Shown: piece after piece, positions 1 through 64,000 of the stretch | Layout: each line of letters starts with the position of its first letter | Numbering within the stretch: position 1 is the first letter of the stretch | DNA from: Winogradskyella costae | Lineage (GTDB): Bacteria > Bacteroidota > Bacteroidia > Flavobacteriales > Flavobacteriaceae | Assembly: GCF_013403865.1 (NCBI RefSeq) | Contig: NZ_JABFDK010000001.1 | Coordinates: 62,001-126,000 of the forward strand | Direction of reading: 5' to 3' | DNA: 64,000 nucleotides | Notes under the pieces: generated by a model | What the model was told of the DNA's origin: nothing | What the model saw: the letters and a program-made list of their open reading frames with translations, nothing else | The model's database searches: none | Translations under genes and position numbers: made by a program

Positions 1-1
1 G

Positions 2-1138
2 AAACATGTGTTACATACAATTCCATCAGGTATTTTTCACGAGGATAAGGTGAACCTTGTTGGTAATGGTGTTGTTATTGACCCTGTTATTTTCAAGAAA
101 GAGCTCGATAAGTTAGAAGAGCAAAATGTGGATTATAAAAAATCTCTTTGCATTTCACGTAAGGCACATATTATCTTACCTACGCACCGCTTATTAGACG
201 CTGCAAGTGAGGCTTCAAAAGGAAAAGCAAAAATTGGTTCTACATTAAAAGGTATTGGTCCAACTTATATGGACAAAACAGGTAGAAATGGAATTAGAGT
301 TGGTGATATTGAATTAGCCGATTTTAAAGATAAATACAGAGCTTTAGCTGATAAGCACGAAGCAATGATTGAATTTCATAATGTAGATATTCAATACGAT
401 TTAAAAGAATTAGAAACCGATTTCTTTGAAGCCATCGAAACGTTAAAGAGCTTGAAGTTTATTGATTCTGAGGAATTTATTCATCAAGCACAACAATCTG
501 GAAAATCGATCTTAGCTGAAGGAGCGCAAGGTTCTTTGTTAGATATTGATTTCGGAACTTATCCTTTTGTAACGTCTTCTAACACAACAGCTGCAGGAGC
601 ATGTACAGGTCTAGGTGTTGCACCAAATCAAATTGGTGAAGTCTTTGGTATCTTTAAAGCCTATACGACACGTGTTGGCTCTGGGCCATTTCCAACAGAG
701 TTATTTGATACTGATGGAGAAACTATGGCTAAAGTTGGTAACGAATTTGGCGCTACTACAGGTCGCCCAAGACGTTGTGGATGGTTAGATTTAGTCGCAT
801 TACGCTATGCTTGTCAGATTAACGGTGTTACGCAATTAATTATGATGAAAGGAGATGTCCTTTCTGGTTTTAAAACCCTTAAAGTGTGTACAGCTTATAA
901 ATATAAAGGTGAAACTATTACCCATTTACCTTATAATATTGAAGAAGAAAACATCACACCTATTTACACTGAAGTAAAAGGTTGGGCTGCAGATTTAACA
1001 GGAATGACAGAGGCATCTCAGCTTCCTGATAATCTAAATGCTTACGTTGAATTTTTAGAAACAGAATTAAAACTCCCTATTACAATTGTATCTGTAGGTC
1101 CGGATCGTAAGCAAACAATTACGCGTAAGTCGGTATAA
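2..1138 (+). CDS. purA: Adenylosuccinate synthetase, 5' end cut by window
   Basis: Ligates IMP and aspartate using GTP to give adenylosuccinate, the first committed step of AMP synthesis in the cytoplasm. The reading frame is open from base 2 (codons for K-H-V-L-H-T-I-P), so the gene begins upstream and the internal GTG at base 8 is not the start. The missing part includes the N-terminal GDEGKGK GTP loop; about 378 residues of a family of about 425 are present. Visible family landmarks are GNGVVIDP, NTTAAGACTGLG, TRVGSGPFPTE, TGRPRRCGWLD and a C-terminal SVGPDRKQTI segment that matches the usual base-recognition end. No defect is seen in the visible part. The next gene begins 4 bases after the stop but is degraded. 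Confidence 0.97.
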   Translation, partial: KHVLHTIPSGIFHEDKVNLVGNGVVIDPVIFKKELDKLEEQNVDYKKSLCISRKAHIILPTHRLLDAASEASKGKAKIGSTLKGIGPTYMDKTGRNGIRVGDIELADFKDKYRALADKHEAMIEFHNVDIQYDLKELETDFFEAIETLKSLKFIDSEEFIHQAQQSGKSILAEGAQGSLLDIDFGTYPFVTSSNTTAAGACTGLGVAPNQIGEVFGIFKAYTTRVGSGPFPTELFDTDGETMAKVGNEFGATTGRPRRCGWLDLVALRYACQINGVTQLIMMKGDVLSGFKTLKVCTAYKYKGETITHLPYNIEEENITPIYTEVKGWAADLTGMTEASQLPDNLNAYVEFLETELKLPITIVSVGPDRKQTITRKSV

Positions 1139-1142
1139 TTAG

Positions 1143-1730
1143 ATGTTTCAAAAGATTGCACTATTCTTATTAACTATTGTTTCAATTGATGGTAACTCTC
1201 AAGAATCGATATTTAATATTGAACTGAGCTGTCCTCTAACCATCGATAGTAATTTTGTTAATGAAAACTATAATGGAATTATTGATGACGGATTACAATT
1301 TAGATTTATAGAATTAAATACCATTTACCTCGGAGGTTTACTTCATACGAGGCATTTAAAAAACTCTAAATCTGATCGTATTCAAGCTCTCGATGTGAAT
1401 CTCTTTATCATTCAACCACGGAATTTTACAGAATTAAACTTACCTAGCCTCCCAAAGTTTTACTCTTCTTTGGGAGTAGGTAATAGTGTTTTTGTTTTTA
1501 ACCCTTTTAACAATCAACCTTCCTAAATCCAAATTCAAATTTTGAAAGCGAGAGTGAATATAGTGTTCTCAGCAATATAGGAGTCACTTACGATATTTCT
1601 AGAGCAATCATTACTCGGGTTTAATATAATCTTGTCAAAATTGATATTACCGATAATGTTCCAAATATCGCATACGTTAAAAAAAACGTTAACAGATACT
1701 AAAGCAAACCTAATAAGTGTTATTTTGTAA
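1143..1730 (+). pseudogene. Decayed outer-membrane beta-barrel protein gene
   Basis: An intact frame from the ATG at 1143 encodes a signal peptide (MFQKIALFLLTIVSIDGNSQ) and about 105 residues with the alternating polar/apolar pattern of small flavobacterial outer-membrane barrels, then stops at 1524-1526. Similar-looking coding sequence resumes at once in another frame from 1526 (NPNSNFESESEYSVLSNIG, then VTYDISRAIITRV). It is interrupted by a TAA at 1622-1624, continues in the same frame (YNLVKIDITDNVPNIAYVKK) to a stop at 1700, and may end in a third frame at 1728-1730. I read this as one gene with at least one frameshift and one nonsense codon. The family assignment is by pattern only. 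The alternative is a functional 127-residue protein followed by noncoding DNA. Confidence 0.6.
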
Positions 1731-1736
1731 AAAAAT

Positions 1737-3554
1737 ATGCCTTTGAAACCTTTTAAAAGCCTTCTTTTCATCATTTGTTTCTTTTCTGCGTTTTTCAGTT
1801 ATGGACAAAATCAAGAAAAAATCATTGTTAAATACTCTGGTAGAACTTCAAAATCAACTGACGTTAAAGATGGTGCGTTAGTATTTCTTAGAAATAAATC
1901 GCAGCAGGTGCATTTTACCCATAATGGAGCTGATCTTTTTTGTGATAAAGCTATTTACTATGAAGATCAAGATTTTATTGAAGCCTTCAGTAACGTCGTA
2001 ATGAAACAAGGAGACTCTATAAACATGGTCGCTAAATACTTAGAATACAGCGGTAAATCGCAATTAGCAATAGCCAGAGGAGATGTTATTTTAACCGAAC
2101 CCCAATCCATACTAAAAACAGACACACTCTATTTTGATAGAGTAAAACAAGAAGCTTATTACAACACAAAAGGCAATGTGGTCAGAGACACCTCAGGGAC
2201 CATTACAAGTCAGATTGGTAGATATTACATAAATGCTAGTAAATATCAATTTATACAAGATGTTGTTCTTGTTAATCCGAAATATACCTTAAATACTGAA
2301 CGTCTCGATTTTTTCACCGAAAATGGGCATGCTTATCTTTTTGGACCTTCAACAATTGTTGGAGAAACTAGTAAAATTTATAGCGAACGTGGCTTTTACG
2401 ACACCAATAATAACATCGGACATTTTCAACGCAATGCCAAAATTGATTATGACAACCGGACTGTAGAGGGTGACAGTTTATATTTTGACCGGACTAAAAG
2501 TTTTGCCTCCGCAACTAACAATATAACCGTTACCGACACCTTAAATAAAAGTACTGTAAAAGGTCATTATGCAGAAGTTTGGCGTGCCCAAGACTCCATG
2601 TATATTACTAAACGCGCTTTGGCTATAACGGTTCAAGATAAGGATTCTATTTATATTCATGCAGATACTTTAATGGTTACGGGGAAACCCGAAAATCGTA
2701 TTACTCGCGCTTATTATAATGCTAGACTCTATAAGAGTGATATGGCAGGTAAATCAGACTCCATTCATGTTAATCATAAAGAAGGACTAACCCAAATGAT
2801 TAATCTTAATCGGTTTAGTTCTACCGATGCTTTTGCTACCAAGCGAAAACCCGTACTGTGGAATATCGGCAACCAAATGACAGGAGATACCATTCATTTA
2901 ATTTCTAATCCAAAAACAGAACAACTCGACTCTTTAAAAGTATTTGAAAATGCCTTTTTAATTAGCAAAGATACCATCAGTGAAGATGGATTTAATCAAA
3001 TAAAAGGGTTACGATTAATTGGTTTGTTCAAGGACAACGAACTTTATAATGTAGATATTATTAAAAACGCCGAAACTATTCGTTATCTGAGAAATGATGA
3101 AGGAGAATTAATAGGTATCCAGAAGTCAAAATCCGGAAAAATCAATGTTCAGATTATAGACCAAGCTATTGATGAAGTCCGTTTTATTAATCAAATTGAT
3201 GGTAATATTTTTCCGGAATCTGATTTTCCAAAAAGTGGAAGACGGTTAAGAGATTTCGATTGGCGTGGAGAAGAACAACCATTATCTGTTGAAGATTTAT
3301 TTAAAGACGACCCGCCATTAGACTTACCAATAATTAAAGGTTTAGACGACTACGTTCCTCCCGAGGCTTTTATTGATGATGCGATTGCCAAACGTATAGA
3401 AGAAGCCGGAAAAGCATCCCCTGAAAAAGAGAATAAAGCCGCCCGGAATCTTCCTAAAAAAACAATGGTAACACCTTTAGAGTCCACAACAAAAAAAGCA
3501 GATTCAACAACGGCAAAACCCGTTAAGGAGATAATTAAAAAAGAAGGTCAATAA
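1737..3554 (+). CDS. OstA-like (LptA/LptD N-terminal-like) envelope protein
   Basis: A 605-residue secreted protein with an N-terminal signal peptide (hydrophobic residues about 8-22, ending FFSYGQ). The next roughly 400 residues are repeated beta-strand units around words such as 'GD', 'YFDR', 'A.G.V', and 'I.ADTL', typical of the OstA/LptA jellyroll that binds lipopolysaccharide in the periplasm. A proline- and lysine-rich C-terminal tail (about 500-605) is low-complexity. It is much shorter than full LptD and lacks an obvious C-terminal barrel, so it is better called OstA-like than LptD. It abuts the downstream aminotransferase gene without a spacer, which suggests co-transcription. The role in LPS transport is inferred from the family. 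Confidence 0.8.
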   Translation: MPLKPFKSLLFIICFFSAFFSYGQNQEKIIVKYSGRTSKSTDVKDGALVFLRNKSQQVHFTHNGADLFCDKAIYYEDQDFIEAFSNVVMKQGDSINMVAKYLEYSGKSQLAIARGDVILTEPQSILKTDTLYFDRVKQEAYYNTKGNVVRDTSGTITSQIGRYYINASKYQFIQDVVLVNPKYTLNTERLDFFTENGHAYLFGPSTIVGETSKIYSERGFYDTNNNIGHFQRNAKIDYDNRTVEGDSLYFDRTKSFASATNNITVTDTLNKSTVKGHYAEVWRAQDSMYITKRALAITVQDKDSIYIHADTLMVTGKPENRITRAYYNARLYKSDMAGKSDSIHVNHKEGLTQMINLNRFSSTDAFATKRKPVLWNIGNQMTGDTIHLISNPKTEQLDSLKVFENAFLISKDTISEDGFNQIKGLRLIGLFKDNELYNVDIIKNAETIRYLRNDEGELIGIQKSKSGKINVQIIDQAIDEVRFINQIDGNIFPESDFPKSGRRLRDFDWRGEEQPLSVEDLFKDDPPLDLPIIKGLDDYVPPEAFIDDAIAKRIEEAGKASPEKENKAARNLPKKTMVTPLESTTKKADSTTAKPVKEIIKKEGQ

Positions 3555-4730
3555 TTGAAAGATGCGTTTTTAAAATATCAAGCCCAGACCACTCCACATC
3601 CTTTAGCTATGGAGATAAGCCATGCGAAAGGATCTTATGTTTACGACATTAAAGGTAAAGCATATCTCGATTTTGTGGCAGGAGTTTCAGCATGTAGCTT
3701 AGGCCATTCGCATCCAAAAGTTGTGAATGCTATAAAGGAGCAATTAGATAAATACCTTCATGTCATGGTTTATGGAGAATATATTCAAAAACCAGCATTA
3801 GAATTAACAAAATTAATAGCCCACCATTTACCTGAACCACTAGAATCAACATATTTAGTCAATTCTGGAACAGAAGCAATTGAAGGCAGCTTAAAATTAG
3901 CAAGGCGTTTTACTGGGCGTTCCGAAATTATTGCTGCAAAGCATGCCTACCATGGCAATACGATGGGCTCATTAAGTCTAATGGATTATGAAGAACGAAA
4001 ACAACCCTTTTTACCTTTAATTCCAGATATAAAACATATTGAATTTAATTCGGAAGAAGATTTAAATAAAATAACCGAGAAGACAGCGGCTGTTATCCTT
4101 GAAACCATTCAAGGAGGAGCCGGATTCATTGAACCTACCAACTCTTATTTAACAAAAGTACAACAGCGCTGTAATGCGGTTGGAGCTGTCTTTATTTTAG
4201 ACGAAATTCAACCAGGAATCGGGCGAACGGGAAAATTATTCGGATTTGAGAACTATAATTGTCAACCAGATATCGTAGTTACAGGTAAAGGCTTAGGAGG
4301 GGGCTTACCTATTGGAGCGTTTACAGCTTCTAAACCAATGATGGATTGCTTAAGCGATAACCCAAAATTAGGACATATCACCACCTTTGGCGGCAATCCG
4401 GTAATTGCAGCCGCAGCTTTAGCAACATTAAAAGAAATAACGGAATCTAATTTAATGTCTTTAGCTCTAGTAAAGGAGCAATTAATCAGAAAACATCTTA
4501 AGCACAAACACATTAAAGAGATTAGAGGTCGTGGATTAATGCTAGCCGCTTTCACCCAAAGTGCAGAGCTTACAAGCACCCTAATTTTACGTGCTCAAGA
4601 CAGAGGATTAATTCTGTTTTGGTTACTCTTTGAACCTAAAGCCATCCGAATTACGCCTCCAATGACTATTTCTAACGACGAAATCGTAGAGGGATGTCGT
4701 ATTATAACTTCAATTTTAGACGAAATTTAA
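3555..4730 (+). CDS. Class III PLP-dependent aminotransferase
   Basis: A 391-residue fold-type I aminotransferase resembling acetylornithine/ornithine aminotransferases. VNSGTEAIEGSLKLAR (about 102-117) is the cofactor phosphate-binding region, LDEIQPGIGRTG (215-226) carries D216, which holds the pyridine nitrogen, and VVTGKGLGGGLPIG places the Schiff-base lysine at K245. The start is a TTG directly after the TAA of the OstA-like gene; no ATG lies close by that would keep the conserved N-terminus, and the zero-base spacing suggests translational coupling. Substrate cannot be told from sequence: the context does not hold other arginine or ornithine genes. Confidence 0.9.
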   Translation: MKDAFLKYQAQTTPHPLAMEISHAKGSYVYDIKGKAYLDFVAGVSACSLGHSHPKVVNAIKEQLDKYLHVMVYGEYIQKPALELTKLIAHHLPEPLESTYLVNSGTEAIEGSLKLARRFTGRSEIIAAKHAYHGNTMGSLSLMDYEERKQPFLPLIPDIKHIEFNSEEDLNKITEKTAAVILETIQGGAGFIEPTNSYLTKVQQRCNAVGAVFILDEIQPGIGRTGKLFGFENYNCQPDIVVTGKGLGGGLPIGAFTASKPMMDCLSDNPKLGHITTFGGNPVIAAAALATLKEITESNLMSLALVKEQLIRKHLKHKHIKEIRGRGLMLAAFTQSAELTSTLILRAQDRGLILFWLLFEPKAIRITPPMTISNDEIVEGCRIITSILDEI

Positions 4731-4891
4731 GCCCATAAAAATCAATACAAAACAATAATTATCAGGCAATTACATCACAATACACAAACAAGGGATTGAA
4801 TGTTAATTATTTTGTTAAGAACATTACTGTTAAATCCGATGTATCCTAAAGGATAGCTGTAATTTTATTTCAGCGAATTATTAAATCATTT

Positions 4892-6298
4892 ATGCAATAT
4901 AGTCAAGAAGACGAAAACTTTCCAATTACTCGATTTGAATCGATGTTAAAGACCAACAATATTTTGTTCTTTGATTCAAACGATTTTGAGAACATTATTC
5001 ACCACTACTTAGAAAATGGTAAAATTGCGCTATCTAAACGTGCTATTAAATTAGGTTTAGAGCAACATCCCTCGTCAATCAATTTAAGATTATTTCAAGT
5101 TGAAATTTTAGTTATTGAAAACAAGTTCAAAGAAGCCAATAATCTATTAGATAGGCTTCACAATATAGAACCAACTAACGAAGAAATTTTTATTCAAAAG
5201 GCTAATGTATTATCTAAGCAAGATAAACATCAGCAAGCTATAGACACCTTACTTATTGCCATAGATTTATCCAATACACCAGAAGATGATGCTGATTTGT
5301 ATGCCTTGGTAGGTATGGAGTATTTATTTTTGGATCAGTTTGAAAATGCAATTATTTATTTTAAAAAATGTCTAGAAAGCGATATTTCAGATTATTCTGC
5401 GCTTCATAATATTGTGTATTGTTATGATTTTTTAAATCAGCATACAGAAGCTATTGATTATTTAAATACATTTCTAAATACAAACCCATATTGTGAGGTT
5501 GGTTGGCATCAACTAGGGCGACAATATTTTACAATTAAAGATTACAGCAAAGCAAACGATGCACTAGATTTTGCAATAATCTCGGATGACACTTTTGTTG
5601 GCGCATATCTTGAAAAAGGTAAAGTACTTGAGAAATTAAAACAATACGACGAAGCGATTGAGAATTATAAAATCACCTTGGCTTTAGACGACCCAACCTC
5701 TTTTGCACTTTTGCGTATTGGTCAATGCTATGCTAAACTGGGTCAGGAAGATCTGGCTATTCAATTCTTCAAAAAAGCAATAAATGAAGATGCTTTACTA
5801 GATAAAGCTTGGATTGCAATCACCAAGTTTTACATGAAACGTCTTAACTACCAAAAAGCATTACATTATATCAATAAAGCGGTTATAATAGACGGTGACA
5901 ATGCTACTTATTGGAAATTATTTGCTACTGTAAATAAACGTTTAAATTTTCTTGAAGAAGCAGAGCGAGGCTACAAACAAACTCTAGAATTAGGAAATTT
6001 TGAATTAGATACTTGGTTAAACAGATCTGACGTTTTGATAACTTTAAGAGACTATGACACAGCTATATTCAATTTACTTCAGGCATCAGAATTTTATCCA
6101 GAGAATGCTGAAGTAGAATACCGATTAGCCGGCTTATACTTTACAGTTCATCAACCTGAAGAAGGTCGTTTTCATCTTAAAAATGGAACCCGGCTTAATA
6201 TTGATTACAACTTTATTATTTCTGAATTATTTCCCCAACTTACAGATAAGCCCTTGATTAAAGCTATAATTTCAGAAGCTAAAAAGACATCAAACTAA
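4892..6298 (+). CDS. TPR repeat protein
   Basis: A 468-residue protein without signal peptide or membrane segment, made almost wholly of tetratricopeptide repeats (about 10 helix-turn-helix units from residue about 40 to 440, for example YDEAIENYKITLALDDPTS and DLAIQFFKKAINEDALLDK). TPR proteins are protein-protein scaffolds; the partner is not evident. It is conserved next to DUF368 genes in flavobacteria as far as I recall, but that is memory, not shown here. The 161-base gap upstream suggests its own promoter, though no clear TAnnTTTG box was found there. Confidence 0.85.
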   Translation: MQYSQEDENFPITRFESMLKTNNILFFDSNDFENIIHHYLENGKIALSKRAIKLGLEQHPSSINLRLFQVEILVIENKFKEANNLLDRLHNIEPTNEEIFIQKANVLSKQDKHQQAIDTLLIAIDLSNTPEDDADLYALVGMEYLFLDQFENAIIYFKKCLESDISDYSALHNIVYCYDFLNQHTEAIDYLNTFLNTNPYCEVGWHQLGRQYFTIKDYSKANDALDFAIISDDTFVGAYLEKGKVLEKLKQYDEAIENYKITLALDDPTSFALLRIGQCYAKLGQEDLAIQFFKKAINEDALLDKAWIAITKFYMKRLNYQKALHYINKAVIIDGDNATYWKLFATVNKRLNFLEEAERGYKQTLELGNFELDTWLNRSDVLITLRDYDTAIFNLLQASEFYPENAEVEYRLAGLYFTVHQPEEGRFHLKNGTRLNIDYNFIISELFPQLTDKPLIKAIISEAKKTSN

Positions 6299-6335
6299 AA
6301 AAAATCATACCTTAGCATTCTTATTTTATCATAGA

Positions 6336-7304
6336 ATGCAAAGACGATTTATAGATTATTTAGTAATCACTTTAAAAGGTATTGCAATGGGAGCCGCAGA
6401 TGTTGTTCCAGGTGTTTCTGGTGGAACAATTGCATTTATCTCTGGTATTTACGAAGAACTTATTGAAAGTATAGATAAGGTTAACCTCAGTGTTTTTAAA
6501 GTATGGAAACAAGACGGTTTTAAAGCCGCGTGGAACTCGTTTAATGGCAACTTCCTGATAGCTCTATTTTCTGGGATAGCTATCAGTATCTTGTCTTTGG
6601 CCAAAATCATAAAATGGTTATTGCACAACGAACCTATTTTACTTTGGTCATTCTTCTTCGGACTTGTATTAGCAAGTATCTTGTACATCGCTAAACAAAT
6701 TAAAGGTTGGTCTATAAAATTGGTTATTGCGATTATCATAACATCAATAATATCATTTTATATTACCAAAGCCGAACCGTTTGCCTCACCAGATAGCCCA
6801 TACTATCTCATATTCTGTGGATTTATAGCGATTATTGCTATGATTTTACCAGGAGTTTCTGGTGCATTTATTTTACTAATTCTTGGAGCTTACCAAACGG
6901 CAATTGATACCATTAATAATCTAAGAGATGGTTTATTAAATGGCAATATGGAACTTTTTAAAGACGCTCTTTTAAAATTTGTCTTGCTTGCTGTTGGTGC
7001 TATCATCGGACTTAAAGTGTTTTCTAAAGCCTTAAATTGGATGTTTAAACACCATAAAAATCTTACTTTAGCGATTCTAACCGGGTTTATGATTGGGTCT
7101 TTAAATAAAATTTGGCCTTGGAAAGAAGTTTTAAAAACACGCGTAAATTCTGAAGGTGAAATCGTTACGCTACTTGACAAAAGTATTTTACCAACGACTT
7201 ATACTGGAGATAGCGAACTAGTTATGGCAATTGTATTTATTGTTATTGGTTTTGCTGTTATTCTTATATTAGAAAGCCTAGGGAAACATAAAAATAAGGT
7301 GTAA
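6336..7304 (+). CDS. DUF368 polyprenyl-phosphate translocase-type membrane protein, copy 1
   Basis: A 322-residue polytopic inner-membrane protein with about 8-9 hydrophobic segments. It carries the two family signatures: GAADVVPGVSGGTIAF near the N-terminus and ILPGVSGAFILLILGAY at about residues 170-186, an internal duplication of a PGVSG motif. DUF368 proteins (PopT type) have been shown elsewhere to recycle undecaprenyl phosphate across the cytoplasmic membrane for peptidoglycan and surface-polymer synthesis. Assignment to that activity here is by family. The stop overlaps the start of the next DUF368 gene by one base (TAATG), so both are probably made together. Confidence 0.9.
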   Translation: MQRRFIDYLVITLKGIAMGAADVVPGVSGGTIAFISGIYEELIESIDKVNLSVFKVWKQDGFKAAWNSFNGNFLIALFSGIAISILSLAKIIKWLLHNEPILLWSFFFGLVLASILYIAKQIKGWSIKLVIAIIITSIISFYITKAEPFASPDSPYYLIFCGFIAIIAMILPGVSGAFILLILGAYQTAIDTINNLRDGLLNGNMELFKDALLKFVLLAVGAIIGLKVFSKALNWMFKHHKNLTLAILTGFMIGSLNKIWPWKEVLKTRVNSEGEIVTLLDKSILPTTYTGDSELVMAIVFIVIGFAVILILESLGKHKNKV

Positions 7305-8323
7305 TGCAAAGTACCAGAACTCTAATGGATCGTTTATTTTTGGTCATTAAAGGTTTGGCCATGGGAGCTGCTAACAAAGTTCCTGGAGTATCTGGTGGGG
7401 TTGTAGCCTTTGTTGCGGGATTTTACGAGGAATTTATCTATTCATTGCAAAGAGTTAACAAAACAGCTTTTAAACTCTTAATTAATGCACGTTTTAAAAG
7501 CTTCTATCGTTATATAAATGGCAAATTTTTAAGCTTACTCTTTTTAGGTATGATAGTCAGTTACTTTAGTGTTTCCAAACTATTAGACTACCTCATTGTA
7601 CATTATGAACTCTATGTATGGTCCACTTTCTTTGGGATGATCCTAGGTTCTATTTACTATATATCCAAAGATTTTAAAGAATGGAACAGAACTACATTAA
7701 TAGCTTTAGTTCTTGGTGCCATAGCAGGAATTAGTATCAGTTTTTTAGATCCAGCAACGGAAAATGATAATCTCTTTTTTGTTTTCTTTTGCGGCATTAT
7801 TAGTGTGTCGGGCATGACCTTACCTGGATTCTCTGGTTCTTTTATCCTTATTCTTTTAGGCAATTATGTCCTATTATTAGTCGATTCTGTAAATGCGCTT
7901 TATGATACCATATTCGATATTTTTAGTGGGAATTTTGATTTTATTTATAATGCATACCGTATAAGAATGCTAAAAGTCTTAGCGGTCTTTACATTGGGGT
8001 CAGTAACAGGCTTAGTCACGTTTTCTCATATGCTAAGTTATATTCTAAAAAACTATAAATTTATAACACTCGCGACTATAATGGGATTCATCATCGGATC
8101 ATTAGGAGTGGTATGGCCTTGGAAAAAAACGATATACAAAACGACTACAGAAGGAATCTCAACTTTAGATTCTACTGGAAAACAAATCATTACCAATTAC
8201 CAACGGTATTTACCAGAATTAAGCACTCAAACTTACATCGCAATTGTTTATATTGCCCTTGGAATCCTTATAGTTTTAGGATTGGAATGGTATGGAAAAC
8301 GCACAAGACAAATTAAAGCTTAA
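7304..8323 (+). CDS. DUF368 polyprenyl-phosphate translocase-type membrane protein, copy 2
   Basis: A 339-residue paralogue of the preceding gene with the same membrane layout and signatures: GAANKVPGVSGGVVAF near residue 20 and TLPGFSGSFILILLGNY around residue 170, so the second motif reads PGFSG, not PGVSG. The two copies are clearly diverged along the whole length, which argues for an old duplication and possibly different carrier lipids or a heterodimer (inference). Its 3' end overlaps aroE by 32 bases in another frame. Confidence 0.88.
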   Translation: MQSTRTLMDRLFLVIKGLAMGAANKVPGVSGGVVAFVAGFYEEFIYSLQRVNKTAFKLLINARFKSFYRYINGKFLSLLFLGMIVSYFSVSKLLDYLIVHYELYVWSTFFGMILGSIYYISKDFKEWNRTTLIALVLGAIAGISISFLDPATENDNLFFVFFCGIISVSGMTLPGFSGSFILILLGNYVLLLVDSVNALYDTIFDIFSGNFDFIYNAYRIRMLKVLAVFTLGSVTGLVTFSHMLSYILKNYKFITLATIMGFIIGSLGVVWPWKKTIYKTTTEGISTLDSTGKQIITNYQRYLPELSTQTYIAIVYIALGILIVLGLEWYGKRTRQIKA

Positions 8324-9053
8324 ATTCGGACTCGTAGGTAAAGACATCTCCTACTCCTTTTCTAGAGGTTATTTTAAAGATAAATTTGAATCTGAAAATT
8401 CACCAAATTCTTACGTCAATTTCGATCTACAATCTATAGATGAGCTTTCAGAGATTATACAAAACACATCAAACTTAAAAGGCCTAAACGTCACTATTCC
8501 TTACAAAGAACAAGTCATTCCTTTTCTTGATAAGCTCAATAAAAAAGCAAAGGATATTGGCGCTGTAAACACGATTAGATTTACTAAAAATAAAAAAATC
8601 GTAGGTTATAATACCGATTTTTATGGCTTTAAAAACTCTATAAAACCACATTTAAAATCACATCACAAGAAAGCGTTGATTCTAGGTACAGGCGGGGCTT
8701 CTAAAGCCATTGCTTACGCACTTAAAAAGCTAAGAATCAAATATGATTTTGTCTCACGGTCTAAAAAGGAAAACGTTAGCTTTTTGTACTCAGACTTATC
8801 TGATAAAATTATAGCAGACTACACTATTATCATCAATTGCACTCCAATTGGCACATTTCCGAAGGTCAACGAATGTCCCGATATTCCATATGATGCCATT
8901 ACAGCAAAGCATATTTTATATGATCTTATCTACAACCCAGAGCAAACTAAATTCTTACATTGTGGTCAACTTAAGGGAGCAACTACCATTAATGGGTTAG
9001 AAATGCTAAGGTTACAGGCTGAAAAATCTTGGGAGATTTGGAATAGATCCTAA
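8292..9053 (+). CDS. aroE: Shikimate dehydrogenase
   Basis: Reduces 3-dehydroshikimate to shikimate with NADPH in the aromatic amino acid pathway. The 253-residue protein has the shikimate-binding SYSFS segment (20-24), the catalytic lysine in NVTIPYKE (K72), N93 and the catalytic aspartate in NTDFYGF (D109), and a GTGGASKA dinucleotide loop (133-140). It is about 20 residues shorter than E. coli AroE, as is common in this phylum. The ATG lies inside the DUF368 gene; no later in-frame start leaves the GLVGKDIS strand intact, so the 32-base overlap is accepted. Confidence 0.95.
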   Translation: MENAQDKLKLKFGLVGKDISYSFSRGYFKDKFESENSPNSYVNFDLQSIDELSEIIQNTSNLKGLNVTIPYKEQVIPFLDKLNKKAKDIGAVNTIRFTKNKKIVGYNTDFYGFKNSIKPHLKSHHKKALILGTGGASKAIAYALKKLRIKYDFVSRSKKENVSFLYSDLSDKIIADYTIIINCTPIGTFPKVNECPDIPYDAITAKHILYDLIYNPEQTKFLHCGQLKGATTINGLEMLRLQAEKSWEIWNRS

Positions 9054-9132
9054 ATTACAAGCTCTACACTCATTTCCTTTGTAGTTATACTACTAGTTAG
9101 TATCTTTAACATCTATAAAAAATATTTGACAC

Positions 9133-11184
9133 ATGTCTGAGAATGATAACCTGCAAGATGCAGATGGAAAAAAAGAAGTAGAATCAACAGAGACTACTCC
9201 AACCCAACACGCTGAAGTTAATACTGAAATCGAATCTAAAAATGAAACGAATGAAGTTAAAGCTGAAGCCGCTACAGCTGAAGTAGAAAAGGATTCTGAA
9301 ATCGAAACCGATGAAACCGAATCTGAGGATATTGTAAAAGCTGAGAAAAAAACAACTGAAGACTTACCTGAAACCGCCACACCAAAAGATGATTTGGTTG
9401 ACGAAATTGAAGCTTCAAATGCTGAGGATGCTGAAGATGAATCTAACGCTGAACGCCATGAGGTAGAAGAAAAAGATTATCATGCAATGACAATGGTTCA
9501 GTTAACTGATGAAATCGGTAGACTATTAAAAAATCATAAAGTTCAGACCATTTCAAAACATGTTAATGAGATTAAAGGCGAATTTAATGCGAAATTCACT
9601 GAACTTCTAGATGAAAAAAAGGAAGAATTCATTGAAGACGGTGGTAACGAAATAGACTTCTATTTTACGAACGACACTAAAAAACAATTCAATTCCCATT
9701 ATAAAGAATACAAGCAAACTATAAATGCTTACTACAAAGAACGTGAGCAAAACCTTAAGCAAAACCTTGATACTAGATTAGAGATAATTGAAGATATTAA
9801 AGGTTTACTAAGTGTTGAAGAAAATATGGGTACAACCTATAAAACCTTCAAAGAGTTGCAGGAGAAATGGCGCAATGCAGGCCCAATTCCAAGAGACAAA
9901 TACAATAATGCTTGGAATACTTACCATCATCATGTAGAGCGTTTTTACGACTTTTTACATCTCAATAACGATTTGAGAGATATGGACTTTAAACACAACT
10001 ATGATCAGAAATTAAAGATTATAGAGCGTGCAGAAGAGTTAGCTGAAGATGAAAATACTAATCGTTCGTTTAGAGAATTGCAAGTACTACACAAACTTTG
10101 GAAAGAAGAACTTGGACCTGTTGGTAAAGAGCATAGAGAAACGATTTGGGAACGTTTTAGTAACGCGACAAAAGCAATCCATGATAAGCGCCAAGCCTAC
10201 TATGCTGACATGGACAAAGCACATGAAAAAAATCTTGAACGAAAAGAAGAAATTATTGCACAAATAGTCTCTGTCGCTGAAGATAAAGGTAACTCTCATA
10301 GTGCGTGGCAGAAAAAAATAAAAGAAATTGAAGTTTTAAGAGACGCTTTTTTTAAGGCTGGCAAAGTGCCTTTAAAAGTTAATGAAAGCACTTGGGCAAA
10401 GTTTAAAGCAGCAGTTAGAACTTTCAATCGTGGTAAAAATAGTTTTTACAAAGATTTAAAGAAAGATCAATACGATAATCTTAAAAAGAAAAAGGATTTA
10501 ATTCAAATTGCAGAAGATAATAAAGACAGTGAAGATTTTGCCAAGGTCACTCCATTGATGAAGAAAATTCAGAATGAATGGAAACAAATTGGTCATGTTC
10601 CAAGACGCGATAGCGATAAAATCTGGAAACAGTTCAAAGCGGCTTGTAATCACTATTTTGATAAAATGCATACAGAGCGTAAAGCGCAAGACCAGCACCT
10701 CTATGATGCTTTTGATAAAAAAGTTAAGCTTTTAGATGACTTAAAAACGCTTGAGCTTACTGAAGATCCTAAAGCTGACATAAAACTATTACAAGACAAA
10801 ATTTCAGAGTGGAAAACTATAGGTTATGTCCCACAGAACAAACGTTACATTGATGGTAAATTCTACAAAGCAATCGATGATAAGTTTGATAAGCTTAAAA
10901 TGGATAAGTCGAAATTAGAAATGATTAAATTTGAGAGTAAACTCGAAAACTTAGCCGATTCTGACGACACACGATTACTTGATAACGAGCAAAACTTTAT
11001 CCGAAAAAGAATTACGGAAATAAAATCTGAAATCAATCAATTAGAAAATAATTTACAGTTTTTCTCTAACGTAAAATCAGATAATCCTTTAGTTAAAGAT
11101 GTACACAAGAATATTGCTAATCATAAAAAAGAATTAGACACTTGGAAAGCTAAGTTAACAAAGGTTCGCGGCATGTATAGTTAA
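9133..11184 (+). CDS. DUF349 domain protein with acidic N-terminus
   Basis: A 683-residue cytoplasmic protein. Residues 1 to about 115 are a low-complexity Glu/Asp/Thr-rich stretch; the rest holds several DUF349 units recognised by the pattern LQEKWRNAGPIPRDKYN, 'LWKEELGPVGKEHRE', 'EWKQIGHVPRRDSDK' and 'EWKTIGYVPQNKRY'. The units are highly charged helices and the last 60 residues look like a coiled coil. Function is unknown in Bacteroidota. Two strong stem-loops follow the stop, so transcription probably ends there. Confidence 0.85.
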   Translation: MSENDNLQDADGKKEVESTETTPTQHAEVNTEIESKNETNEVKAEAATAEVEKDSEIETDETESEDIVKAEKKTTEDLPETATPKDDLVDEIEASNAEDAEDESNAERHEVEEKDYHAMTMVQLTDEIGRLLKNHKVQTISKHVNEIKGEFNAKFTELLDEKKEEFIEDGGNEIDFYFTNDTKKQFNSHYKEYKQTINAYYKEREQNLKQNLDTRLEIIEDIKGLLSVEENMGTTYKTFKELQEKWRNAGPIPRDKYNNAWNTYHHHVERFYDFLHLNNDLRDMDFKHNYDQKLKIIERAEELAEDENTNRSFRELQVLHKLWKEELGPVGKEHRETIWERFSNATKAIHDKRQAYYADMDKAHEKNLERKEEIIAQIVSVAEDKGNSHSAWQKKIKEIEVLRDAFFKAGKVPLKVNESTWAKFKAAVRTFNRGKNSFYKDLKKDQYDNLKKKKDLIQIAEDNKDSEDFAKVTPLMKKIQNEWKQIGHVPRRDSDKIWKQFKAACNHYFDKMHTERKAQDQHLYDAFDKKVKLLDDLKTLELTEDPKADIKLLQDKISEWKTIGYVPQNKRYIDGKFYKAIDDKFDKLKMDKSKLEMIKFESKLENLADSDDTRLLDNEQNFIRKRITEIKSEINQLENNLQFFSNVKSDNPLVKDVHKNIANHKKELDTWKAKLTKVRGMYS

Positions 11185-11209
11185 ATAAAAACTAGAAAAA
11201 TTCTAATAA

Positions 11210-11258
11210 AATAGTATTTGCGTGAATTGTCTAATTCTTGTAAATACTATTTTTTTTG
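11210..11258 (+). terminator. Rho-independent terminator after the DUF349 gene
   Basis: Ten-base perfect arms AATAGTATTT (11210-11219) and AAATACTATT (11242-11251) with a 22-base loop and a following run of T. It begins 25 bases after the DUF349 stop codon. Confidence 0.6.
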
Positions 11259-11276
11259 TTCAATTTATAAAATATC

Positions 11277-11307
11277 AAAACCCACTTGTGCTTTACAAGT
11301 GGGTTTT
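11277..11307. terminator. Strong bidirectional terminator
   Basis: Perfect 13-bp stem: AAAACCCACTTGT (11277-11289), loop GCTTT, then ACAAGTGGGTTTT (11295-11307). The A tract on one side and T tract on the other allow it to work in both directions, between the rightward DUF349 gene and the leftward mazG operon. The rest of 11308-11649 holds no gene; a weak GGCTTTTT/AAAAAGCC pairing at about 11584-11607 may be a second mazG terminator. Confidence 0.75.
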
Positions 11308-11649
11308 GCCCTAACTAAACTAAATTAACCTTAATTACAACCGCTTAAAATAATAATTAAGATCTCCTACTAAGATTATAAAAACGCTTTTGTTTTTATA
11401 TAGAGTATTTACGCACAGAAAATGCTTTTGGATGTTTGTATTTTAAATTTTAGAAAACTTTAACAAATGGCCTAATTTTATTGTCTTTACAAGAAGGAAT
11501 TTTAAACTTTAATGAAGGTTAGAAAACACAAAAGATTTCAATTTAGTTTTCTTACTAAGTTTAGATAGACGATTCTGATCTTAGGCTTTTTTTTTAAATA
11601 AAAAGCCCCAATTAAAGTGGATTATGTTTTCGCCGGAATGAAAAAAATA

Positions 11650-12423
11650 TTAGAGCAATTTCGCTTCTTCCCAAAAAACATCCATTTCAGAAAGTGTCAT
11701 ATCCTTTAAAGATTTATCGAGATCTTTGGCCTTGGATTCTAGATATTGAAAGCGTTTTATAAATTTCTTATTGGTGCGTTCTAGGGCGTTTTCAGGATTT
11801 ATTTTTAGGAAACGTGCATAATTAATCATAGAGAACATAACATCACCAAATTCACTCTCTATAGCATCTTGATCACCTTTTAGAATTTCAACTTTTAATT
11901 CCGCCAGCTCCTCTTCTACTTTTTCAAACACTTGTTCTGGTTCTTCCCAGTCAAACCCAACACCTGCCACTTTTTCTTGTATGCGACTTGCTTTTACAAC
12001 AGCAGGTAAACTTTTTGGAACACCTTCAAGAACACTACTTTTTCCCTCCTTAAGCTTCAATTGCTCCCAATTACGTTTTACCTCTTCTTCATCTTTCACC
12101 ACAACATCTCCATAGATATGTGGATGACGATCAATCAGTTTATCACAAATACTGTTGCATACATCTGCAATATCAAAAGCATTGGTTTCACTTCCTATCT
12201 TAGAATAGAATACAATGTGAAGCAAAACATCTCCCAATTCCTTTTTCACCTCCTCTAAATCCTTATCTAGAATGGCATCTCCAAGTTCATATACTTCTTC
12301 AATAGTAAGATGACGCAATGATTCCATCGTCTGCTTTTTGTCCCAAGGACATTGCTCTCGCAACTCGTCCATGATTATTAACAAACGTTCAAAGGCTTTT
12401 AATTGGGCTGCTTTATCAGACAT
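11650..12423 (-). CDS. mazG: Nucleoside triphosphate pyrophosphohydrolase MazG
   Basis: Hydrolyses (d)NTPs to NMP and pyrophosphate, a house-cleaning enzyme. The 257-residue protein has two tandem MazG domains: the first contains CPWDKKQTMESLRHLTIEE and EELGDVLLHIVFYSKI-type metal-binding helices (EExxE...ExxD), the second the pair of EELAELKVEI and ESEFGDVMFSMINYARF. Length fits the E. coli two-domain form. It is the last gene of a leftward group behind def and the DUF5606 gene, 81 bases after the latter. Confidence 0.95.
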   Translation of the reverse strand: MSDKAAQLKAFERLLIIMDELREQCPWDKKQTMESLRHLTIEEVYELGDAILDKDLEEVKKELGDVLLHIVFYSKIGSETNAFDIADVCNSICDKLIDRHPHIYGDVVVKDEEEVKRNWEQLKLKEGKSSVLEGVPKSLPAVVKASRIQEKVAGVGFDWEEPEQVFEKVEEELAELKVEILKGDQDAIESEFGDVMFSMINYARFLKINPENALERTNKKFIKRFQYLESKAKDLDKSLKDMTLSEMDVFWEEAKLL

Positions 12424-12504
12424 AAATTCAGTATAAAATGGTTCTCAATACAATTATTGTTCGGAGTACTTTCAGAACAAAAATCACTTGAAGAAACGTA
12501 CTAT

Positions 12505-12936
12505 TTACTCTTCTTCTTCAGATACTTTTTTATCATCTTTAGACTCTTCAAGTGAAGCTAAAAGATTATTTTTTTGAAGCAAATTATACCACTGTACAAC
12601 CTTCTTTATATCTGAAGGATATACGCGGTCTTCATCATAATCTGGTAAAACTTCAAAGAAAAATTCCTCTAAAACATCTTTACTATCTTTATGACTGATA
12701 GATGTTGGTTGGCCTCCTTCTTTTTCCATAACTTTTTTAAGCACATCTCTTAGTGGCACTTCTTCTGCTAAAGTATAAATAGCGATTTCACTAAGAATAC
12801 TAATGTTACTGTGTGCACCAACTGTGATACGCTTTTGGTCGATTAACGACTCTACAACAGCACCTGTTCTTGTCTGTGTTACAATTTGGTATAGACCTGG
12901 TTTTCCAGAAATGGATAAAATTTTATCTAAGCTCAT
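12505..12936 (-). CDS. DUF5606 domain protein
   Basis: A 143-residue soluble protein starting SLDKILSISGKPGLYQIV, which is the recognisable start of the Bacteroidota-specific DUF5606 family; residues 1-55 form a small beta-rich domain, residues 60-125 are helical, and the last 15 residues are acidic. Biochemical role is not known. It lies 10 bases downstream of def and is almost certainly co-transcribed with it. Confidence 0.85.
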   Translation of the reverse strand: MSLDKILSISGKPGLYQIVTQTRTGAVVESLIDQKRITVGAHSNISILSEIAIYTLAEEVPLRDVLKKVMEKEGGQPTSISHKDSKDVLEEFFFEVLPDYDEDRVYPSDIKKVVQWYNLLQKNNLLASLEESKDDKKVSEEEE

Positions 12937-12946
12937 ATATATAATA

Positions 12947-13537
12947 TTAACGTTTCTTGCTCATTGCAGGAAATCGCATTCTGTAATCAATTTTTATTTT
13001 ACCTTTTGAAATATTCGTCAATCGTCCTTTAATTAAACGCTTTTTAAATGATGATAGTTTATCTGTAAATAAAATGCCTTCAATATGATCGTATTCATGC
13101 TGAATCACTCGAGCTATTAACCCATCGTACTCTTCGACATGAGTCTCAAAATTTTCGTCTTGATATTGAATTTTTATTTTTGGTTTTCTAAAAACATCTT
13201 CTCTAACATCTGGAATACTTAAACAACCTTCATTAAAAGCCCATTCCTCCCCTTCTTCTTCTAAAATCTGAGCATTGATGAATGTTTTCTTGAAGTTCTT
13301 CATCTGCTCACTTTCTTTTTCAGAAAGATCTTCATCATCTGCAAAAGGACTTGCATCCACTAAAAATAACCGAATTGCTAAACCAATTTGAGGAGCCGCT
13401 AAACCAACACCATATGCACCATACATGGTTTCGTACATATTATCGATAAGCTCTTGTAATTTCGGGTAATCTTTGTCTATTTCCTTGGCCTCTTTCTTCA
13501 ACACAACATCGCCATAGGCTACAATAGGTAAAATCAT
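12947..13537 (-). CDS. def: Peptide deformylase
   Basis: Removes the N-formyl group from new polypeptides. All three family motifs are present in the 196-residue protein: GVGLAAPQIG (43-52), EGCLSIPD (103-110) with metal ligand C105, and QHEYDHIEG (146-154) with H147 and H151 as ligands and E148 as catalytic base. An insertion rich in Glu/Asp/Lys (about 65-95) between motifs 1 and 2 is typical of Bacteroidota forms. A good TAnnTTTG promoter lies just upstream; the gene heads a group with the DUF5606 gene and mazG. Confidence 0.97.
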   Translation of the reverse strand: MILPIVAYGDVVLKKEAKEIDKDYPKLQELIDNMYETMYGAYGVGLAAPQIGLAIRLFLVDASPFADDEDLSEKESEQMKNFKKTFINAQILEEEGEEWAFNEGCLSIPDVREDVFRKPKIKIQYQDENFETHVEEYDGLIARVIQHEYDHIEGILFTDKLSSFKKRLIKGRLTNISKGKIKIDYRMRFPAMSKKR

Positions 13538-13557
13538 AATTCATTTATTTTCGGGTG

Positions 13558-13590
13558 CAAAAGTACCAAATTCTATTATAATATTTCAAA
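13558..13590 (-). promoter_or_regulatory. Bacteroidota-type promoter for def
   Basis: Reading the minus strand, TTTG (13590-13587) is followed after 21 bases by TACTTTTG (13565-13558), matching the TTTG/TAnnTTTG consensus at allowed spacing. The def ATG is 20 bases further on. Confidence 0.6.
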
Positions 13591-13655
13591 TTTCAAAAAC
13601 TAAATCCAAAAACTAAAATCTAATAAGTGCATTCAGTTTATTTTATAATTTTATC

Positions 13656-13679
13656 CTAAATACTAAATACTAAATACTA
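13656..13679. repeat. Heptamer tandem repeat across the ruvX stop codon
   Basis: Three perfect copies of CTAAATA (TATTTAG on the coding strand) and a partial fourth. The ruvX stop codon TAG (13672-13670) is part of the array. Confidence 0.85.
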
Positions 13680-14080
13680 GAAAGATAGCTCTGTAAAATA
13701 AGAGTTGCGCTAATCTCATCAACCAAGGCCTTGTTTTGACGCTGCTTTTTCTTCAACCCGCTATCTATCATTGTCTGAAAAGCCATTTTGGAAGTAAAAC
13801 GTTCATCTATGCGATCTACAGTTATTTGTGGAATTGATTTAGACAATTCTTTTAAAAATTTTTGAATATAAACTTCACTTTCAGATGCTGTATTATCCAT
13901 CTGTTTTGGCAAACCAACTACAATCTTTTCAACATTTTCTGTCGAGACATAGTGTACTAAGTATTCAATTAACTTCTTTGTATCGACAGTTGTAAGTCCT
14001 GATGCAATAATTTGCATTTCGTCAGTAACTGCTAATCCCGTTCGCTTTGTACCGTAATCAATAGCTAAAATTCGTCCCAT
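13670..14080 (-). CDS. ruvX: Holliday junction resolvase-like / pre-16S rRNA nuclease YqgF
   Basis: A 136-residue RNase H-fold protein of the YqgF/RuvX family, linked to 16S rRNA 5'-end maturation. The start ATG at 14080 gives MGRILAIDYGTKRTGLAV, the usual N-terminus with catalytic D8; the frame is open further upstream to 14143 but those residues are hydrophobic, run through a hairpin and are not family-like. Other landmarks are IVVGLPKQMDN, VDRIDERFTSKMA and LVDEISATLIL. The last codons and stop lie in a heptamer repeat. Confidence 0.93.
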   Translation of the reverse strand: MGRILAIDYGTKRTGLAVTDEMQIIASGLTTVDTKKLIEYLVHYVSTENVEKIVVGLPKQMDNTASESEVYIQKFLKELSKSIPQITVDRIDERFTSKMAFQTMIDSGLKKKQRQNKALVDEISATLILQSYLSSI

Positions 14081-14101
14081 AACTGCAAAGATAATATAAT
14101 A

Positions 14102-14132
14102 AAAAACGCTTCTTAAAAAAAGAAGCGTTTTT
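14102..14132. terminator. Perfect stem-loop upstream of ruvX
   Basis: Thirteen-bp perfect stem AAAAACGCTTCTT (14102-14114) / AAGAAGCGTTTTT (14120-14132) with an A5 loop, in the form of a bidirectional intrinsic terminator. It lies between the divergent ruvX and dapD genes, where no annotated gene ends. The remaining 14133-14532 has no gene that I can support. Confidence 0.55.
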
Positions 14133-14414
14133 AAAAAAATCAATTTAACCCAATTTAATCATATGATTATTCCCTCTAAAAAATAAATCATTTTGATAAC
14201 TATACTTAAGACACCACATAATTTGGTTGGTCACATAGTATTAAAAAAAACTCTTTTTTATTTTTTGGGTAGAGGAGTTTTCAAAATTAGCTATTAATTA
14301 AATTCTTATGATATTTATGAAGAATACATGAGTATCTAATTATTATAAAGACACAAATTAACTAAAAGGTACATTTTTTTTAAAAAGTATTTTAGCTTCA
14401 GTTATTATAAAAGT

Positions 14415-14422
14415 ATCTTTGA
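14415..14422 (+). promoter_or_regulatory. Possible promoter box for dapD
   Basis: TATCTTTG matches the TAnnTTTG box; a weak TTTA lies 20 bases before it. It would leave a leader of about 105 bases before the dapD ATG. This is the best candidate in this 450-base gap. Confidence 0.35.
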
Positions 14423-14532
14423 AGCTTAAACACTATCGAATATATAAGATGAGCATGCAGAAATCACAGATTAGTATTTAAAAAAATAACTAATAGCAGA
14501 TAATAGCTCTCGTATTATAAAATAAAAAACAC

Positions 14533-15348
14533 ATGAAACAACTACAATCTGTAATAGAAAATGCGTGGGACGACCGTTCCTTATTAACTAACCAAGTCAC
14601 TATTGACGCTATTAGAAGCGTTATAGATCTTATTGACGCTGGAACATTACGTGTCGCGGAACCAACAACTGATGGATGGCAAGTAAATGAATGGGTAAAG
14701 AAAGCAGTTGTTTTATATTTCCCAATTCAGAAAATGGAAACTTTTGAAGTTGGTATTTTCGAATACCACGATAAAATTCCACTAAAGCGTGGTTATGCTT
14801 CTAAAGGGATTAGAGTGGTACCAAATGCAGTAGCAAGACATGGAGCTTATATTTCTTCTGGCACTATTTTAATGCCTAGTTATGTAAACATTGGTGCATA
14901 CGTAGACGAAGGAACTATGGTCGATACATGGGCTACTGTTGGTAGTTGTGCTCAAATTGGTAAAAATGTACATCTTTCTGGAGGTGTTGGTATCGGTGGA
15001 GTTTTAGAACCATTACAAGCTGCACCTGTAATTATTGAAGACGGTGCGTTTATAGGTTCTCGTTGTATTGTTGTTGAAGGTGTACGCGTAGAAAAAGAAG
15101 CTGTTTTAGGTGCTAATGTCGTTTTAACCATGAGTACAAAAATTATTGATGTTACAGGAGACACACCTGTAGAAACCAAAGGTGTTGTACCTGCGCGTTC
15201 TGTTGTTATCCCTGGTAGCTATACTAAAAAGTTTGCTGCTGGTGAATTTCAAGTACCTTGTGCATTAATTATTGGTAAGCGTAAAGAAAGTACAAATAAA
15301 AAAACATCTTTAAATGATGCTTTGCGTGAGTATGATGTTGCAGTTTAA
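14533..15348 (+). CDS. dapD: Tetrahydrodipicolinate N-succinyltransferase
   Basis: Transfers succinyl from succinyl-CoA to tetrahydrodipicolinate in meso-diaminopimelate and lysine synthesis. The 271-residue protein has the N-terminal helical domain (1-100) and a left-handed beta helix of hexapeptide repeats (about 105-235; GTILMPSYVNIGAYVDEGT, then GSCAQIGKNVHLSGGVGIGG), and ends with the C-terminal beta strand and short helix of the family. The pathway's last enzyme, LysA, is encoded 42 kb to the right. The glycan block starts 49 bases downstream, which may be read-through or coincidence. Confidence 0.96.
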   Translation: MKQLQSVIENAWDDRSLLTNQVTIDAIRSVIDLIDAGTLRVAEPTTDGWQVNEWVKKAVVLYFPIQKMETFEVGIFEYHDKIPLKRGYASKGIRVVPNAVARHGAYISSGTILMPSYVNIGAYVDEGTMVDTWATVGSCAQIGKNVHLSGGVGIGGVLEPLQAAPVIIEDGAFIGSRCIVVEGVRVEKEAVLGANVVLTMSTKIIDVTGDTPVETKGVVPARSVVIPGSYTKKFAAGEFQVPCALIIGKRKESTNKKTSLNDALREYDVAV

Positions 15349-15397
15349 AATAAGAATGAGATTCTTAAATCTGAAAGCAAAATAATTCGAATTAAAT

Positions 15398-16444
15398 ATG
15401 GAGCAACTTAAGCATGATATATACTGGCACTTTAAACTTAAACGATCTAACGGTCGTGCATTTAAAGCGCTCAAAATTATTGAACGCTACAGAGGTAAAC
15501 TTAACCCTAAACTCCGTAAACTATCCGATAATTATGCCACAGAAATTTTAGGAAATAAGGCTTATGCTCCTTGGCTTTACGTCTATTCTTCATTCCAGGA
15601 TGGTTTTGAGGATGGCTGGATTCCAGATAACTATTATGCGAAAGAAGTTATCCCAAAATTAAATGGTGATTACGGAAAGGTGGCTGACCGAAACTTTATT
15701 ATCCCATTTTTACTTTCTAACGTTGAAACATTAGACATCGCCTATTTCCTTAATGGTAAATTTTGTAGTCCAGACAGCAAAACTATCGACGCTAAAACTA
15801 TTAAAGACTATCTTTTTAAAAAGCATGATAAAATAGTTTTTAAACTAGAAAACTCTAAGCGAGGAAAAGGAGTATTTATATTAGATAGAGACAATTTTGA
15901 TCCGTCCGTCTATTTTTCAAACGGATATGGCAATGGTGTTTTTCAAAAGTTTATTCAACAACATCCATTTTTTTCTGAATTCGCTGATAAATCTGTTGCT
16001 ACAATTCGTGTTACAACCGCATCAGACCAATTAGGAAACATATCTGCTAAAGCTGCATATATTAGATTTGGTCGTAATAAAGACACGCACATTAAGTCTA
16101 ATTCTGCAATAAGTGTTTCTATAGATATTAACACAGGAGAACTTCAGCCAAAAGGTTATATGAATTGGTTAGAAATTGACAAACATCCCGATAGCAATGT
16201 TTTATTTCAAGATAAAACAATTCCTTATTTCAGTAAATGTGTGGATAAAGCCATAGAATTGCATAGTGTAATTCCTTTTATGGGTTGTTTAGGTTGGGAT
16301 TTAACAGTTGATAATTTAGATAAAACACAACTCATTGAAGTGAATGGAATCAATAATGGTATAAAATTTAGTGAAGCCACTACTGGACCTTGCTTTAAAG
16401 ATTTAAATTGGGAAAATCTTTGGAAACAAAAGCAAGGATCTTAA
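15398..16444 (+). CDS. Sugar-transfer-associated ATP-grasp protein
   Basis: A 348-residue cytoplasmic protein that resembles the ATPgrasp_ST family. After a helical N-terminal 100 residues come ATP-grasp features: FKLENSKRGKGVFIL (about 149-163; nucleotide-binding lysines and glycine loop), SVATIRVTT, and a C-terminal MGCLGWDLTVDN / LIEVNGINNG metal-binding core. ATP-grasp enzymes join a carboxylate to an amine or similar nucleophile through an acyl phosphate. Members of this family sit among capsule and glycosyltransferase genes, as here, and are thought to attach amino acids or peptides to surface polymers; the actual substrate is unknown. Confidence 0.75.
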   Translation: MEQLKHDIYWHFKLKRSNGRAFKALKIIERYRGKLNPKLRKLSDNYATEILGNKAYAPWLYVYSSFQDGFEDGWIPDNYYAKEVIPKLNGDYGKVADRNFIIPFLLSNVETLDIAYFLNGKFCSPDSKTIDAKTIKDYLFKKHDKIVFKLENSKRGKGVFILDRDNFDPSVYFSNGYGNGVFQKFIQQHPFFSEFADKSVATIRVTTASDQLGNISAKAAYIRFGRNKDTHIKSNSAISVSIDINTGELQPKGYMNWLEIDKHPDSNVLFQDKTIPYFSKCVDKAIELHSVIPFMGCLGWDLTVDNLDKTQLIEVNGINNGIKFSEATTGPCFKDLNWENLWKQKQGS

Positions 16445-16469
16445 TTTTAACACTTAAAATAGCACAATA

Positions 16470-17384
16470 ATGCCAAGTAAAATACGTCGATTTTTTTTAA
16501 GGCACTTGCGGAAAATGCGTTCTTTACCGCCTAAAATTTATACACCTATATCTTATGAATATTACACTGGCAAAAAATTAGATTTAGAAAATCCAATTGA
16601 GTTTAACGCAAAATTGCAATGGATGAAAGTTTTTTATCATCCAAAAATCCTAAATCAACTGGTGGACAAATATGCTGTTAGAAGTTATGTTGAAGAAAAA
16701 ATTGGAGCACAATATCTTAATGAAATTTATGGTGTTTACGATAAGCCAGAAGATGTCCCTTTTGATGCGTTTCCGGATAAATTTGTAGTAAAAGCGACAC
16801 ATACAAGTAGTCATAATTTAATCGTTACAGACAAATCAAATCTCAACAAGAAGAAAGCTGTGAAATCATTTCATAATTGGTTGAGCAAAAATCAGTATTA
16901 CCGTATTGGACAGGAATGGGCTTATAAAGATGTACCACCAAGATTAATCGCTGAGAAATATTTAAAAAACGATGAAGAGAATTCGCTTATCGATTATAAA
17001 TTTTATTGTTTTAGTGGAACGGCTAAGTTTTTAGAAGTACACTTAGATAGAGCTGATAATCATAAAAGGGGCTTTTATGATTTCGATTTTAAACCCTTAC
17101 CATATAGGTATGTTTCTCTTGAAAAGAGTATTTCTTCAGATATAAAAAGACCTATCAACTTAGAAGAAATGATCAAATTTGCTGAAATTTTATCTGCCAA
17201 TTTCCCGTTTGTTCGTGTTGATTTTTATTCTATAGAAGGTAAAACTATTTTTGGAGAAATGACATTTTATCCATCTGATGGAAGAAAAGATTTTATTCCT
17301 GAGGAATACAATAAAATTATCGGAGATTACATTATCCTGCCTAAATTAGAAAGCGGACAACAAGCTATTACTAAAATAGATTAA
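16470..17384 (+). CDS. TupA-like ATP-grasp protein
   Basis: A 304-residue protein of the TupA-like ATP-grasp family, named after a teichuronopeptide biosynthesis protein. The N-terminal word NPIEFNAKLQWMKVFYH and the following DKYAVRSYVEEKIG are diagnostic; FPDKFVVKATHTSSHNLIV holds the nucleotide-binding lysine and RLIAEKYLK with DYKFYCFSGTAKFLEVHLD and the terminal GEMTFYPSDG form the ATP-grasp core. It follows the preceding ATP-grasp gene by 25 bases. Two different ATP-grasp proteins in a row suggest sequential addition of amino-acid-like groups to a glycan (inference). Confidence 0.85.
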   Translation: MPSKIRRFFLRHLRKMRSLPPKIYTPISYEYYTGKKLDLENPIEFNAKLQWMKVFYHPKILNQLVDKYAVRSYVEEKIGAQYLNEIYGVYDKPEDVPFDAFPDKFVVKATHTSSHNLIVTDKSNLNKKKAVKSFHNWLSKNQYYRIGQEWAYKDVPPRLIAEKYLKNDEENSLIDYKFYCFSGTAKFLEVHLDRADNHKRGFYDFDFKPLPYRYVSLEKSISSDIKRPINLEEMIKFAEILSANFPFVRVDFYSIEGKTIFGEMTFYPSDGRKDFIPEEYNKIIGDYIILPKLESGQQAITKID

Positions 17385-17433
17385 CTTCGGTTAAATATTA
17401 ATAGATAACTTTTACCATATTCGAACTTAAATT

Positions 17434-18375
17434 ATGACGAATAACACTGCTCATCAACATAAAATTGATGCTGTAATTCTTTGGGTAGATGGCAATGACC
17501 AACAGCATAAAGCCAAAATGTTACCGTATTTAGAAGATAAAACTAAAATTAATACTGAAAAATTTAGAACGCGTTTTGATCAGGTCAATGAAATTAAGTT
17601 TACTATTAATTCCATTTTAAAATATGCTCCCTACGTTAGAAATATTCACATTATTACCGATAACCAAACACCCGATTTCTTAAAGAATAGTAAAGATGAG
17701 ACTTATAAAAAAGTTGCTATTGTAGATCACAAAGTTGTTTTTAAAGGTTATGAAGACTTTCTACCTACGTTTAACTGTAGACCAATTGAAACCTGTTTGT
17801 ATAGAATTCCAGATTTAGCTGAACATTTCATTTATTTTAATGATGATTTCTTTTTAATAAACGACACAAAACCGGGTGATTTCTTTAAAGATGGCCTTCC
17901 TATTTTGAGAGGAAAATGGTTAAAATTCGATAAAGATATTTTCTACAAAAAATTTAAAAAACCAAGAGTTGGACATAAATCTATTCAGCAAAACGCGGCT
18001 AGGTTAGCAGGTTTCAATAAATATTATAACTTTAAGCATACTCCTCATCCCCTTAGAAAATCGACATTTGAAAACTATTTTAATGGCAACGAAGATGTCC
18101 TTATAGAAAACATTAGACATCGCTTTAGAAAAACGAGTCAGTTTACACCTCAAGGTTTAGCAAATCATCTAGAAATAAAGAATAAAACGTGCCATTTTAA
18201 AGATGATCTTCAGCTGATGTATTTTAGATCCTATAAAAAACCGTTATATTGGTATCGATTCAAATTAAACATAAAGTCAAAAGGAAAATTATTCTTAGGA
18301 CTTCAAAGTTTAGATCGTAGTCCGCCACACATTTTAGATTATATTTTAGGTTGGTTAGAAAAACGAACCTCATAA
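17434..18375 (+). CDS. Stealth family phosphosugar transferase
   Basis: A 313-residue Stealth-type capsular polysaccharide phosphotransferase, an enzyme class that links hexose-1-phosphate units by phosphodiester bonds. Conserved regions are CR1 (IDAVILWVDGND, 11-22), CR2 (VNEIKFTINSILKYAPYVRN and HIITDNQTP, 51-80; HFIYFNDDFF, 131-140), a CR3-like HTPHPLRKS region, and a basic C-terminus. The acidic NDD triplet is the probable metal site. It lies between the TupA-like gene and a CDP-glycerol-type transferase, both consistent with a phosphate-containing polymer. Confidence 0.88.
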   Translation: MTNNTAHQHKIDAVILWVDGNDQQHKAKMLPYLEDKTKINTEKFRTRFDQVNEIKFTINSILKYAPYVRNIHIITDNQTPDFLKNSKDETYKKVAIVDHKVVFKGYEDFLPTFNCRPIETCLYRIPDLAEHFIYFNDDFFLINDTKPGDFFKDGLPILRGKWLKFDKDIFYKKFKKPRVGHKSIQQNAARLAGFNKYYNFKHTPHPLRKSTFENYFNGNEDVLIENIRHRFRKTSQFTPQGLANHLEIKNKTCHFKDDLQLMYFRSYKKPLYWYRFKLNIKSKGKLFLGLQSLDRSPPHILDYILGWLEKRTS

Positions 18376-18401
18376 AATTAAATATTTAATTAGTCTCAAG
18401 C

Positions 18402-19481
18402 ATGCCATATAAATTCTTAATATACATTTCTTACAGCTATGCTTTACCTATAGGCAATCCTTTGGAAAAAGAAATCTCAAGTAGAGGAGATATTGTGATG
18501 TGGTTTAGTGATCTTAACGATGGTAAAGTAGCGCTAGAAGATAAAACTAATGTTTTAGACACTATACAAGATGTTGTAGACTTTAAACCAGATATTGTTT
18601 TAACAGCAACCAATGATGTTCCAGACTTTATTACGGGACTAAAAGTCCAAATATTTCATGGTTTTTTAGCTCAAAAAAGACCATCAAAAAAACATATTTT
18701 TAGCGAATTCAGAATTCGCGGTTTCTTTGATTTATATTGTACTCAAGGCCCAAGTACCACATCTATTTTCAAGCAATTAGAGAAAAAGCATAAACACTTT
18801 AAAGTTGTTGAAACAGGCTGGAGTAAGGTTGATCCTCTTTTCCCAATAAAAAATCACCAATCAAATAACAAACCAAAAATATTAATAGCTTCTACGTTTA
18901 CAGAAAGGCTGAGCCTCGCTTTTGATGATACCGTGTTTAATGAAATTAAAAAATTATCTCAAACAGGTAAATACGAATTCGATCTGGTATTACACCCTAA
19001 AATACCTGATAGCATTATAAACAATTGGAAATCACTGGAGAATGAGAATTTCACGTATCATGATACAACCAACCTAATTCCTATATTCCAACATTCTGAT
19101 ATTTTATTCGCAGACACCACTTCTGCTATTCAAGAGTTTTTATTACAAAAGAAACCTGTAGTTAGTTTTAAGCATACATTTAATCATGATTATTTAATTC
19201 ATGTAAACGAAGCTGCTAACATTGAAGAACGTTTTGATTATGCTCTAACTTATCCAGAAGAGTTAATTAAAAAAATAGGACCTTTCATTAATGAGTTACA
19301 CCCATATGATGATGGTCAATCAAGTAAGCGTATTGTAGATTTAGCTATATCTTATTTACACGAAGACAAAAGTCATTTAAAAAATAAACCTCTCAATTTA
19401 ATTCGCAAATATAAAATCAGAAAACGTTTGGGCTATTTTACATTGAAGAGTTACTCTAAGCCTTTTACTATTAAGAAATAG
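18402..19481 (+). CDS. CDP-glycerol glycerophosphotransferase-like protein
   Basis: A 359-residue GT-B-like protein of the TagB/TagF-type family. Supporting features are the mid-region VQIFHGFLAQKRPSK with its conserved histidine, VETGWSKVDPLF, VLHPKIPDS, and the C-terminal nucleotide-binding part with HSDILFADTTSAIQEFL and KPVVSFKH. The family transfers polyol phosphates (glycerol or ribitol phosphate) from CDP carriers to teichoic acids or similar polymers. In a Gram-negative flavobacterium the product would be a teichoic-acid-like capsule or LPS substituent. Its last 11 bases overlap tail to tail with the next, leftward gene. Confidence 0.78.
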   Translation: MPYKFLIYISYSYALPIGNPLEKEISSRGDIVMWFSDLNDGKVALEDKTNVLDTIQDVVDFKPDIVLTATNDVPDFITGLKVQIFHGFLAQKRPSKKHIFSEFRIRGFFDLYCTQGPSTTSIFKQLEKKHKHFKVVETGWSKVDPLFPIKNHQSNNKPKILIASTFTERLSLAFDDTVFNEIKKLSQTGKYEFDLVLHPKIPDSIINNWKSLENENFTYHDTTNLIPIFQHSDILFADTTSAIQEFLLQKKPVVSFKHTFNHDYLIHVNEAANIEERFDYALTYPEELIKKIGPFINELHPYDDGQSSKRIVDLAISYLHEDKSHLKNKPLNLIRKYKIRKRLGYFTLKSYSKPFTIKK

Positions 19482-20307
19482 TTTCATCCTTTTTAATACC
19501 GAACTGGGTATAAGTGGATTTCTGTTGCTTCGTATGTTGTCTAATCTGTTTATTTTGTTTCAAGATATCCTCGTTTTTATACGGTCGTTCATGATGCAAA
19601 TGAACACAAATGGCACTATAACGAATCTGTAAAAACGCAACACCGTTATACATCATTCGCTCACCTACTTCCCTATCCTCTCCTCCATATTTCATACGCT
19701 GATCAAAACCATTAACGGCTAGAATATCACTTTTCCAACACGATACATTCATGCCGTCAAAAGTGGCTTTTGTTGGTGTTACAAAATTCAAAAACTTAGC
19801 TTTTGCATCTGATTTTGTCAGCTTATTCATTTTAAAAGTTTTTGGCTGACCTTCAGCAATAAGCCAATCCTTTTCAAAGCATTTTTGTGCACTGATAACT
19901 TGAGCATTCATTTTATTTGAAACTTCGTCTGTTAGTTTAAAGTATCCTCCAGAAAGCGCATGTTGTAATCGTCTTAATTTTAAATGCGTTTCAACAAAAT
20001 CATTACGCGCAATACAATCTCCATCTGTAAATATTAAATAGTCAGCGTTTGAAGCCAAAATGGCTTTGTTTAAAATTTTTGTTTTCTGAAAACCATCATC
20101 TTCTTGCCAAACGTGTATCACTTTCAAATCTGAATGCTCAGAAAATTGATCTATAACAGCTTTGGTTTTTTCGTCAGAACCATCATCTGCAATAATAATT
20201 TCAAAATCTCTGGTGGTTTGGATATCAAAACTGAGCAACACCAGTTTAAGCCATTCGGATTTATTATAGGTGCTTACAATTATTGTTGCTTGTAGATTAG
20301 ATTGCAT
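19471..20307 (-). CDS. GT2 family glycosyltransferase
   Basis: A 278-residue GT-A glycosyltransferase: TIIVSTYNKSEWLKLVLLSF at the N-terminus, IIIADDGSDEKT for the nucleotide, FTDGDCIARNDF as the DxD metal site, and a C-terminal NGFDQRMKYGGEDREVGERM segment of the Glyco_transf_7C type, usual in galactosyl- or chondroitin-polymerase-like enzymes. It is cytoplasmic, with no membrane helix. Donor and acceptor cannot be stated. The only leftward transferase in the block besides the kinase gene. Confidence 0.88.
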   Translation of the reverse strand: MQSNLQATIIVSTYNKSEWLKLVLLSFDIQTTRDFEIIIADDGSDEKTKAVIDQFSEHSDLKVIHVWQEDDGFQKTKILNKAILASNADYLIFTDGDCIARNDFVETHLKLRRLQHALSGGYFKLTDEVSNKMNAQVISAQKCFEKDWLIAEGQPKTFKMNKLTKSDAKAKFLNFVTPTKATFDGMNVSCWKSDILAVNGFDQRMKYGGEDREVGERMMYNGVAFLQIRYSAICVHLHHERPYKNEDILKQNKQIRQHTKQQKSTYTQFGIKKDETIS

Positions 20308-20347
20308 TTAGCAAAAATACTATTTTTACAGCATTGAAATCAACAAC

Positions 20348-21112
20348 ATGATAAAACTGTCTGGAGTCATTATCACTTTTAATGAAGAACGCAACATTGA
20401 ACAATGTTTGAAATCTTTAGTTGATGTGGTAGACGAAATTATTGTTGTAGATTCCTTTTCTACAGACAACACAAAAGCCATCTGTAAAGCATTTAACGTC
20501 ACATTTATTGAGCAAGAATTCTTAGGTTATATAGAACAAAAGAATTTTGCATTATCACAAGCAAGCTTTAACCATATTGTTTCATTAGATGGCGATGAGG
20601 CTTTATCTGAAACCCTGCAGCAATCCATAATCAATCTAAAATCGAATTGGAAATTTGATGGGTATTATGCCAATCGTTTCAATAACTTTTGTGGGCAATG
20701 GATTAAACATTCCGATTGGTATCCAAATAAGAAATTACGCATTTTTGATAGACGATGTGCAGAATGGAAAGGTATTAATCCACACGATAATGTGCAATTA
20801 CACGATGCTAAAGCAAAGTTTGGACATTTAAAAGGTGATATCTTACATAAAACCTACCAAACCTATTCTGAGTTTAATCAAAAGACAGAATATTTTTCAA
20901 CTATTGCGGCAAAAGCGTATTTCGATTCGGGAAAAAAAAGTTCTCTATTGAAAATTATTTGGAACCCTACATGGGCCTTTTTTAAATCCTATTTTTTAAG
21001 ATTTGGATTTTTAGATGGGCTTAATGGCTTTGTAATTTGTGTACAAACGGCAAATATTACGTTTTTAAAATATTCGAAATTAAGAGAACTAGAAAAAATC
21101 AATAGACCTTAA
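20348..21112 (+). CDS. GT2 glycosyltransferase, WaaE/KdtX-like
   Basis: A 254-residue GT2 enzyme: LSGVIITFNEERNIEQCLKSL, DEIIVVDSFSTDNT, and VSLDGDEALSE as the DxD site, then a WYPNKKLRIFDRRCAEWKG segment typical of LPS core beta-1,4-glucosyltransferases of the KdtX/WaaE group. A hydrophobic stretch near residues 205-235 could sit at the membrane. Proximity to a Kdo-kinase-like gene, which faces it with only the stop codons between, supports an LPS core role (inference). Confidence 0.85.
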   Translation: MIKLSGVIITFNEERNIEQCLKSLVDVVDEIIVVDSFSTDNTKAICKAFNVTFIEQEFLGYIEQKNFALSQASFNHIVSLDGDEALSETLQQSIINLKSNWKFDGYYANRFNNFCGQWIKHSDWYPNKKLRIFDRRCAEWKGINPHDNVQLHDAKAKFGHLKGDILHKTYQTYSEFNQKTEYFSTIAAKAYFDSGKKSSLLKIIWNPTWAFFKSYFLRFGFLDGLNGFVICVQTANITFLKYSKLRELEKINRP

Positions 21113-21874
21113 TTACGTTCTCCAAAATCTCAATTTCTTTTTTAAACGTTGTTTTTTATGATGCTTAGCCTGAAAAGCTTCTGTTGCCTCCCACATTAAA
21201 TTTACAATTTTATCATAATCTTCTCCCGAAACTTTCGCATACTCATCACTCATAACATCTACCATAGATTTATGAATGGTTAATCTGTCGAAGTTTTTTA
21301 TACGATCTTCAAAGTTCATGTGTTTAAATTCCATACGATTCAAATCCACTAAAAAGAACTCATAACCATCATCTACCTTTTTTATTAAAGTGTTTCCTGG
21401 AGAGTGATCTAAGAATTTAATTCCTTTCTCATGCAATTGAAATGTAAATCGTGTAAAGGCTCTTAAAATAGCCTCATAATCTGGGTAATTAAAATCGTGA
21501 GTAAGTTCTCTATAAGTCAAATCGCAATCGACCTGTTCTGATAAATAGTAGCTTTTTTTAAATAAAAAAAATGATTTAAACTCGTAATAAGCAATCGGTT
21601 GTGGTGTACCAATCCCTCGTTTAATAAGCTCTAACCCGTATTCATAGGAACGCTGCGCCTTACTTTTTCTAAAAAACGAATATGCTATTTGATTAACAAC
21701 GTTAGGAACCTTGAACGATTTTATATTCACCTGAAAATCCTTCAACTTAAAGAGTCTCAGAGAATTCCGCTTTTGATTACCAAAAGGTGTGCCTTCAGTT
21801 TCAAAATTTTGAATAAAATAATCCAATTTCTCTTGCGAATCCTTGTATTCAGTTCTAATTCTAAACGTTTTCAT
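21113..21874 (-). CDS. Kdo/WaaP-type lipopolysaccharide kinase
   Basis: A 253-residue member of the lipopolysaccharide kinase (Kdo/WaaP) family, which phosphorylates sugars of the inner core. Kinase signatures: a lysine in VNIKSFKVPN (about K52-K55), RSYEYGLELIKRGIGTPQP as the alphaC/linker region, catalytic loop FLDHSPGN (154-161) in place of HGDxxxxN, and the metal-binding FLVDLNR (D177). The C-terminal 40 residues are highly basic. It meets the KdtX-like gene tail to tail and diverges from the CapD-like gene. Confidence 0.82.
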   Translation of the reverse strand: MKTFRIRTEYKDSQEKLDYFIQNFETEGTPFGNQKRNSLRLFKLKDFQVNIKSFKVPNVVNQIAYSFFRKSKAQRSYEYGLELIKRGIGTPQPIAYYEFKSFFLFKKSYYLSEQVDCDLTYRELTHDFNYPDYEAILRAFTRFTFQLHEKGIKFLDHSPGNTLIKKVDDGYEFFLVDLNRMEFKHMNFEDRIKNFDRLTIHKSMVDVMSDEYAKVSGEDYDKIVNLMWEATEAFQAKHHKKQRLKKKLRFWRT

Positions 21875-22045
21875 TTAGCAAAATTACAATTTTTAATAAT
21901 CTTTGGTGTGAATATTTTTATCATAATAAAAGTAAAGAAATAAATGCAACAATTTTAAAACATAATTGCTAAACCCTATATTTACAGAGCTAAGAATCGT
22001 GTTTTTTATTTAGAATGATAGAACATTAGTAGCACTAATTACACT

Positions 22046-23260
22046 ATGAACCACAAAAAAATGGACAAACAAAATATATTAAATCTCATTGGTAGAGAAA
22101 ACGAATTGTTTGAACGCGATTTAAAGACACATCATGGTGAACTTAACACTATCGTGGCGTCTTCAAGATTTCTAATTTTAGGTGGAGCAGGCACAATTGG
22201 CCAAGCCGTAACTAAAGAAATTTTTAAACGTCATCCTAAAAAACTGCATGTCGTTGATATAAGTGAAAATAACTTAGTCGAATTAGTGAGAGATATCAGA
22301 AGCTCTTTTGGATATATCGCTGGTGATTTTAAAACGTTTGCTTTAGATATTGGCTCTATGGCATATGATGCGTTTATTGCTTCAGACGGTAATTATGATT
22401 ATGTACTAAATCTTTCAGCATTAAAACACGTACGAAGTGAAGAAGACGCTTTTACATTAATGCGAATGATTGATGTCAATATTTTTAATACTAACAAAAC
22501 CATTCAACAATCTATAGATAATGGTGTCAAAAAATATTTTTGCGTGTCTACAGATAAGGCTGCAGACCCTGTGAATATGATGGGAGCTTCTAAGCGCATT
22601 ATGGAACTTTTTTTAATGCAAAAAAGTAAAGACATCACTATTTCTACAGCGCGCTTTGCTAACGTAGCATTTTCCGATGGGTCTTTATTATATGGTTTTG
22701 AGCAACGAATGAAAAAACAACAACCTATTGCGGCTCCAAACGATATTAAAAGATATTTTATAACACCAAAAGAATCTGGAGAACTCTGTTTAATGTCCTG
22801 TGTTTTTGGCGAGAATAATGATATATTTTTCCCACAACTGAATGAACAGTTACATTCAACCAGTTTCGCTGAAGTTGCTATAAAATACATTACAGCACTT
22901 GGTTACGAACCTTATTTGTGTGACAACGAAAATGAAGCAAGGCAATTAGCAAAAACCCTTCCTCAATCTGGAAAATGGCCGTATTTATTGACTAAAAGTG
23001 ATACGACAGGAGAAAAAGAATCTGAAGAATTCTATACAGCACATGAAACTTTAGACCTTAATCGTTTTAAGACGCTTGGTATAATTAAAAATGAATTAAA
23101 CATTGATAGTGGCTATAAACTCAAACTTTTTTCTGAGTCTCTAAATAAACTTAAAGCAAATAAATCTTGGACAAAGGCAGATATAACCCAATTATTTCAT
23201 AAAATATTACCGAACTTTAACCACAAAGAGACTGGTAAATATTTAGATCATAAAATGTAA
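22046..23260 (+). CDS. CapD/FlaA1-like nucleotide-sugar 4,6-dehydratase
   Basis: A 404-residue extended SDR of the polysaccharide biosynthesis (CapD-like) family. The Rossmann loop is LILGGAGTIGQAV (about 48-60), the catalytic regions are LNLSALKHVRSEED, FCVSTDKAADP and NMMGASKRIMEL with the family's Met-x-x-x-Lys in place of Tyr-x-x-x-Lys. It lacks the N-terminal membrane domain of the long FlaA1-type proteins. The last 110 residues are an extra domain usual for the group that feeds modified hexosamine synthesis. The ATG at 22046 is used; an in-frame ATG at 22061 is an alternative. Paired with the nucleotidyltransferase that follows directly. Confidence 0.85.
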   Translation: MNHKKMDKQNILNLIGRENELFERDLKTHHGELNTIVASSRFLILGGAGTIGQAVTKEIFKRHPKKLHVVDISENNLVELVRDIRSSFGYIAGDFKTFALDIGSMAYDAFIASDGNYDYVLNLSALKHVRSEEDAFTLMRMIDVNIFNTNKTIQQSIDNGVKKYFCVSTDKAADPVNMMGASKRIMELFLMQKSKDITISTARFANVAFSDGSLLYGFEQRMKKQQPIAAPNDIKRYFITPKESGELCLMSCVFGENNDIFFPQLNEQLHSTSFAEVAIKYITALGYEPYLCDNENEARQLAKTLPQSGKWPYLLTKSDTTGEKESEEFYTAHETLDLNRFKTLGIIKNELNIDSGYKLKLFSESLNKLKANKSWTKADITQLFHKILPNFNHKETGKYLDHKM

Positions 23261-23263
23261 TTG

Positions 23264-23968
23264 ATGCATAACAAAATAGATGTTGTAATCATGGCTGGTG
23301 GGAAAGGTGAACGCTTAATGCCATTAACCAAAAACACTCCAAAACCCCTTTTAAAAATAGGTAACAAACCAATAATTGAATACAGCACAGATCGTTTAGC
23401 ATCTTACGGAATAAAACATATAAACATTTCTACCAATTATTTAAGTCATCAAATTGTCTCCTATTTTGAAGAAAACAACGAGCATCAAATTGATTTTAAT
23501 TTCATTAAAGAATCAAAGTCTTTAGGGACTATTGGTGCTTTAAAACTTATAGAGCACTTTAACAATGATTATATATTAGTGATGAATGCAGATTTACTCA
23601 CTAATGTAAATTTCGAATCCATTTTTAATGATTTTATTTCAAAAAAAGGTGATGCTTTAATTGCAACAATACCTTCTAAAGTCAATATTCCACATGGAGT
23701 TGTTGAAACGAAAGCCGGTTTTGTTACCGATTTAAAAGAAAAACCGTCTTACACTTATTATTCTAATGCTGGTATTTATATCTTTAAAAAGGAATGTTTC
23801 GAGTTTATTCCCGAAAACAACTTTTTTGATGCCACAGATTTAATTGAAATCTTATTGGCTAAGCGGAAAAAAATTGTCAATTACCCTATTTTAAATTATT
23901 GGTTAGACATTGGAAAACCTGAAGATTTTGAAAAAGCACAACAAGACATTAAACATTTAAAGTTTTAG
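23264..23968 (+). CDS. Sugar-phosphate nucleotidyltransferase
   Basis: A 234-residue GT-A-fold nucleotidyltransferase. The signature VVIMAGGKGERLMPLTKNTPK(PLL) binds the nucleotide; VMNADLLTNV gives the metal-binding aspartate, and LDIGKPEDFEKAQ closes the domain. It resembles short one-domain GDP/UDP-sugar pyrophosphorylases such as those that make activated hexosamines for nonulosonate pathways (PtmE-like), but other genes of such a pathway are not in the window. The ATG at 23264 is preferred over the TTG at 23261, which directly follows the previous stop; the two genes are almost surely co-translated. Confidence 0.87.
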   Translation: MHNKIDVVIMAGGKGERLMPLTKNTPKPLLKIGNKPIIEYSTDRLASYGIKHINISTNYLSHQIVSYFEENNEHQIDFNFIKESKSLGTIGALKLIEHFNNDYILVMNADLLTNVNFESIFNDFISKKGDALIATIPSKVNIPHGVVETKAGFVTDLKEKPSYTYYSNAGIYIFKKECFEFIPENNFFDATDLIEILLAKRKKIVNYPILNYWLDIGKPEDFEKAQQDIKHLKF

Positions 23969-24070
23969 TTCATTACTTTTTTCTGAAACCCTATTTCGTC
24001 TCTAAAACTTAAATTAATTTCTATACCCTAAAAAGGGCAATATTCATTTTAAAAGATTAGTCGCGTGTCG

Positions 24071-24078
24071 TATCTTTG
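24071..24078 (+). promoter_or_regulatory. Promoter box upstream of cca
   Basis: TATCTTTG followed by CA fits the TAnnTTTG consensus closely; no clear TTG lies 17-23 bases before it. It would give a leader of about 65 bases before the cca ATG. Confidence 0.45.
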
Positions 24079-24141
24079 CACAGCTAAAAATACAGTTACT
24101 TTTTAATTCATTTATAGAGCATCTGTAGTTTCAATTATCTT

Positions 24142-25566
24142 ATGAATCACAAACAAGGATTAAAACACTCTATTTTTAAATATATCACTCAATCTGCTGA
24201 AGAACTGCAAGTAGAAAGTTACGTTATTGGCGGCTTTGTACGTGACTATTTTTTAGAACGCGGAAATGCAAAAGATATTGATGTAGTTGCTGTTGGAAGT
24301 GGTATTGAATTAGCAAAACAAGTGGCAAAAAACTTACCAAACCAGCCTAAAGTTCAAGTTTTCAAAACTTACGGAACTGCCATGCTGCAATATAATGATA
24401 TTGAAATTGAATTTGTTGGTGCTCGAAAAGAAAGCTACAATGAAGACAGTAGAAATCCGGTGGTTGAAAACGGTACATTAGAAGACGATCAAAACCGTCG
24501 CGATTTTACCATTAACGCCTTAGCGTTAAGCTTGAATAAAAGTAATTTCGGTGAGCTTTTAGATCCATTTAATGGCCTTAGTGATTTAGACCAAGAGATT
24601 ATTCGTACTCCTCTAGATCCTAATATTACGTATAGTGATGATCCGTTGCGCATGATGCGAGCGATTCGTTTTGCAACCCAATTAAATTTTAACATTGAAG
24701 AAGCATCTTTAAAAGCTATTACAGATAATAAAGAGCGTATAACGATTATTACTAAAGAGCGCATCGTTGTTGAACTCAACAAAATTTTAGAGAGCAAAAC
24801 ACCATCTATCGGGTTCATACATTTAGAAAAAACAGGACTGTTAGATTATATTTTACCAGAATTAACAGCCTTAAAGGGTATTGACGAAATTGAAGGTCAA
24901 CGCCATAAAGATAATTTTTATCACACTTTAGAAGTCGTTGATAATATTGCCAAAACTACTGATAACCTTTGGTTACGTTGGGCCGCATTATTACATGATA
25001 TCGGTAAAGCACCCACTAAAAAATTTCATAAAAAAATTGGGTGGACCTTCCATGCGCACGAATTTGTAGGCTCTAAAATGGTTTATAAACTTTTTAAACG
25101 TTTAAAAATGCCATTGAATGACAAAATGAAATTTGTTCAGAAAATGGTTTTTATGAGTTCACGACCAATTGTTTTGGCAACAGAAGTTACAGATGCTGCA
25201 GTGAGACGTTTGGTGTTTGATGCTGGCGATTATGTTGAAGATTTAATGACCCTTTGTGAAGCCGATATCACTACTAAGAATCCAAAAAAGTTTAAAAAAT
25301 ATCATAATAACTTTCAGAAAGTAAGAGATAAAATTGTTGAAGTTGAAGAACGAGACCAAGTTCGGAATTTTCAACCGCCAGTTTCTGGAGAGGAAATTAT
25401 GGAAACTTTCAACTTAAAACCTTCAAGAGAAATCGGAATAATAAAGGAAGCAATTAAAGAAGCGATTCTAGAAGGTGAAATTCCTAACGATTACGAAGCA
25501 GCGTTTAAGTTGATGTTGGAGAAAGGCAAAAAACTAGGACTTGAAGCAGTAAGCAGTAAGCAGTAA
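24142..25566 (+). CDS. cca: CCA tRNA nucleotidyltransferase with HD domain
   Basis: Adds or repairs the CCA end of tRNAs, or is an A-adding/polyA polymerase relative. The 474-residue protein has the class II nucleotidyltransferase head ([10 protein letters not shown], then DIDVVAVG with the two catalytic aspartates), [12 protein letters not shown]-type motif (here [13 protein letters not shown]), [12 protein letters not shown] and the helical neck/body, followed by an HD phosphohydrolase domain ([11 protein letters not shown]) around residue 290. Its last seven codons (AVSSKQ and stop) lie inside a heptamer tandem array, so the extreme C-terminus is repeat-derived and probably not functionally constrained. 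Confidence 0.93.
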
Positions 25567-25622
25567 GCAGTAAGCAGTAAGCAGTAAGCAGTAAGCAGTA
25601 AGCAGTAAGCAGTAAGCAGTAA
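25546..25622. repeat. Eleven perfect tandem copies of GCAGTAA
   Basis: A 77-base array of 11 identical 7-base units begins inside cca and ends 22 bases before the ctaA start codon. The cca stop codon lies at the end of the third unit, so gain or loss of units beyond three leaves the protein unchanged but alters the length of the intergenic leader of ctaA. Confidence 0.97.
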
Positions 25623-25644
25623 AATAATTTTAATTTTTGTATTT

Positions 25645-26670
25645 ATGGCTCATCAAACAAAAGAAAATAAAGCAGTCATCTATTGGCTACTTACAGGTTG
25701 CGCTTTAATTTTTATAATGGTCATCGTTGGTGGTATCACTAGACTGACACATTCTGGCTTATCGATTTCAAACTACAAATTAATTTCAGGAACAATTCCA
25801 CCTATGAATGAGGTAGAATGGACTGAAGCGTTCGAACTTTACAAACAATATCCTGAGTATCAAAAACTTCATAATCACTTTGGTTTAGAAGAATTTAAAG
25901 ACATCTATTTTTGGGAATGGATTCATAGAGTTATTGGCCGATTTATTGGTTTGGTTTTTATAATTCCTTTCATCTACTTTTTAATCAGAAAACGCCTTTC
26001 TGCATCGATTATAAAAAAATCAGTAGTGCTACTTGTTTTAGGAGGTTTTCAAGGGTTTTTAGGTTGGTACATGGTAAAATCTGGCTTAGTGGATGAGCCT
26101 AATGTGAGTCATTTTAGATTAGCAGCACATTTAACCACGGCTTTTCTAACCTTTGCTTACACCTTTTGGGTCGCTTTAGATTTAATGTTTCCAGACAAAA
26201 AAGTCATTGATAAAAAGTTCAGAAATTTTATTAGAATTGGACTAGCCATTCTTATCCTTCAAATTATATATGGAGCTTTTGTAGCTGGCTTAGATGCTGG
26301 ATGGATTCATAACCATTGGCCACTAATGAGTGAAGGCAAATGGATTCACGAAACTGTTTATATCGAAAAGAATCCCATCTACCTAAATTTTTTAGAAGGT
26401 AAAAGTGGAGTTCAATTTGTGCACAGAACTCTAGCTTATATTGTGGTGATTTTTATACTCTCCATTTGGTATAAGGCTAACAGAATGACACTTACCATTT
26501 TTCAGAAAAAAGGAATTAACACCTTATTAGCAATGGTCGGTGTTCAATTTTTATTAGGAGTTTTTACGTTGCTATTAGCAGTTCCGGTATGGTTAGGTGT
26601 ATTGCATCAGGTAGGCGCATTTATTTTGTTAAGTGCTATGACATTTACCTTACATCGCTTTACGAAATAA
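25645..26670 (+). CDS. ctaA: Heme A synthase (COX15/CtaA family)
   Basis: Converts heme O to heme A for cytochrome oxidase in the inner membrane. The 341-residue protein has about eight hydrophobic helices and the family landmarks GGITRLTHSGLSI (residues about 28-40), FWEWIHRVIGRFIG (heme-ligating His), FRLAAHLTTAF, GLDAGWIHNHWPLM and a second-half FVHRTLAY and LHQVGAF. It is of the type found in bacteria without the cysteine pair in the first loop. No other oxidase gene is in the window. Confidence 0.93.
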   Translation: MAHQTKENKAVIYWLLTGCALIFIMVIVGGITRLTHSGLSISNYKLISGTIPPMNEVEWTEAFELYKQYPEYQKLHNHFGLEEFKDIYFWEWIHRVIGRFIGLVFIIPFIYFLIRKRLSASIIKKSVVLLVLGGFQGFLGWYMVKSGLVDEPNVSHFRLAAHLTTAFLTFAYTFWVALDLMFPDKKVIDKKFRNFIRIGLAILILQIIYGAFVAGLDAGWIHNHWPLMSEGKWIHETVYIEKNPIYLNFLEGKSGVQFVHRTLAYIVVIFILSIWYKANRMTLTIFQKKGINTLLAMVGVQFLLGVFTLLLAVPVWLGVLHQVGAFILLSAMTFTLHRFTK

Positions 26671-26682
26671 TTAAAAAAGATT

Positions 26683-26690
26683 TAACTTTG
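26683..26690 (+). promoter_or_regulatory. TAnnTTTG box abutting the start codon
   Basis: TAACTTTG ends 4 bases before the ATG at 26695. With the usual spacing, transcription would begin at about the start codon, predicting a leaderless mRNA. Confidence 0.45.
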
Positions 26691-26694
26691 CAGC

Positions 26695-27213
26695 ATGATT
26701 TATAGATTTAGAATTATCCTTGATAACGACACCGAAGATGATGTGTTCCGCGATATAGAAATACGCGAAAGCGACACTATGGAAGATTTACACAATACTA
26801 TCACGCAGTCTTTTGGGTTTGATGGTATGGAAATGGCTTCATTTTATATAAGCGATGAACAGTGGAATCAAGGTGAAGAAATCGCTATGATGGACATGAG
26901 CGAAGCTGGCAATGAAGTAAAGATGATGAACGAAACGGTTATCAACTCTATTATTCATGAAGCATCTACACGTCTCATCTATCTTTATGATTTTATGAAC
27001 ATGTGGACATTTTATGTCGAACTAGGTGAAATCGTTGAAGAAGCAGAAGGCACGGATTATCCAAACCTAATGTTTGTCCATGGTCAAATTCCTGATGAAG
27101 CTCCAGAAAAAACATTTGAAGCAGAGGAAGACGATGATGACTACAATGAGTTTGAAGACGACTTAGATATTGATGATTACAGTGATTTAGATTTCGATGA
27201 AAACTGGAATTAA
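26695..27213 (+). CDS. pRiA4b ORF-3-like (IS1096 passenger-type) protein
   Basis: A 172-residue protein starting YRFRIILDNDTEDDVFRDIEI, followed by DTMEDLHNTITQSFGFDG and ISDEQW, the diagnostic N-terminal half of the plasmid pRiA4b ORF-3/IS1096 passenger family. Residues about 135-172 are almost wholly Asp/Glu and aromatic. Despite the family name no transposase, inverted repeat or plasmid gene accompanies it, and such proteins are common chromosomal genes in Bacteroidota. Function unknown. It overlaps tail to tail by 4 bases with the next gene. Confidence 0.85.
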   Translation: MIYRFRIILDNDTEDDVFRDIEIRESDTMEDLHNTITQSFGFDGMEMASFYISDEQWNQGEEIAMMDMSEAGNEVKMMNETVINSIIHEASTRLIYLYDFMNMWTFYVELGEIVEEAEGTDYPNLMFVHGQIPDEAPEKTFEAEEDDDDYNEFEDDLDIDDYSDLDFDENWN

Positions 27214-28274
27214 CTAAATCGCTTTAAATTAACATCCTCGTAATTACGCTTTACAAAATCGAGCGCATTCTTTAACACTTCACCCATATTTTTACTTTTC
27301 TTAAAGTTAATATCATGGGTGTAGTTGTAAATATCTTCCTTAAGTATTTCAATATGTTTAGGTGTAGATATTTCATCCGCTTCCATACAAGTTAATAAGG
27401 CCCTTAAACGCGAGCGATAACTAATCATTCGTTTAGCAACAATGGAGCGTTCTTCAATTTTATATTGATCTATCGATTCGTGTTGAATTTTTTCACGTAC
27501 CAATTCTACCATTTTAAAGTTTTCTTTAAAAAACTGCGGTCTATAAATCTTTAGATTGCCTTCATAAGATTGTTGATCAAAGTCAATCGCTCTAATTTTA
27601 AAAACAACATGATCAAAATCGTGCGTGGGAACAATGACATAATTATAAGAACGCATATCACCCAAAAGTCTTATTAAACAGCGTTCATTAAATTTCACAA
27701 ACTCTTTAGCTATTTGCGATTTTTCTGAAGAACTACAATCTGGTAACATATTCTTTATAAATTCATCGCCAGGAATACCAGCAATATGCTCTTCAATCAA
27801 CGTATCTTTACATATTAAAAAATTTATTTGATATGGGGATAGCATCTGCTCTAATTCTAATCCGTAGACTCTTGAGGCATCAGCTGTTTTAACGTAAAAA
27901 TGCGTAAAATTATCATTAAGAACGTTTCTCACTTTTATTCTGAAAGGTTTAGAGTTTCCGAACGTACAGAAATCAATGGCATCTACACTTAGGTATTTTA
28001 AGATGCTTGTGCCCCCATCTGAAATTAAACTTGAGTACACTTGTTTTAAACTTATATCAATTTCTTCGCGCTCAAACTCATTATAATATACACGTACCCA
28101 AAGCGTATCCACATCATCTTTGTCATAAACAACAACAGACCCCTGAAAGCGCAATAAATCAGAATAGAAAATAGGTAAGTCTATATTTCTTCTATATTTA
28201 GACAAATATGTATCTAATTTTTCAGAAATAGGATATGTTGGTTTTCGTTTTGATATTTTTAAATCCTCACTCAT
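27210..28274 (-). CDS. Conserved protein with possible divergent kinase fold
   Basis: A 354-residue cytoplasmic protein that I do not recognise as a named family. In order it shows features expected of a kinase: a strand ending FYVK (K129), a helix with YGLELEQML (E140, E142), a hinge-like LIEEHIAGIPGDEF (159-172), a catalytic-loop-like LLGDMRSYNYVI (203-214, GD....N) and a metal-loop-like RAIDFDQQ (228-235). The spacing GDxxxxN followed about 20 residues later by DFD resembles HipA-, PI3K- or APH-type kinases. The N-terminal 110 residues and the helical C-terminus (about 240-354) have no visible motif. No partner is suggested by the neighbours. Confidence 0.65.
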   Translation of the reverse strand: MSEDLKISKRKPTYPISEKLDTYLSKYRRNIDLPIFYSDLLRFQGSVVVYDKDDVDTLWVRVYYNEFEREEIDISLKQVYSSLISDGGTSILKYLSVDAIDFCTFGNSKPFRIKVRNVLNDNFTHFYVKTADASRVYGLELEQMLSPYQINFLICKDTLIEEHIAGIPGDEFIKNMLPDCSSSEKSQIAKEFVKFNERCLIRLLGDMRSYNYVIVPTHDFDHVVFKIRAIDFDQQSYEGNLKIYRPQFFKENFKMVELVREKIQHESIDQYKIEERSIVAKRMISYRSRLRALLTCMEADEISTPKHIEILKEDIYNYTHDINFKKSKNMGEVLKNALDFVKRNYEDVNLKRFS

Positions 28275-28458
28275 GTGCTAAATTTAAGGGTTTTAATATG
28301 AAAAATAAAAGTTACTTTTAAATTTGATTAAATTATCTTTCAAAGTTTTAGAAACGCATTAAATCAATTATTTTAATTCCTTATTTATTATAAATAAAAA
28401 TCCGTGTAACAAAAAAACGTATCAGTCGTCTTATATATAACCAACTTTTGTTGAACTT

Positions 28459-29382
28459 GTGTCAGCATCTCAAAAATCAATCATTTTGGAGCCAATCCTT
28501 ACTATCAATAATCTTACAAAGAAATTCGGTTATCTCACAGCCGTTAAAAACTTAAGCTTTACAATCAATAAAGGCAATGTCTACGGTATTTTAGGTCCTA
28601 ATGGAAGTGGTAAATCTACAACTTTAGGTATCGTATTAAATGTGGTGAATAAAACTCAAGGCGATTTTCATTGGTTTGATGGTAACATCACAACGCATGA
28701 TGCCCTAAAAAAAGTTGGGGCAATCATTGAGCGCCCAAACTTTTATCCATATATGACGGCTGAGCAAAATTTAAAATTAGTTTGCCGCATAAAAGGAGTG
28801 GATCACAATAAAATTAACGAAAAGCTTACTATCGTCGGATTGCTCGATAGAAAAGACCACAAGTTTAGAACCTATTCTTTAGGGATGAAACAACGTTTGG
28901 CTATCGCTTCTGCCCTACTTAATGATCCAGAAATTTTAATACTAGATGAACCTACGAACGGCTTAGATCCACAAGGCATCCATCAAATACGACAAATAAT
29001 AAAAGATATTGCCGCGAATGGTACCACTATTCTTTTGGCGTCTCACCTTTTAGATGAAGTCGAAAAAGTATGTTCGCATGTGGTTGTACTACGTAAAGGA
29101 GAAAAACTATATGCAGGTCGTGTAGATGAGATGATTAATAGTTATGGTTTTTTCGAATTAAAATCCGAAAAGCATCAAGAACTTATTGGCCTATTAGAGT
29201 TACATTCCAATATTGGTAAAATAAAAGTTGAAGGAGAATTGATCACCGCCTTCTTAAACGAACCAATGTCAGCTTCCGATTTTAATAAATTAATGTTTGA
29301 AAAAGGTATTTTGCTATCACACTTGGTAAAACGTAAAGAAAGCCTAGAAGAGCAATTCTTGCAACTAACAGACAACCAATAA
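28459..29382 (+). CDS. ABC transporter ATP-binding protein
   Basis: A 307-residue ATPase of the ABC-2 exporter type. Walker A is GPNGSGKST, the signature motif is YSLGMKQRLAIASALL, and Walker B plus D-loop is ILILDEPTNGLDP, followed by LLASHLLDEVEKVC. The last 80 residues are the regulatory extension seen in drug and bacitracin-type exporters. The start is uncertain: GTG at 28459, used here, or TTG at 28486, which gives the more typical start MEPILTINNLTKKFG. The permease gene follows after 58 bases. Confidence 0.92.
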   Translation: MSASQKSIILEPILTINNLTKKFGYLTAVKNLSFTINKGNVYGILGPNGSGKSTTLGIVLNVVNKTQGDFHWFDGNITTHDALKKVGAIIERPNFYPYMTAEQNLKLVCRIKGVDHNKINEKLTIVGLLDRKDHKFRTYSLGMKQRLAIASALLNDPEILILDEPTNGLDPQGIHQIRQIIKDIAANGTTILLASHLLDEVEKVCSHVVVLRKGEKLYAGRVDEMINSYGFFELKSEKHQELIGLLELHSNIGKIKVEGELITAFLNEPMSASDFNKLMFEKGILLSHLVKRKESLEEQFLQLTDNQ

Positions 29383-29440
29383 ATCAATCAAAAAAACAGC
29401 ATAATTCTCATCATTTGAGAGTGCGCAAAACCAATCAAAT

Positions 29441-30268
29441 ATGTTACGTCTTGTAAAAATAGAATTTCAAAAACTGTGGCTGAATAAAGTAAGTTTAGTT
29501 TTAATATTTATATCCTTTATATTACCTTTTACAGTACTTATTTTATCATCCATTAAAATAAATTTCTTCGGCTTTTTTACACTCGAATTGAGTGAATTAG
29601 GTATATTTAACTTCCCAATCATTTGGCATATTACCACGTTTTTCGCATCCTATTTTAAGTTCTTTTTTGCTATTGTTGTCGTTAGTATGATCGGTAATGA
29701 ATACAGCAATAAAACCCTAAAACAAAACCTTATTGATGGTTTGAGCAAGAAGGAATTTGTGCTTTCTAAATTCTATACGATTGTATTTTTCTCATTATGT
29801 GCTACTTTACTAATTGGAATTGCAACATTTGTAATAGGAATGTACTATTCAAGTTATACTGATACTACAATTATTTTCAGAGAAGTTGAATTTTTACTCG
29901 CCTACTTTGTAAAACTTATCGGTTTCTTTAGTCTATGTCTACTTTTTGGAGTGTTGGTAAAACGTTCTGCATTTGCTTTAGCGTTCTTGGTGGTTCTTTA
30001 CATCGTGGAGTGGTTAATATTTTGGGCAACAGTCTATGTATCCGGAACTGTAGAAACAGCATTTAAGGTCAAAGGTTTTTTACCTCTAGAATCCATGTAC
30101 AACCTTATCAATCAACCGATGCAACGGATTATAATGACTAAATTCCCTGATAAAACCGATATCATGTACGATTACGCAGTACATTGGTACGAAATTGCTA
30201 TCGTTTTAGGTTGGACGGCATTATTTGTCTTTTTATCTTATCAATTATTAAAAAAGAGAGATTTATAA
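29441..30268 (+). CDS. ABC-2 type transporter permease
   Basis: A 275-residue membrane protein with six predicted helices (first at about 17-37, last at about 248-270) and a basic C-terminus KKRDL. The pattern of an N-terminal amphipathic start (MLRLVKIEFQKLWLNKVSL), a long first loop, then EYSNKTLKQNLIDGLSKKEF as coupling helix is that of ABC-2 permeases. It surely works with the ATPase encoded just upstream as a homodimeric exporter half. The cargo is unknown; neighbours do not help. Confidence 0.88.
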   Translation: MLRLVKIEFQKLWLNKVSLVLIFISFILPFTVLILSSIKINFFGFFTLELSELGIFNFPIIWHITTFFASYFKFFFAIVVVSMIGNEYSNKTLKQNLIDGLSKKEFVLSKFYTIVFFSLCATLLIGIATFVIGMYYSSYTDTTIIFREVEFLLAYFVKLIGFFSLCLLFGVLVKRSAFALAFLVVLYIVEWLIFWATVYVSGTVETAFKVKGFLPLESMYNLINQPMQRIIMTKFPDKTDIMYDYAVHWYEIAIVLGWTALFVFLSYQLLKKRDL

Positions 30269-30346
30269 TAGATTTGTAAAAATTGCTTTACAATCATACA
30301 ATGTTAAAAGTTAGGATTTTTTACGTTCTAGTTATTATCTTGTATG

Positions 30347-30370
30347 CCTAATGTGATTTACCACATTAAG
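30347..30370. promoter_or_regulatory. Inverted repeat in front of the first T9SS cargo gene
   Basis: Arms built on TAATGTG (30349-30355) and CACATTA (30362-30368), six bases apart and extendable with one mismatch. The structure ends a few bases before the ATG at 30376, where the ribosome would bind. It could be an operator or a leader hairpin. Confidence 0.4.
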
Positions 30371-30375
30371 CTTCC

Positions 30376-33300
30376 ATGAAAAGAGTCTTTTTAACTTTAT
30401 TAATAGTATTAACCAGCACCCATTTTTATGCACAAAATGAAGCTTCATTTTGGTATTTTGGGCAAAACTCAGGACTGCAATTTAATGCTGAAACAGGAGC
30501 TGTTACCGCCATAACCAATGGTCAGATAAATACTTTAGAAGGCTGTACTTCAATTGCTGATTCTGATGGGAATTTATTGTTTTATTCCGACGGAAGAACC
30601 GTTTGGAATAGAAATCACCAAATTATGGCTAATGGAAATTACTTTGCAGGCACAGGGCTTTTAGGAGATCCATCTAGCACTTCCTCTGGCCTTATTGTTC
30701 CTAAACCTGAAGATCCAGACAAGTATTATCTTTTTACTGTTGATGAACCTCATCATAATAACGCCAGTACATACCCTAACCCATATACAGAAACTTATGA
30801 AGGTGGTGGATCAGTTCCATACCAAGATGACGGTTTTAATAATGGTTTTAACTATTCATTAATAGATATGACTTTAAATGCGGGGTTAGGCGATGTCGAT
30901 TCCGAAGAAAAAAACATCCATTTAGTAACCTATGATGCATCTAGTCCATTAGAAATACAATATAAGAGTTCAGAAAAAATTACGGCTGTACGTGCTGAAG
31001 ACTGTACTTCGTTTTGGGTAATTACACATTTGGGCAATAAATTTTACTCCTTTAGAATTGGTGTCGATGGTGTACAATCTACCCCTATTATCTCAGAAAT
31101 TGGTCCTTATATTCCTATCGAAGGCTACAGGCGTAATTCTTTAGGTTATATTAAATCCTCCCCGGATGGTTCTAAACTAGTTGCCGCCAACTATGGCGAA
31201 GCTACAATAACAGGCGGCAATGCACCTGGCAACATTTTTTTATACGATTTTAATAATGAAACCGGAACGTTAACCAACCCTTTAGAACTTTACAGCTCGC
31301 AAAACGGAAATAGTCCATATGGCGTAGAATTCTCTGCTGAAAGTAGAAAAGTATACGCTACGATGAGCGAAGGCGGATCTGGAAATGGCACTAGCCATAT
31401 ATTACAATGGGACCTAGAAAGTAGTGATATTCCAAATTCAATTCAAATAATCCATTCCTCTAACGATGTCTCTGCTGGTGCATTGCAATTAGGTATCGAT
31501 CGACGTATTTATAGAGCAAATCTAAGTTATAATGGCAACCCCACAATTTCAAAATATTTAGGTATCATTAATAATCCTGAAGCTGATGGATCGGCAGCCA
31601 ACTATAACGAGCGCGGTATATTACTGGATGTTAATGGTTCGAATCAAAATACTAGTACAATTGGATTACCGCCTTTTATTCAATCGTTATTTAATTCTGA
31701 AACTGACATTATTAGAAATGGTATTAGTACCACCGAATTAAAATTATGTACTAACGACACCTACACATTACAAGCAGATGATATCATTGGTGCAGATTAC
31801 GTGTGGTCTTTTGATGGAGTACCTTTAACTGAAACTTCATCTCAATTAAGCGTAGACACTCCTGGTTTTTATGAAGTTTATATTGAACAGAATAATGGAG
31901 AATGCCCCATAACTGGTAATGCCGTTGTTGGTGTTTTTGAAATCCCCGTAGCACATCCTCTTTTAGATGTTAACGTTTGTGATATTGGGGATAACGATGG
32001 ATTTACAAGCTTCGATTTTACGACTAAAAATTCTGAAGCGTTATTAACTCAAAATACTTTAGAGTACAATGTAAGTTATTATGACACACTAGAAGATGCC
32101 AATTCTGGGGACAATCAATTAACATTTCCTTACACCAATATGTCTAATCCACAAACCATATTTGTCCGTGTAGATAACGCAAGCAACACCAATTGTTTTG
32201 CTGTCAATTCTTTTGATATTGAAGTATTTAACACTCCTCAAATTCCAATATTAAACACAATTGAGTTTTGTGATAATCTCGGTAATGTTATGGACGGTAT
32301 TGCCACAATAGCACTTGGAGATATCATTCCAACGCTTAGGGACGCTCAACCGGAAACAGATCTTAATATCACATTCCATGGTTCACAAGATGATGCAGAT
32401 ACAAACACCAGCGCATTGCCACTTAATTACACGAACACAAACGCAATTAACGACACTATTTTTGTTAGAGCTGAAAACACGTTAAACACTGATTGCTTTA
32501 ATACAGCTTCTTTTAATGTGGTAATTAATCCTATCCCTGTGGCCAATGATATTACAATTATTCAATGTGATGAAGATGGTATCCCTGAAGGTTTCACTAT
32601 TTTTAATTTGAAAGAAAGTATCGGCGAGATTACAGATAACGCCTTAAATACAAGTATTGATTTTTACACCTCTCGAACTGATGCTGAAAATGAAGAAAAC
32701 TCGATTAATGCGGATGCCTTTTACAATTACTTCAGCCCTCAAACCGTATATGCAAGAGTCACAAACTCAAGTTCTGACTGTGCCAACATTAGTGAAATTA
32801 CTTTAGAAATTAGTACCACCTCTTCAAACAACGCAAGTTTATCGTTATGCGATATAGATGGTAGCGAAGATGGATTTATGACATTTAATCTTACCGATGC
32901 TAACGCTACAGTTTTAGCCAACTCTCCTGTAGGATTAGATGTAGTGTATTATGAAACCTATGATGATGCCTTATTAGAAACTAATGCTATCAGTACAACA
33001 TATACCAATACCATACCTTACCAACACACTATTTATGCACGAGTAGAAAATGCCAGTGCTTGTTATGGTATAAGTCAAATATCCTTAACTGTTTTAAAAT
33101 TACCACATATTGAAACTGAATTTGAAACATTCTATTGTTTGAATTTCTTCCCAGAACCAATTATGCTAGATGGAGGTGTTGTAAATGACTCTGCCAGTAA
33201 CTACTATTACAGTTGGTCTACAGGAGAAAACACATCTGCAATTGAAATAAATACACCAGGAACTTACAGTGTTAGAGTTACGAACACAAATGGCTGTTTT

Positions 33301-33813
33301 AAAGATAGAACGATTACTGTATTGGCATCTAATATAGCATCCATTACGCAGATTGAGGTGATAGATGCATCTCAAAACAATTCTATTTCGATAATGGTTG
33401 ATGGCGAAGGAATTTACGAATATGCTATCGATGATATCGATGGTCCTTACCAAGATAGTCAAACCTTCAACCCTATTCAACCAGGATTTTATACCGTTTA
33501 TGTTCGTGATAAAAATAATTGTGGTATTGCAGAAGATTCAGTTTCTGTCATAGGCTTCCCTAAATTTTTCACACCAAACAATGATACCAAAAACGATTTT
33601 TGGCAAGTTTATGGTATTACTAATAATTTTCAAGCAAATGCTTCTATATTTATTTTTGATAGATATGGTAAACTTTTAAAAGAACTCGACCCTTTAAGTC
33701 CAGGTTGGGATGGCACCTTTAATGGCAAAAAAATGCCAACAAGCGACTATTGGTTTAAAGTTACCTTAGAAGACGGACGTACATTTACAAATCACTTTAC
33801 CTTAAAACGATGA
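30376..33813 (+). CDS. T9SS type B secreted protein with beta-propeller-like N-terminus (1145 aa)
   Basis: Signal peptide MKRVFLTLLIVLTSTHFYAQ. Residues about 25-430 look like a beta-propeller (ASFWYFGQNSGLQFN, GNLLFYSDGRTVWNRNHQIM, and SPDGSKLVAANYGE). Residues about 445-525 form an Ig/PKD-like domain. Then come four copies of a roughly 85-residue repeat starting with CD motifs (NVCDIGDNDG, EFCDNLGN, IQCDEDGIPEG, SLCDIDGSEDG), a linker YCLNFFPEPIMLDGG, a second Ig-like domain, and the type B sorting domain (FPKFFTPNNDTKNDFW to NHFTLKR). It is exported by Sec and then T9SS, and is expected on the cell surface. Its last 4 bases overlap the next gene (ATGA). Confidence 0.9.
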   Translation: MKRVFLTLLIVLTSTHFYAQNEASFWYFGQNSGLQFNAETGAVTAITNGQINTLEGCTSIADSDGNLLFYSDGRTVWNRNHQIMANGNYFAGTGLLGDPSSTSSGLIVPKPEDPDKYYLFTVDEPHHNNASTYPNPYTETYEGGGSVPYQDDGFNNGFNYSLIDMTLNAGLGDVDSEEKNIHLVTYDASSPLEIQYKSSEKITAVRAEDCTSFWVITHLGNKFYSFRIGVDGVQSTPIISEIGPYIPIEGYRRNSLGYIKSSPDGSKLVAANYGEATITGGNAPGNIFLYDFNNETGTLTNPLELYSSQNGNSPYGVEFSAESRKVYATMSEGGSGNGTSHILQWDLESSDIPNSIQIIHSSNDVSAGALQLGIDRRIYRANLSYNGNPTISKYLGIINNPEADGSAANYNERGILLDVNGSNQNTSTIGLPPFIQSLFNSETDIIRNGISTTELKLCTNDTYTLQADDIIGADYVWSFDGVPLTETSSQLSVDTPGFYEVYIEQNNGECPITGNAVVGVFEIPVAHPLLDVNVCDIGDNDGFTSFDFTTKNSEALLTQNTLEYNVSYYDTLEDANSGDNQLTFPYTNMSNPQTIFVRVDNASNTNCFAVNSFDIEVFNTPQIPILNTIEFCDNLGNVMDGIATIALGDIIPTLRDAQPETDLNITFHGSQDDADTNTSALPLNYTNTNAINDTIFVRAENTLNTDCFNTASFNVVINPIPVANDITIIQCDEDGIPEGFTIFNLKESIGEITDNALNTSIDFYTSRTDAENEENSINADAFYNYFSPQTVYARVTNSSSDCANISEITLEISTTSSNNASLSLCDIDGSEDGFMTFNLTDANATVLANSPVGLDVVYYETYDDALLETNAISTTYTNTIPYQHTIYARVENASACYGISQISLTVLKLPHIETEFETFYCLNFFPEPIMLDGGVVNDSASNYYYSWSTGENTSAIEINTPGTYSVRVTNTNGCFKDRTITVLASNIASITQIEVIDASQNNSISIMVDGEGIYEYAIDDIDGPYQDSQTFNPIQPGFYTVYVRDKNNCGIAEDSVSVIGFPKFFTPNNDTKNDFWQVYGITNNFQANASIFIFDRYGKLLKELDPLSPGWDGTFNGKKMPTSDYWFKVTLEDGRTFTNHFTLKR

Positions 33814-36272
33814 CGAATTCCCCTAATTTTATAAAAAAAGCTCTAATATTAATTGGTTGCTTTTTTTGTAGTACTTTAATTTATGCTCAACAACCTAATG
33901 ATTGCCAATTCGCCGTAACGGTTTGTGGTAATTCCGATTTTAGTTTAGATGTCAGTGGTGTTGGTACGCAAGAGCTAAATAATTCTAATACCTGTGGAAG
34001 CCAAGAAAACAATAGTATTTGGTTAGAAGTTAACATAGCTACCGACGGAACACTCGCATTTACCCTAACTCCAAGCAGTAATAATATTAGTGAAGATTAT
34101 GACTTCTTCATTTTTGGACCTAATGTAAGCTGCGGTAATATTGGACAAGCCATTAGATGCTCCACGACAAATCCTGCAGCTGCTAATCAAGGAAATAATA
34201 GAACAGGATTAAACTCCTCGTCAACAGAAACAGCTGATGGCCCTGGTGCCAGCGGTGATAGTTTTGTAAGCGCCATAGATGTCTTAGCTGGCGAAAGTTA
34301 TTATATAGTTATTGATAGACCTATTGGTAACAGTCCGTTTTCATTAGAATGGACTGGCACAGCTACTTTTCCTGAAGCACCATCAAATCCTTTGATCAAT
34401 GACACAACATCAATCAGTTTACCTAATATTGAGGTTTGTGATTCTATTGCCCCTTATGATGATAATATCACAGAATTTGACCTCAACACTTTAACTCAAG
34501 ATATAATCAATGGTGAATCAGATGTTATGGTTACCTATCACAACTCTGAAAGTGATGCAAACATTAATGTAAACGCCTTAGGTAATATTTTTAATAACGC
34601 AACGGCTAATGAAATTATATATGTTAGAGTAGAAAACTTAACATCGGGCTGTTATATTTTGAATAATTTTGAAATTAATGTCTCGACACTTACCAATTTT
34701 AATACTGCGACAGATTATAATATTTGCGATGATGATTTAGATGGGGATGATCAAAACGGTATTTCAACTTTTGATTTTAATGTGAAGTCACAAGAAATTA
34801 TCGACGGAATTGCAGGTACCAATTATGATATTAGCTATTACTTAAATCAAGCAGACGCCGAAACATCCACTTCTTCATTACCTTTAAACTATAGAAATGC
34901 GGCACCTACACCAAATGAAATATTTGTTAGGATTGAAGATTTAGATTCAGGATGTATTGGTTTTACATCGTTTAATATAAATGTGGATCCTATACCAGTA
35001 GCTAATAATGTAGCACTTTTACAATGTGATGAAGATGGTATTCCGGAAGGTTTTACAACATTCAACATCACTCAAGCATCTGACGAAATTACAGAAGGAA
35101 ATCCGAACTCGACTATAGAGTATTACCTATCTCAGATTGATGCAGAGAATCAAGAAAATGCTATTGATGGTAATTCTTTTGATAATTTTTTCAATCCACA
35201 AATTATATATACCAGAGTCACTAATACAAGTAGTAACTGTATTAACTTTAGTGAAATTTCTCTAGAAGTTAGCACAACAGCAACTAACAATGCTAGTATT
35301 CAGTTATGCGATACAGATGGCATAGAAGATGGTATTATGGAGTTTAATCTTAGCACTGTAGATGACACTATTTTCCCTAATTCTATTGATGATTTTATTT
35401 TAACGTATTATGAAACTTATGAAGATGCCTTACTAGAAAGCAATGCACTTTCAGACTTATTTACAAATACTGTCGCCTATAATCAAACCATATATGGACG
35501 TTTAGAAAACGCTAACGCATGTTATGGTATTAGCGAAATAGAACTTACTGTTTTTAAATTACCAAATATTGAAACCACATTTGAAACACAATATTGTCTG
35601 AACTTTTTCCCAGAAACAATAACCATTAATGGCGGACTCATCGATGATATCCCAAACAATTACTATTACGAATGGTCAACTGGTGAGGACACTTCTACTA
35701 TTGAAGTTAATGCTCCAGGAACCTACAACGTAAGAGTCACAAATACAAATGGATGTTTTAAAGATAGATCTGTAACGGTTCTTGCGTCAAATATTGCTAC
35801 AGTAACCAATATTGAAGTTGTAGATGCCACTCAAAATAATACCATCACTGTTTTTGTAAGTGGCGAAGGAGATTATGAATATGCGCTAGATGAAATTAAT
35901 GGTCCTTACCAAAATGCTACGACTTTTGAAGATGTAGCGCCAGGACTTTACACTGTTTACATTAGAGATAAAAATAATTGTGGAGTCACAGACGCCTTAG
36001 TATCTGTGATTGGTTTCCCTAAATTCTTTACGCCAAATGCCGATGACAAAAATGATTATTGGCAAGTAAAGGGGATTTCTTCTCTTTTTCAATCCAATTC
36101 TTCCGTATTGATATTTGACCGTTATGGAAAACTAATAAAAGAACTCGATCCGCTTAGCGTGGGTTGGGATGGAACATTTAATGGAGAGCTAATGCCAAAT
36201 AGTGATTATTGGTTTAAAGTTAAACTTCAAGATGGACGAACATTTACCAATCATTTTACCTTAAAACGGTAA
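33810..36272 (+). CDS. T9SS type B secreted protein (820 aa)
   Basis: Signal peptide through about residue 26 (ends TLIYAQ). Residues 27-185 form a domain frequent in flavobacterial surface proteins (CQFAVTVCGNSDFSLDVSG; DYDFFIFGPN; GDSFVSAIDVLAGESYYIVID), probably a carbohydrate-binding-like jellyroll. Four 85-residue CD repeats follow (EVCDSIAPYDD, NICDDDLDGDDQNG, LQCDEDGIPEG, QLCDTDGIEDG), then the FYCLNFFPE-type linker, an Ig-like domain and the sorting domain ending NHFTLKR. From the third repeat to the end it is strikingly similar to the preceding protein, while the N-terminal domains are unrelated, so the pair is a domain-swapped duplication. Confidence 0.9.
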   Translation: MTNSPNFIKKALILIGCFFCSTLIYAQQPNDCQFAVTVCGNSDFSLDVSGVGTQELNNSNTCGSQENNSIWLEVNIATDGTLAFTLTPSSNNISEDYDFFIFGPNVSCGNIGQAIRCSTTNPAAANQGNNRTGLNSSSTETADGPGASGDSFVSAIDVLAGESYYIVIDRPIGNSPFSLEWTGTATFPEAPSNPLINDTTSISLPNIEVCDSIAPYDDNITEFDLNTLTQDIINGESDVMVTYHNSESDANINVNALGNIFNNATANEIIYVRVENLTSGCYILNNFEINVSTLTNFNTATDYNICDDDLDGDDQNGISTFDFNVKSQEIIDGIAGTNYDISYYLNQADAETSTSSLPLNYRNAAPTPNEIFVRIEDLDSGCIGFTSFNINVDPIPVANNVALLQCDEDGIPEGFTTFNITQASDEITEGNPNSTIEYYLSQIDAENQENAIDGNSFDNFFNPQIIYTRVTNTSSNCINFSEISLEVSTTATNNASIQLCDTDGIEDGIMEFNLSTVDDTIFPNSIDDFILTYYETYEDALLESNALSDLFTNTVAYNQTIYGRLENANACYGISEIELTVFKLPNIETTFETQYCLNFFPETITINGGLIDDIPNNYYYEWSTGEDTSTIEVNAPGTYNVRVTNTNGCFKDRSVTVLASNIATVTNIEVVDATQNNTITVFVSGEGDYEYALDEINGPYQNATTFEDVAPGLYTVYIRDKNNCGVTDALVSVIGFPKFFTPNADDKNDYWQVKGISSLFQSNSSVLIFDRYGKLIKELDPLSVGWDGTFNGELMPNSDYWFKVKLQDGRTFTNHFTLKR

Positions 36273-36310
36273 TTTTAAAAATTGTACTTTCGTTTGACCA
36301 ATCTCGTAAT

Positions 36311-38092
36311 TTGAAAAATCCTCATTACATATTATGTTTCTTCCTATTTAGCATAGTTCAACCTTTTTTTGCTCAAGATGTTTCATTATACCAACAATTT
36401 AATGGCAGATATGATTATACTGCTATTGGTAATACTATGAATATTACTGAAAATGGTAGTTTTGGCCCTTGTACTATTTTAACCTCATCATCAGCCAACT
36501 TATCGTTAAATAGCGATCAAAATGTAGTTGCTGCTTATTTATACTGGGCAGGTTCGCATACTGGAGATTTCAATATTTCATTAAACACTATAGATATCAC
36601 GGCTGAACGTACATTTAGCGATGCTTTAGATGCTAACCGTGTTTTCTTTGCTGCATTTGCGGATGTGACGTCAATAATTTTAGATCAAGGCAGCACTAAT
36701 TACACCGTCTCTAATTTTGATCTTACCACTGATATTGGTCCATACTGTTCTACAGGCACCAATTTTGGTGGCTGGGCAATAACTATTATTTATGAAGATA
36801 ATAACCTACCTCTTAACCAACTTAATGTTTATGATGGTTTACAAAGTGTCCCTGATTTCCTAGATATTACACTCGATAATTTAAACGTATTAGATAATGA
36901 AAATGCGAAAATTGGTTTTATTGCTTGGGAAGGTGACAAATCTTTAGCCGTTAATGAGCAACTCACTATTAACGGAAGTGTTATTAGCAACCCACCCTTA
37001 AATCCTGCAAATAATGCCTTTAATGGTACTAATTCTTTTACTGGTGATTTTAATCTATACAATATGGATATTGATGTTTATAGCATTCAGAATAACATCA
37101 ATATTGGAGATACCTCAGCTACGATCTCACTTACCTCTGGCCAAGATTTTGTAATGATAAATAATATTATTACCGTTTTAAATAGTCAACTACCAGATGC
37201 CACCATAACTGTTGACAATGATACTGTAAGCTGCGGAGATACTAGCATTCAATTATTTTATACCGTGTATAATTTAAATAGCACCGATGTTTTACCTGCC
37301 AATACACCAATTGCATTTTATAGTGATGGTATTTTTATTGATGCTGGTGCAACGGTTAATGATATTGCTATAAACGCCAGTGAAGAAAATTCAATTTACC
37401 TCACATTACCAAATAGTACAGACCCTAATATTACTATTGTAGCCATAGTAGATGATAATGGCACTATGACAGGTGTAGTTACAGAATCTAACGAAAACAA
37501 TAATAGCGCATTTAAAACTATTGAATTACTAACGGTTTCCGAAATTACACCACTCCCTAACCTAATTGGCTGTAATGAGGGTTTAGAAATTTCGAGTTTT
37601 AACTTATTCGAAGCTCTTAACTCAATAAATTATAATGAGGAAGATATTACATTTTACTACGCATTAGATGACTTAAAAACGGATGATAATGCGATTATTA
37701 TACCATCAGACTATAATAACACCCATAATCCTGAAACCATATTTGTTAAATTAAGACAAGATCCTTGTTATGAGATATTTCAATTTGATTTAACCGTTGA
37801 AAACTGTCCACCTTATATTCCTCAAGGATTCTCCCCTAATGATGACACAAAAAATGATTGGTTCAATATTCAAGGATTATATGATGTATTTACAGAACAC
37901 GAATTACATATTTACAACCGCTATGGAGAGCTGATTTTTATTGGCCATAATGAAATGCCATGGTTGGGTAAAATAAACAGAGGACTTAACAATAAAGGCA
38001 ATAAAGCCCCTGTGGGTACGTACTATTATATTTTAAATTTAAATGACCCAAATTATGAACCCTTTGTAGGTTGGGTATACATAAACTATTAA
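36311..38092 (+). CDS. T9SS type B / gliding-associated secreted protein with GWVYINY terminus (593 aa)
   Basis: Start codon TTG; it gives a clean signal peptide ending IVQPFFAQ. Residues about 20-295 are a beta-rich adhesion-like domain (QNVVAAYLYWAGSHTG; GGWAITIIYEDNNLPLNQLN) common in Bacteroidota, residues 300-410 resemble a CARDB-type domain (VSCGDTSIQLFYTVYNLN), and there is one degenerate copy of the 85-residue repeat (GCNEGLEISSFNLFEALN to VKLRQDPC). The C-terminus is the gliding-associated domain of another subtype: QGFSPNDDTKNDWFNIQG, IYNRYGELIF, PVGTYYYIL and ending GWVYINY. It starts 38 bases after the previous stop. Confidence 0.85.
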   Translation: MKNPHYILCFFLFSIVQPFFAQDVSLYQQFNGRYDYTAIGNTMNITENGSFGPCTILTSSSANLSLNSDQNVVAAYLYWAGSHTGDFNISLNTIDITAERTFSDALDANRVFFAAFADVTSIILDQGSTNYTVSNFDLTTDIGPYCSTGTNFGGWAITIIYEDNNLPLNQLNVYDGLQSVPDFLDITLDNLNVLDNENAKIGFIAWEGDKSLAVNEQLTINGSVISNPPLNPANNAFNGTNSFTGDFNLYNMDIDVYSIQNNINIGDTSATISLTSGQDFVMINNIITVLNSQLPDATITVDNDTVSCGDTSIQLFYTVYNLNSTDVLPANTPIAFYSDGIFIDAGATVNDIAINASEENSIYLTLPNSTDPNITIVAIVDDNGTMTGVVTESNENNNSAFKTIELLTVSEITPLPNLIGCNEGLEISSFNLFEALNSINYNEEDITFYYALDDLKTDDNAIIIPSDYNNTHNPETIFVKLRQDPCYEIFQFDLTVENCPPYIPQGFSPNDDTKNDWFNIQGLYDVFTEHELHIYNRYGELIFIGHNEMPWLGKINRGLNNKGNKAPVGTYYYILNLNDPNYEPFVGWVYINY

Positions 38093-38559
38093 AATATGTC
38101 TTAATTTTTTCGAATTGTTAAAGTTTTAGCCCATTCGTCTTATTTTTTTGCAATTATGCATTAGTTCCTTTAATTTTATACCTGTTAGTGAAATTTATTT
38201 GCTAATTCCCTCCTCAATTTTATTAAATCCCTCAAAAACTTTTAATAGCTAATTACTGTCTATAAGTATATTTTAGACTAGAGCTATAAAGAAACTAAAT
38301 AACTGACACTCAGATTAAGATATTTCTTACATAATTGTTAGAATTATTAAAAATCATAGGTGTAAGAATAATCTCTTTTCGCTGAATTTATCAGCTCAAA
38401 AGGCCATTTTTCGGCTCTAAACGTTAACATTTAGTGTAGTTCGACGTATTTTTTTGTATTTCATCTTATTTTAATATACTTTTCGACCTTATTAAATAAT
38501 GTGTGTGCGTTGACTCCAAATCTACCTTACACTAATATAGTAAACCTTAACCGAAACTA

Positions 38560-41500
38560 ATGACTTATTTAAACCGCTCCCTCTGCTTATTTATTGGATT
38601 AATTTCTAGTATATCCTTTTCACAACAAGTAACCGTAGATAATTCAGTTTCACCTCAAGACTTAATTCAAAACACATTAATCCAGGGTTGTGTAGAAGTT
38701 TCAAACATTAACTCTCTCTCAAATGGATCTTCAATTGGCATTGGCAGTTTTGGTTATTTTGAGCGTTCTAGTTCAAACTTCCCTTTCGAAAATGGAATTG
38801 TTTTAACCACAGGAAATGCATCTTCTGCTGGTAATGATCTAAACAATGCAATCTTAAACGACGGAGATGCAACATGGTTAACAGATAGCGATCTTGAATC
38901 TGCCTTAGGTATATCTGGTACGGTGAACGCAACATCTATAGAATTTGATTTTATATCCATTTCAAATCAGATACAATTTAATTACATCTTAGCATCAGAA
39001 GAATATTTTGGTAATTTCCCGTGTAATTATTCTGATGGTTTTGCTTTTTTAATTAGAGAAGCTGGCACCACGGACTCATATACCAATATTGCTTTAATAC
39101 CTGGAACCACAACTCCGGTGAACACTAATACGGTTCATGATGAAATTGTAGGATTTTGTCCAGCTTCAAACGGAGAATACTTTGAAGGTTATAATCTTGG
39201 AGATACTAATTATAATGGAAGGACTACTGTTCTTTCTGCTACTGCCGCGATTCAACCAAATGTGCAATATCAAATAAAACTTGTTATTGCAGATCAAAAT
39301 GATCAAAATTATGACTCTGCGGTCTTTATTGAAGGAAATAGCTTTAATGCCTCTGTAGATTTAGGAGAAGATTTCTCTACATGTGCTAGTAGCGTTGCGT
39401 TAGATGGAAACATAAACAATCCTAATGCCGTCTATTCTTGGTTTTTCAATGATACACAAATTCCTTCTGCTAATCAATCAAATTTAATAGCATTACAATC
39501 GGGTAACTACCGTGTAGAAGTACAATTGCCTCTTGCAGGAAATTCTTGCGTAATAGAAGATGCTATTGACGTGACTTTAAGTTCTACACAAACCTCCGAT
39601 CCTATAACCGATTTTTCACTTTGTGATGACCTAATTGGTGATGGTTTAGAGATATTTGACTTATCGACTAAAGATGCCGAAGTAATAGCCTCTGTTCCTT
39701 CTTCAACATATACAATTTCTTACCACTATAATAATACAGATGCTATTAATAATAATAACCCTATTACAAGTCCTATTCAAAATACATCGAGTCCACAACC
39801 GATTCACGTAAGAATTGAGGACACCGTGAATGGCTGTTTAGCATTTTCAACCTTCAATTTAGTTGTAAATTCTTTACCAGTAATTTCTAACCCAACTCTT
39901 TTAGAGGTTTGTGATGATGGCTCTGCTAACGGAAGAGTAGCCATGGATATCAATGCCTATAAAGATTCTGAAATAACACTTTCGCAACCAAACCTTGTCG
40001 TCAGTTATCATGGTTCTGCATCAGATGCAGCTTCTGGCATCAATGCTTACCCGATGCCTTATACCAACACAAACTCTGCAGAAGTTTTATATGTAAGTGT
40101 TAAAAACACAGAAACTGGCTGTATTAGTACAACAATTTTAAACGTTAACATCATAGACAGTCCTACTATCAACACGGAAACGCATTATATTGATGCCTGT
40201 GATACGGATTTAGATGGTTATGCTAATTTTGATTTAACTACAATTATCCCTGAAGTTTTAGAAGGCTTAAATGGTGTAACAGTAACATTTCACACCTCTC
40301 CAGATGATGCACTTTCCGGATCAAACCCAATTGCAGACGAAACGAATTATGCAAATATTAATTCTGAAGAACAACTAGTATACATCAGAGTGGAAAACAT
40401 AGGTTCTGGCTGTGCCTCAACAACACCTATAGAACTTCATACTAACCTATTATTAACAGCAACAAATATTAGAGATATTTCGGCATGTGATGTTGGTGAT
40501 GATGACACAGAAGGGTTTGATTTTGAAAATATTGCTGTTGGTATTATCAATGAATTACCAGATGTTGAAGTCGTATTTTATGAATCGGAAATAGATAGAG
40601 ACAATGGAAATAATGCCATTAATACTGCTGTATCTTATAATTCACAGAGCAACCCACAAACCATTTACATTTCTTTAGAAAGTCTAACTTGTACTGAAGT
40701 TGCAGAATTTGATTTGATATTGTACCCTATTATTCAATTTGATTCTGTTGTTAGTTTAACAGTTTGTGATGAAGATCAAGATGGTTTTACCACGACAAAC
40801 TTATCGGCATTAAACGGTGATATTACCAATGGCGAAGAAGGTTTTGAAGTCACCTACTTCCCTACAGAACAAGATGCTATTGATAATACTAATGTATTAC
40901 CTAATAATTATGAAAATGTAAGTAACCCATTTACATTATATCCTAGAATTACATTTTCTGAAACCGGTTGTTTTGATTACAACTCTTTTGAAGTTACAGT
41001 TTTACCAGCACCAGAAAGCGAAAAACCTTTAGATATCATAATTTGCGATGCTGATAGAGACGGCTTCTCCTTAATAAATTTAAATAATAGCATACCTAAT
41101 TCTATTTTAGCAACTCCTAACAGAAGTGTAAGCTTTCATAATAGTTTAGCTGATGCGCGTTCTGATGAAAATGAAATTCAAGGTTTAACAAACTATTCCG
41201 CACAAACAGAAATTGTTTACATGCGTGTAGAAAATAGCACTACAGGCTGTTATGCTATTGAAGAATTAGACATTATTGTAAATGCCTTACCGTATGTTGG
41301 TGATTTATCTAACTACGTAGAACACTATACCTTTTGTGAAGATGTATCTGATGGTATTGGTCAGTTTATTTTTGAAAACAAAGACAGCGAAGCTTTAGAC
41401 GGACAAACTGGTAAAGTGGTAAGCTATTACCGTACTTCAACTGACGCCGACAACAAAACTAATCCTATTGATAAGACAAGTACTTATGAAAACATTAGCA

Positions 41501-43401
41501 ATCCACAACAAATCTATGTGAGAGTTGACAATACTACAGACGAGTCTTGCTACACTACCTCTTCATTTACAATTGAGGTTGGTACCAACCCAACCTACAA
41601 CGAACCGACAAATTGGTTTGTTTGTGATGATATTTCAAATGATGGTTCTGAGCTTTTTGATTTTTCAAGTATAGCTGAAGAAGTAGCTGCTGGTATTCCA
41701 GATATTCAATCGGTAAAATTCTTTACTACAGAAAATGATGCTATAAATAATATAAATGAAATCCCGCTTCAATATGAAAACACCGTAAATCCACAACAGA
41801 TTTTTGTGCAGATTGATAATGGAACAATCTGCCAGTCTATTACATCATTTGTAATTAATGTCATTAAAGTACCAGACGTAACGTTTGCAGCACCAATGAT
41901 AGAATGTGATGATGATACAGATGGCACACTTGAATTTGATTTAACTGGTGCAGAATCGAACATTACGGATGTTAGACAAGAAAATATTCTTATTGAATAT
42001 TATGCCACTTTTGAAGATTCTGAAGCAGAAATGAATCCAATTTCAAACCCTGAAAACTATACAAATATATCAAACCCTCAAACGGTTTATATGAAAGTGA
42101 CCAATACAATTTCTAATTGCTACGCCTCGCTTCCAATAGAATTGATAGTAAACCAACCTCCTGTTATTCATGATTTTGAAGAGTATTCGATATGTGAGAA
42201 TGATACCAACACTGTAGACTTAACTGATATTAATGAAATTGCTACGGATAATAGTTATAACGTTTTATATAGTTACTTCTCTAACGAAGCTGATGCTATA
42301 GCAAATATTAATGCGCTAGACACTAATTACACGTACCAGAGTAATTATGATACGTTGTTTTTGAGAACAGAGTATAGCACCACACATTGTTCTACATATT
42401 ACGAATTTAATTTAAAAGTAGATGCCTTACCAATAGCTAACCAACCAAATGATTTAGAAGCGTGTGATGATGACTTTGATGGCATTTTAGAATTTGACTT
42501 AGCACAACAAAACGCTAGTATATTAGGAGGACAAAATTCTAATTTATTTACGCTAACGTATCATGATTCAGAACTTAAAGCGCAAGAAAATAATTCAGCT
42601 TTAGAAACGGATTATATGGCTTTTGATGGTGAAATTATTTATGCTCGTTTAGAAAACAGCAACACAGGATGTTATAGTATAACGTCATTCTCTGCTATTG
42701 TAAACCCTATTCCTGTAGTTGATATAGGAGATCAGGTTATTTGTTTAAACAATACACCTTTGCTTGTATCCGCCAATACTAATTATGCTAGCGATTCTTA
42801 TTTATGGTCTACAGGAGAAACTACTCCAGAGATAGAGGTGACTGAAGTTGGTAATTATTGGGTAACTGTAACGTCTCAATTTGGTTGTGAAAACACAAAT
42901 TATTTTGGTGTCACGGAATCGGAATCGGCAACGATAGAAACCACAGAAGTTGTAGATTTCTCAGATCCAAACAATATCACAGTGACAATAAGTGGCATTG
43001 GTAATTACCTTTATCAATTAGATGATTTTGATCCTCAAGAATCTAATGTGTTTCAGAATGTCGCAATGGGTTACCATACAGTGACAATAGTAGACTTAAA
43101 TGGTTGTGCGAATGTTACTAAAGAAGTTTTAGTTGTGGATATTCCTAAGTTCTTTACACCAAATAATGATGGTGATTTTGACACATGGCATATTATAGGT
43201 ATTGAGACATTACCAGGAACTGTTATTAATATTTTTGACCGCTATGGCAAACGCATTAAACAATTAACATCTAGCTCTCCGGGTTGGGATGGTTATTACA
43301 ATGGTAAAATACTACCAACAAGTGACTTTTGGTTTACAGCTGAAATAAAACGTGGTGCTATTGCTTTTGAAGTTAAAGGTCATTTTACCTTAAAACATTA
43401 A
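38560..43401 (+). CDS. Giant T9SS type B protein with choice-of-anchor L domain and 11 CD repeats (1613 aa)
   Basis: Signal peptide to about residue 22 (SSISFSQQ). Residues 23-265 are a choice-of-anchor L domain (GSFGYFERSSSNFPFENGIVL; NATSIEFDFISIS; YILASEEYFGNFPCNYSDG; YDSAVFIEGNSF). An Ig-like domain follows (about 265-345). Residues about 345-1370 hold 11 consecutive CD repeats of about 80-95 residues (SLCDDLIGDG, EVCDDGSANG, DACDTDLDG, SACDVGDDD, TVCDEDQDG, IICDADRDG, TFCEDVSDG, FVCDDISNDG, IECDDDTDG, SICENDTN, EACDDDFDG), then Ig-like and PKD-like linkers and the sorting domain ending GHFTLKH. Many repeats have DxDxDG-like motifs that may bind calcium (inference). The 467-base gap before it holds no gene. 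Confidence 0.92.
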   Translation: MTYLNRSLCLFIGLISSISFSQQVTVDNSVSPQDLIQNTLIQGCVEVSNINSLSNGSSIGIGSFGYFERSSSNFPFENGIVLTTGNASSAGNDLNNAILNDGDATWLTDSDLESALGISGTVNATSIEFDFISISNQIQFNYILASEEYFGNFPCNYSDGFAFLIREAGTTDSYTNIALIPGTTTPVNTNTVHDEIVGFCPASNGEYFEGYNLGDTNYNGRTTVLSATAAIQPNVQYQIKLVIADQNDQNYDSAVFIEGNSFNASVDLGEDFSTCASSVALDGNINNPNAVYSWFFNDTQIPSANQSNLIALQSGNYRVEVQLPLAGNSCVIEDAIDVTLSSTQTSDPITDFSLCDDLIGDGLEIFDLSTKDAEVIASVPSSTYTISYHYNNTDAINNNNPITSPIQNTSSPQPIHVRIEDTVNGCLAFSTFNLVVNSLPVISNPTLLEVCDDGSANGRVAMDINAYKDSEITLSQPNLVVSYHGSASDAASGINAYPMPYTNTNSAEVLYVSVKNTETGCISTTILNVNIIDSPTINTETHYIDACDTDLDGYANFDLTTIIPEVLEGLNGVTVTFHTSPDDALSGSNPIADETNYANINSEEQLVYIRVENIGSGCASTTPIELHTNLLLTATNIRDISACDVGDDDTEGFDFENIAVGIINELPDVEVVFYESEIDRDNGNNAINTAVSYNSQSNPQTIYISLESLTCTEVAEFDLILYPIIQFDSVVSLTVCDEDQDGFTTTNLSALNGDITNGEEGFEVTYFPTEQDAIDNTNVLPNNYENVSNPFTLYPRITFSETGCFDYNSFEVTVLPAPESEKPLDIIICDADRDGFSLINLNNSIPNSILATPNRSVSFHNSLADARSDENEIQGLTNYSAQTEIVYMRVENSTTGCYAIEELDIIVNALPYVGDLSNYVEHYTFCEDVSDGIGQFIFENKDSEALDGQTGKVVSYYRTSTDADNKTNPIDKTSTYENISNPQQIYVRVDNTTDESCYTTSSFTIEVGTNPTYNEPTNWFVCDDISNDGSELFDFSSIAEEVAAGIPDIQSVKFFTTENDAINNINEIPLQYENTVNPQQIFVQIDNGTICQSITSFVINVIKVPDVTFAAPMIECDDDTDGTLEFDLTGAESNITDVRQENILIEYYATFEDSEAEMNPISNPENYTNISNPQTVYMKVTNTISNCYASLPIELIVNQPPVIHDFEEYSICENDTNTVDLTDINEIATDNSYNVLYSYFSNEADAIANINALDTNYTYQSNYDTLFLRTEYSTTHCSTYYEFNLKVDALPIANQPNDLEACDDDFDGILEFDLAQQNASILGGQNSNLFTLTYHDSELKAQENNSALETDYMAFDGEIIYARLENSNTGCYSITSFSAIVNPIPVVDIGDQVICLNNTPLLVSANTNYASDSYLWSTGETTPEIEVTEVGNYWVTVTSQFGCENTNYFGVTESESATIETTEVVDFSDPNNITVTISGIGNYLYQLDDFDPQESNVFQNVAMGYHTVTIVDLNGCANVTKEVLVVDIPKFFTPNNDGDFDTWHIIGIETLPGTVINIFDRYGKRIKQLTSSSPGWDGYYNGKILPTSDFWFTAEIKRGAIAFEVKGHFTLKH

Positions 43402-43427
43402 TAAATATAACTTCCAATCTTAATTTT

Positions 43428-43463
43428 AAAATATCCCCTCACGTCTTAGTAAAGGGATATTTT
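43428..43463 (+). terminator. Probable terminator after the giant T9SS gene
   Basis: Ten-base arms AAAATATCCC (43428-43437) and GGGATATTTT (43454-43463) with a 16-base loop, 27 bases after the stop codon. Arms are AT-rich and the loop is long, so strength is uncertain. Confidence 0.45.
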
Positions 43464-43555
43464 ATATTTAAAAATAGGCTTTTCATTCTTATAGAAAACT
43501 ACACACATTATTAAATTAAAACGCTCTAATATAAAACAGTAATCATATATACAAT

Positions 43556-43648
43556 AATTTGCCTACCGAGGACTATTAGTTTTTAGCAGAAATTAAACAA
43601 GGTTCTCATGGTTCTGAAGCGAAAGGTCACTTTACGCTTCATCGTTAA
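43556..43648 (+). pseudogene. Remnant of the 3' end of a deleted T9SS type B gene
   Basis: In one frame the sequence reads NLPTEDY-stop-FLAEIKQGSHGSEAKG then HFTLHR and TAA (43646-43648). This aligns without gaps to the end of the neighbouring 1613-residue protein (ILPTSDFWFTAEIKRG to GHFTLKH). The stop codon TAG (43577-43579) stands exactly where the conserved Trp (TGG) of DYWF/DFWF should be. Only the last 30 or so codons remain; nothing upstream in the 150-base gap resembles the body of a cargo gene. Confidence 0.85.
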
Positions 43649-43678
43649 TAAAAACATATCATCTTTTTTAACATCTTA

Positions 43679-43713
43679 TTTGAATTTAGATAATTCTTTG
43701 TAGTGTATCTTTG
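43679..43713 (+). promoter_or_regulatory. Bacteroidota-type promoter for the 788-aa T9SS protein gene
   Basis: TTTG (43679-43682), 23-base spacer, then TATCTTTG (43706-43713) followed by CA. The ATG used for the gene is 18 bases further on, so the TTG at 43711, which lies in the box itself, cannot be the start. Confidence 0.6.
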
Positions 43714-43731
43714 CAGTCCCTTAAAACAAAA

Positions 43732-46077
43732 ATGAAGCAAATACTACTTGCTATTGCCCTTTTTTTTTCTCTATTGAATTATGCTCAAAATATTTCAGTA
43801 GATAGTCAGACATATACGGCTCAACAACTTATAGAAAATGTTTTAATTGATAGTGACTGTATAGACAACGTTACAGTAACCAATGTTGTTGGTGGTGATT
43901 TTGGAGGTTCGGATCAAAGCTATGGATATTTTGACGCTACAGGTACTAGTTTTCCTTTTGAAAGTGGTGTTGTTTTAAGCACAGGACGATTAAATAATGT
44001 ACCTGGACCAAATAACACTTTAAGTGATGATAACGCTCCTAATTGGATTGGAGATGGTGATCTGGAAAATGCTTTAAACGAATCTGGTACAATAAACGCT
44101 ACTATTTTAGAATTTGAATTTACCTCAGTTGCATCGCAGATTAGTTTTAGATACCTTTTTGCTTCAGAAGAGTACCAAGAAAATAATTCGAATACCTGTA
44201 GGTATTCTGATTTATTCGGTTTTTTAATTAGACCTACAATCGGACAACAAGCTTATGAAAATATAGCGTTAGTACCAAATACAGACACACCTGTTAAAGT
44301 GACTACGGTAATGCCAGGAGTTCAAGGTAGTTGTCCACCAGAAAACGAAACCTATTTTGGAAGTTATAACGCTAGTAATGCACCTATAAATTTTAATGGG
44401 CAGACTGCTATTTTAACCGCTACAGCTAACGTTATACCAAACACAACTTACCATGTTAAATTGGTTATTGCTGATGAACAGAATTTCAGATACGACTCTG
44501 CAGTTTTTTTAGAGGCTAGTAGTTTTGAACTCTCTACAAATATAGGACCAGACTTACTTCTCGCAACAAACAATGCACTTTGTGAAGGTGAAACACTAGA
44601 ACTTAATGCATTGCAAGAGGAGCAAAACACTTATGAATGGTTTAAAGATGGTGTTCTAGTTCAAAGTGCCTCTGGCTGTACAATTTGTGAAACTTACACC
44701 GTTACAGAGGCTGGCACCTATATAGTTGAAGTTACCTTAGCTAATGGTTGTATTTCTTATGGGGAAGTTATAATTGAATATGCCCTCTTACCTATAGCCA
44801 CTAATTCTGTTTTAATTGAATGTGACAGTAACCAAGATGGGTTAACACTTTATGATTTATCCGATGCTACTTCGGATTTAACCAGTGCCAACCAAGACTC
44901 ATATATTGATCAGTTTTTCTTCTCAGAAGCTGAGGCTTTAGCAAATATAAATCCAATTACAAATCCTGATGCGTTTCTAAACACAACACCATTTCAAACG
45001 GTTTATGTAAGAATCATAAACAGAGCGGATTGTTTAGAGATTGCTGAGTTAGAATTACAAACCTCAAATAACACCATATCCATTCCTAATTTAAAAGGTT
45101 GTGATGGAGAGCTTATAGACGGCTTCACTACTTTTAATTTGTCTGAGATTCAGAACTCTATTCAAAATCAAATTCCGACAAATGCAGTTGTTCGTTATTT
45201 TGAAACGGAAGAAGATGCTTTGAATAACACTAATCAACTGTCTATTAATTTTGAAAACACTGAAGCATATACCCAAACTATTTTTGTAAAAATCACAAAT
45301 AACAATCAGTGTTATGGTATTTCTACAGTTAACCTCGATGTCCTTTATACTCCGCTTTTAAAACCTGATGAAACGGTATTATATTGTCTAAATACTTTTC
45401 CGGAACCACTCACAATATATGGTGGTGTGCTAAATGATTTACCGAATAATTATTATTACGAATGGCAATTTAATGGGATTGCGACATCAAACACCACTTT
45501 GTTTTATGAGGTTACAGAACCTGGGGTTTATACGGTGATTGTTACGGACCCTAATGGTTGTTCTGCGAGCAGAACAATTACAGTTTTAGCCTCAGAATTA
45601 GCCACTATAGATAATGTTAGCGTTGTAGGTGTTGCTCCTAATAATGTGGTAACTATTACACTTTCAGGTGACGGGAATTATGAAATCGCGATAGATGATA
45701 TCGATGGATTTTATCAAGATGATTTCGTTTTCACAAATGTTTCAAAAGGCTTTCATACGGTTTATATAAGAGATAAAAATGGTTGTGGTAATCAAGAAGA
45801 AATAATTTCGGTTTTAGGTTTCCCAAAGTTTTTTACTCCCAATGGAGATAACGATAATCCTACTTGGCAAGTTATTGGTACTGCAGCTCAATTCAATCAA
45901 ATAGAATCTATTCAGATTTTTAACCGTTATGGTAAATTGATAACGCTACTTACAAATTCAAATCGTAGTTGGAATGGCATGTTAAAAGGAAAACTACTTC
46001 CAAGTGATGATTATTGGTTTATCGCTAATTTCTATGATGGCAAAACTTATGCTGGTCATTTTGCTTTGCGTAGGTAA
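43732..46077 (+). CDS. T9SS type B protein with choice-of-anchor L domain and two CD repeats
   Basis: The ATG at 43732 gives the signal peptide MKQILLAIALFFSLLNYAQ; a TTG seven codons upstream lies inside the promoter box and is rejected. Residues about 20-260 form a choice-of-anchor L domain (GGSDQSYGYFDATGTSFPFESG; YLFASEEYQENNSNTCRYSD; YDSAVFLEASSF) like that of the giant protein. Then an Ig-like domain (LCEGETLELNALQEE), two CD repeats (IECDSNQDG and KGCDGELIDG), the YCLNTFPEPLTIYGG linker, another Ig-like domain and the sorting domain (FPKFFTPNGDNDNPTWQ) ending AGHFALRR. It is a short-repeat version of the giant neighbour. Confidence 0.92.
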   Translation: MKQILLAIALFFSLLNYAQNISVDSQTYTAQQLIENVLIDSDCIDNVTVTNVVGGDFGGSDQSYGYFDATGTSFPFESGVVLSTGRLNNVPGPNNTLSDDNAPNWIGDGDLENALNESGTINATILEFEFTSVASQISFRYLFASEEYQENNSNTCRYSDLFGFLIRPTIGQQAYENIALVPNTDTPVKVTTVMPGVQGSCPPENETYFGSYNASNAPINFNGQTAILTATANVIPNTTYHVKLVIADEQNFRYDSAVFLEASSFELSTNIGPDLLLATNNALCEGETLELNALQEEQNTYEWFKDGVLVQSASGCTICETYTVTEAGTYIVEVTLANGCISYGEVIIEYALLPIATNSVLIECDSNQDGLTLYDLSDATSDLTSANQDSYIDQFFFSEAEALANINPITNPDAFLNTTPFQTVYVRIINRADCLEIAELELQTSNNTISIPNLKGCDGELIDGFTTFNLSEIQNSIQNQIPTNAVVRYFETEEDALNNTNQLSINFENTEAYTQTIFVKITNNNQCYGISTVNLDVLYTPLLKPDETVLYCLNTFPEPLTIYGGVLNDLPNNYYYEWQFNGIATSNTTLFYEVTEPGVYTVIVTDPNGCSASRTITVLASELATIDNVSVVGVAPNNVVTITLSGDGNYEIAIDDIDGFYQDDFVFTNVSKGFHTVYIRDKNGCGNQEEIISVLGFPKFFTPNGDNDNPTWQVIGTAAQFNQIESIQIFNRYGKLITLLTNSNRSWNGMLKGKLLPSDDYWFIANFYDGKTYAGHFALRR

Positions 46078-46481
46078 ATCATTGTTAACCTTCTCTTTTT
46101 TAAATCCCACCTTATTACAGATAATACCTTTTCTTATTGGCGTAAACATAAGCTTATTATTTTACCCTAATTTTTTCGGTAGACTTATAAAAGTTATAAT
46201 TATAGATTTATAACGACACCATTACTACTAACTCTAAGTTCATACCTTATTTTTTAGATACTTATAGATAATAAAAATCATACTTAAAATTAAAAACCAT
46301 AAACCGAGCTACTAAATTTGGGTGTAAATCGTTAAACATCTGCTTCCTTTTGTACTAGAAATAATATCCTTCACATTTTGAGTTATCACTTAATCTTCTA
46401 TTTTTGTGATAACTAACTCAACCTTTATTTGAGCAAGAATTAACGTAACTATTACTTAACAAATGGAAGTAATATATTACA

Positions 46482-46489
46482 TATTTTTG
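46482..46489 (+). promoter_or_regulatory. Possible promoter box for the 768-aa T9SS protein gene
   Basis: TATTTTTG fits TAnnTTTG, 23 bases before the ATG; no TTG stands at the proper distance upstream. The preceding gap from 46078 holds nothing else that I can identify. Confidence 0.35.
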
Positions 46490-46512
46490 CCCACTATTTT
46501 TACATCAACTAC

Positions 46513-48819
46513 ATGAAGAATTATTCGCTTTTACTGTTACCCCTCGTCTTAATTTTAAACAGTTTTTTTTTAATTAACACTCCCAATTACGCATCTTATA
46601 ATACTGAGAACATTGCTTGTCCGGCGCCGATAATAAACACATTTAATCCTTTAAGCGGACCTGAAAATACAGAAATTACAGTTAATGGAAGTAATTTCAA
46701 TACCTTGGCCACAGTCGATTTTAACGGTATTAATGCGGTATTTACAATTCTAAGTGATACTGAAATTGCTATTAATGTTCCTTCTGGAATTGCTTCAACA
46801 TCTAACATAACACTCACAACTTCTGGTGGCTGTGATACCACAACGCCCTCGAGTTTCTCCTTACTAAATTCTGATTGTAATTCTGCAGATGAGATTTACA
46901 TCTCAGAAGTTTATGACTCTGATGGAGGAAGTTATGGTGTAATAGAAATCTATAATCCAACTAATGCTACTATAAACTTAGATACAGTTTACGAAGTGCA
47001 ACGTTTTGGAGATATCGGTAATGCTGCCCCAAGCGCTACGATTCTATTAGAAGGCACTATTGCGCCTCTTAGCACCTATATTATTGAAATGGGTAACACA
47101 GGTAATACTTGTAGTGGCTTAACGGCTGGTGTATCGATTAATGCTGGTATTAACGAAGATGATGAAATTAAATTAGTGAAAAATGGGGTTGTCATCGATG
47201 TAATGTTTACAGATAATGAAATTGGTTACAGTTTTATTAGAAACGCAGATTCATCTGCACCGAGTACAGCATTTAACCTTAACGAGTGGTTATTGTTAGA
47301 AGATGAAGATTGCTCTAATTTAGGAGCTCATACGGCTAATGGTGGTAGTTCTACTCCAAATATTACACATCCTAACAGTCAAGATATTTGTGAAAACGGT
47401 ACAGCTACTTTTTCTGTGTCTGTAGATAACGGATCATATACTTACCAATGGCTTGTTCTTAATAGTGCTGGAAACTGGGTTAACGTCACTAACGACAGTA
47501 ATTATTCTGGAGCGACAACAAATACATTAACCATTACAAATACACCTGCGAGTTTTAATGATTTTCAATACTACTGTATGATATCATCTGCCGGTTGTAA
47601 TCTGGTTTCGAACGCTGCTCAACTTGAAGTTTCAAATCCTGAAGTTGATACCTTATCCAACCAAACGGTGTGTTCTAACTACACCTTACCTGCTTTAACT
47701 AACGGGGATTATTATACAGGAACTAACGGAACTGGTACTCAACTTAACGCTGGAGATGTTATTACATCGTCTCAAACAATCTATATTTATAATGTTTCTG
47801 GTACCGCGCCAAACACTTGCCAAAATGAATCTAGCTTTAGCATTTCTATTAGTGGAAATCCACTTGTAAGTGTCATAGCCAATCAAACTGTTTGTTCTGA
47901 ATATGTGTTACCAAGTATCACTAATGGAAATTATTTTACAGGTGCAAATGGAAGTGGTTCACCTTTAAATGCAGGAGATGTTATATCTGCCTCACAAACG
48001 ATTTACATTTATAATGAAGCCGGAACAGCTCCTAATATTTGTACCAACGAAAGTAGTTTTGATGTAAGTGTAACTGGAACTCCAAATGTGGATATACTTT
48101 CTGACGTTTCAATTTGTTCAGAGTTTATTTTACCTAACCTTACGGATGGCAATTATTTTACAGAAACCAACGGAGCAGGAACGCAACTTAATGCTGGCGC
48201 TAGTATTTCAACATCGCAAACCATCTTTATTTATAATGAAATTGGTACAAATCCAGATACTTGTAGTAACGAAAGTAGCTTTGATATTGCCATCTACCCT
48301 TCTACAGATTTCATACTATCAGATTCAAACATTGCAATCAATGGAAGTTCTGCAACGATAACAATGACCGATACTTCTATCGATTACGAATATGCTATTG
48401 ATGGGACTAGTTTTCAAAGTGAAAATACGTTTACAAATATTTCTGAAGGTACACATACCTTGTATGTACAAGATGCTAATGGTTGTATTATTAAATCTAT
48501 CGATTTTGAAACCACAACGTCAACCATTGAGTTAATTATACCAAATGGGTTTTCACCGAATAATGATACTAAGAACGATTGGTTTAACATTCAAGGTTTA
48601 TATGATGTTTACACTAATCATAAATTAGAAATCTATAACCGCTACGGAACTTTAATTTTTGAAGGAAACAATAGTAATAAATGGTTCGGAATAGCAAATA
48701 AAGGCTTAATGTACACGGATAAAGTGTTACCAGTAGGAACTTACTTTTATGTTTTATATTTAAATGAACCTAACACAGATTCTAAACCTTTTACGGGTTG
48801 GGTTTATCTTAATAAATAA
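46513..48819 (+). CDS. Surface protein with IPT, lamin-tail and three 74-aa repeats, GWVYLNK terminus (768 aa)
   Basis: After a hydrophobic signal sequence (about 5-22), residues about 36-118 are an IPT/TIG domain (PAPIINTFNPLSGPENTEIT), residues about 125-275 resemble a lamin-tail domain (EIYISEVYDSDGGSYGVIEI), and residues about 285-375 an Ig-like domain (YTYQWLVLNSAGNW). Three 74-residue repeats follow, recognisable by NQTVCSNYTLPALTNG, AGDVITSSQTIYIYN and CQNESSF. The C-terminus is the gliding-associated subtype NGFSPNNDTKNDWFNIQG, PVGTYFYVLYL, ending GWVYLNK, close to that of the 593-residue protein and unlike that of its own N-terminal twin downstream. Confidence 0.88.
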   Translation: MKNYSLLLLPLVLILNSFFLINTPNYASYNTENIACPAPIINTFNPLSGPENTEITVNGSNFNTLATVDFNGINAVFTILSDTEIAINVPSGIASTSNITLTTSGGCDTTTPSSFSLLNSDCNSADEIYISEVYDSDGGSYGVIEIYNPTNATINLDTVYEVQRFGDIGNAAPSATILLEGTIAPLSTYIIEMGNTGNTCSGLTAGVSINAGINEDDEIKLVKNGVVIDVMFTDNEIGYSFIRNADSSAPSTAFNLNEWLLLEDEDCSNLGAHTANGGSSTPNITHPNSQDICENGTATFSVSVDNGSYTYQWLVLNSAGNWVNVTNDSNYSGATTNTLTITNTPASFNDFQYYCMISSAGCNLVSNAAQLEVSNPEVDTLSNQTVCSNYTLPALTNGDYYTGTNGTGTQLNAGDVITSSQTIYIYNVSGTAPNTCQNESSFSISISGNPLVSVIANQTVCSEYVLPSITNGNYFTGANGSGSPLNAGDVISASQTIYIYNEAGTAPNICTNESSFDVSVTGTPNVDILSDVSICSEFILPNLTDGNYFTETNGAGTQLNAGASISTSQTIFIYNEIGTNPDTCSNESSFDIAIYPSTDFILSDSNIAINGSSATITMTDTSIDYEYAIDGTSFQSENTFTNISEGTHTLYVQDANGCIIKSIDFETTTSTIELIIPNGFSPNNDTKNDWFNIQGLYDVYTNHKLEIYNRYGTLIFEGNNSNKWFGIANKGLMYTDKVLPVGTYFYVLYLNEPNTDSKPFTGWVYLNK
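47641..48306 (+). repeat. Three 222-base in-frame repeats
   Basis: Units begin at 47641, 47863 and 48085, exactly 222 bases (74 codons) apart, each encoding an Ig-like module with two conserved cysteines (VCS...Y, then C.NESSF). Sequence between units is diverged but length is invariant. Confidence 0.9.
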
Positions 48820-48841
48820 AACCAATTATTTTTTTCACCGT

Positions 48842-48849
48842 TAATTTTG
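48842..48849 (+). promoter_or_regulatory. TAnnTTTG box close to start codon
   Basis: TAATTTTG ends 5 bases before the ATG at 48855. It may give a nearly leaderless transcript, or the match may be chance in AT-rich DNA, since the gene is only 35 bases behind the previous one. Confidence 0.3.
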
Positions 48850-48854
48850 AAGCA

Positions 48855-51785
48855 ATGAAACGCATTAATTTATTAATTCACTTTACCTACCTCTTAAGTT
48901 TAATCATTATTACGAATGCTTATGCCACAGTAAATACCGATATTATAGAGGGTAATAGTTTTTGTCCTGCTCCAATAATTAATGCCTTTACACCTGCTAA
49001 TGGTCCAGAAAACACATTAATTACGATCAACGGGAGTAACTTTAATGATGCTGCTTCTGTATCCGTTGATGGAATTAATACCAGCTTCACCATAATAAGT
49101 GATTCTCAAATCACAGCACTTATACCTGCTGGTGCAATTGATACTTCTAGCATTTCGATTGTAAGTAATGGTGGCTGTACAGGAAGTTCGTCCACTGATT
49201 TTACCGTGTTAGAATCGTCATGTAGTGTTAGTGAAATTTATTTTTCTGAACTATATGATGCACAGAGTGGTGCATTTGGAATTATTGAACTTTACAATCC
49301 AACAAATACAACTGTAAACTTAGATGGAGTTTATGAAATTTTCAGATATGGAAATATTGGTGAACCTGATGCTACAGCCACCATTATATCTTTAACAGGC
49401 TCAATCTCGCCACTAAGCACTTTTATTATTCAAAGTGATGGTCCTGATCCGTGCACTGGATTCTCTATAGATTTTACTTTAGACGCTGGATTTAATGATA
49501 ATGATGAATTTAAGCTTAAAAAAAATGGCATTGTTATAGACAATGTTCAAGCCATTGATGAGAGAGGTTATACTATAATTAGAAATGCAGATGCTGTTGC
49601 ACCTTCAAGTACTTTTGAAACCAACGATTGGTATAATGATGGTAGTGAAGACTGCAGCGATATTGGGTCTCATACCGTAAATACATCAAGCACCTCGCCT
49701 AACATTACCCATCCACTTTCGCAAGACATATGTGAAAATGGGAATACTTCTTTTTCAGTTTCAGTAGATATGGGCTCATACACTTACCAATGGATGATCC
49801 TTAATAGTTCTGGAAATTGGGTAAATGTCACTAACAACAGTAATTACGCTGGTGCATCATCTAATACTTTAACGATTTCTAACGCACCCTCTAGTTTCAA
49901 TGGGTATCAATACCATTGTATTATAACCTCTACCGATTGTGATTTAGTATCAAATGCAGTTCAACTTCAAGTTTTTAACCCAACTGTAGATGTTTTTTCA
50001 AATCAAAGCGTATGCTCGGACTACACCTTACCGGCTTTAACTGACGGAGACTATTATACCGCAACTAATGCCAGTGGCACACTACTCAACGCTGGTGCTG
50101 TTATTTCGACAACACAGACCATTTATATTTATAACGAAATAGGAACAGCTCCTAATACGTGCTCTAATGAAAGTAGCTTCGATGTCACCATTACAGGTGC
50201 ACCGAACGTGGATACTATTGCGGACCAAGATGTGTGTTCAGATTATACCTTGCCTGCACTAACAGATGGTAATTATTTTACAAGTGCTAATGGTAGTGGA
50301 TCACAGCTCAATGCAGGTGAAATTATTTCAACAACACAAACCATCTACATTTATAACGAAATAGGAACAGCTCCTGACACATGTTCAAACGAAAGTAATT
50401 TTGAAGTTACCGTGAGTGGCACTCCTAATGTAGATACACTTTCTGACCAAACGGAATGTGGATCCTATAGTTTACCAACTCTTATAGACGGTAATTATTT
50501 TACAGGTACAAACGGTACAGGAACACCACTTAATGCTGGTTATAGTGTTTTGACTACACAAACCATTTATATTTATGTTGAAATTGGCACAGCTCCAGAC
50601 ACATGTACAAATGAAAGTAGTTTTGAGGTTACAATAACGGGTGCCCCAAATGTCGATGCAATTTCTAATCAAGCTGTTTGTTCAAGCTATACTTTGCCTA
50701 CCTTAACAGATGGTAATTATTTTACAAGTACGAACGGTACAGGAACACAACTCAATGCTGGCGACATTATTTCAACAACACAAACCATCTACATTTATAA
50801 TGAAATAGGAACAGCTCCAAATAGTTGTTCAAACGAAAGCAGTTTTGAGGTTACAGTAAGTGGCACTCCAAATGTAGATACGCTTTCGGACCAAGCGGAA
50901 TGTACATCGTACACATTACCAACACTTACCAATGGAAATTATTTTACAGGCACAAATGGTACAGGTACAGCACTTAATGCAGGTGATAGTATAACGACGT
51001 CGCAAACTATTTTTATCTATGATGAAATAGGCACAGCACCAAACGCATGCACCAACGAAAGTAGTTTTGATGTTGCAATAACCGGCATACCAAATGTAGA
51101 TACACTTAGTAACCAAACTGTTTGTTCAGAATACACATTACCTACATTAACCAATGGCAATTATTTTACTGCAACCAATGGCACAGGAACACAATTAAAT
51201 GCAGGAAGTGTTATTACAAATTCTCAAACCCTATACATTTATAACGAAATAGGAACAGCACCAAACACCTGTTCTAATGAAAGCAATTTTAACATTACGA
51301 TTAATGAGGCTATCGATTTTACTTTAGATGAATTTAATATTGTTATAACTGATGGCACACTTACTGTGACCATGACGGATGCCTCTATAGATTACATATT
51401 TGCTATAGATGAATCCAATTTCCAAACTTCTAATGTATTCAATAATCTTGGACGAGGTCTACATCAATTATATGTTCAAGACAGTAACGGTTGTATTTTA
51501 AAAACGCTCAATTTTGAAATTGAAGTAGATCTTTTTATCCCAGTATTCTTCACTCCAAATAACGATAATGCTCATGATACGTGGACCGTTATTGATCGAA
51601 ATCGTATTGTAAAAGAGATACTTATTTTCAATAGATATGGTAAGCTTATTAAGCAGTTGATTCCTTCAAATTATTCATGGGACGGCTATTATAATGGAAA
51701 AATGCTAGAGTCAAATGATTTCTGGTATTTAATTACTTTAAAAACAGGAGAAGAACTTAGAGGCCATTTTGCTTTAAAACATTAA
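48855..51785 (+). CDS. T9SS type B protein with IPT, lamin-tail and six 74-aa repeats (976 aa)
   Basis: The signal peptide ends near INAYA. The N-terminal 375 residues mirror the preceding protein: IPT/TIG (PAPIINAFTPANGPENTLIT), lamin-tail-like (EIYFSELYDAQSGAFGIIEL), Ig-like (YTYQWMILNSSGNW). Six consecutive 74-residue repeats follow, then a short DEFNIVITDGTLTVTM domain and a type B sorting domain (IPVFFTPNNDNAHDTW, IFNRYGKLIKQL) ending RGHFALKH. Compared with its neighbour, it has twice as many repeats and the other sorting-domain subtype. Predicted to be secreted and anchored at the cell surface; ligand unknown. A strong terminator follows. Confidence 0.92.
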   Translation: MKRINLLIHFTYLLSLIIITNAYATVNTDIIEGNSFCPAPIINAFTPANGPENTLITINGSNFNDAASVSVDGINTSFTIISDSQITALIPAGAIDTSSISIVSNGGCTGSSSTDFTVLESSCSVSEIYFSELYDAQSGAFGIIELYNPTNTTVNLDGVYEIFRYGNIGEPDATATIISLTGSISPLSTFIIQSDGPDPCTGFSIDFTLDAGFNDNDEFKLKKNGIVIDNVQAIDERGYTIIRNADAVAPSSTFETNDWYNDGSEDCSDIGSHTVNTSSTSPNITHPLSQDICENGNTSFSVSVDMGSYTYQWMILNSSGNWVNVTNNSNYAGASSNTLTISNAPSSFNGYQYHCIITSTDCDLVSNAVQLQVFNPTVDVFSNQSVCSDYTLPALTDGDYYTATNASGTLLNAGAVISTTQTIYIYNEIGTAPNTCSNESSFDVTITGAPNVDTIADQDVCSDYTLPALTDGNYFTSANGSGSQLNAGEIISTTQTIYIYNEIGTAPDTCSNESNFEVTVSGTPNVDTLSDQTECGSYSLPTLIDGNYFTGTNGTGTPLNAGYSVLTTQTIYIYVEIGTAPDTCTNESSFEVTITGAPNVDAISNQAVCSSYTLPTLTDGNYFTSTNGTGTQLNAGDIISTTQTIYIYNEIGTAPNSCSNESSFEVTVSGTPNVDTLSDQAECTSYTLPTLTNGNYFTGTNGTGTALNAGDSITTSQTIFIYDEIGTAPNACTNESSFDVAITGIPNVDTLSNQTVCSEYTLPTLTNGNYFTATNGTGTQLNAGSVITNSQTLYIYNEIGTAPNTCSNESNFNITINEAIDFTLDEFNIVITDGTLTVTMTDASIDYIFAIDESNFQTSNVFNNLGRGLHQLYVQDSNGCILKTLNFEIEVDLFIPVFFTPNNDNAHDTWTVIDRNRIVKEILIFNRYGKLIKQLIPSNYSWDGYYNGKMLESNDFWYLITLKTGEELRGHFALKH
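49983..51314 (+). repeat. Six 222-base in-frame repeats
   Basis: Units start at 49983, 50205, 50427, 50649, 50871 and 51093 with an exact 222-base period and no indels. Units 2 and 4 and units 3 and 5 are the closest pairs by eye (for example GTPNVDTLSDQ in 3 and 5; ISTTQTIYIYNEIGTAP in 1, 2 and 4), which points to duplication of a two-unit block. Confidence 0.93.
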
Positions 51786-51844
51786 TTAGTGCAATAAATA
51801 CTTTTAGCAAATAAAGAATATCTATATCAAATAATCTATATAAT

Positions 51845-51882
51845 GGACTTCAAGGCACAAAGCTTGAAGTCCGTTTTATTTT
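51845..51882 (+). terminator. Terminator closing the T9SS cargo array
   Basis: Perfect 10-bp stem GGACTTCAAG (51845-51854) / CTTGAAGTCC (51863-51872), 8-base loop, then GTTTTATTTT. It lies 60 bases after the stop of the last cargo gene. Confidence 0.8.
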
Positions 51883-51929
51883 AACGCAATTGTAACGCAG
51901 TTCACAATTAAATTATAAGTGCTTTATTG

Positions 51930-51937
51930 TAACTTTG
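51930..51937 (+). promoter_or_regulatory. TAnnTTTG box abutting uvrB
   Basis: TAACTTTG followed by CA ends 4 bases before the uvrB ATG, the same arrangement as at 26683-26690, predicting a leaderless or nearly leaderless mRNA. Confidence 0.45.
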
Positions 51938-51941
51938 CATT

Positions 51942-53945
51942 ATGCGATTTAAAATTGAATCTGAATTTAAACCTACTGGTGATCAGCCACAAGCTATAAA
52001 AAAACTAGCAAAAGGCATTACTGACAACGAGAAATACCAAACGCTGTTGGGTGTGACAGGTTCTGGTAAAACCTTTACAGTTGCTAATGTTATTGAAGAA
52101 GTGCAACGACCAACTTTAGTTTTAGCTCATAATAAAACTTTGGCCGCGCAACTCTACTCAGAATTTAAACAGTTTTTTCCTGAAAATGCTGTTGAGTATT
52201 TTGTATCCTACTATGACTACTACCAACCCGAAGCCTATATTCCGGTTTCAGGAGTTTATATTGAGAAAGATTTATCTATCAACGAGGAAATAGAAAAAAT
52301 GCGCTTAAGCACTACCTCTTCTCTTCTTTCTGGTCGTCGTGATGTAATTGTGATTGCTTCGGTATCTTGTCTATATGGTATTGGGAATCCTGTGGAATTT
52401 CAAAAAAACGTTATCTCTATAGAACGTGATCAGGTTATTTCGCGTACTAAACTATTACATCAATTGGTTCAAAGTTTATATTCTAGAACAGAGTCTGAAT
52501 TTAAAAACGGAAACTTTAGAATAAAAGGTGACACCGTAGATGTGTTTCCTGGTTATGCCGATCATGCGTTTAGAATTCACTTTTTTGGTGATGAAATTGA
52601 AGAAATTGAAGCTTTTGATGCCAGGTCTAATGAGATTATAGAGCGCTATGACCGGTTAAATATCTATCCTGCAAACATGTTTGTAACATCGCCGGATGTG
52701 TTGAATGGTGCCATAAAAGACATACAAGATGATTTAGTAAAGCAATTTGATTATTTCAAAGAAATAGGTAAACACCTTGAAGCCAAACGATTAAAGGAAC
52801 GTACCGAATTCGATTTGGAAATGATTCGAGAATTGGGGTATTGTTCTGGTATTGAGAACTATTCAAGATATTTAGACGGTAGATCTCCAGGAACGCGCCC
52901 ATTTTGTTTATTAGATTATTTTCCGGATGATTTTTTAATGGTGGTTGATGAAAGTCACGTGACCATTTCTCAAGTCCATGCCATGTATGGAGGTGACCGA
53001 AGTAGAAAAGTCAATTTAGTTGATTATGGTTTCCGATTACCAGCAGCCATGGATAATAGACCGTTAAAATTTGAGGAATTTGAAGCTCTTCAAAATCAGG
53101 TCATATACGTCTCTGCAACTCCTGCTGATTACGAAATGCAAAAAACGGATGGTGTTTATGTAGAGCAAGTCATTCGTCCAACAGGATTATTAGATCCTAT
53201 TATTGAAGTACGTCCGAGTTTAAATCAGATTGATGATTTAATTGAAGAAATTCAAAATCGCGTTGAAAAAGATGAACGAACTTTAGTCACCACATTGACT
53301 AAACGTATGGCGGAAGAATTGACAAAATATTTAACCAGAATTTCAATTCGAACTAGATATATCCATAGTGATGTAGATACTCTAGAACGCGTGGAAATAA
53401 TGCAAGATTTACGAAAAGGTGTCTTTGATGTTTTGGTAGGTGTCAACTTACTGCGTGAAGGTTTAGACTTACCTGAAGTCTCTTTAGTTGCCATATTAGA
53501 TGCCGATAAGGAAGGTTTTTTACGTTCAGCACGTTCTTTAACACAAACCGTTGGTAGAGCTGCAAGAAACTTAAATGGGAAAGCGATTATGTATGCTGAT
53601 AAAATTACGAAGAGCATGCAAAAAACAATGGACGAAACGGAATATCGTCGTGAAAAACAAATTGCATACAACACAAAACATAACCTCGTTCCTAAGGCAT
53701 TAAACAAGAGTTTAAACAGTGCTTTAACGCAAAACTCTGTAAGCACATACAGAACAGAATTAGACGCACAAATCGCAGCAGAACCAGAAAGTGATTATTT
53801 AAATAAAGGGGAATTAGAGAAGAAAATTAGAGAACGCCGTAAATTGATGGAACAAGCTGCAAAAGCTTTAGACTTTTTAGAAGCCGCGCGTTATAGAGAT
53901 GAAATTACGGCTTATCAGAACAAATTGGAGAAGTTGAAGGTTTAA
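51942..53945 (+). CDS. uvrB: Excinuclease ABC subunit B
   Basis: The damage-verifying helicase of nucleotide excision repair. The 667-residue protein has Walker A GVTGSGKTFT (37-46), the beta-hairpin YYDYYQPEAY that clamps the DNA strand, DEAD-like VVDESHVTISQ, helicase motifs V and VI (LVGVNLLREGLDLPEVSLV and QTVGRAARN), and a C-terminal UVR domain (about 630-665, EKLEKLKV end) that contacts UvrA/UvrC. Full length and intact. uvrA and uvrC are not in the window. A heptamer repeat starts immediately after the stop codon. Confidence 0.98.
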   Translation: MRFKIESEFKPTGDQPQAIKKLAKGITDNEKYQTLLGVTGSGKTFTVANVIEEVQRPTLVLAHNKTLAAQLYSEFKQFFPENAVEYFVSYYDYYQPEAYIPVSGVYIEKDLSINEEIEKMRLSTTSSLLSGRRDVIVIASVSCLYGIGNPVEFQKNVISIERDQVISRTKLLHQLVQSLYSRTESEFKNGNFRIKGDTVDVFPGYADHAFRIHFFGDEIEEIEAFDARSNEIIERYDRLNIYPANMFVTSPDVLNGAIKDIQDDLVKQFDYFKEIGKHLEAKRLKERTEFDLEMIRELGYCSGIENYSRYLDGRSPGTRPFCLLDYFPDDFLMVVDESHVTISQVHAMYGGDRSRKVNLVDYGFRLPAAMDNRPLKFEEFEALQNQVIYVSATPADYEMQKTDGVYVEQVIRPTGLLDPIIEVRPSLNQIDDLIEEIQNRVEKDERTLVTTLTKRMAEELTKYLTRISIRTRYIHSDVDTLERVEIMQDLRKGVFDVLVGVNLLREGLDLPEVSLVAILDADKEGFLRSARSLTQTVGRAARNLNGKAIMYADKITKSMQKTMDETEYRREKQIAYNTKHNLVPKALNKSLNSALTQNSVSTYRTELDAQIAAEPESDYLNKGELEKKIRERRKLMEQAAKALDFLEAARYRDEITAYQNKLEKLKV

Positions 53946-53946
53946 A

Positions 53947-53970
53947 AGTGGTCAGTGGTCAGTGGTCAGT
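53947..53970. repeat. Heptamer tandem repeat directly after uvrB
   Basis: Three perfect copies of AGTGGTC plus AGT, starting 1 base past the uvrB stop codon. Confidence 0.9.
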
Positions 53971-54054
53971 AAAAAGTACAAAGTGTAGAGTTTGAAGTGA
54001 ATTAGTATAATAATTATTCACTATTAACATTCATTCGTTACTTTATTCTTCCGA

Positions 54055-54456
54055 CTAATTGTATTGCACCTTAAATATATCAATCAAAAAATCTGGTGGT
54101 ACGATTTTATTAGGAAAGCTATCCATTAAGTCTAACACACGATTAATAGACTCATGGCTCAAGCCCATTCTAAGTCCAAAGTTGTGAATTTTCGCCAATT
54201 GTTTTGGTGCAACTTTATGATCTAGATTCATTAGCAATACCAATCGGTGAAATTGAACAATACGTTCGCTATGTGACTTTAAGTTTATATAGGTTATGGG
54301 ATGTTCAATGAGGTATATAAAATCTTCTTTTGAAATCTCTAACTGCTTAGCAATGCTATATAAAAATTTGTATTCAATAGATTTTATATTCTCATCTGTT
54401 TGAGCGAATGCAATCATTTCGGAAAGCAAACTTAATTTTTCAACGCGATTAATCAT
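54055..54456 (-). CDS. TerB-like protein
   Basis: A 133-residue all-helical protein with the TerB/DjlA-N-like pattern: KLSLLSEMIAFAQTDENIKSIEYKFLYSIAKQLEIS at the N-terminus and a second helical half (MNLDHKVAPKQLAKIHNFGLRMGLS). TerB domains bind metals and are found in tellurite-resistance and stress systems, but single-domain chromosomal versions in flavobacteria have no known function. It stands alone between uvrB and a 625-base gap. Confidence 0.7.
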   Translation of the reverse strand: MINRVEKLSLLSEMIAFAQTDENIKSIEYKFLYSIAKQLEISKEDFIYLIEHPITYINLKSHSERIVQFHRLVLLMNLDHKVAPKQLAKIHNFGLRMGLSHESINRVLDLMDSFPNKIVPPDFLIDIFKVQYN

Positions 54457-55081
54457 GATTATATGGGGATTAATTTATAGTGTAAAGTTAAAGAGATAGA
54501 TTATTTTATTGTCGTTGATATAATGTATCTTGTCGAAAAATTAAATGTACTTGGTCGATTTTTTTAAACTTTTGTCACACCAAAACATCATAGAAACAAT
54601 AAATTTGAAGTATTTACACCTGCCAATATTTGCATTTTTAGCGAACAAAAACATAATTTAAAACACTAGAAAACAACATATTACGCGCTTAACTACAAAA
54701 TCATCTCAATTAAATTATTTAAAAACTATATGGTTGTAATTACCTACAAATTATAAAATTCTTAAAAATCCTATCCTGTGATTTATAGGCATGAAACATA
54801 AAATTTATATGACATCAAAAAAGCCGCTTACAGGAAAACAGATAGTTGATGCATACAGGAATACATTGACAGCTATCATAAATATAATTATTAGGAATAG
54901 AACTCTGCAACTCCAAACCCATTAATAACCTTATACCAATGAAAAATAGAGAGGAGAACATAAAGAAAAGCTTTAGGCTAGTTATTTTTGTAAGCTTATC
55001 AATGGTTGACTTATAAGGCTAGACCTATCAATAAAAATTAACAAGTTTCAATAAATAAAAGGATCATAAATTTATTATAAA
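54457..55081. other. Long intergenic region without a supported gene
   Basis: 625 bases between the TerB-like and DUF1456 genes. Two short open frames exist on the plus strand (54791-54925, 44 codons; 54939-55016, 25 codons) but neither has a recognisable product or good ribosome binding site. No RNA gene, terminator or repeat was recognised. Confidence 0.5.
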
Positions 55082-55336
55082 ATGACAAATAACGACATAT
55101 TTAAAAAATTAAGGGTTGCACACAAATTAAGAGATGATGATATCGTAAAAATCCTAGAATTAGTAGATTTTAGAATTTCTAAAAGTGAATTGAACGCGAT
55201 GTTCAGAAATGAAGATCATCCTAAATACATGGAGTGTGGAGATCAAATACTTCGTAATTTCTTAAATGGTTTAATCATTCATTTACGAGGGCCAATGCCT
55301 AAAAAAGGAGAGAAGAAACCTAATACACCAAAATAA
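55082..55336 (+). CDS. DUF1456 (YehS-like) protein, single domain
   Basis: An 84-residue protein: TNNDIFKKLRVAHKLRDDDI, then ISKSELNAMFRNEDHPKYMECGDQILRNFLNGLI and a basic, proline-rich tail (GPMPKKGEKKPNTPK). This is the DUF1456 pattern. E. coli YehS has two such domains in about 150 residues; this one has a single copy, and its middle resembles the second YehS copy. Small size suggests a dimer (inference). Function unknown. A perfect hairpin terminator follows directly. Confidence 0.8.
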   Translation: MTNNDIFKKLRVAHKLRDDDIVKILELVDFRISKSELNAMFRNEDHPKYMECGDQILRNFLNGLIIHLRGPMPKKGEKKPNTPK

Positions 55337-55337
55337 A

Positions 55338-55368
55338 AAAAAGAGCAACAGTTAATGTTGCTCTTTTT
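55338..55368. terminator. Bidirectional terminator between DUF1456 and sucC
   Basis: Perfect 13-bp stem AAAAAGAGCAACA (55338-55350) / TGTTGCTCTTTTT (55356-55368), loop GTTAA. It serves the convergent genes on both sides. Confidence 0.8.
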
Positions 55369-55417
55369 GATTTATGTCAATACCTGTCAAATTTTGAGAA
55401 CCCGACTAAAGTAATGT

Positions 55418-56608
55418 TTATCCTAAAACTTGTTGCACCTTATCAGCTGCTTCTTGGAATTCAGTTGCACTCATAACATCCAATCCAGAATTATCAATTA
55501 ATTCTTTAGCGATATCTGCATTTGTTCCTTGTAAACGTACGATGATTGGTACAGTAATATTACCCATGTTTTTATAAGCATCAATGACACCTTGTGCAAC
55601 ACGATCACATCTTACAATTCCTCCAAAAATGTTAATTAAGATTGCTTTTACAGCAGGATCTTTTAATATGATTTTGAAAGCTGCTTCTACTCTAGCCGCA
55701 TCAGCAGTACCACCAACATCTAAAAAGTTAGCTGGCTCACCACCCGCTTGCTTAATTAAATCCATTGTTGCCATTGCTAAACCAGCACCATTTACCATAC
55801 AACCAACGTTTCCGTCTAAGTCTACATAGTTTAAGCCTAAAGCACCTGCTTCAACCTCAATTTGGTTTTCCTCACGTAAATCACGTAATTCAGCTAAATC
55901 TCTATGTCTGTATAATGCGTTTGCATCTAAAGTTACTTTAGCATCAACAGCCATTATTTTGCTGTCACTAGTTTTTAAAACTGGGTTAATTTCAAATAAT
56001 GATGCATCCGATTTATCATAAGCGGTATATAAAGCCGTTACAAATTTTGTCATTTCTTTAAAAGCTGTACCAGATAAACCTAAGTTAAACGCGATACGAC
56101 GCGCTTGAAAAGGTAAAATCCCTGTTGCAGGATCAATTTCTTCGTTATGTATTAATTCTGGAGTTTCTTCAGCAACCGTTTCAATATCCATTCCACCTTC
56201 TGTAGAATATACAATCATGTTCCTTCCTGTAGCACGATTTAATAAAACAGACATATAGTATTCATTCGGCTCACTTTCACCTGGATAATAAACATCTTCT
56301 GCAACTAAAACTTGATGAACACGTTTTCCTTCTGCAGAAGTTTGAGGTGTTACCAAATCCATTCCTATGATTTGTCCTGCAATTTCTTCAACTTCCTTAA
56401 GGTTTTTAGCCAACTTAACGCCACCACCTTTTCCACGTCCACCTGCATGAACTTGTGCTTTTATAACATGCCAACCTGTTTCAGTTTCAGCTGTTAATTG
56501 CTTTGCTGCATCAACAGCTTCTTTAGCACTTTGAGCTACAATTCCACGTTGAATTCGTACCCCAAAACTGCTTAATAATTCTTTTCCTTGATATTCGTGT
56601 AAATTCAT
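55418..56608 (-). CDS. sucC: Succinyl-CoA ligase (ADP-forming) beta subunit
   Basis: The beta subunit of the TCA-cycle enzyme interconverting succinyl-CoA and succinate with nucleotide phosphorylation. The 396-residue protein begins [17 protein letters not shown], has the ATP-grasp strand [19 protein letters not shown] (about 48-66), metal-binding [30 protein letters not shown] and the phosphohistidine-loop side [14 protein letters not shown] with [12 protein letters not shown]. Full length. The alpha subunit gene sucD is not adjacent, as is frequent in this phylum. Confidence 0.97.
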
Positions 56609-56634
56609 TTTTAATCAGAAATTTATTGGTCCAA

Positions 56635-56665
56635 CAAAAATAAGCATACTAATAGTTTCTACCAA
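56635..56665 (-). promoter_or_regulatory. Promoter for sucC
   Basis: On the minus strand TTGG (56665-56662) precedes TATTTTTG (56642-56635) at about 20 bases, matching the Bacteroidota consensus; the ATG is 27 bases further on. Confidence 0.5.
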
Positions 56666-56748
56666 TAGTTTTTAAAATTGATTTGACCTTAATACCTTAC
56701 CCTTTTTAAATTAGTAGCACTCAGTTGAGAATGAAATTTAGATATTAG

Positions 56749-57405
56749 TTAGTCTATTAATCGTTTTATAGCCGAAAATGCTTTATCTACTAAATGATCC
56801 TCAACAACAATCGTAAATTCGTTAGTTGTTGAAACCACTTCATATAAAGTAATGTTTTCCCAAGCTAAACGTTTAAAAATCTGATAATACAAGCCAACTA
56901 TTTTAGAATTCCCCTTAGGCAAATAAATACTTATCGCAGACAGTTTTTCTTGTAATCCTATTTGATTTTCTTCTTTGAACGCTTTGAGAACACTCTCTTT
57001 CTCTGAGGTGGATATAATAATATTACTTTCAAACATGCCTCGTGTAAACGCATAAAAAGTTTGATGATTTTCGCTAATTTTCTCTAAAATTTGAGAATGA
57101 CTATGTATTAAGGTTTTTGAGTTTTCAAATGTAAAATCACTTAAGTTAGAGCGCACCGTAATATCACCTAATTCATTAAAGGCTTTCTTTAAGCTTTTCG
57201 AATTTTCGAGATTTAACGGTTGTTGATAACGGCGCAAGGCCATCATAATAGCTCCGTCTTTTATAGGCTTCCGTAACATTTTAGAAATCGGATCATTCAA
57301 CTCTTTAGCTAAAGCAGAAAAATTAATAATTTCCTTAGATAAACCTTCCTCTAAAAAAGGACTGGCAACTATAATATCTTGGACACAAGAGGCGATGGTC
57401 TTCAC
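56749..57405 (-). CDS. ACT-like domain protein divergent from lysA
   Basis: A 218-residue cytoplasmic protein. Residues about 1-60 are helical (VQDIIVASPFLEEGLSKEII), perhaps winged-helix-like, and residues about 145-218 look like an ACT-type regulatory domain of aspartate kinases (LSAISIYLPKGNSKIVGLYY; YEVVSTTNEFTIVVEDHLVD; AFSAIKRLI). No amino-acid kinase domain is present. Divergent placement next to lysA suggests a lysine-responsive role, but no ligand-binding residue can be confirmed. The alternative is a wholly uncharacterised family. Confidence 0.6.
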   Translation of the reverse strand: MKTIASCVQDIIVASPFLEEGLSKEIINFSALAKELNDPISKMLRKPIKDGAIMMALRRYQQPLNLENSKSLKKAFNELGDITVRSNLSDFTFENSKTLIHSHSQILEKISENHQTFYAFTRGMFESNIIISTSEKESVLKAFKEENQIGLQEKLSAISIYLPKGNSKIVGLYYQIFKRLAWENITLYEVVSTTNEFTIVVEDHLVDKAFSAIKRLID

Positions 57406-57642
57406 ACGTTTAAATTTTGATGATTTTAAAGAAACATAATAATAAAATTAAGAACGTATGGAACCACTTCGTTCTCGTATTTAAAGGCTTCAGTATCACT
57501 TAAAGAAAATATTTTACTTTTAAATACGTGTTTTGTTTTGTTAACTATTTAACATATTGTGCAAAAGTAGCAATATTTTATCATTTTTATGTTTATTATA
57601 GGGATTACATTTATTTTCGCCATCTAACTTTAAGATTAAAAA

Positions 57643-58848
57643 ATGAAAGAGAATACCTTATTACAGATTGCGAAGGATTTTGGAAGTCCCGTTTATGTTT
57701 ATGATGCCGAAAAAATAGAATTTCAATATAAGCGATTAACAAAAGCGTTTAGTAAGGTAAAAAATCTTAAGCTAAACTATGCCGTTAAAGCATTGTCTAA
57801 TATTTCTGTTTTAAGATTATTTAATAAGTTGGGATCAGGAATTGATACGGTTTCGATTCAAGAATTACGTTTAGGGTTAAAAGCCGGATTTAAACCAGAG
57901 GATATTATCTTTACTCCAAACGGTGTGTCTTTAGAGGAAATTGAAGAAGCTGCAAAATTAGGCGTTCAGATTAATATTGATAATTTGTCTATCCTAGAAC
58001 AATTTGGAACTAAGCATCCAAAAGTTCCAGTTTGTATTCGAATAAATCCACATGTCATGGCAGGTGGAAATACCAATATTTCTGTTGGACATATCGATAG
58101 TAAATTCGGAATTTCAATACATCAGATTCCTCTATTACTTCGTATTGTAGAAAACACAAATATGAATATTAACGGTATTCATATGCATACTGGAAGTGAT
58201 ATTTTAGACATTGATGTCTTTTTATATGCTAGTGAAATATTATTTGAAACTGCGAAAAACTTCAAAACACTGCAATTTATAGATTTTGGTTCCGGATTTA
58301 AAGTGCCTTATAAAAAAGGAGATATTGAAACCAATATTGAAGAATTAGGCGAAAAATTATCGCAGCGTTTCAACGAATTCTGTAAAGAATATGGTAAAGA
58401 TTTAACCTTAGCATTTGAGCCTGGTAAATTTCTAGTAAGTGAAGCTGGTGTATTTTTAGCTAAAGTAAATGTGGTAAAGCAAACTACCTCAACTGTTTTT
58501 GCTCAAATCGATTCTGGTTTTAATCATTTAATACGACCAATGTTATACGGATCTCAACATGATATTCTAAACATTTCAAATCCAAAAGGACGCGAACGTT
58601 TCTATTCTGTAGTTGGTTATATCTGTGAGACTGATACGTTTGCCAATAATAGACGCATTTCTGAAATCAATGAAAATGATATTTTATGTTTTAAAAATGC
58701 AGGTGCTTATTGCTATTCTATGGCTAGCAATTACAACTCGCGTTATAGACCAGCTGAAGTATTACTTTACAAGGGTAAAGCTCACTTAATAAGAAAGCGC
58801 GAAACTTTTGATGACATCTTAAATAATCAAGTTGATATGGTCCTATAA
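57643..58848 (+). CDS. lysA: Diaminopimelate decarboxylase
   Basis: Decarboxylates meso-diaminopimelate to L-lysine, the last pathway step. The 401-residue fold-type III PLP enzyme has the Schiff-base lysine in LNYAVKALSN (K49), the HMHTGSDILD loop, FGSGFKVPYKKGD, the EPGKFLV phosphate region (usually EPGR) and GAYCYSMASNYNSR near the C-terminus, which provides substrate and cofactor contacts. Full length for the family. It diverges from the ACT-like gene; 237 bases separate them. Confidence 0.97.
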   Translation: MKENTLLQIAKDFGSPVYVYDAEKIEFQYKRLTKAFSKVKNLKLNYAVKALSNISVLRLFNKLGSGIDTVSIQELRLGLKAGFKPEDIIFTPNGVSLEEIEEAAKLGVQINIDNLSILEQFGTKHPKVPVCIRINPHVMAGGNTNISVGHIDSKFGISIHQIPLLLRIVENTNMNINGIHMHTGSDILDIDVFLYASEILFETAKNFKTLQFIDFGSGFKVPYKKGDIETNIEELGEKLSQRFNEFCKEYGKDLTLAFEPGKFLVSEAGVFLAKVNVVKQTTSTVFAQIDSGFNHLIRPMLYGSQHDILNISNPKGRERFYSVVGYICETDTFANNRRISEINENDILCFKNAGAYCYSMASNYNSRYRPAEVLLYKGKAHLIRKRETFDDILNNQVDMVL

Positions 58849-58893
58849 ATCGACTTAATTGCGTTAATCTTTTTTTGTTTTAGAGTACATTAC

Positions 58894-58935
58894 TATAGCG
58901 TTTGCAACTACCTTTGGATAATTGTAAACGCTATA
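58894..58935. promoter_or_regulatory. Large inverted repeat enclosing a TAnnTTTG box
   Basis: Fourteen-base arms TATAGCGTTTGCAA (58894-58907) and TTGTAAACGCTATA (58922-58935), one mismatch, 14 bases apart. The spacer contains TACCTTTG (58909-58916), a perfect TAnnTTTG box. The right arm ends 3 bases before the ATG of the transporter gene. This looks like an operator around a promoter; a hairpin is the alternative. Confidence 0.6.
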
Positions 58936-58938
58936 AAT

Positions 58939-59949
58939 ATGACTCAAATTCCTCCTAAAATAATTCGTCAAATCTTTGTTTTACTATTAATCCTACTCTT
59001 TGGTAGTTTGATTTTTAGTGAAATGTTACCGTATCTGAGTGGTGTTTTAGGAGCGATTACCTTCTACATATTATTAAGGAAATTAATGAAAAAGTTGGTA
59101 AATCAATATAATTGGAGACCTACACTGGCTGCAATAGCCTTAATGCTAGGATCCTTCATAGTTATAATGATTCCACTTACTGGTTTTGGAATAATGTTGG
59201 GTAACAAAATTTCGGATGTTGCTAGTAATAGTGAAAAAGTTATTGATGCCTTTAAAGATCAGATTAGTAAAATAAAATTTGAAACAGGTATTGATATCAA
59301 TTCTCAAATTGATACACAAGGCATTACCTCATGGCTTTCTGAAAGTTTACAAAGCATGGCTGGAAACACATTTAACTTACTGATTGCGATAGGTTTAATG
59401 TACTTTATGTTGTTTTTTATGCTTACCAATCGCAAAGAACTCAGACAATCCTTACGAGATTACTTGCCTCTGAATAACGATAATGTTAATGAGATCGGTA
59501 AAGAAGTGCAAGCCATGGTAAAATCTAACGCTATTGGTATTCCTTTGGTTGCACTAGCTCAAGGTATAATTGCTCTAATTGGTTTTTTGATTTTTGGTGT
59601 CGAAGAACCCTTCTTTTGGTTTGTTATAGTAACCATCGGGTCTATGATTCCTTTTATAGGAACATTTATAGGAATTATACCTGTATTTATACTATCCTTA
59701 TCCTCGGGTAATGCATTTCAAGCATGGGGAATACTAATTTATGGTGTTGTTGTTGTTGGTTTAACAGATAACATTATCAGACTATATGCCTTAAAGCGAT
59801 TAGATGATGTCCATCCTTTAATCACACTTATTGGTGTAGTAGTCGGTGTCCCTCTATTTGGATTTATAGGGTTAATTTTTGGCCCCTTATTAATCAGCAT
59901 TTTTATGGCATTAGTTAGAATCTACAAAGAGGAGTACAGCAAGTCTTAA
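58939..59949 (+). CDS. AI-2E family (PerM-like) transporter
   Basis: A 336-residue inner-membrane protein with about eight helices: a pair at the N-terminus (LLLILLFGSLIFSEMLPYLSG), a periplasmic stretch with GIDINSQIDTQGITSWLSES, and the family core GIPLVALAQGIIALIGFLIFG, followed by GSMIPFIGTFIGIIPVFI and GVVVGVPLFGFIGLIFGPLL. The family name comes from E. coli TqsA (autoinducer-2 export), but other members are Na+/H+ antiporters, so the substrate is open. It has its own elaborate control region. Confidence 0.9.
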   Translation: MTQIPPKIIRQIFVLLLILLFGSLIFSEMLPYLSGVLGAITFYILLRKLMKKLVNQYNWRPTLAAIALMLGSFIVIMIPLTGFGIMLGNKISDVASNSEKVIDAFKDQISKIKFETGIDINSQIDTQGITSWLSESLQSMAGNTFNLLIAIGLMYFMLFFMLTNRKELRQSLRDYLPLNNDNVNEIGKEVQAMVKSNAIGIPLVALAQGIIALIGFLIFGVEEPFFWFVIVTIGSMIPFIGTFIGIIPVFILSLSSGNAFQAWGILIYGVVVVGLTDNIIRLYALKRLDDVHPLITLIGVVVGVPLFGFIGLIFGPLLISIFMALVRIYKEEYSKS

Positions 59950-60046
59950 GTGGGTCATTTTTTCAATCCAATTAAATTATAATAATGATAATTAAGCTAT
60001 TAGCAACTTTGTAGCTCGTTATAATTAATTGAATCAACCTCCTCAC

Positions 60047-60789
60047 ATGACGTCAAAATTCAATGCGCTGCCTCAATTCTCACTATTTATTTCATTATTC
60101 CTGCTTACTAGCATGCTGTCTTTTACGCAAGGCACAAGGCTACTTTGGCAACCTGATTTAAGTGCAACACATATTACGCATACCTATGGAAGTGATATTT
60201 GGGTTTTAGCATTAAATTCTAGCGAAGCTAAACGCATCACTTCTACTTCTGCAAGTGAATCTACCCCTACTTTTCGCCTAATGGTAATTGGATTGCTTTC
60301 AGTTCTAATTGAGCTGGCACAAACAATGTGTATATGGTTTCTAAAAACGGAGGAGAACCAAAACGCTTAACGTGGCACCCAAGCAGATCGATCTACTGTT
60401 AGAGATTGAACAAACGATGGTAAACATACACGATTTGCTATTAACAAGGAAACTGCTCCACATCCATATAACAGACTTTATACTATTTCAGTTGAAGGTG
60501 GCGCACTTCAAATTGGGGAGGCCTGGTAAAATCATCGACACATTATGCACTTATTGATGGTGGAAGTTTAACGGCGCCAGACAACGCTGTATTTGATTCT
60601 ATAAATAATAAATGGATTGCAGAGAATGAAGGAGTCGCTCCAGATATTAAAGTGAGACAAGATGCAAAAGCATTGTCTAATGGAAAAGATCCCCAACTTG
60701 AAAAAGCCATCGAAGAATTAATAAAACAATTAGGTATTAAAAATGAAATTAAAGCACCTCATTTCCCGACACCAATAAAAGGCAACTAA
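60047..60789 (+). pseudogene. Tricorn-type S41 protease gene with large internal deletion
   Basis: The ATG at 60047 starts a signal peptide and the tricorn beta-propeller start (about LLWQPDLSATHITHTYGSDI and ALNSSEAKRITSTSASESTP). The frame is then broken: related coding pieces (VYMVSKNGGEPKRLTW-like; PYNRLYTISVEGGALQIGEAW) appear in different frames up to about 60525. From 60541 to 60789 an uninterrupted frame reads HYALIDGGSLTAPDNAVFDS, then GVAPDIKVRQDAKAL and DPQLEKAIEELIKQLG to a stop, which is the C-terminal end of the roughly 1080-residue family. The protease core with its catalytic residues, perhaps 850 codons, is gone. Confidence 0.85.
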
Positions 60790-60891
60790 ATAACACTATA
60801 AAAGGTTTAGATATTGTATTTGCCGAAATCCTTTTCACGATATTTAGGAGTGCGGCTTGTTTTAAAATAAAAAACGATGCCGATTATGAAT

Positions 60892-61419
60892 TTAGGTCCC
60901 AATCTTACCCGTAAAATGATTCACTTTAGGATTTATAGGGTTACCTGTAGTCCTTCTATTAATAGCTATTTGACCACAGTGCCAAATTGAATCCGCAATC
61001 GGACCGTTAATTTGATTCCAAAATGGAATTTCGCGTTCTCTAATAATAATTTTGTATTGCGAAATATCATCACTCGTTCTTAAAATATCTGCAGCCGTTT
61101 TTAAGTTGTGTAAAGTTTTAAATCTCAATTCTAAATAAGACAGTGTCTCTTTTACTTTGCTGTTAGATTGCTTTAAAGTTGAATTTACAATAGTATTCGA
61201 TAAGTTATAAATATGACTTATCGTTTCTTCTGTAGACTTTCCTTCTTGATTGGCCTTAAATGCTAAATTTTCAGACGTTAAACTATCTGTAGCCCAATAA
61301 AATCGAAACCCTAAGGCATCAACCATGCGGGCTGCCATAGTGCCTGCTGTAAACTCTTCTGAAGCTTCAGGTAATTCGTAATATGGAACGTCGTTATTAT
61401 TTTGAAGGGTACTAGACAT
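60892..61419 (-). CDS. DinB-like protein
   Basis: A 175-residue four-helix-bundle protein of DinB type: AARMVDALGFRFYWATDSLTSENL in helix 1, ETISHIYNLSNTIV with a putative metal-binding histidine, and NGPIADSIWHCGQIAINRR with the second histidine near residues 145-155. DinB-like proteins are often metal-dependent thiol-transfer or unknown-function enzymes. It starts 44 bases downstream of the PPK2 gene, on the same strand, and is probably co-transcribed. Confidence 0.78.
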   Translation of the reverse strand: MSSTLQNNNDVPYYELPEASEEFTAGTMAARMVDALGFRFYWATDSLTSENLAFKANQEGKSTEETISHIYNLSNTIVNSTLKQSNSKVKETLSYLELRFKTLHNLKTAADILRTSDDISQYKIIIREREIPFWNQINGPIADSIWHCGQIAINRRTTGNPINPKVNHFTGKIGT

Positions 61420-61462
61420 GTGAAATTTAATATTAATAGATTCTAAAAATCAGAGTTTAATC

Positions 61463-62341
61463 TTATTCATTTTCAAGTTGACTCTTGTAAGAATCTATAT
61501 TCATTTTTTGACTCTCAGGTAATTCTGGCTCCTTAATATCTGTATATTCTTTAAGTGTATCATAAAGTATTTTTGCTACGATATAGCGCGCTGTTGGCTT
61601 GTCGTCTGCAGGAAGATTATACCAAGGAGCATGAGGTTTTGATGTTTTATTAATCGCATCTTCATAGCACGTTTGGTAACTATCCCAATGCTCACGCTCG
61701 TCTAAATCATCAGGCGAAAACTTCCAATTTTTATTAGGCTTCTCTAAACGTCGTAGTAATCTATTTTTTTGCTCTTCTTTTGAAAGATTCAAAAAGAATT
61801 TAAAAATAATGGTACCATTATCGGCAATATGTTTTTCAAAATTATTAATTTGATTGAAGCGCTTGTCCCAAAACGTATCATCGACATCACTGAGCGTTGT
61901 TACATTCGGAATATTCTCGTATAATAGATATTCAGGATGTACTCTTGTAACTAATACATTTTCGTAGTGGGTTCTATTAAAAATACCGAATTTACCTCTT
62001 GCAGGTAATGCTTTTACATGCCGCCATAGGTAATCGTGTTTTAATTCTAAATCTGTTGGTTTCTTAAAGCTATGCGCTATAATACCTCTAACATTAAACT
62101 CTTTGAAAACTTCTCGAATCAAACTATCTTTACCAGCTGTATCCATACCTTGAATACAAAAAAGCACAGAATATTTTCCGTGTGCATACATTCTATTTTG
62201 GATATCTGCTAAATCGCGACTAACTTTTCTTAATTCCTTTTCTATCTTCTTTTCACTAGCATCTAAATCGAATGTTGTCGATAAATCTTTAATATTAATT
62301 TGAGATGAAATTTTGAAATCTTTTATTTGAACGTCTTTCAT
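61463..62341 (-). CDS. ppk2: Polyphosphate kinase 2 family protein
   Basis: Uses polyphosphate to phosphorylate nucleotides (or the reverse). The 292-residue protein has Walker A IQGMDTAGKDSL (63-74), the lid/Walker B region KALPARGKFGIFNRTHYENVLVTRVH with its conserved R-T-H-Y-E, and WKFSPDDLDEREHWDSY. Length and GMDTAGKD loop fit the one-domain PPK2 group, possibly class III acting on AMP and ADP (inference). No ppk1 or ppx is near. Confidence 0.92.
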   Translation of the reverse strand: MKDVQIKDFKISSQINIKDLSTTFDLDASEKKIEKELRKVSRDLADIQNRMYAHGKYSVLFCIQGMDTAGKDSLIREVFKEFNVRGIIAHSFKKPTDLELKHDYLWRHVKALPARGKFGIFNRTHYENVLVTRVHPEYLLYENIPNVTTLSDVDDTFWDKRFNQINNFEKHIADNGTIIFKFFLNLSKEEQKNRLLRRLEKPNKNWKFSPDDLDEREHWDSYQTCYEDAINKTSKPHAPWYNLPADDKPTARYIVAKILYDTLKEYTDIKEPELPESQKMNIDSYKSQLENE

Positions 62342-62497
62342 AGATTTAAATATAATTTACGATTACTTAAAGTAGCAGAATCATTATTCTAATTTACTCT
62401 TAATTTTGCCTCTAGCGATTCCAAAAGGAACAATTTATAGAGAAAGTTTCATCGTAAAATAGTGTGTTAATTTTACTATTACGATGGAGATTAACTT

Positions 62498-63661
62498 TTA
62501 TTTTGAAGCAAAAGCTTGAACATCACTTTCGCTTACTTCATTTCCTCCTAAAATAATAAGACGTTCTATTACATTGCGCAATTCTCGTATATTACCCGTC
62601 CAGTCATAATTCTGAAGCAATTTAATAGCTTTATCTGAAAATGACTTTTTAGCCGTTCCGTGCTCGTTAGAAATCTTTTCAGAAAAATAATTTATTAAAA
62701 GAGGAATATCTACGCGTCTATCATTTAAAGACGGGACTTCAATTAAAATCACGGCTAATCTGTGATACAAATCCTCTCTAAATTTGCCCTCTTCAATTTC
62801 TTTCTTAAGATTTTTGTTGGTCGCTGCAATTACTCTAACATTGACTTTTATATCTTTATCGCTTCCAACACGTTGAATGCGACTTTCTTGTAAGGCACGT
62901 AATACTTTGGCTTGAGCCGACAAACTCATGTCGCCAATTTCATCTAAGAATATGGTCCCACCATTGGCTGCTTCAAATTTCCCTGCTCTATCCTTTGCTG
63001 CAGAGGTAAAAGCACCTTTAACATGGCCGAATAATTCACTTTCAATTAATTCTGAAGGAATTGCAGCACAATTAACTTCAATCATTGGACCTTTAGAGCG
63101 TTCACTTTTTTGATGTAACCAATGTGCCACGAGCTCTTTTCCTGTTCCATTAGGTCCTGTGATTAATACACGAGCATCTGTTGGTGCCACCTTATCAATC
63201 ATGTCTTTTATTCGTTCTACACCATCGCTCTCACCAATCATCTCGTAATTTTTGCTCACTTTTTTCTTAAGCATTTTATTCTCAACGACGAGTTCTTTTC
63301 TATCTAAAGCAATACGAACGGTATTTAAAAGTCTGTTCAAATCTGGTGGCTTAGAAATATAATCAAAAGCACCTAAACGCATGGTATTTACGGCTGTGTC
63401 TAAATCTCCATGACCAGAAATCATAACCATTGGTGTTTCTGGTTTAATCTTTTTAACGGCTTCTAATACTTCAACACCATCCATTTTTGGCATTTTGATA
63501 TCACAAAGCACTAAATCGTAATCCTCTTTTTTTATTTTTTCAATTCCAACTAAACCATCTTCTGCTTCTTCTACTTGGTAGGTACTATTTTCCTCAGAAA
63601 GTATTTTAACCAACACCCGTCGTATAGCAGCTTCATCTTCGATTATTAATATTTTTGGCAT
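62498..63661 (-). CDS. NtrC-type sigma-54 response regulator without DNA-binding domain
   Basis: A 387-residue protein. Residues 1-120 are a receiver domain: acidic pocket E8/D9/E10, phospho-acceptor D54 in [13 protein letters not shown], and a K in SKPPD. Residues about 140-380 are the AAA+ sigma-54 activator domain: Walker A GPNGTGKE, the loop [17 protein letters not shown] (GAFTSA in place of GAFTGA), Walker [12 protein letters not shown], and R-finger region with [17 protein letters not shown]. It ends [16 protein letters not shown] with no Fis-type helix-turn-helix. It may act without specific enhancer binding or with a partner. No cognate histidine kinase is in the window. Confidence 0.9.
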
Positions 63662-63757
63662 AATTTATTTTTTTATTGAATATGATTTGAACACTTTAAA
63701 CTACTACTAAAATTATGTTATAGCCCAACTTTGAAAGGTGTAAATCATAAACATATT

Positions 63758-64000
63758 TTATTTTTGTATAATATGTATATCGCGTTGCGGAAAAGGAATA
63801 GACACATTATGTTCTCTAAATAAACGATCGATTTCAAACCTAATTTCGCTCTTAGGAAACTGCGCTTTAAAACTATCTGCTAAGGTAAATGACACTTTAA
63901 AATCTAAAGAACTGTCCCCGAAATTAGTAAAAACAACTCCTGGTTCTGGATCCGAAAGCACACTCTTATTTGCATTTGCTGCCTGCAGCAATAACTTTTT
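63758..64000 (-). CDS. MscS-type mechanosensitive channel, C-terminal part
   Basis: The last 80 codons of a leftward gene whose start lies beyond the window end; the frame is open to base 64000. PEPGVVFTNFGDSSLDFKVSF and SEIRFEIDRLFREHNVSIPFPQRDIHI are the C-terminal cytoplasmic beta/alpha domain of MscS small-conductance channels, which release solutes on osmotic downshock. Ion specificity and length cannot be judged from the fragment. Confidence 0.88.
   Translation of the reverse strand, partial: KKLLLQAANANKSVLSDPEPGVVFTNFGDSSLDFKVSFTLADSFKAQFPKSEIRFEIDRLFREHNVSIPFPQRDIHIIQK

Follow-up and report, generated by a model that had tools for sequence, protein, structure and literature searches.

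A conserved island of type B cargo genes in Winogradskyella that probably serves as a bank of track-borne adhesins

The window analyzed here, a stretch of 64,000 nucleotides of Winogradskyella costae (contig C11, positions 62001 to 126000, from the 4.13-Mb genome G000), carries seven consecutive genes for T9SS type B cargo proteins. Judged by gene order in relatives, the locus is an old island of conserved order, and such clustering is not unusual for the genus. We read it as a conserved bank of track-borne adhesins that share one distant shuttle, joined by two probably static cargos, and put the probability of this reading at roughly 0.6. The parts are of known kinds. In the literature searched, we found no earlier description of a conserved, expanding island of shuttle-less cargos, nor of a match between tail clade, cysteine motif, and PorE-like neighbor.

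The region from 30376 to 51785 is filled by seven plus-strand open reading frames (ORFs) of 593 to 1613 aa (g1 to g7). All seven products match PF13585 and TIGR04131 (the C-terminal type B domain) above the curated cut-offs, and all have N termini that look like signal peptides by eye. An earlier note, made from the letters of the window, had described seven consecutive same-strand type B genes in 21 kb with HFTLK/HFALR- or GWVYxN-type ends, and both points held for all seven: the termini of g1, g2, g4, g5, and g7 are of the HFTLKR, HFTLKH, HFALRR, and HFALKH kinds, and those of g3 and g6 are GWVYINY and GWVYLNK. The features of the locus are the following.

28459..29382, plus strand: ABC transporter ATPase, upstream neighbor (165 bits with the GldA model, cut-off 402.6)
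29441..30268, plus strand: ABC-2 permease, left border (matched in 40 of 41 genus genomes)
30376..33813, plus strand: g1, position A, 1145 aa; ~90-aa repeats, HFTLKR-type type B CTD
33810..36272, plus strand: g2, position B, 820 aa; HFTLKR-type CTD, tail homologous to g1, head different
36311..38092, plus strand: g3, position C, 593 aa; GWVY-type CTD, listed start TTG
38560..43401, plus strand: g4, position D, 1613 aa; choice-of-anchor L head, HFTLKH CTD
43571..43648, plus strand: remnant of a slot (S) gene, its last 78 bp with an in-frame stop (81 to 82% identity with the ends of the S genes in G040 and G022)
43711..46077, plus strand: g5, position E, 788 aa; choice-of-anchor L head, HFALRR CTD
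46513..48819, plus strand: g6, position F, 768 aa; TIG and lamin-tail-like head, GWVY-type CTD
48855..51785, plus strand: g7, position G, 976 aa; HFALKH CTD, head and repeats sister to g6
50079..51290, plus strand: tandem repeats of 222 bp, 5.5 copies, within g7
51942..53945, plus strand: uvrB, right border (place conserved in genus relatives)

The genes are closely packed, with a 4-bp overlap between g1 and g2, gaps of 35 to 38 bp between g2 and g3 and between g6 and g7, and gaps of 309 to 467 bp elsewhere. The start of g5 is listed as TTG, but an in-frame ATG at 43732 seems the likelier one. A Bacteroidota-type promoter pattern occurred 3 times versus 4.2 times expected from shuffles, so we claim no promoters. 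Each island protein appears to consist of a distinct N-terminal head (of a binding type where it can be named), a repeat stalk in most cases (about eleven ~94-aa repeats in g4), and a sorting tail. The homologous pairs are the tails of g1 and g2, the heads of g4 and g5, and the heads of g6 and g7; no convincing match was found between the heads at A, B, C, D, and F. The lamin-tail-like domain of g6 and g7 scores near or under its cut-off. The head of g1 was modeled as a beta-propeller-like fold in a low-confidence model (mean pLDDT of 60); a closer assignment was dropped, the matches being many unrelated beta-propellers at low TM-score, and only the fold class is claimed. The modeled g3 head is beta-rich, and one CARDB chain was the last of the 50 fold matches listed, among which no whole-chain match was found (TM-scores to the query, 0.11 to 0.18). 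Sequence searches of the PDB with g2 and with the candidate shuttle described below gave no match at E<=0.01. Named records from W. psychrotolerans RS-3 and W. pacifica hold proteins 88% identical to g3.

The island accounts for 7 of the 28 PF13585 matches of the genome (4 of the 28 are contig-end fragments). When 25 genes were placed at random, at most 5 fell within 21.4 kb in 20,000 trials, versus the 7 observed. Genes of this kind had been described as normally scattered, which is true of the other type B genes of this genome and fails for this locus, where they are clustered in relatives wherever the sequence is readable.

To compare the locus across the genus, we anchored on the ABC permease and examined the sequence that follows it in 39 genomes besides that of the window; G037 lacked a permease match. 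Five genomes (G023, G025, G031, G033, and G044) were left out of the role table, as their regions end before position C; two more (G043 and G046) had no uvrB within 39.8 kb and were counted as partial with six others. Roles A to G and S were assigned by position, length, and tail, with heads compared afterwards, so the island order is partly built in. Median head identities within each role were 63 to 77%, with minima of 41 to 62% for A, C, D, E, F, and G; the minimum of 19% for B means that at least one genome has another head there. The order A (B) C D [S] (E) [F G], with optional genes in brackets, was found in 27/27 islands complete from permease to uvrB, the window included. These islands hold 3 to 10 cargo genes and comprise ABCDSE (6 islands), ABCDSSE (5), ABCDE (5), ABCDSEFG (3), ABCDSSSEFG (2), ACDE (2), ACD (2), ABCDEFG (1, the window), and ABCDSSEFG (1). 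Slot S is occupied in 17 of the 27, and the F-G pair is present in 7. The ABC ATPase occupies the same place in most named relatives, and the position of uvrB is retained in the 27 genus islands.

The core of the island extends beyond the genus. Two Psychroserpens loci and one Subsaxibacter locus have the permease followed by A-(B)-C-D-E; behind E, both Psychroserpens loci continue with a long ORF other than uvrB, and the Subsaxibacter one stops there. One Flavobacteriaceae metagenome-assembled genome (MAG) has permease-A-C-D-E-uvrB (L223), another has permease-A-B-C-D (L222), and isolate NBU2973 has C-D-E-uvrB (L227). The comparison refines the suggestion that the locus serves diversification: gene number does vary and the genes are not identical everywhere, and this happens within an old island of conserved order.

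The window itself appears to record one such change. An eighth gene in decay had been proposed, and we take it to be the 78-bp remnant at 43571-43648, which is real but tiny. It lies in the 309-bp gap between D and E. A stretch made up of the final 140 bp of the gap and the initial 50 bp of g5 as listed matches an S-gene end and its downstream DNA (190 bp at 89% in G022 and 186 bp at 88% in G040). The beginning of the gap resembles the DNA that follows D in these genomes, at 78 to 80%. The S gene encodes 1,888 aa in both of these closest relatives. Since the remnant matches the end of their S genes, the lineage of the window has lost its S gene, probably by a deletion that left the tail behind. 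The D-E gaps of ten other S-less genomes held no relic.

The islands vary in the D-E slot, in the F-G pair, in whether B and E are present, in the number of repeats, and in tail gene conversion. The S genes are homologous to D, and their lengths cluster near 1,610 to 1,630, 1,890, and 2,166 to 2,190 aa. In the genes examined, one or two additional cassettes, each of three ~93-aa repeats, account for these steps. Neighboring cassettes share only 59 to 63% DNA identity; the length steps are therefore old, and we rejected a recent amplification. The length of G in relatives (829 to 1051 aa) is likewise consistent with a change in repeat number. Gene E alone is inverted in G024, G027, and G030, and a second variable spot, between E and uvrB or after E, is seen in G043 (L157:5936-13615), G046 (L158:2263-6147), G011 (L161:8367-11677), and G003. 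In genomes that lack F-G, this spot may contain hybrid two-component regulators (G043 and G046), a protein resembling a fiber, with a YadA head and Peptidase_S74 (G043), a kelch protein (G011), or other ORFs (G003).

Exact DNA tracts shared by A and B near their 3' ends reach 1259 bp (G047), 1119 bp (G010), 1030 bp (G009), and 402 bp (G038), and they sit at the same distance from the stop although the A and B heads differ. The A and B tails were sisters in 10 of 30 genomes (including G036, with support of 0), and in 12 of 30 the tract within a genome exceeded the best one between genomes. Tail gene conversion between A and B thus reads clearly from the DNA of some lineages, and none is visible in the window; concerted evolution in all genomes was rejected, as conversion was not seen in some of them. 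Over the last ~90 columns, the median A-B identity within genomes (79%) was similar to that of either kind between genomes (75 to 76%), so the A/B class signal is weak there. In seven genomes with the F-G pair, CTD identities were 29 to 39% for F-G, 59 to 64% for F-C, and 42 to 54% for G-D or G-E, and the F and G heads were 44 to 52% identical in six of the seven (23% in G040, whose F ORF is shortened). F and G share head and repeats yet differ in tail, and tails therefore behave as exchangeable modules.

We then collected type B tails and their PorP neighbors from six genomes and built a tree of 136 CTDs. The tree excluded two matches below the cut-off (G011 and G036), one truncated fragment from contig C10, and two contig-end duplicates; two further G034 matches below the cut-off lay outside the tail set, and two weak TIGR03519 rows (G005 and G034) were not counted as PorPs. 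A clade of HFTLKR (HFxL) tails comprised 74 of the 136 CTDs with a support of 0.90. It included island positions A, B, D, S, E, and G, and thus g1, g2, g4, g5, and g7 of the window, plus 4 to about 10 HFxL tails per genome from outside the island. Only 12 of the 74 tails (two per genome) had a PorP neighbor and 62 had none, whereas a PorP stood beside 44 of the 62 tails outside the clade; all PorPs counted (13 + 43) had an adjacent CHU_C gene. The ten pairwise CTD identities among g1, g2, g4, g5, and g7 were 38 to 77%, lowest for g2-g7 (38%), g1-g7 (40%), and g4-g5 (44%), and g3-g6 were 62% identical. The GWVY tails of g3 and g6 resemble those beside PorPs without the cysteine motif, many of which are followed by a PorE-like gene. 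We could not name a shuttle for g3 and g6 from the tree, the node joining them to PorP-linked tails having a support of 0.037. The PorE-linked C44 tail (GPIYVATN) grouped nearer the HFTLKR clade than the GWVY tails, and hence tail shape alone does not give the class. Contig C22 of the genome of the window encodes a 2,021-aa type B cargo ending in GAFVFIK (141612-148684), whose PorP has a CxxC tail; the pair is kept in G011 and G034 and perhaps represents a third address class.

No PF11751 or TIGR03519 match at E<=0.001 was found in the window, as the earlier note had said of PorP/SprF-like genes, and all 13 of the genome lie elsewhere, so that any shuttle used would have to come from a gene outside the window. 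Each of the six genomes has two cargo-PorP pairs in the HFTLKR clade. One is a ~2,740-aa protein ending in HFTLYR with a PorP of 327 to 334 aa, preceded by a 487-aa CHU_C protein and an 871-aa PorP-fold protein; from gene order, we tentatively liken this set to sprC-sprD-sprB-sprF. In the genome of the window, the 871-aa protein (C33:277919-280534) has an N-terminal PorP/SprF domain and a long C-terminal part and stands where SprD would be expected. The other pair is a giant HFTLKR cargo with a PorP of ~337 aa, which in the genome of the window is the 337-aa product of C49:215-1228; of its partner cargo, the contig covers only the last 68 aa. Giant HFTLKR genes are interrupted by assembly breaks at the ends of contigs C10, C49, C51, and C1, and a near-identical tail of ~205 bp is common to the last three.

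Among 31 PorPs from three genomes (13, 9, and 9), 6 have a C-terminal Cys-X-Cys (CxC), two per genome, and these are exactly the ones paired with HFxL tails. Three have CxxC, all with GAFVFIK partners, and the remaining 22 have neither motif; the 22 include two PorP-fold proteins at the SprD place, whose long extra C-terminal part means that their ends do not compare directly with other PorP tails. A PorE-like (OmpA/PD40) gene follows 7 of the 13 PorPs of the genome of the window, all with partners outside the HFxL clade, and neither CxC PorP precedes such a gene. At E<=1e-40, a C49-type shuttle was found in 39 of 41 genus genomes and 107 of 120 family genomes, the weaker family matches not being proven orthologous. 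CxC is present in 59/59 of the best-scoring loci (the best 30 of 39 in the genus, with that of the window included, and the best 29 from other genera, these at 65 to 79% identity). The shuttle adjoins an HFTLKR tail in 9/9 genus loci with full upstream sequence and has no CHU_C neighbor in 15 of 19 fully readable loci from other genera. The island HFT CTDs are 33 to 62% identical to the CTD beside C49 (48 to 62% for g1, g2, and g4, 35% for g7, and 33% for g5), a comparison limited to 68 aa by the start of the contig. The genome also encodes GldJ and GldK. The Cys in the GldK motif NDRGCFMANF may be the equivalent of Cys343.

In Flavobacterium johnsoniae, three orphan type B CTDs use one orphan shuttle, Fjoh_1677, and are directed to the gliding machinery; they share it at >44% identity, crosstalk was seen at 68% identity and not at 43%, and a PorE-linked cargo appears static (PMC12618676). 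Like the island, these orphans are type B CTDs without an adjacent shuttle gene and form a similar group. A shared distant shuttle was demonstrated for them and is our interpretation for the island, and three orphans in F. johnsoniae compare with a conserved island of 3 to 10 genes in Winogradskyella. Fjoh_1677 has no CHU_C gene directly upstream (PMC12618676), unlike the Winogradskyella shuttle gene, which adjoins one giant cargo; it is the C49-type loci of other genera, most of them without a CHU_C neighbor, that resemble Fjoh_1677 in gene neighborhood. The C-terminal CxC of F. johnsoniae SprF forms a disulfide with GldK and is required for normal adhesin movement and not for export (PMC12635249); the terms "orphan" and "Fjoh_1677" are absent from the main text of that paper. 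As in the SprB/SprF system (PMC5879114, which names the sprCDBF operon, and PMC12635249), the island CTDs belong to the clade of the SprB-like CTD of their genome and the candidate shuttle is CxC tailed; unlike in that system, the island genes lack their own shuttle, have other heads, and encode 593 to 1613 aa versus 2736 aa for the SprB-like protein. Compared with the PG1035-PorP-PorE and Fjoh_3952/3951/3950 complexes (PMC9143113 and PMC12618676), g3 and g6 have GWVY tails like those next to several PorE-linked PorPs of their own genome but have no adjacent PorP or PorE. A complete gliding protein set has been reported for two other Winogradskyella strains (PMC7440613).

From these observations, the most likely reading is that g1, g2, g4, g5, and g7 are carried on the gliding track and share one shuttle, with binding, movement, and adhesion all presumed from sequence. 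After passage through the SprA translocon, the five proteins would be taken up by the single PorP/SprF-family shuttle encoded at G000:C49:215-1228, whose C-terminal CxC would join GldK of the gliding track, and they would travel over the cell surface like SprB. The GWVY-tailed g3 and g6 are probably the static kind of cargo and would use a shuttle without the cysteines, more likely staying fixed. The bank would diversify by gain and loss in the D-E slot and by three-repeat cassettes, and in some lineages gene conversion would copy tails between neighbors while heads remain distinct. The expectation of a distant export partner was thus probably right and can be narrowed to the C49 PorP for five of the seven proteins, with none nameable for g3 and g6; of the proposed roles as cell coat or adhesins, a cell coat seems less likely for the five than track-borne gliding adhesins. 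Three findings count against parts of this scheme. The g5 (33%) and g7 (35%) identities fall under the published >44% sharing level, a second CxC shuttle (SprF-like, C33) could serve some cargos, and the CxxC PorP with its GAFVFIK tail and the position of the PorE-linked C44 tail speak against strictly two classes.

The search for PorP/SprF paralogues left C33 and C49 as the two kinds with a CxC tail, and some or all of the five HFTLKR-clade cargos might use the former (C33:288843-289826), the SprF-like shuttle of the SprB-like operon. We consider this unlikely. The HFTLYR partner of C33 is in the same clade, island HFT CTDs are 30 to 38% identical to it, and for g5 the identity to it (35%) slightly exceeds that to the C49 partner, but g1, g2, and g4 are much nearer to the latter, and the C49-type shuttle often stands alone outside the genus, like the published orphan shuttle. 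It is similarly improbable that all seven proteins are static coat or adhesin proteins whose tail classes reflect CTD ancestry instead of destination. The CTD tree alone would also fit such simple descent; against it, CxC tracks the tail clade in 3/3 genomes and is kept in all of the best-scoring relatives, and the published orphan CTDs go to the gliding machinery.

The cluster might also be a copying accident, the product of plain tandem duplication without shared function. Homology within the pairs g1/g2, g4/g5, and g6/g7 and between S and D is what such copying would leave, but A, C, and D keep their order in 27/27 complete islands and beyond the genus, and the A, B, C, D, and F heads lack a convincing mutual match, which makes this account doubtful indeed. 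Most improbable of all is that the upstream ABC pair is a dedicated component of the cargo system. The island adjoins the permease wherever the sequence reached far enough, and the ATPase has some similarity to GldA, but it scores far under the GldA cut-off, and uvrB on the opposite side also holds its place in 27 genus islands, so that the linkage of the ABC pair alone says little. We know of no ABC exporter that serves T9SS cargos.

Beyond the shared shuttle, which we prefer for the five cargos, we tentatively put forward a wider proposal that may well not hold in full: type B tails would form an address code readable from sequence, HFxL tails leading to track-bonded CxC shuttles and GWVY tails to stationary, mostly PorE-linked shuttles without the cysteines. 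The island would then be a cassette bank with diversifying heads, its track address kept uniform in part by gene conversion, and the sisters g6 and g7 would carry opposite addresses, one fixed and one moving. If this is true, the moving or fixed fate of a cargo and its likely shuttle would be predictable across the Flavobacteriaceae from the last hundred residues of the cargo and the tail of the shuttle. The g6/g7 pair would offer a natural head-matched comparison of address versus head, and the island would show one gliding machine serving many different adhesins.
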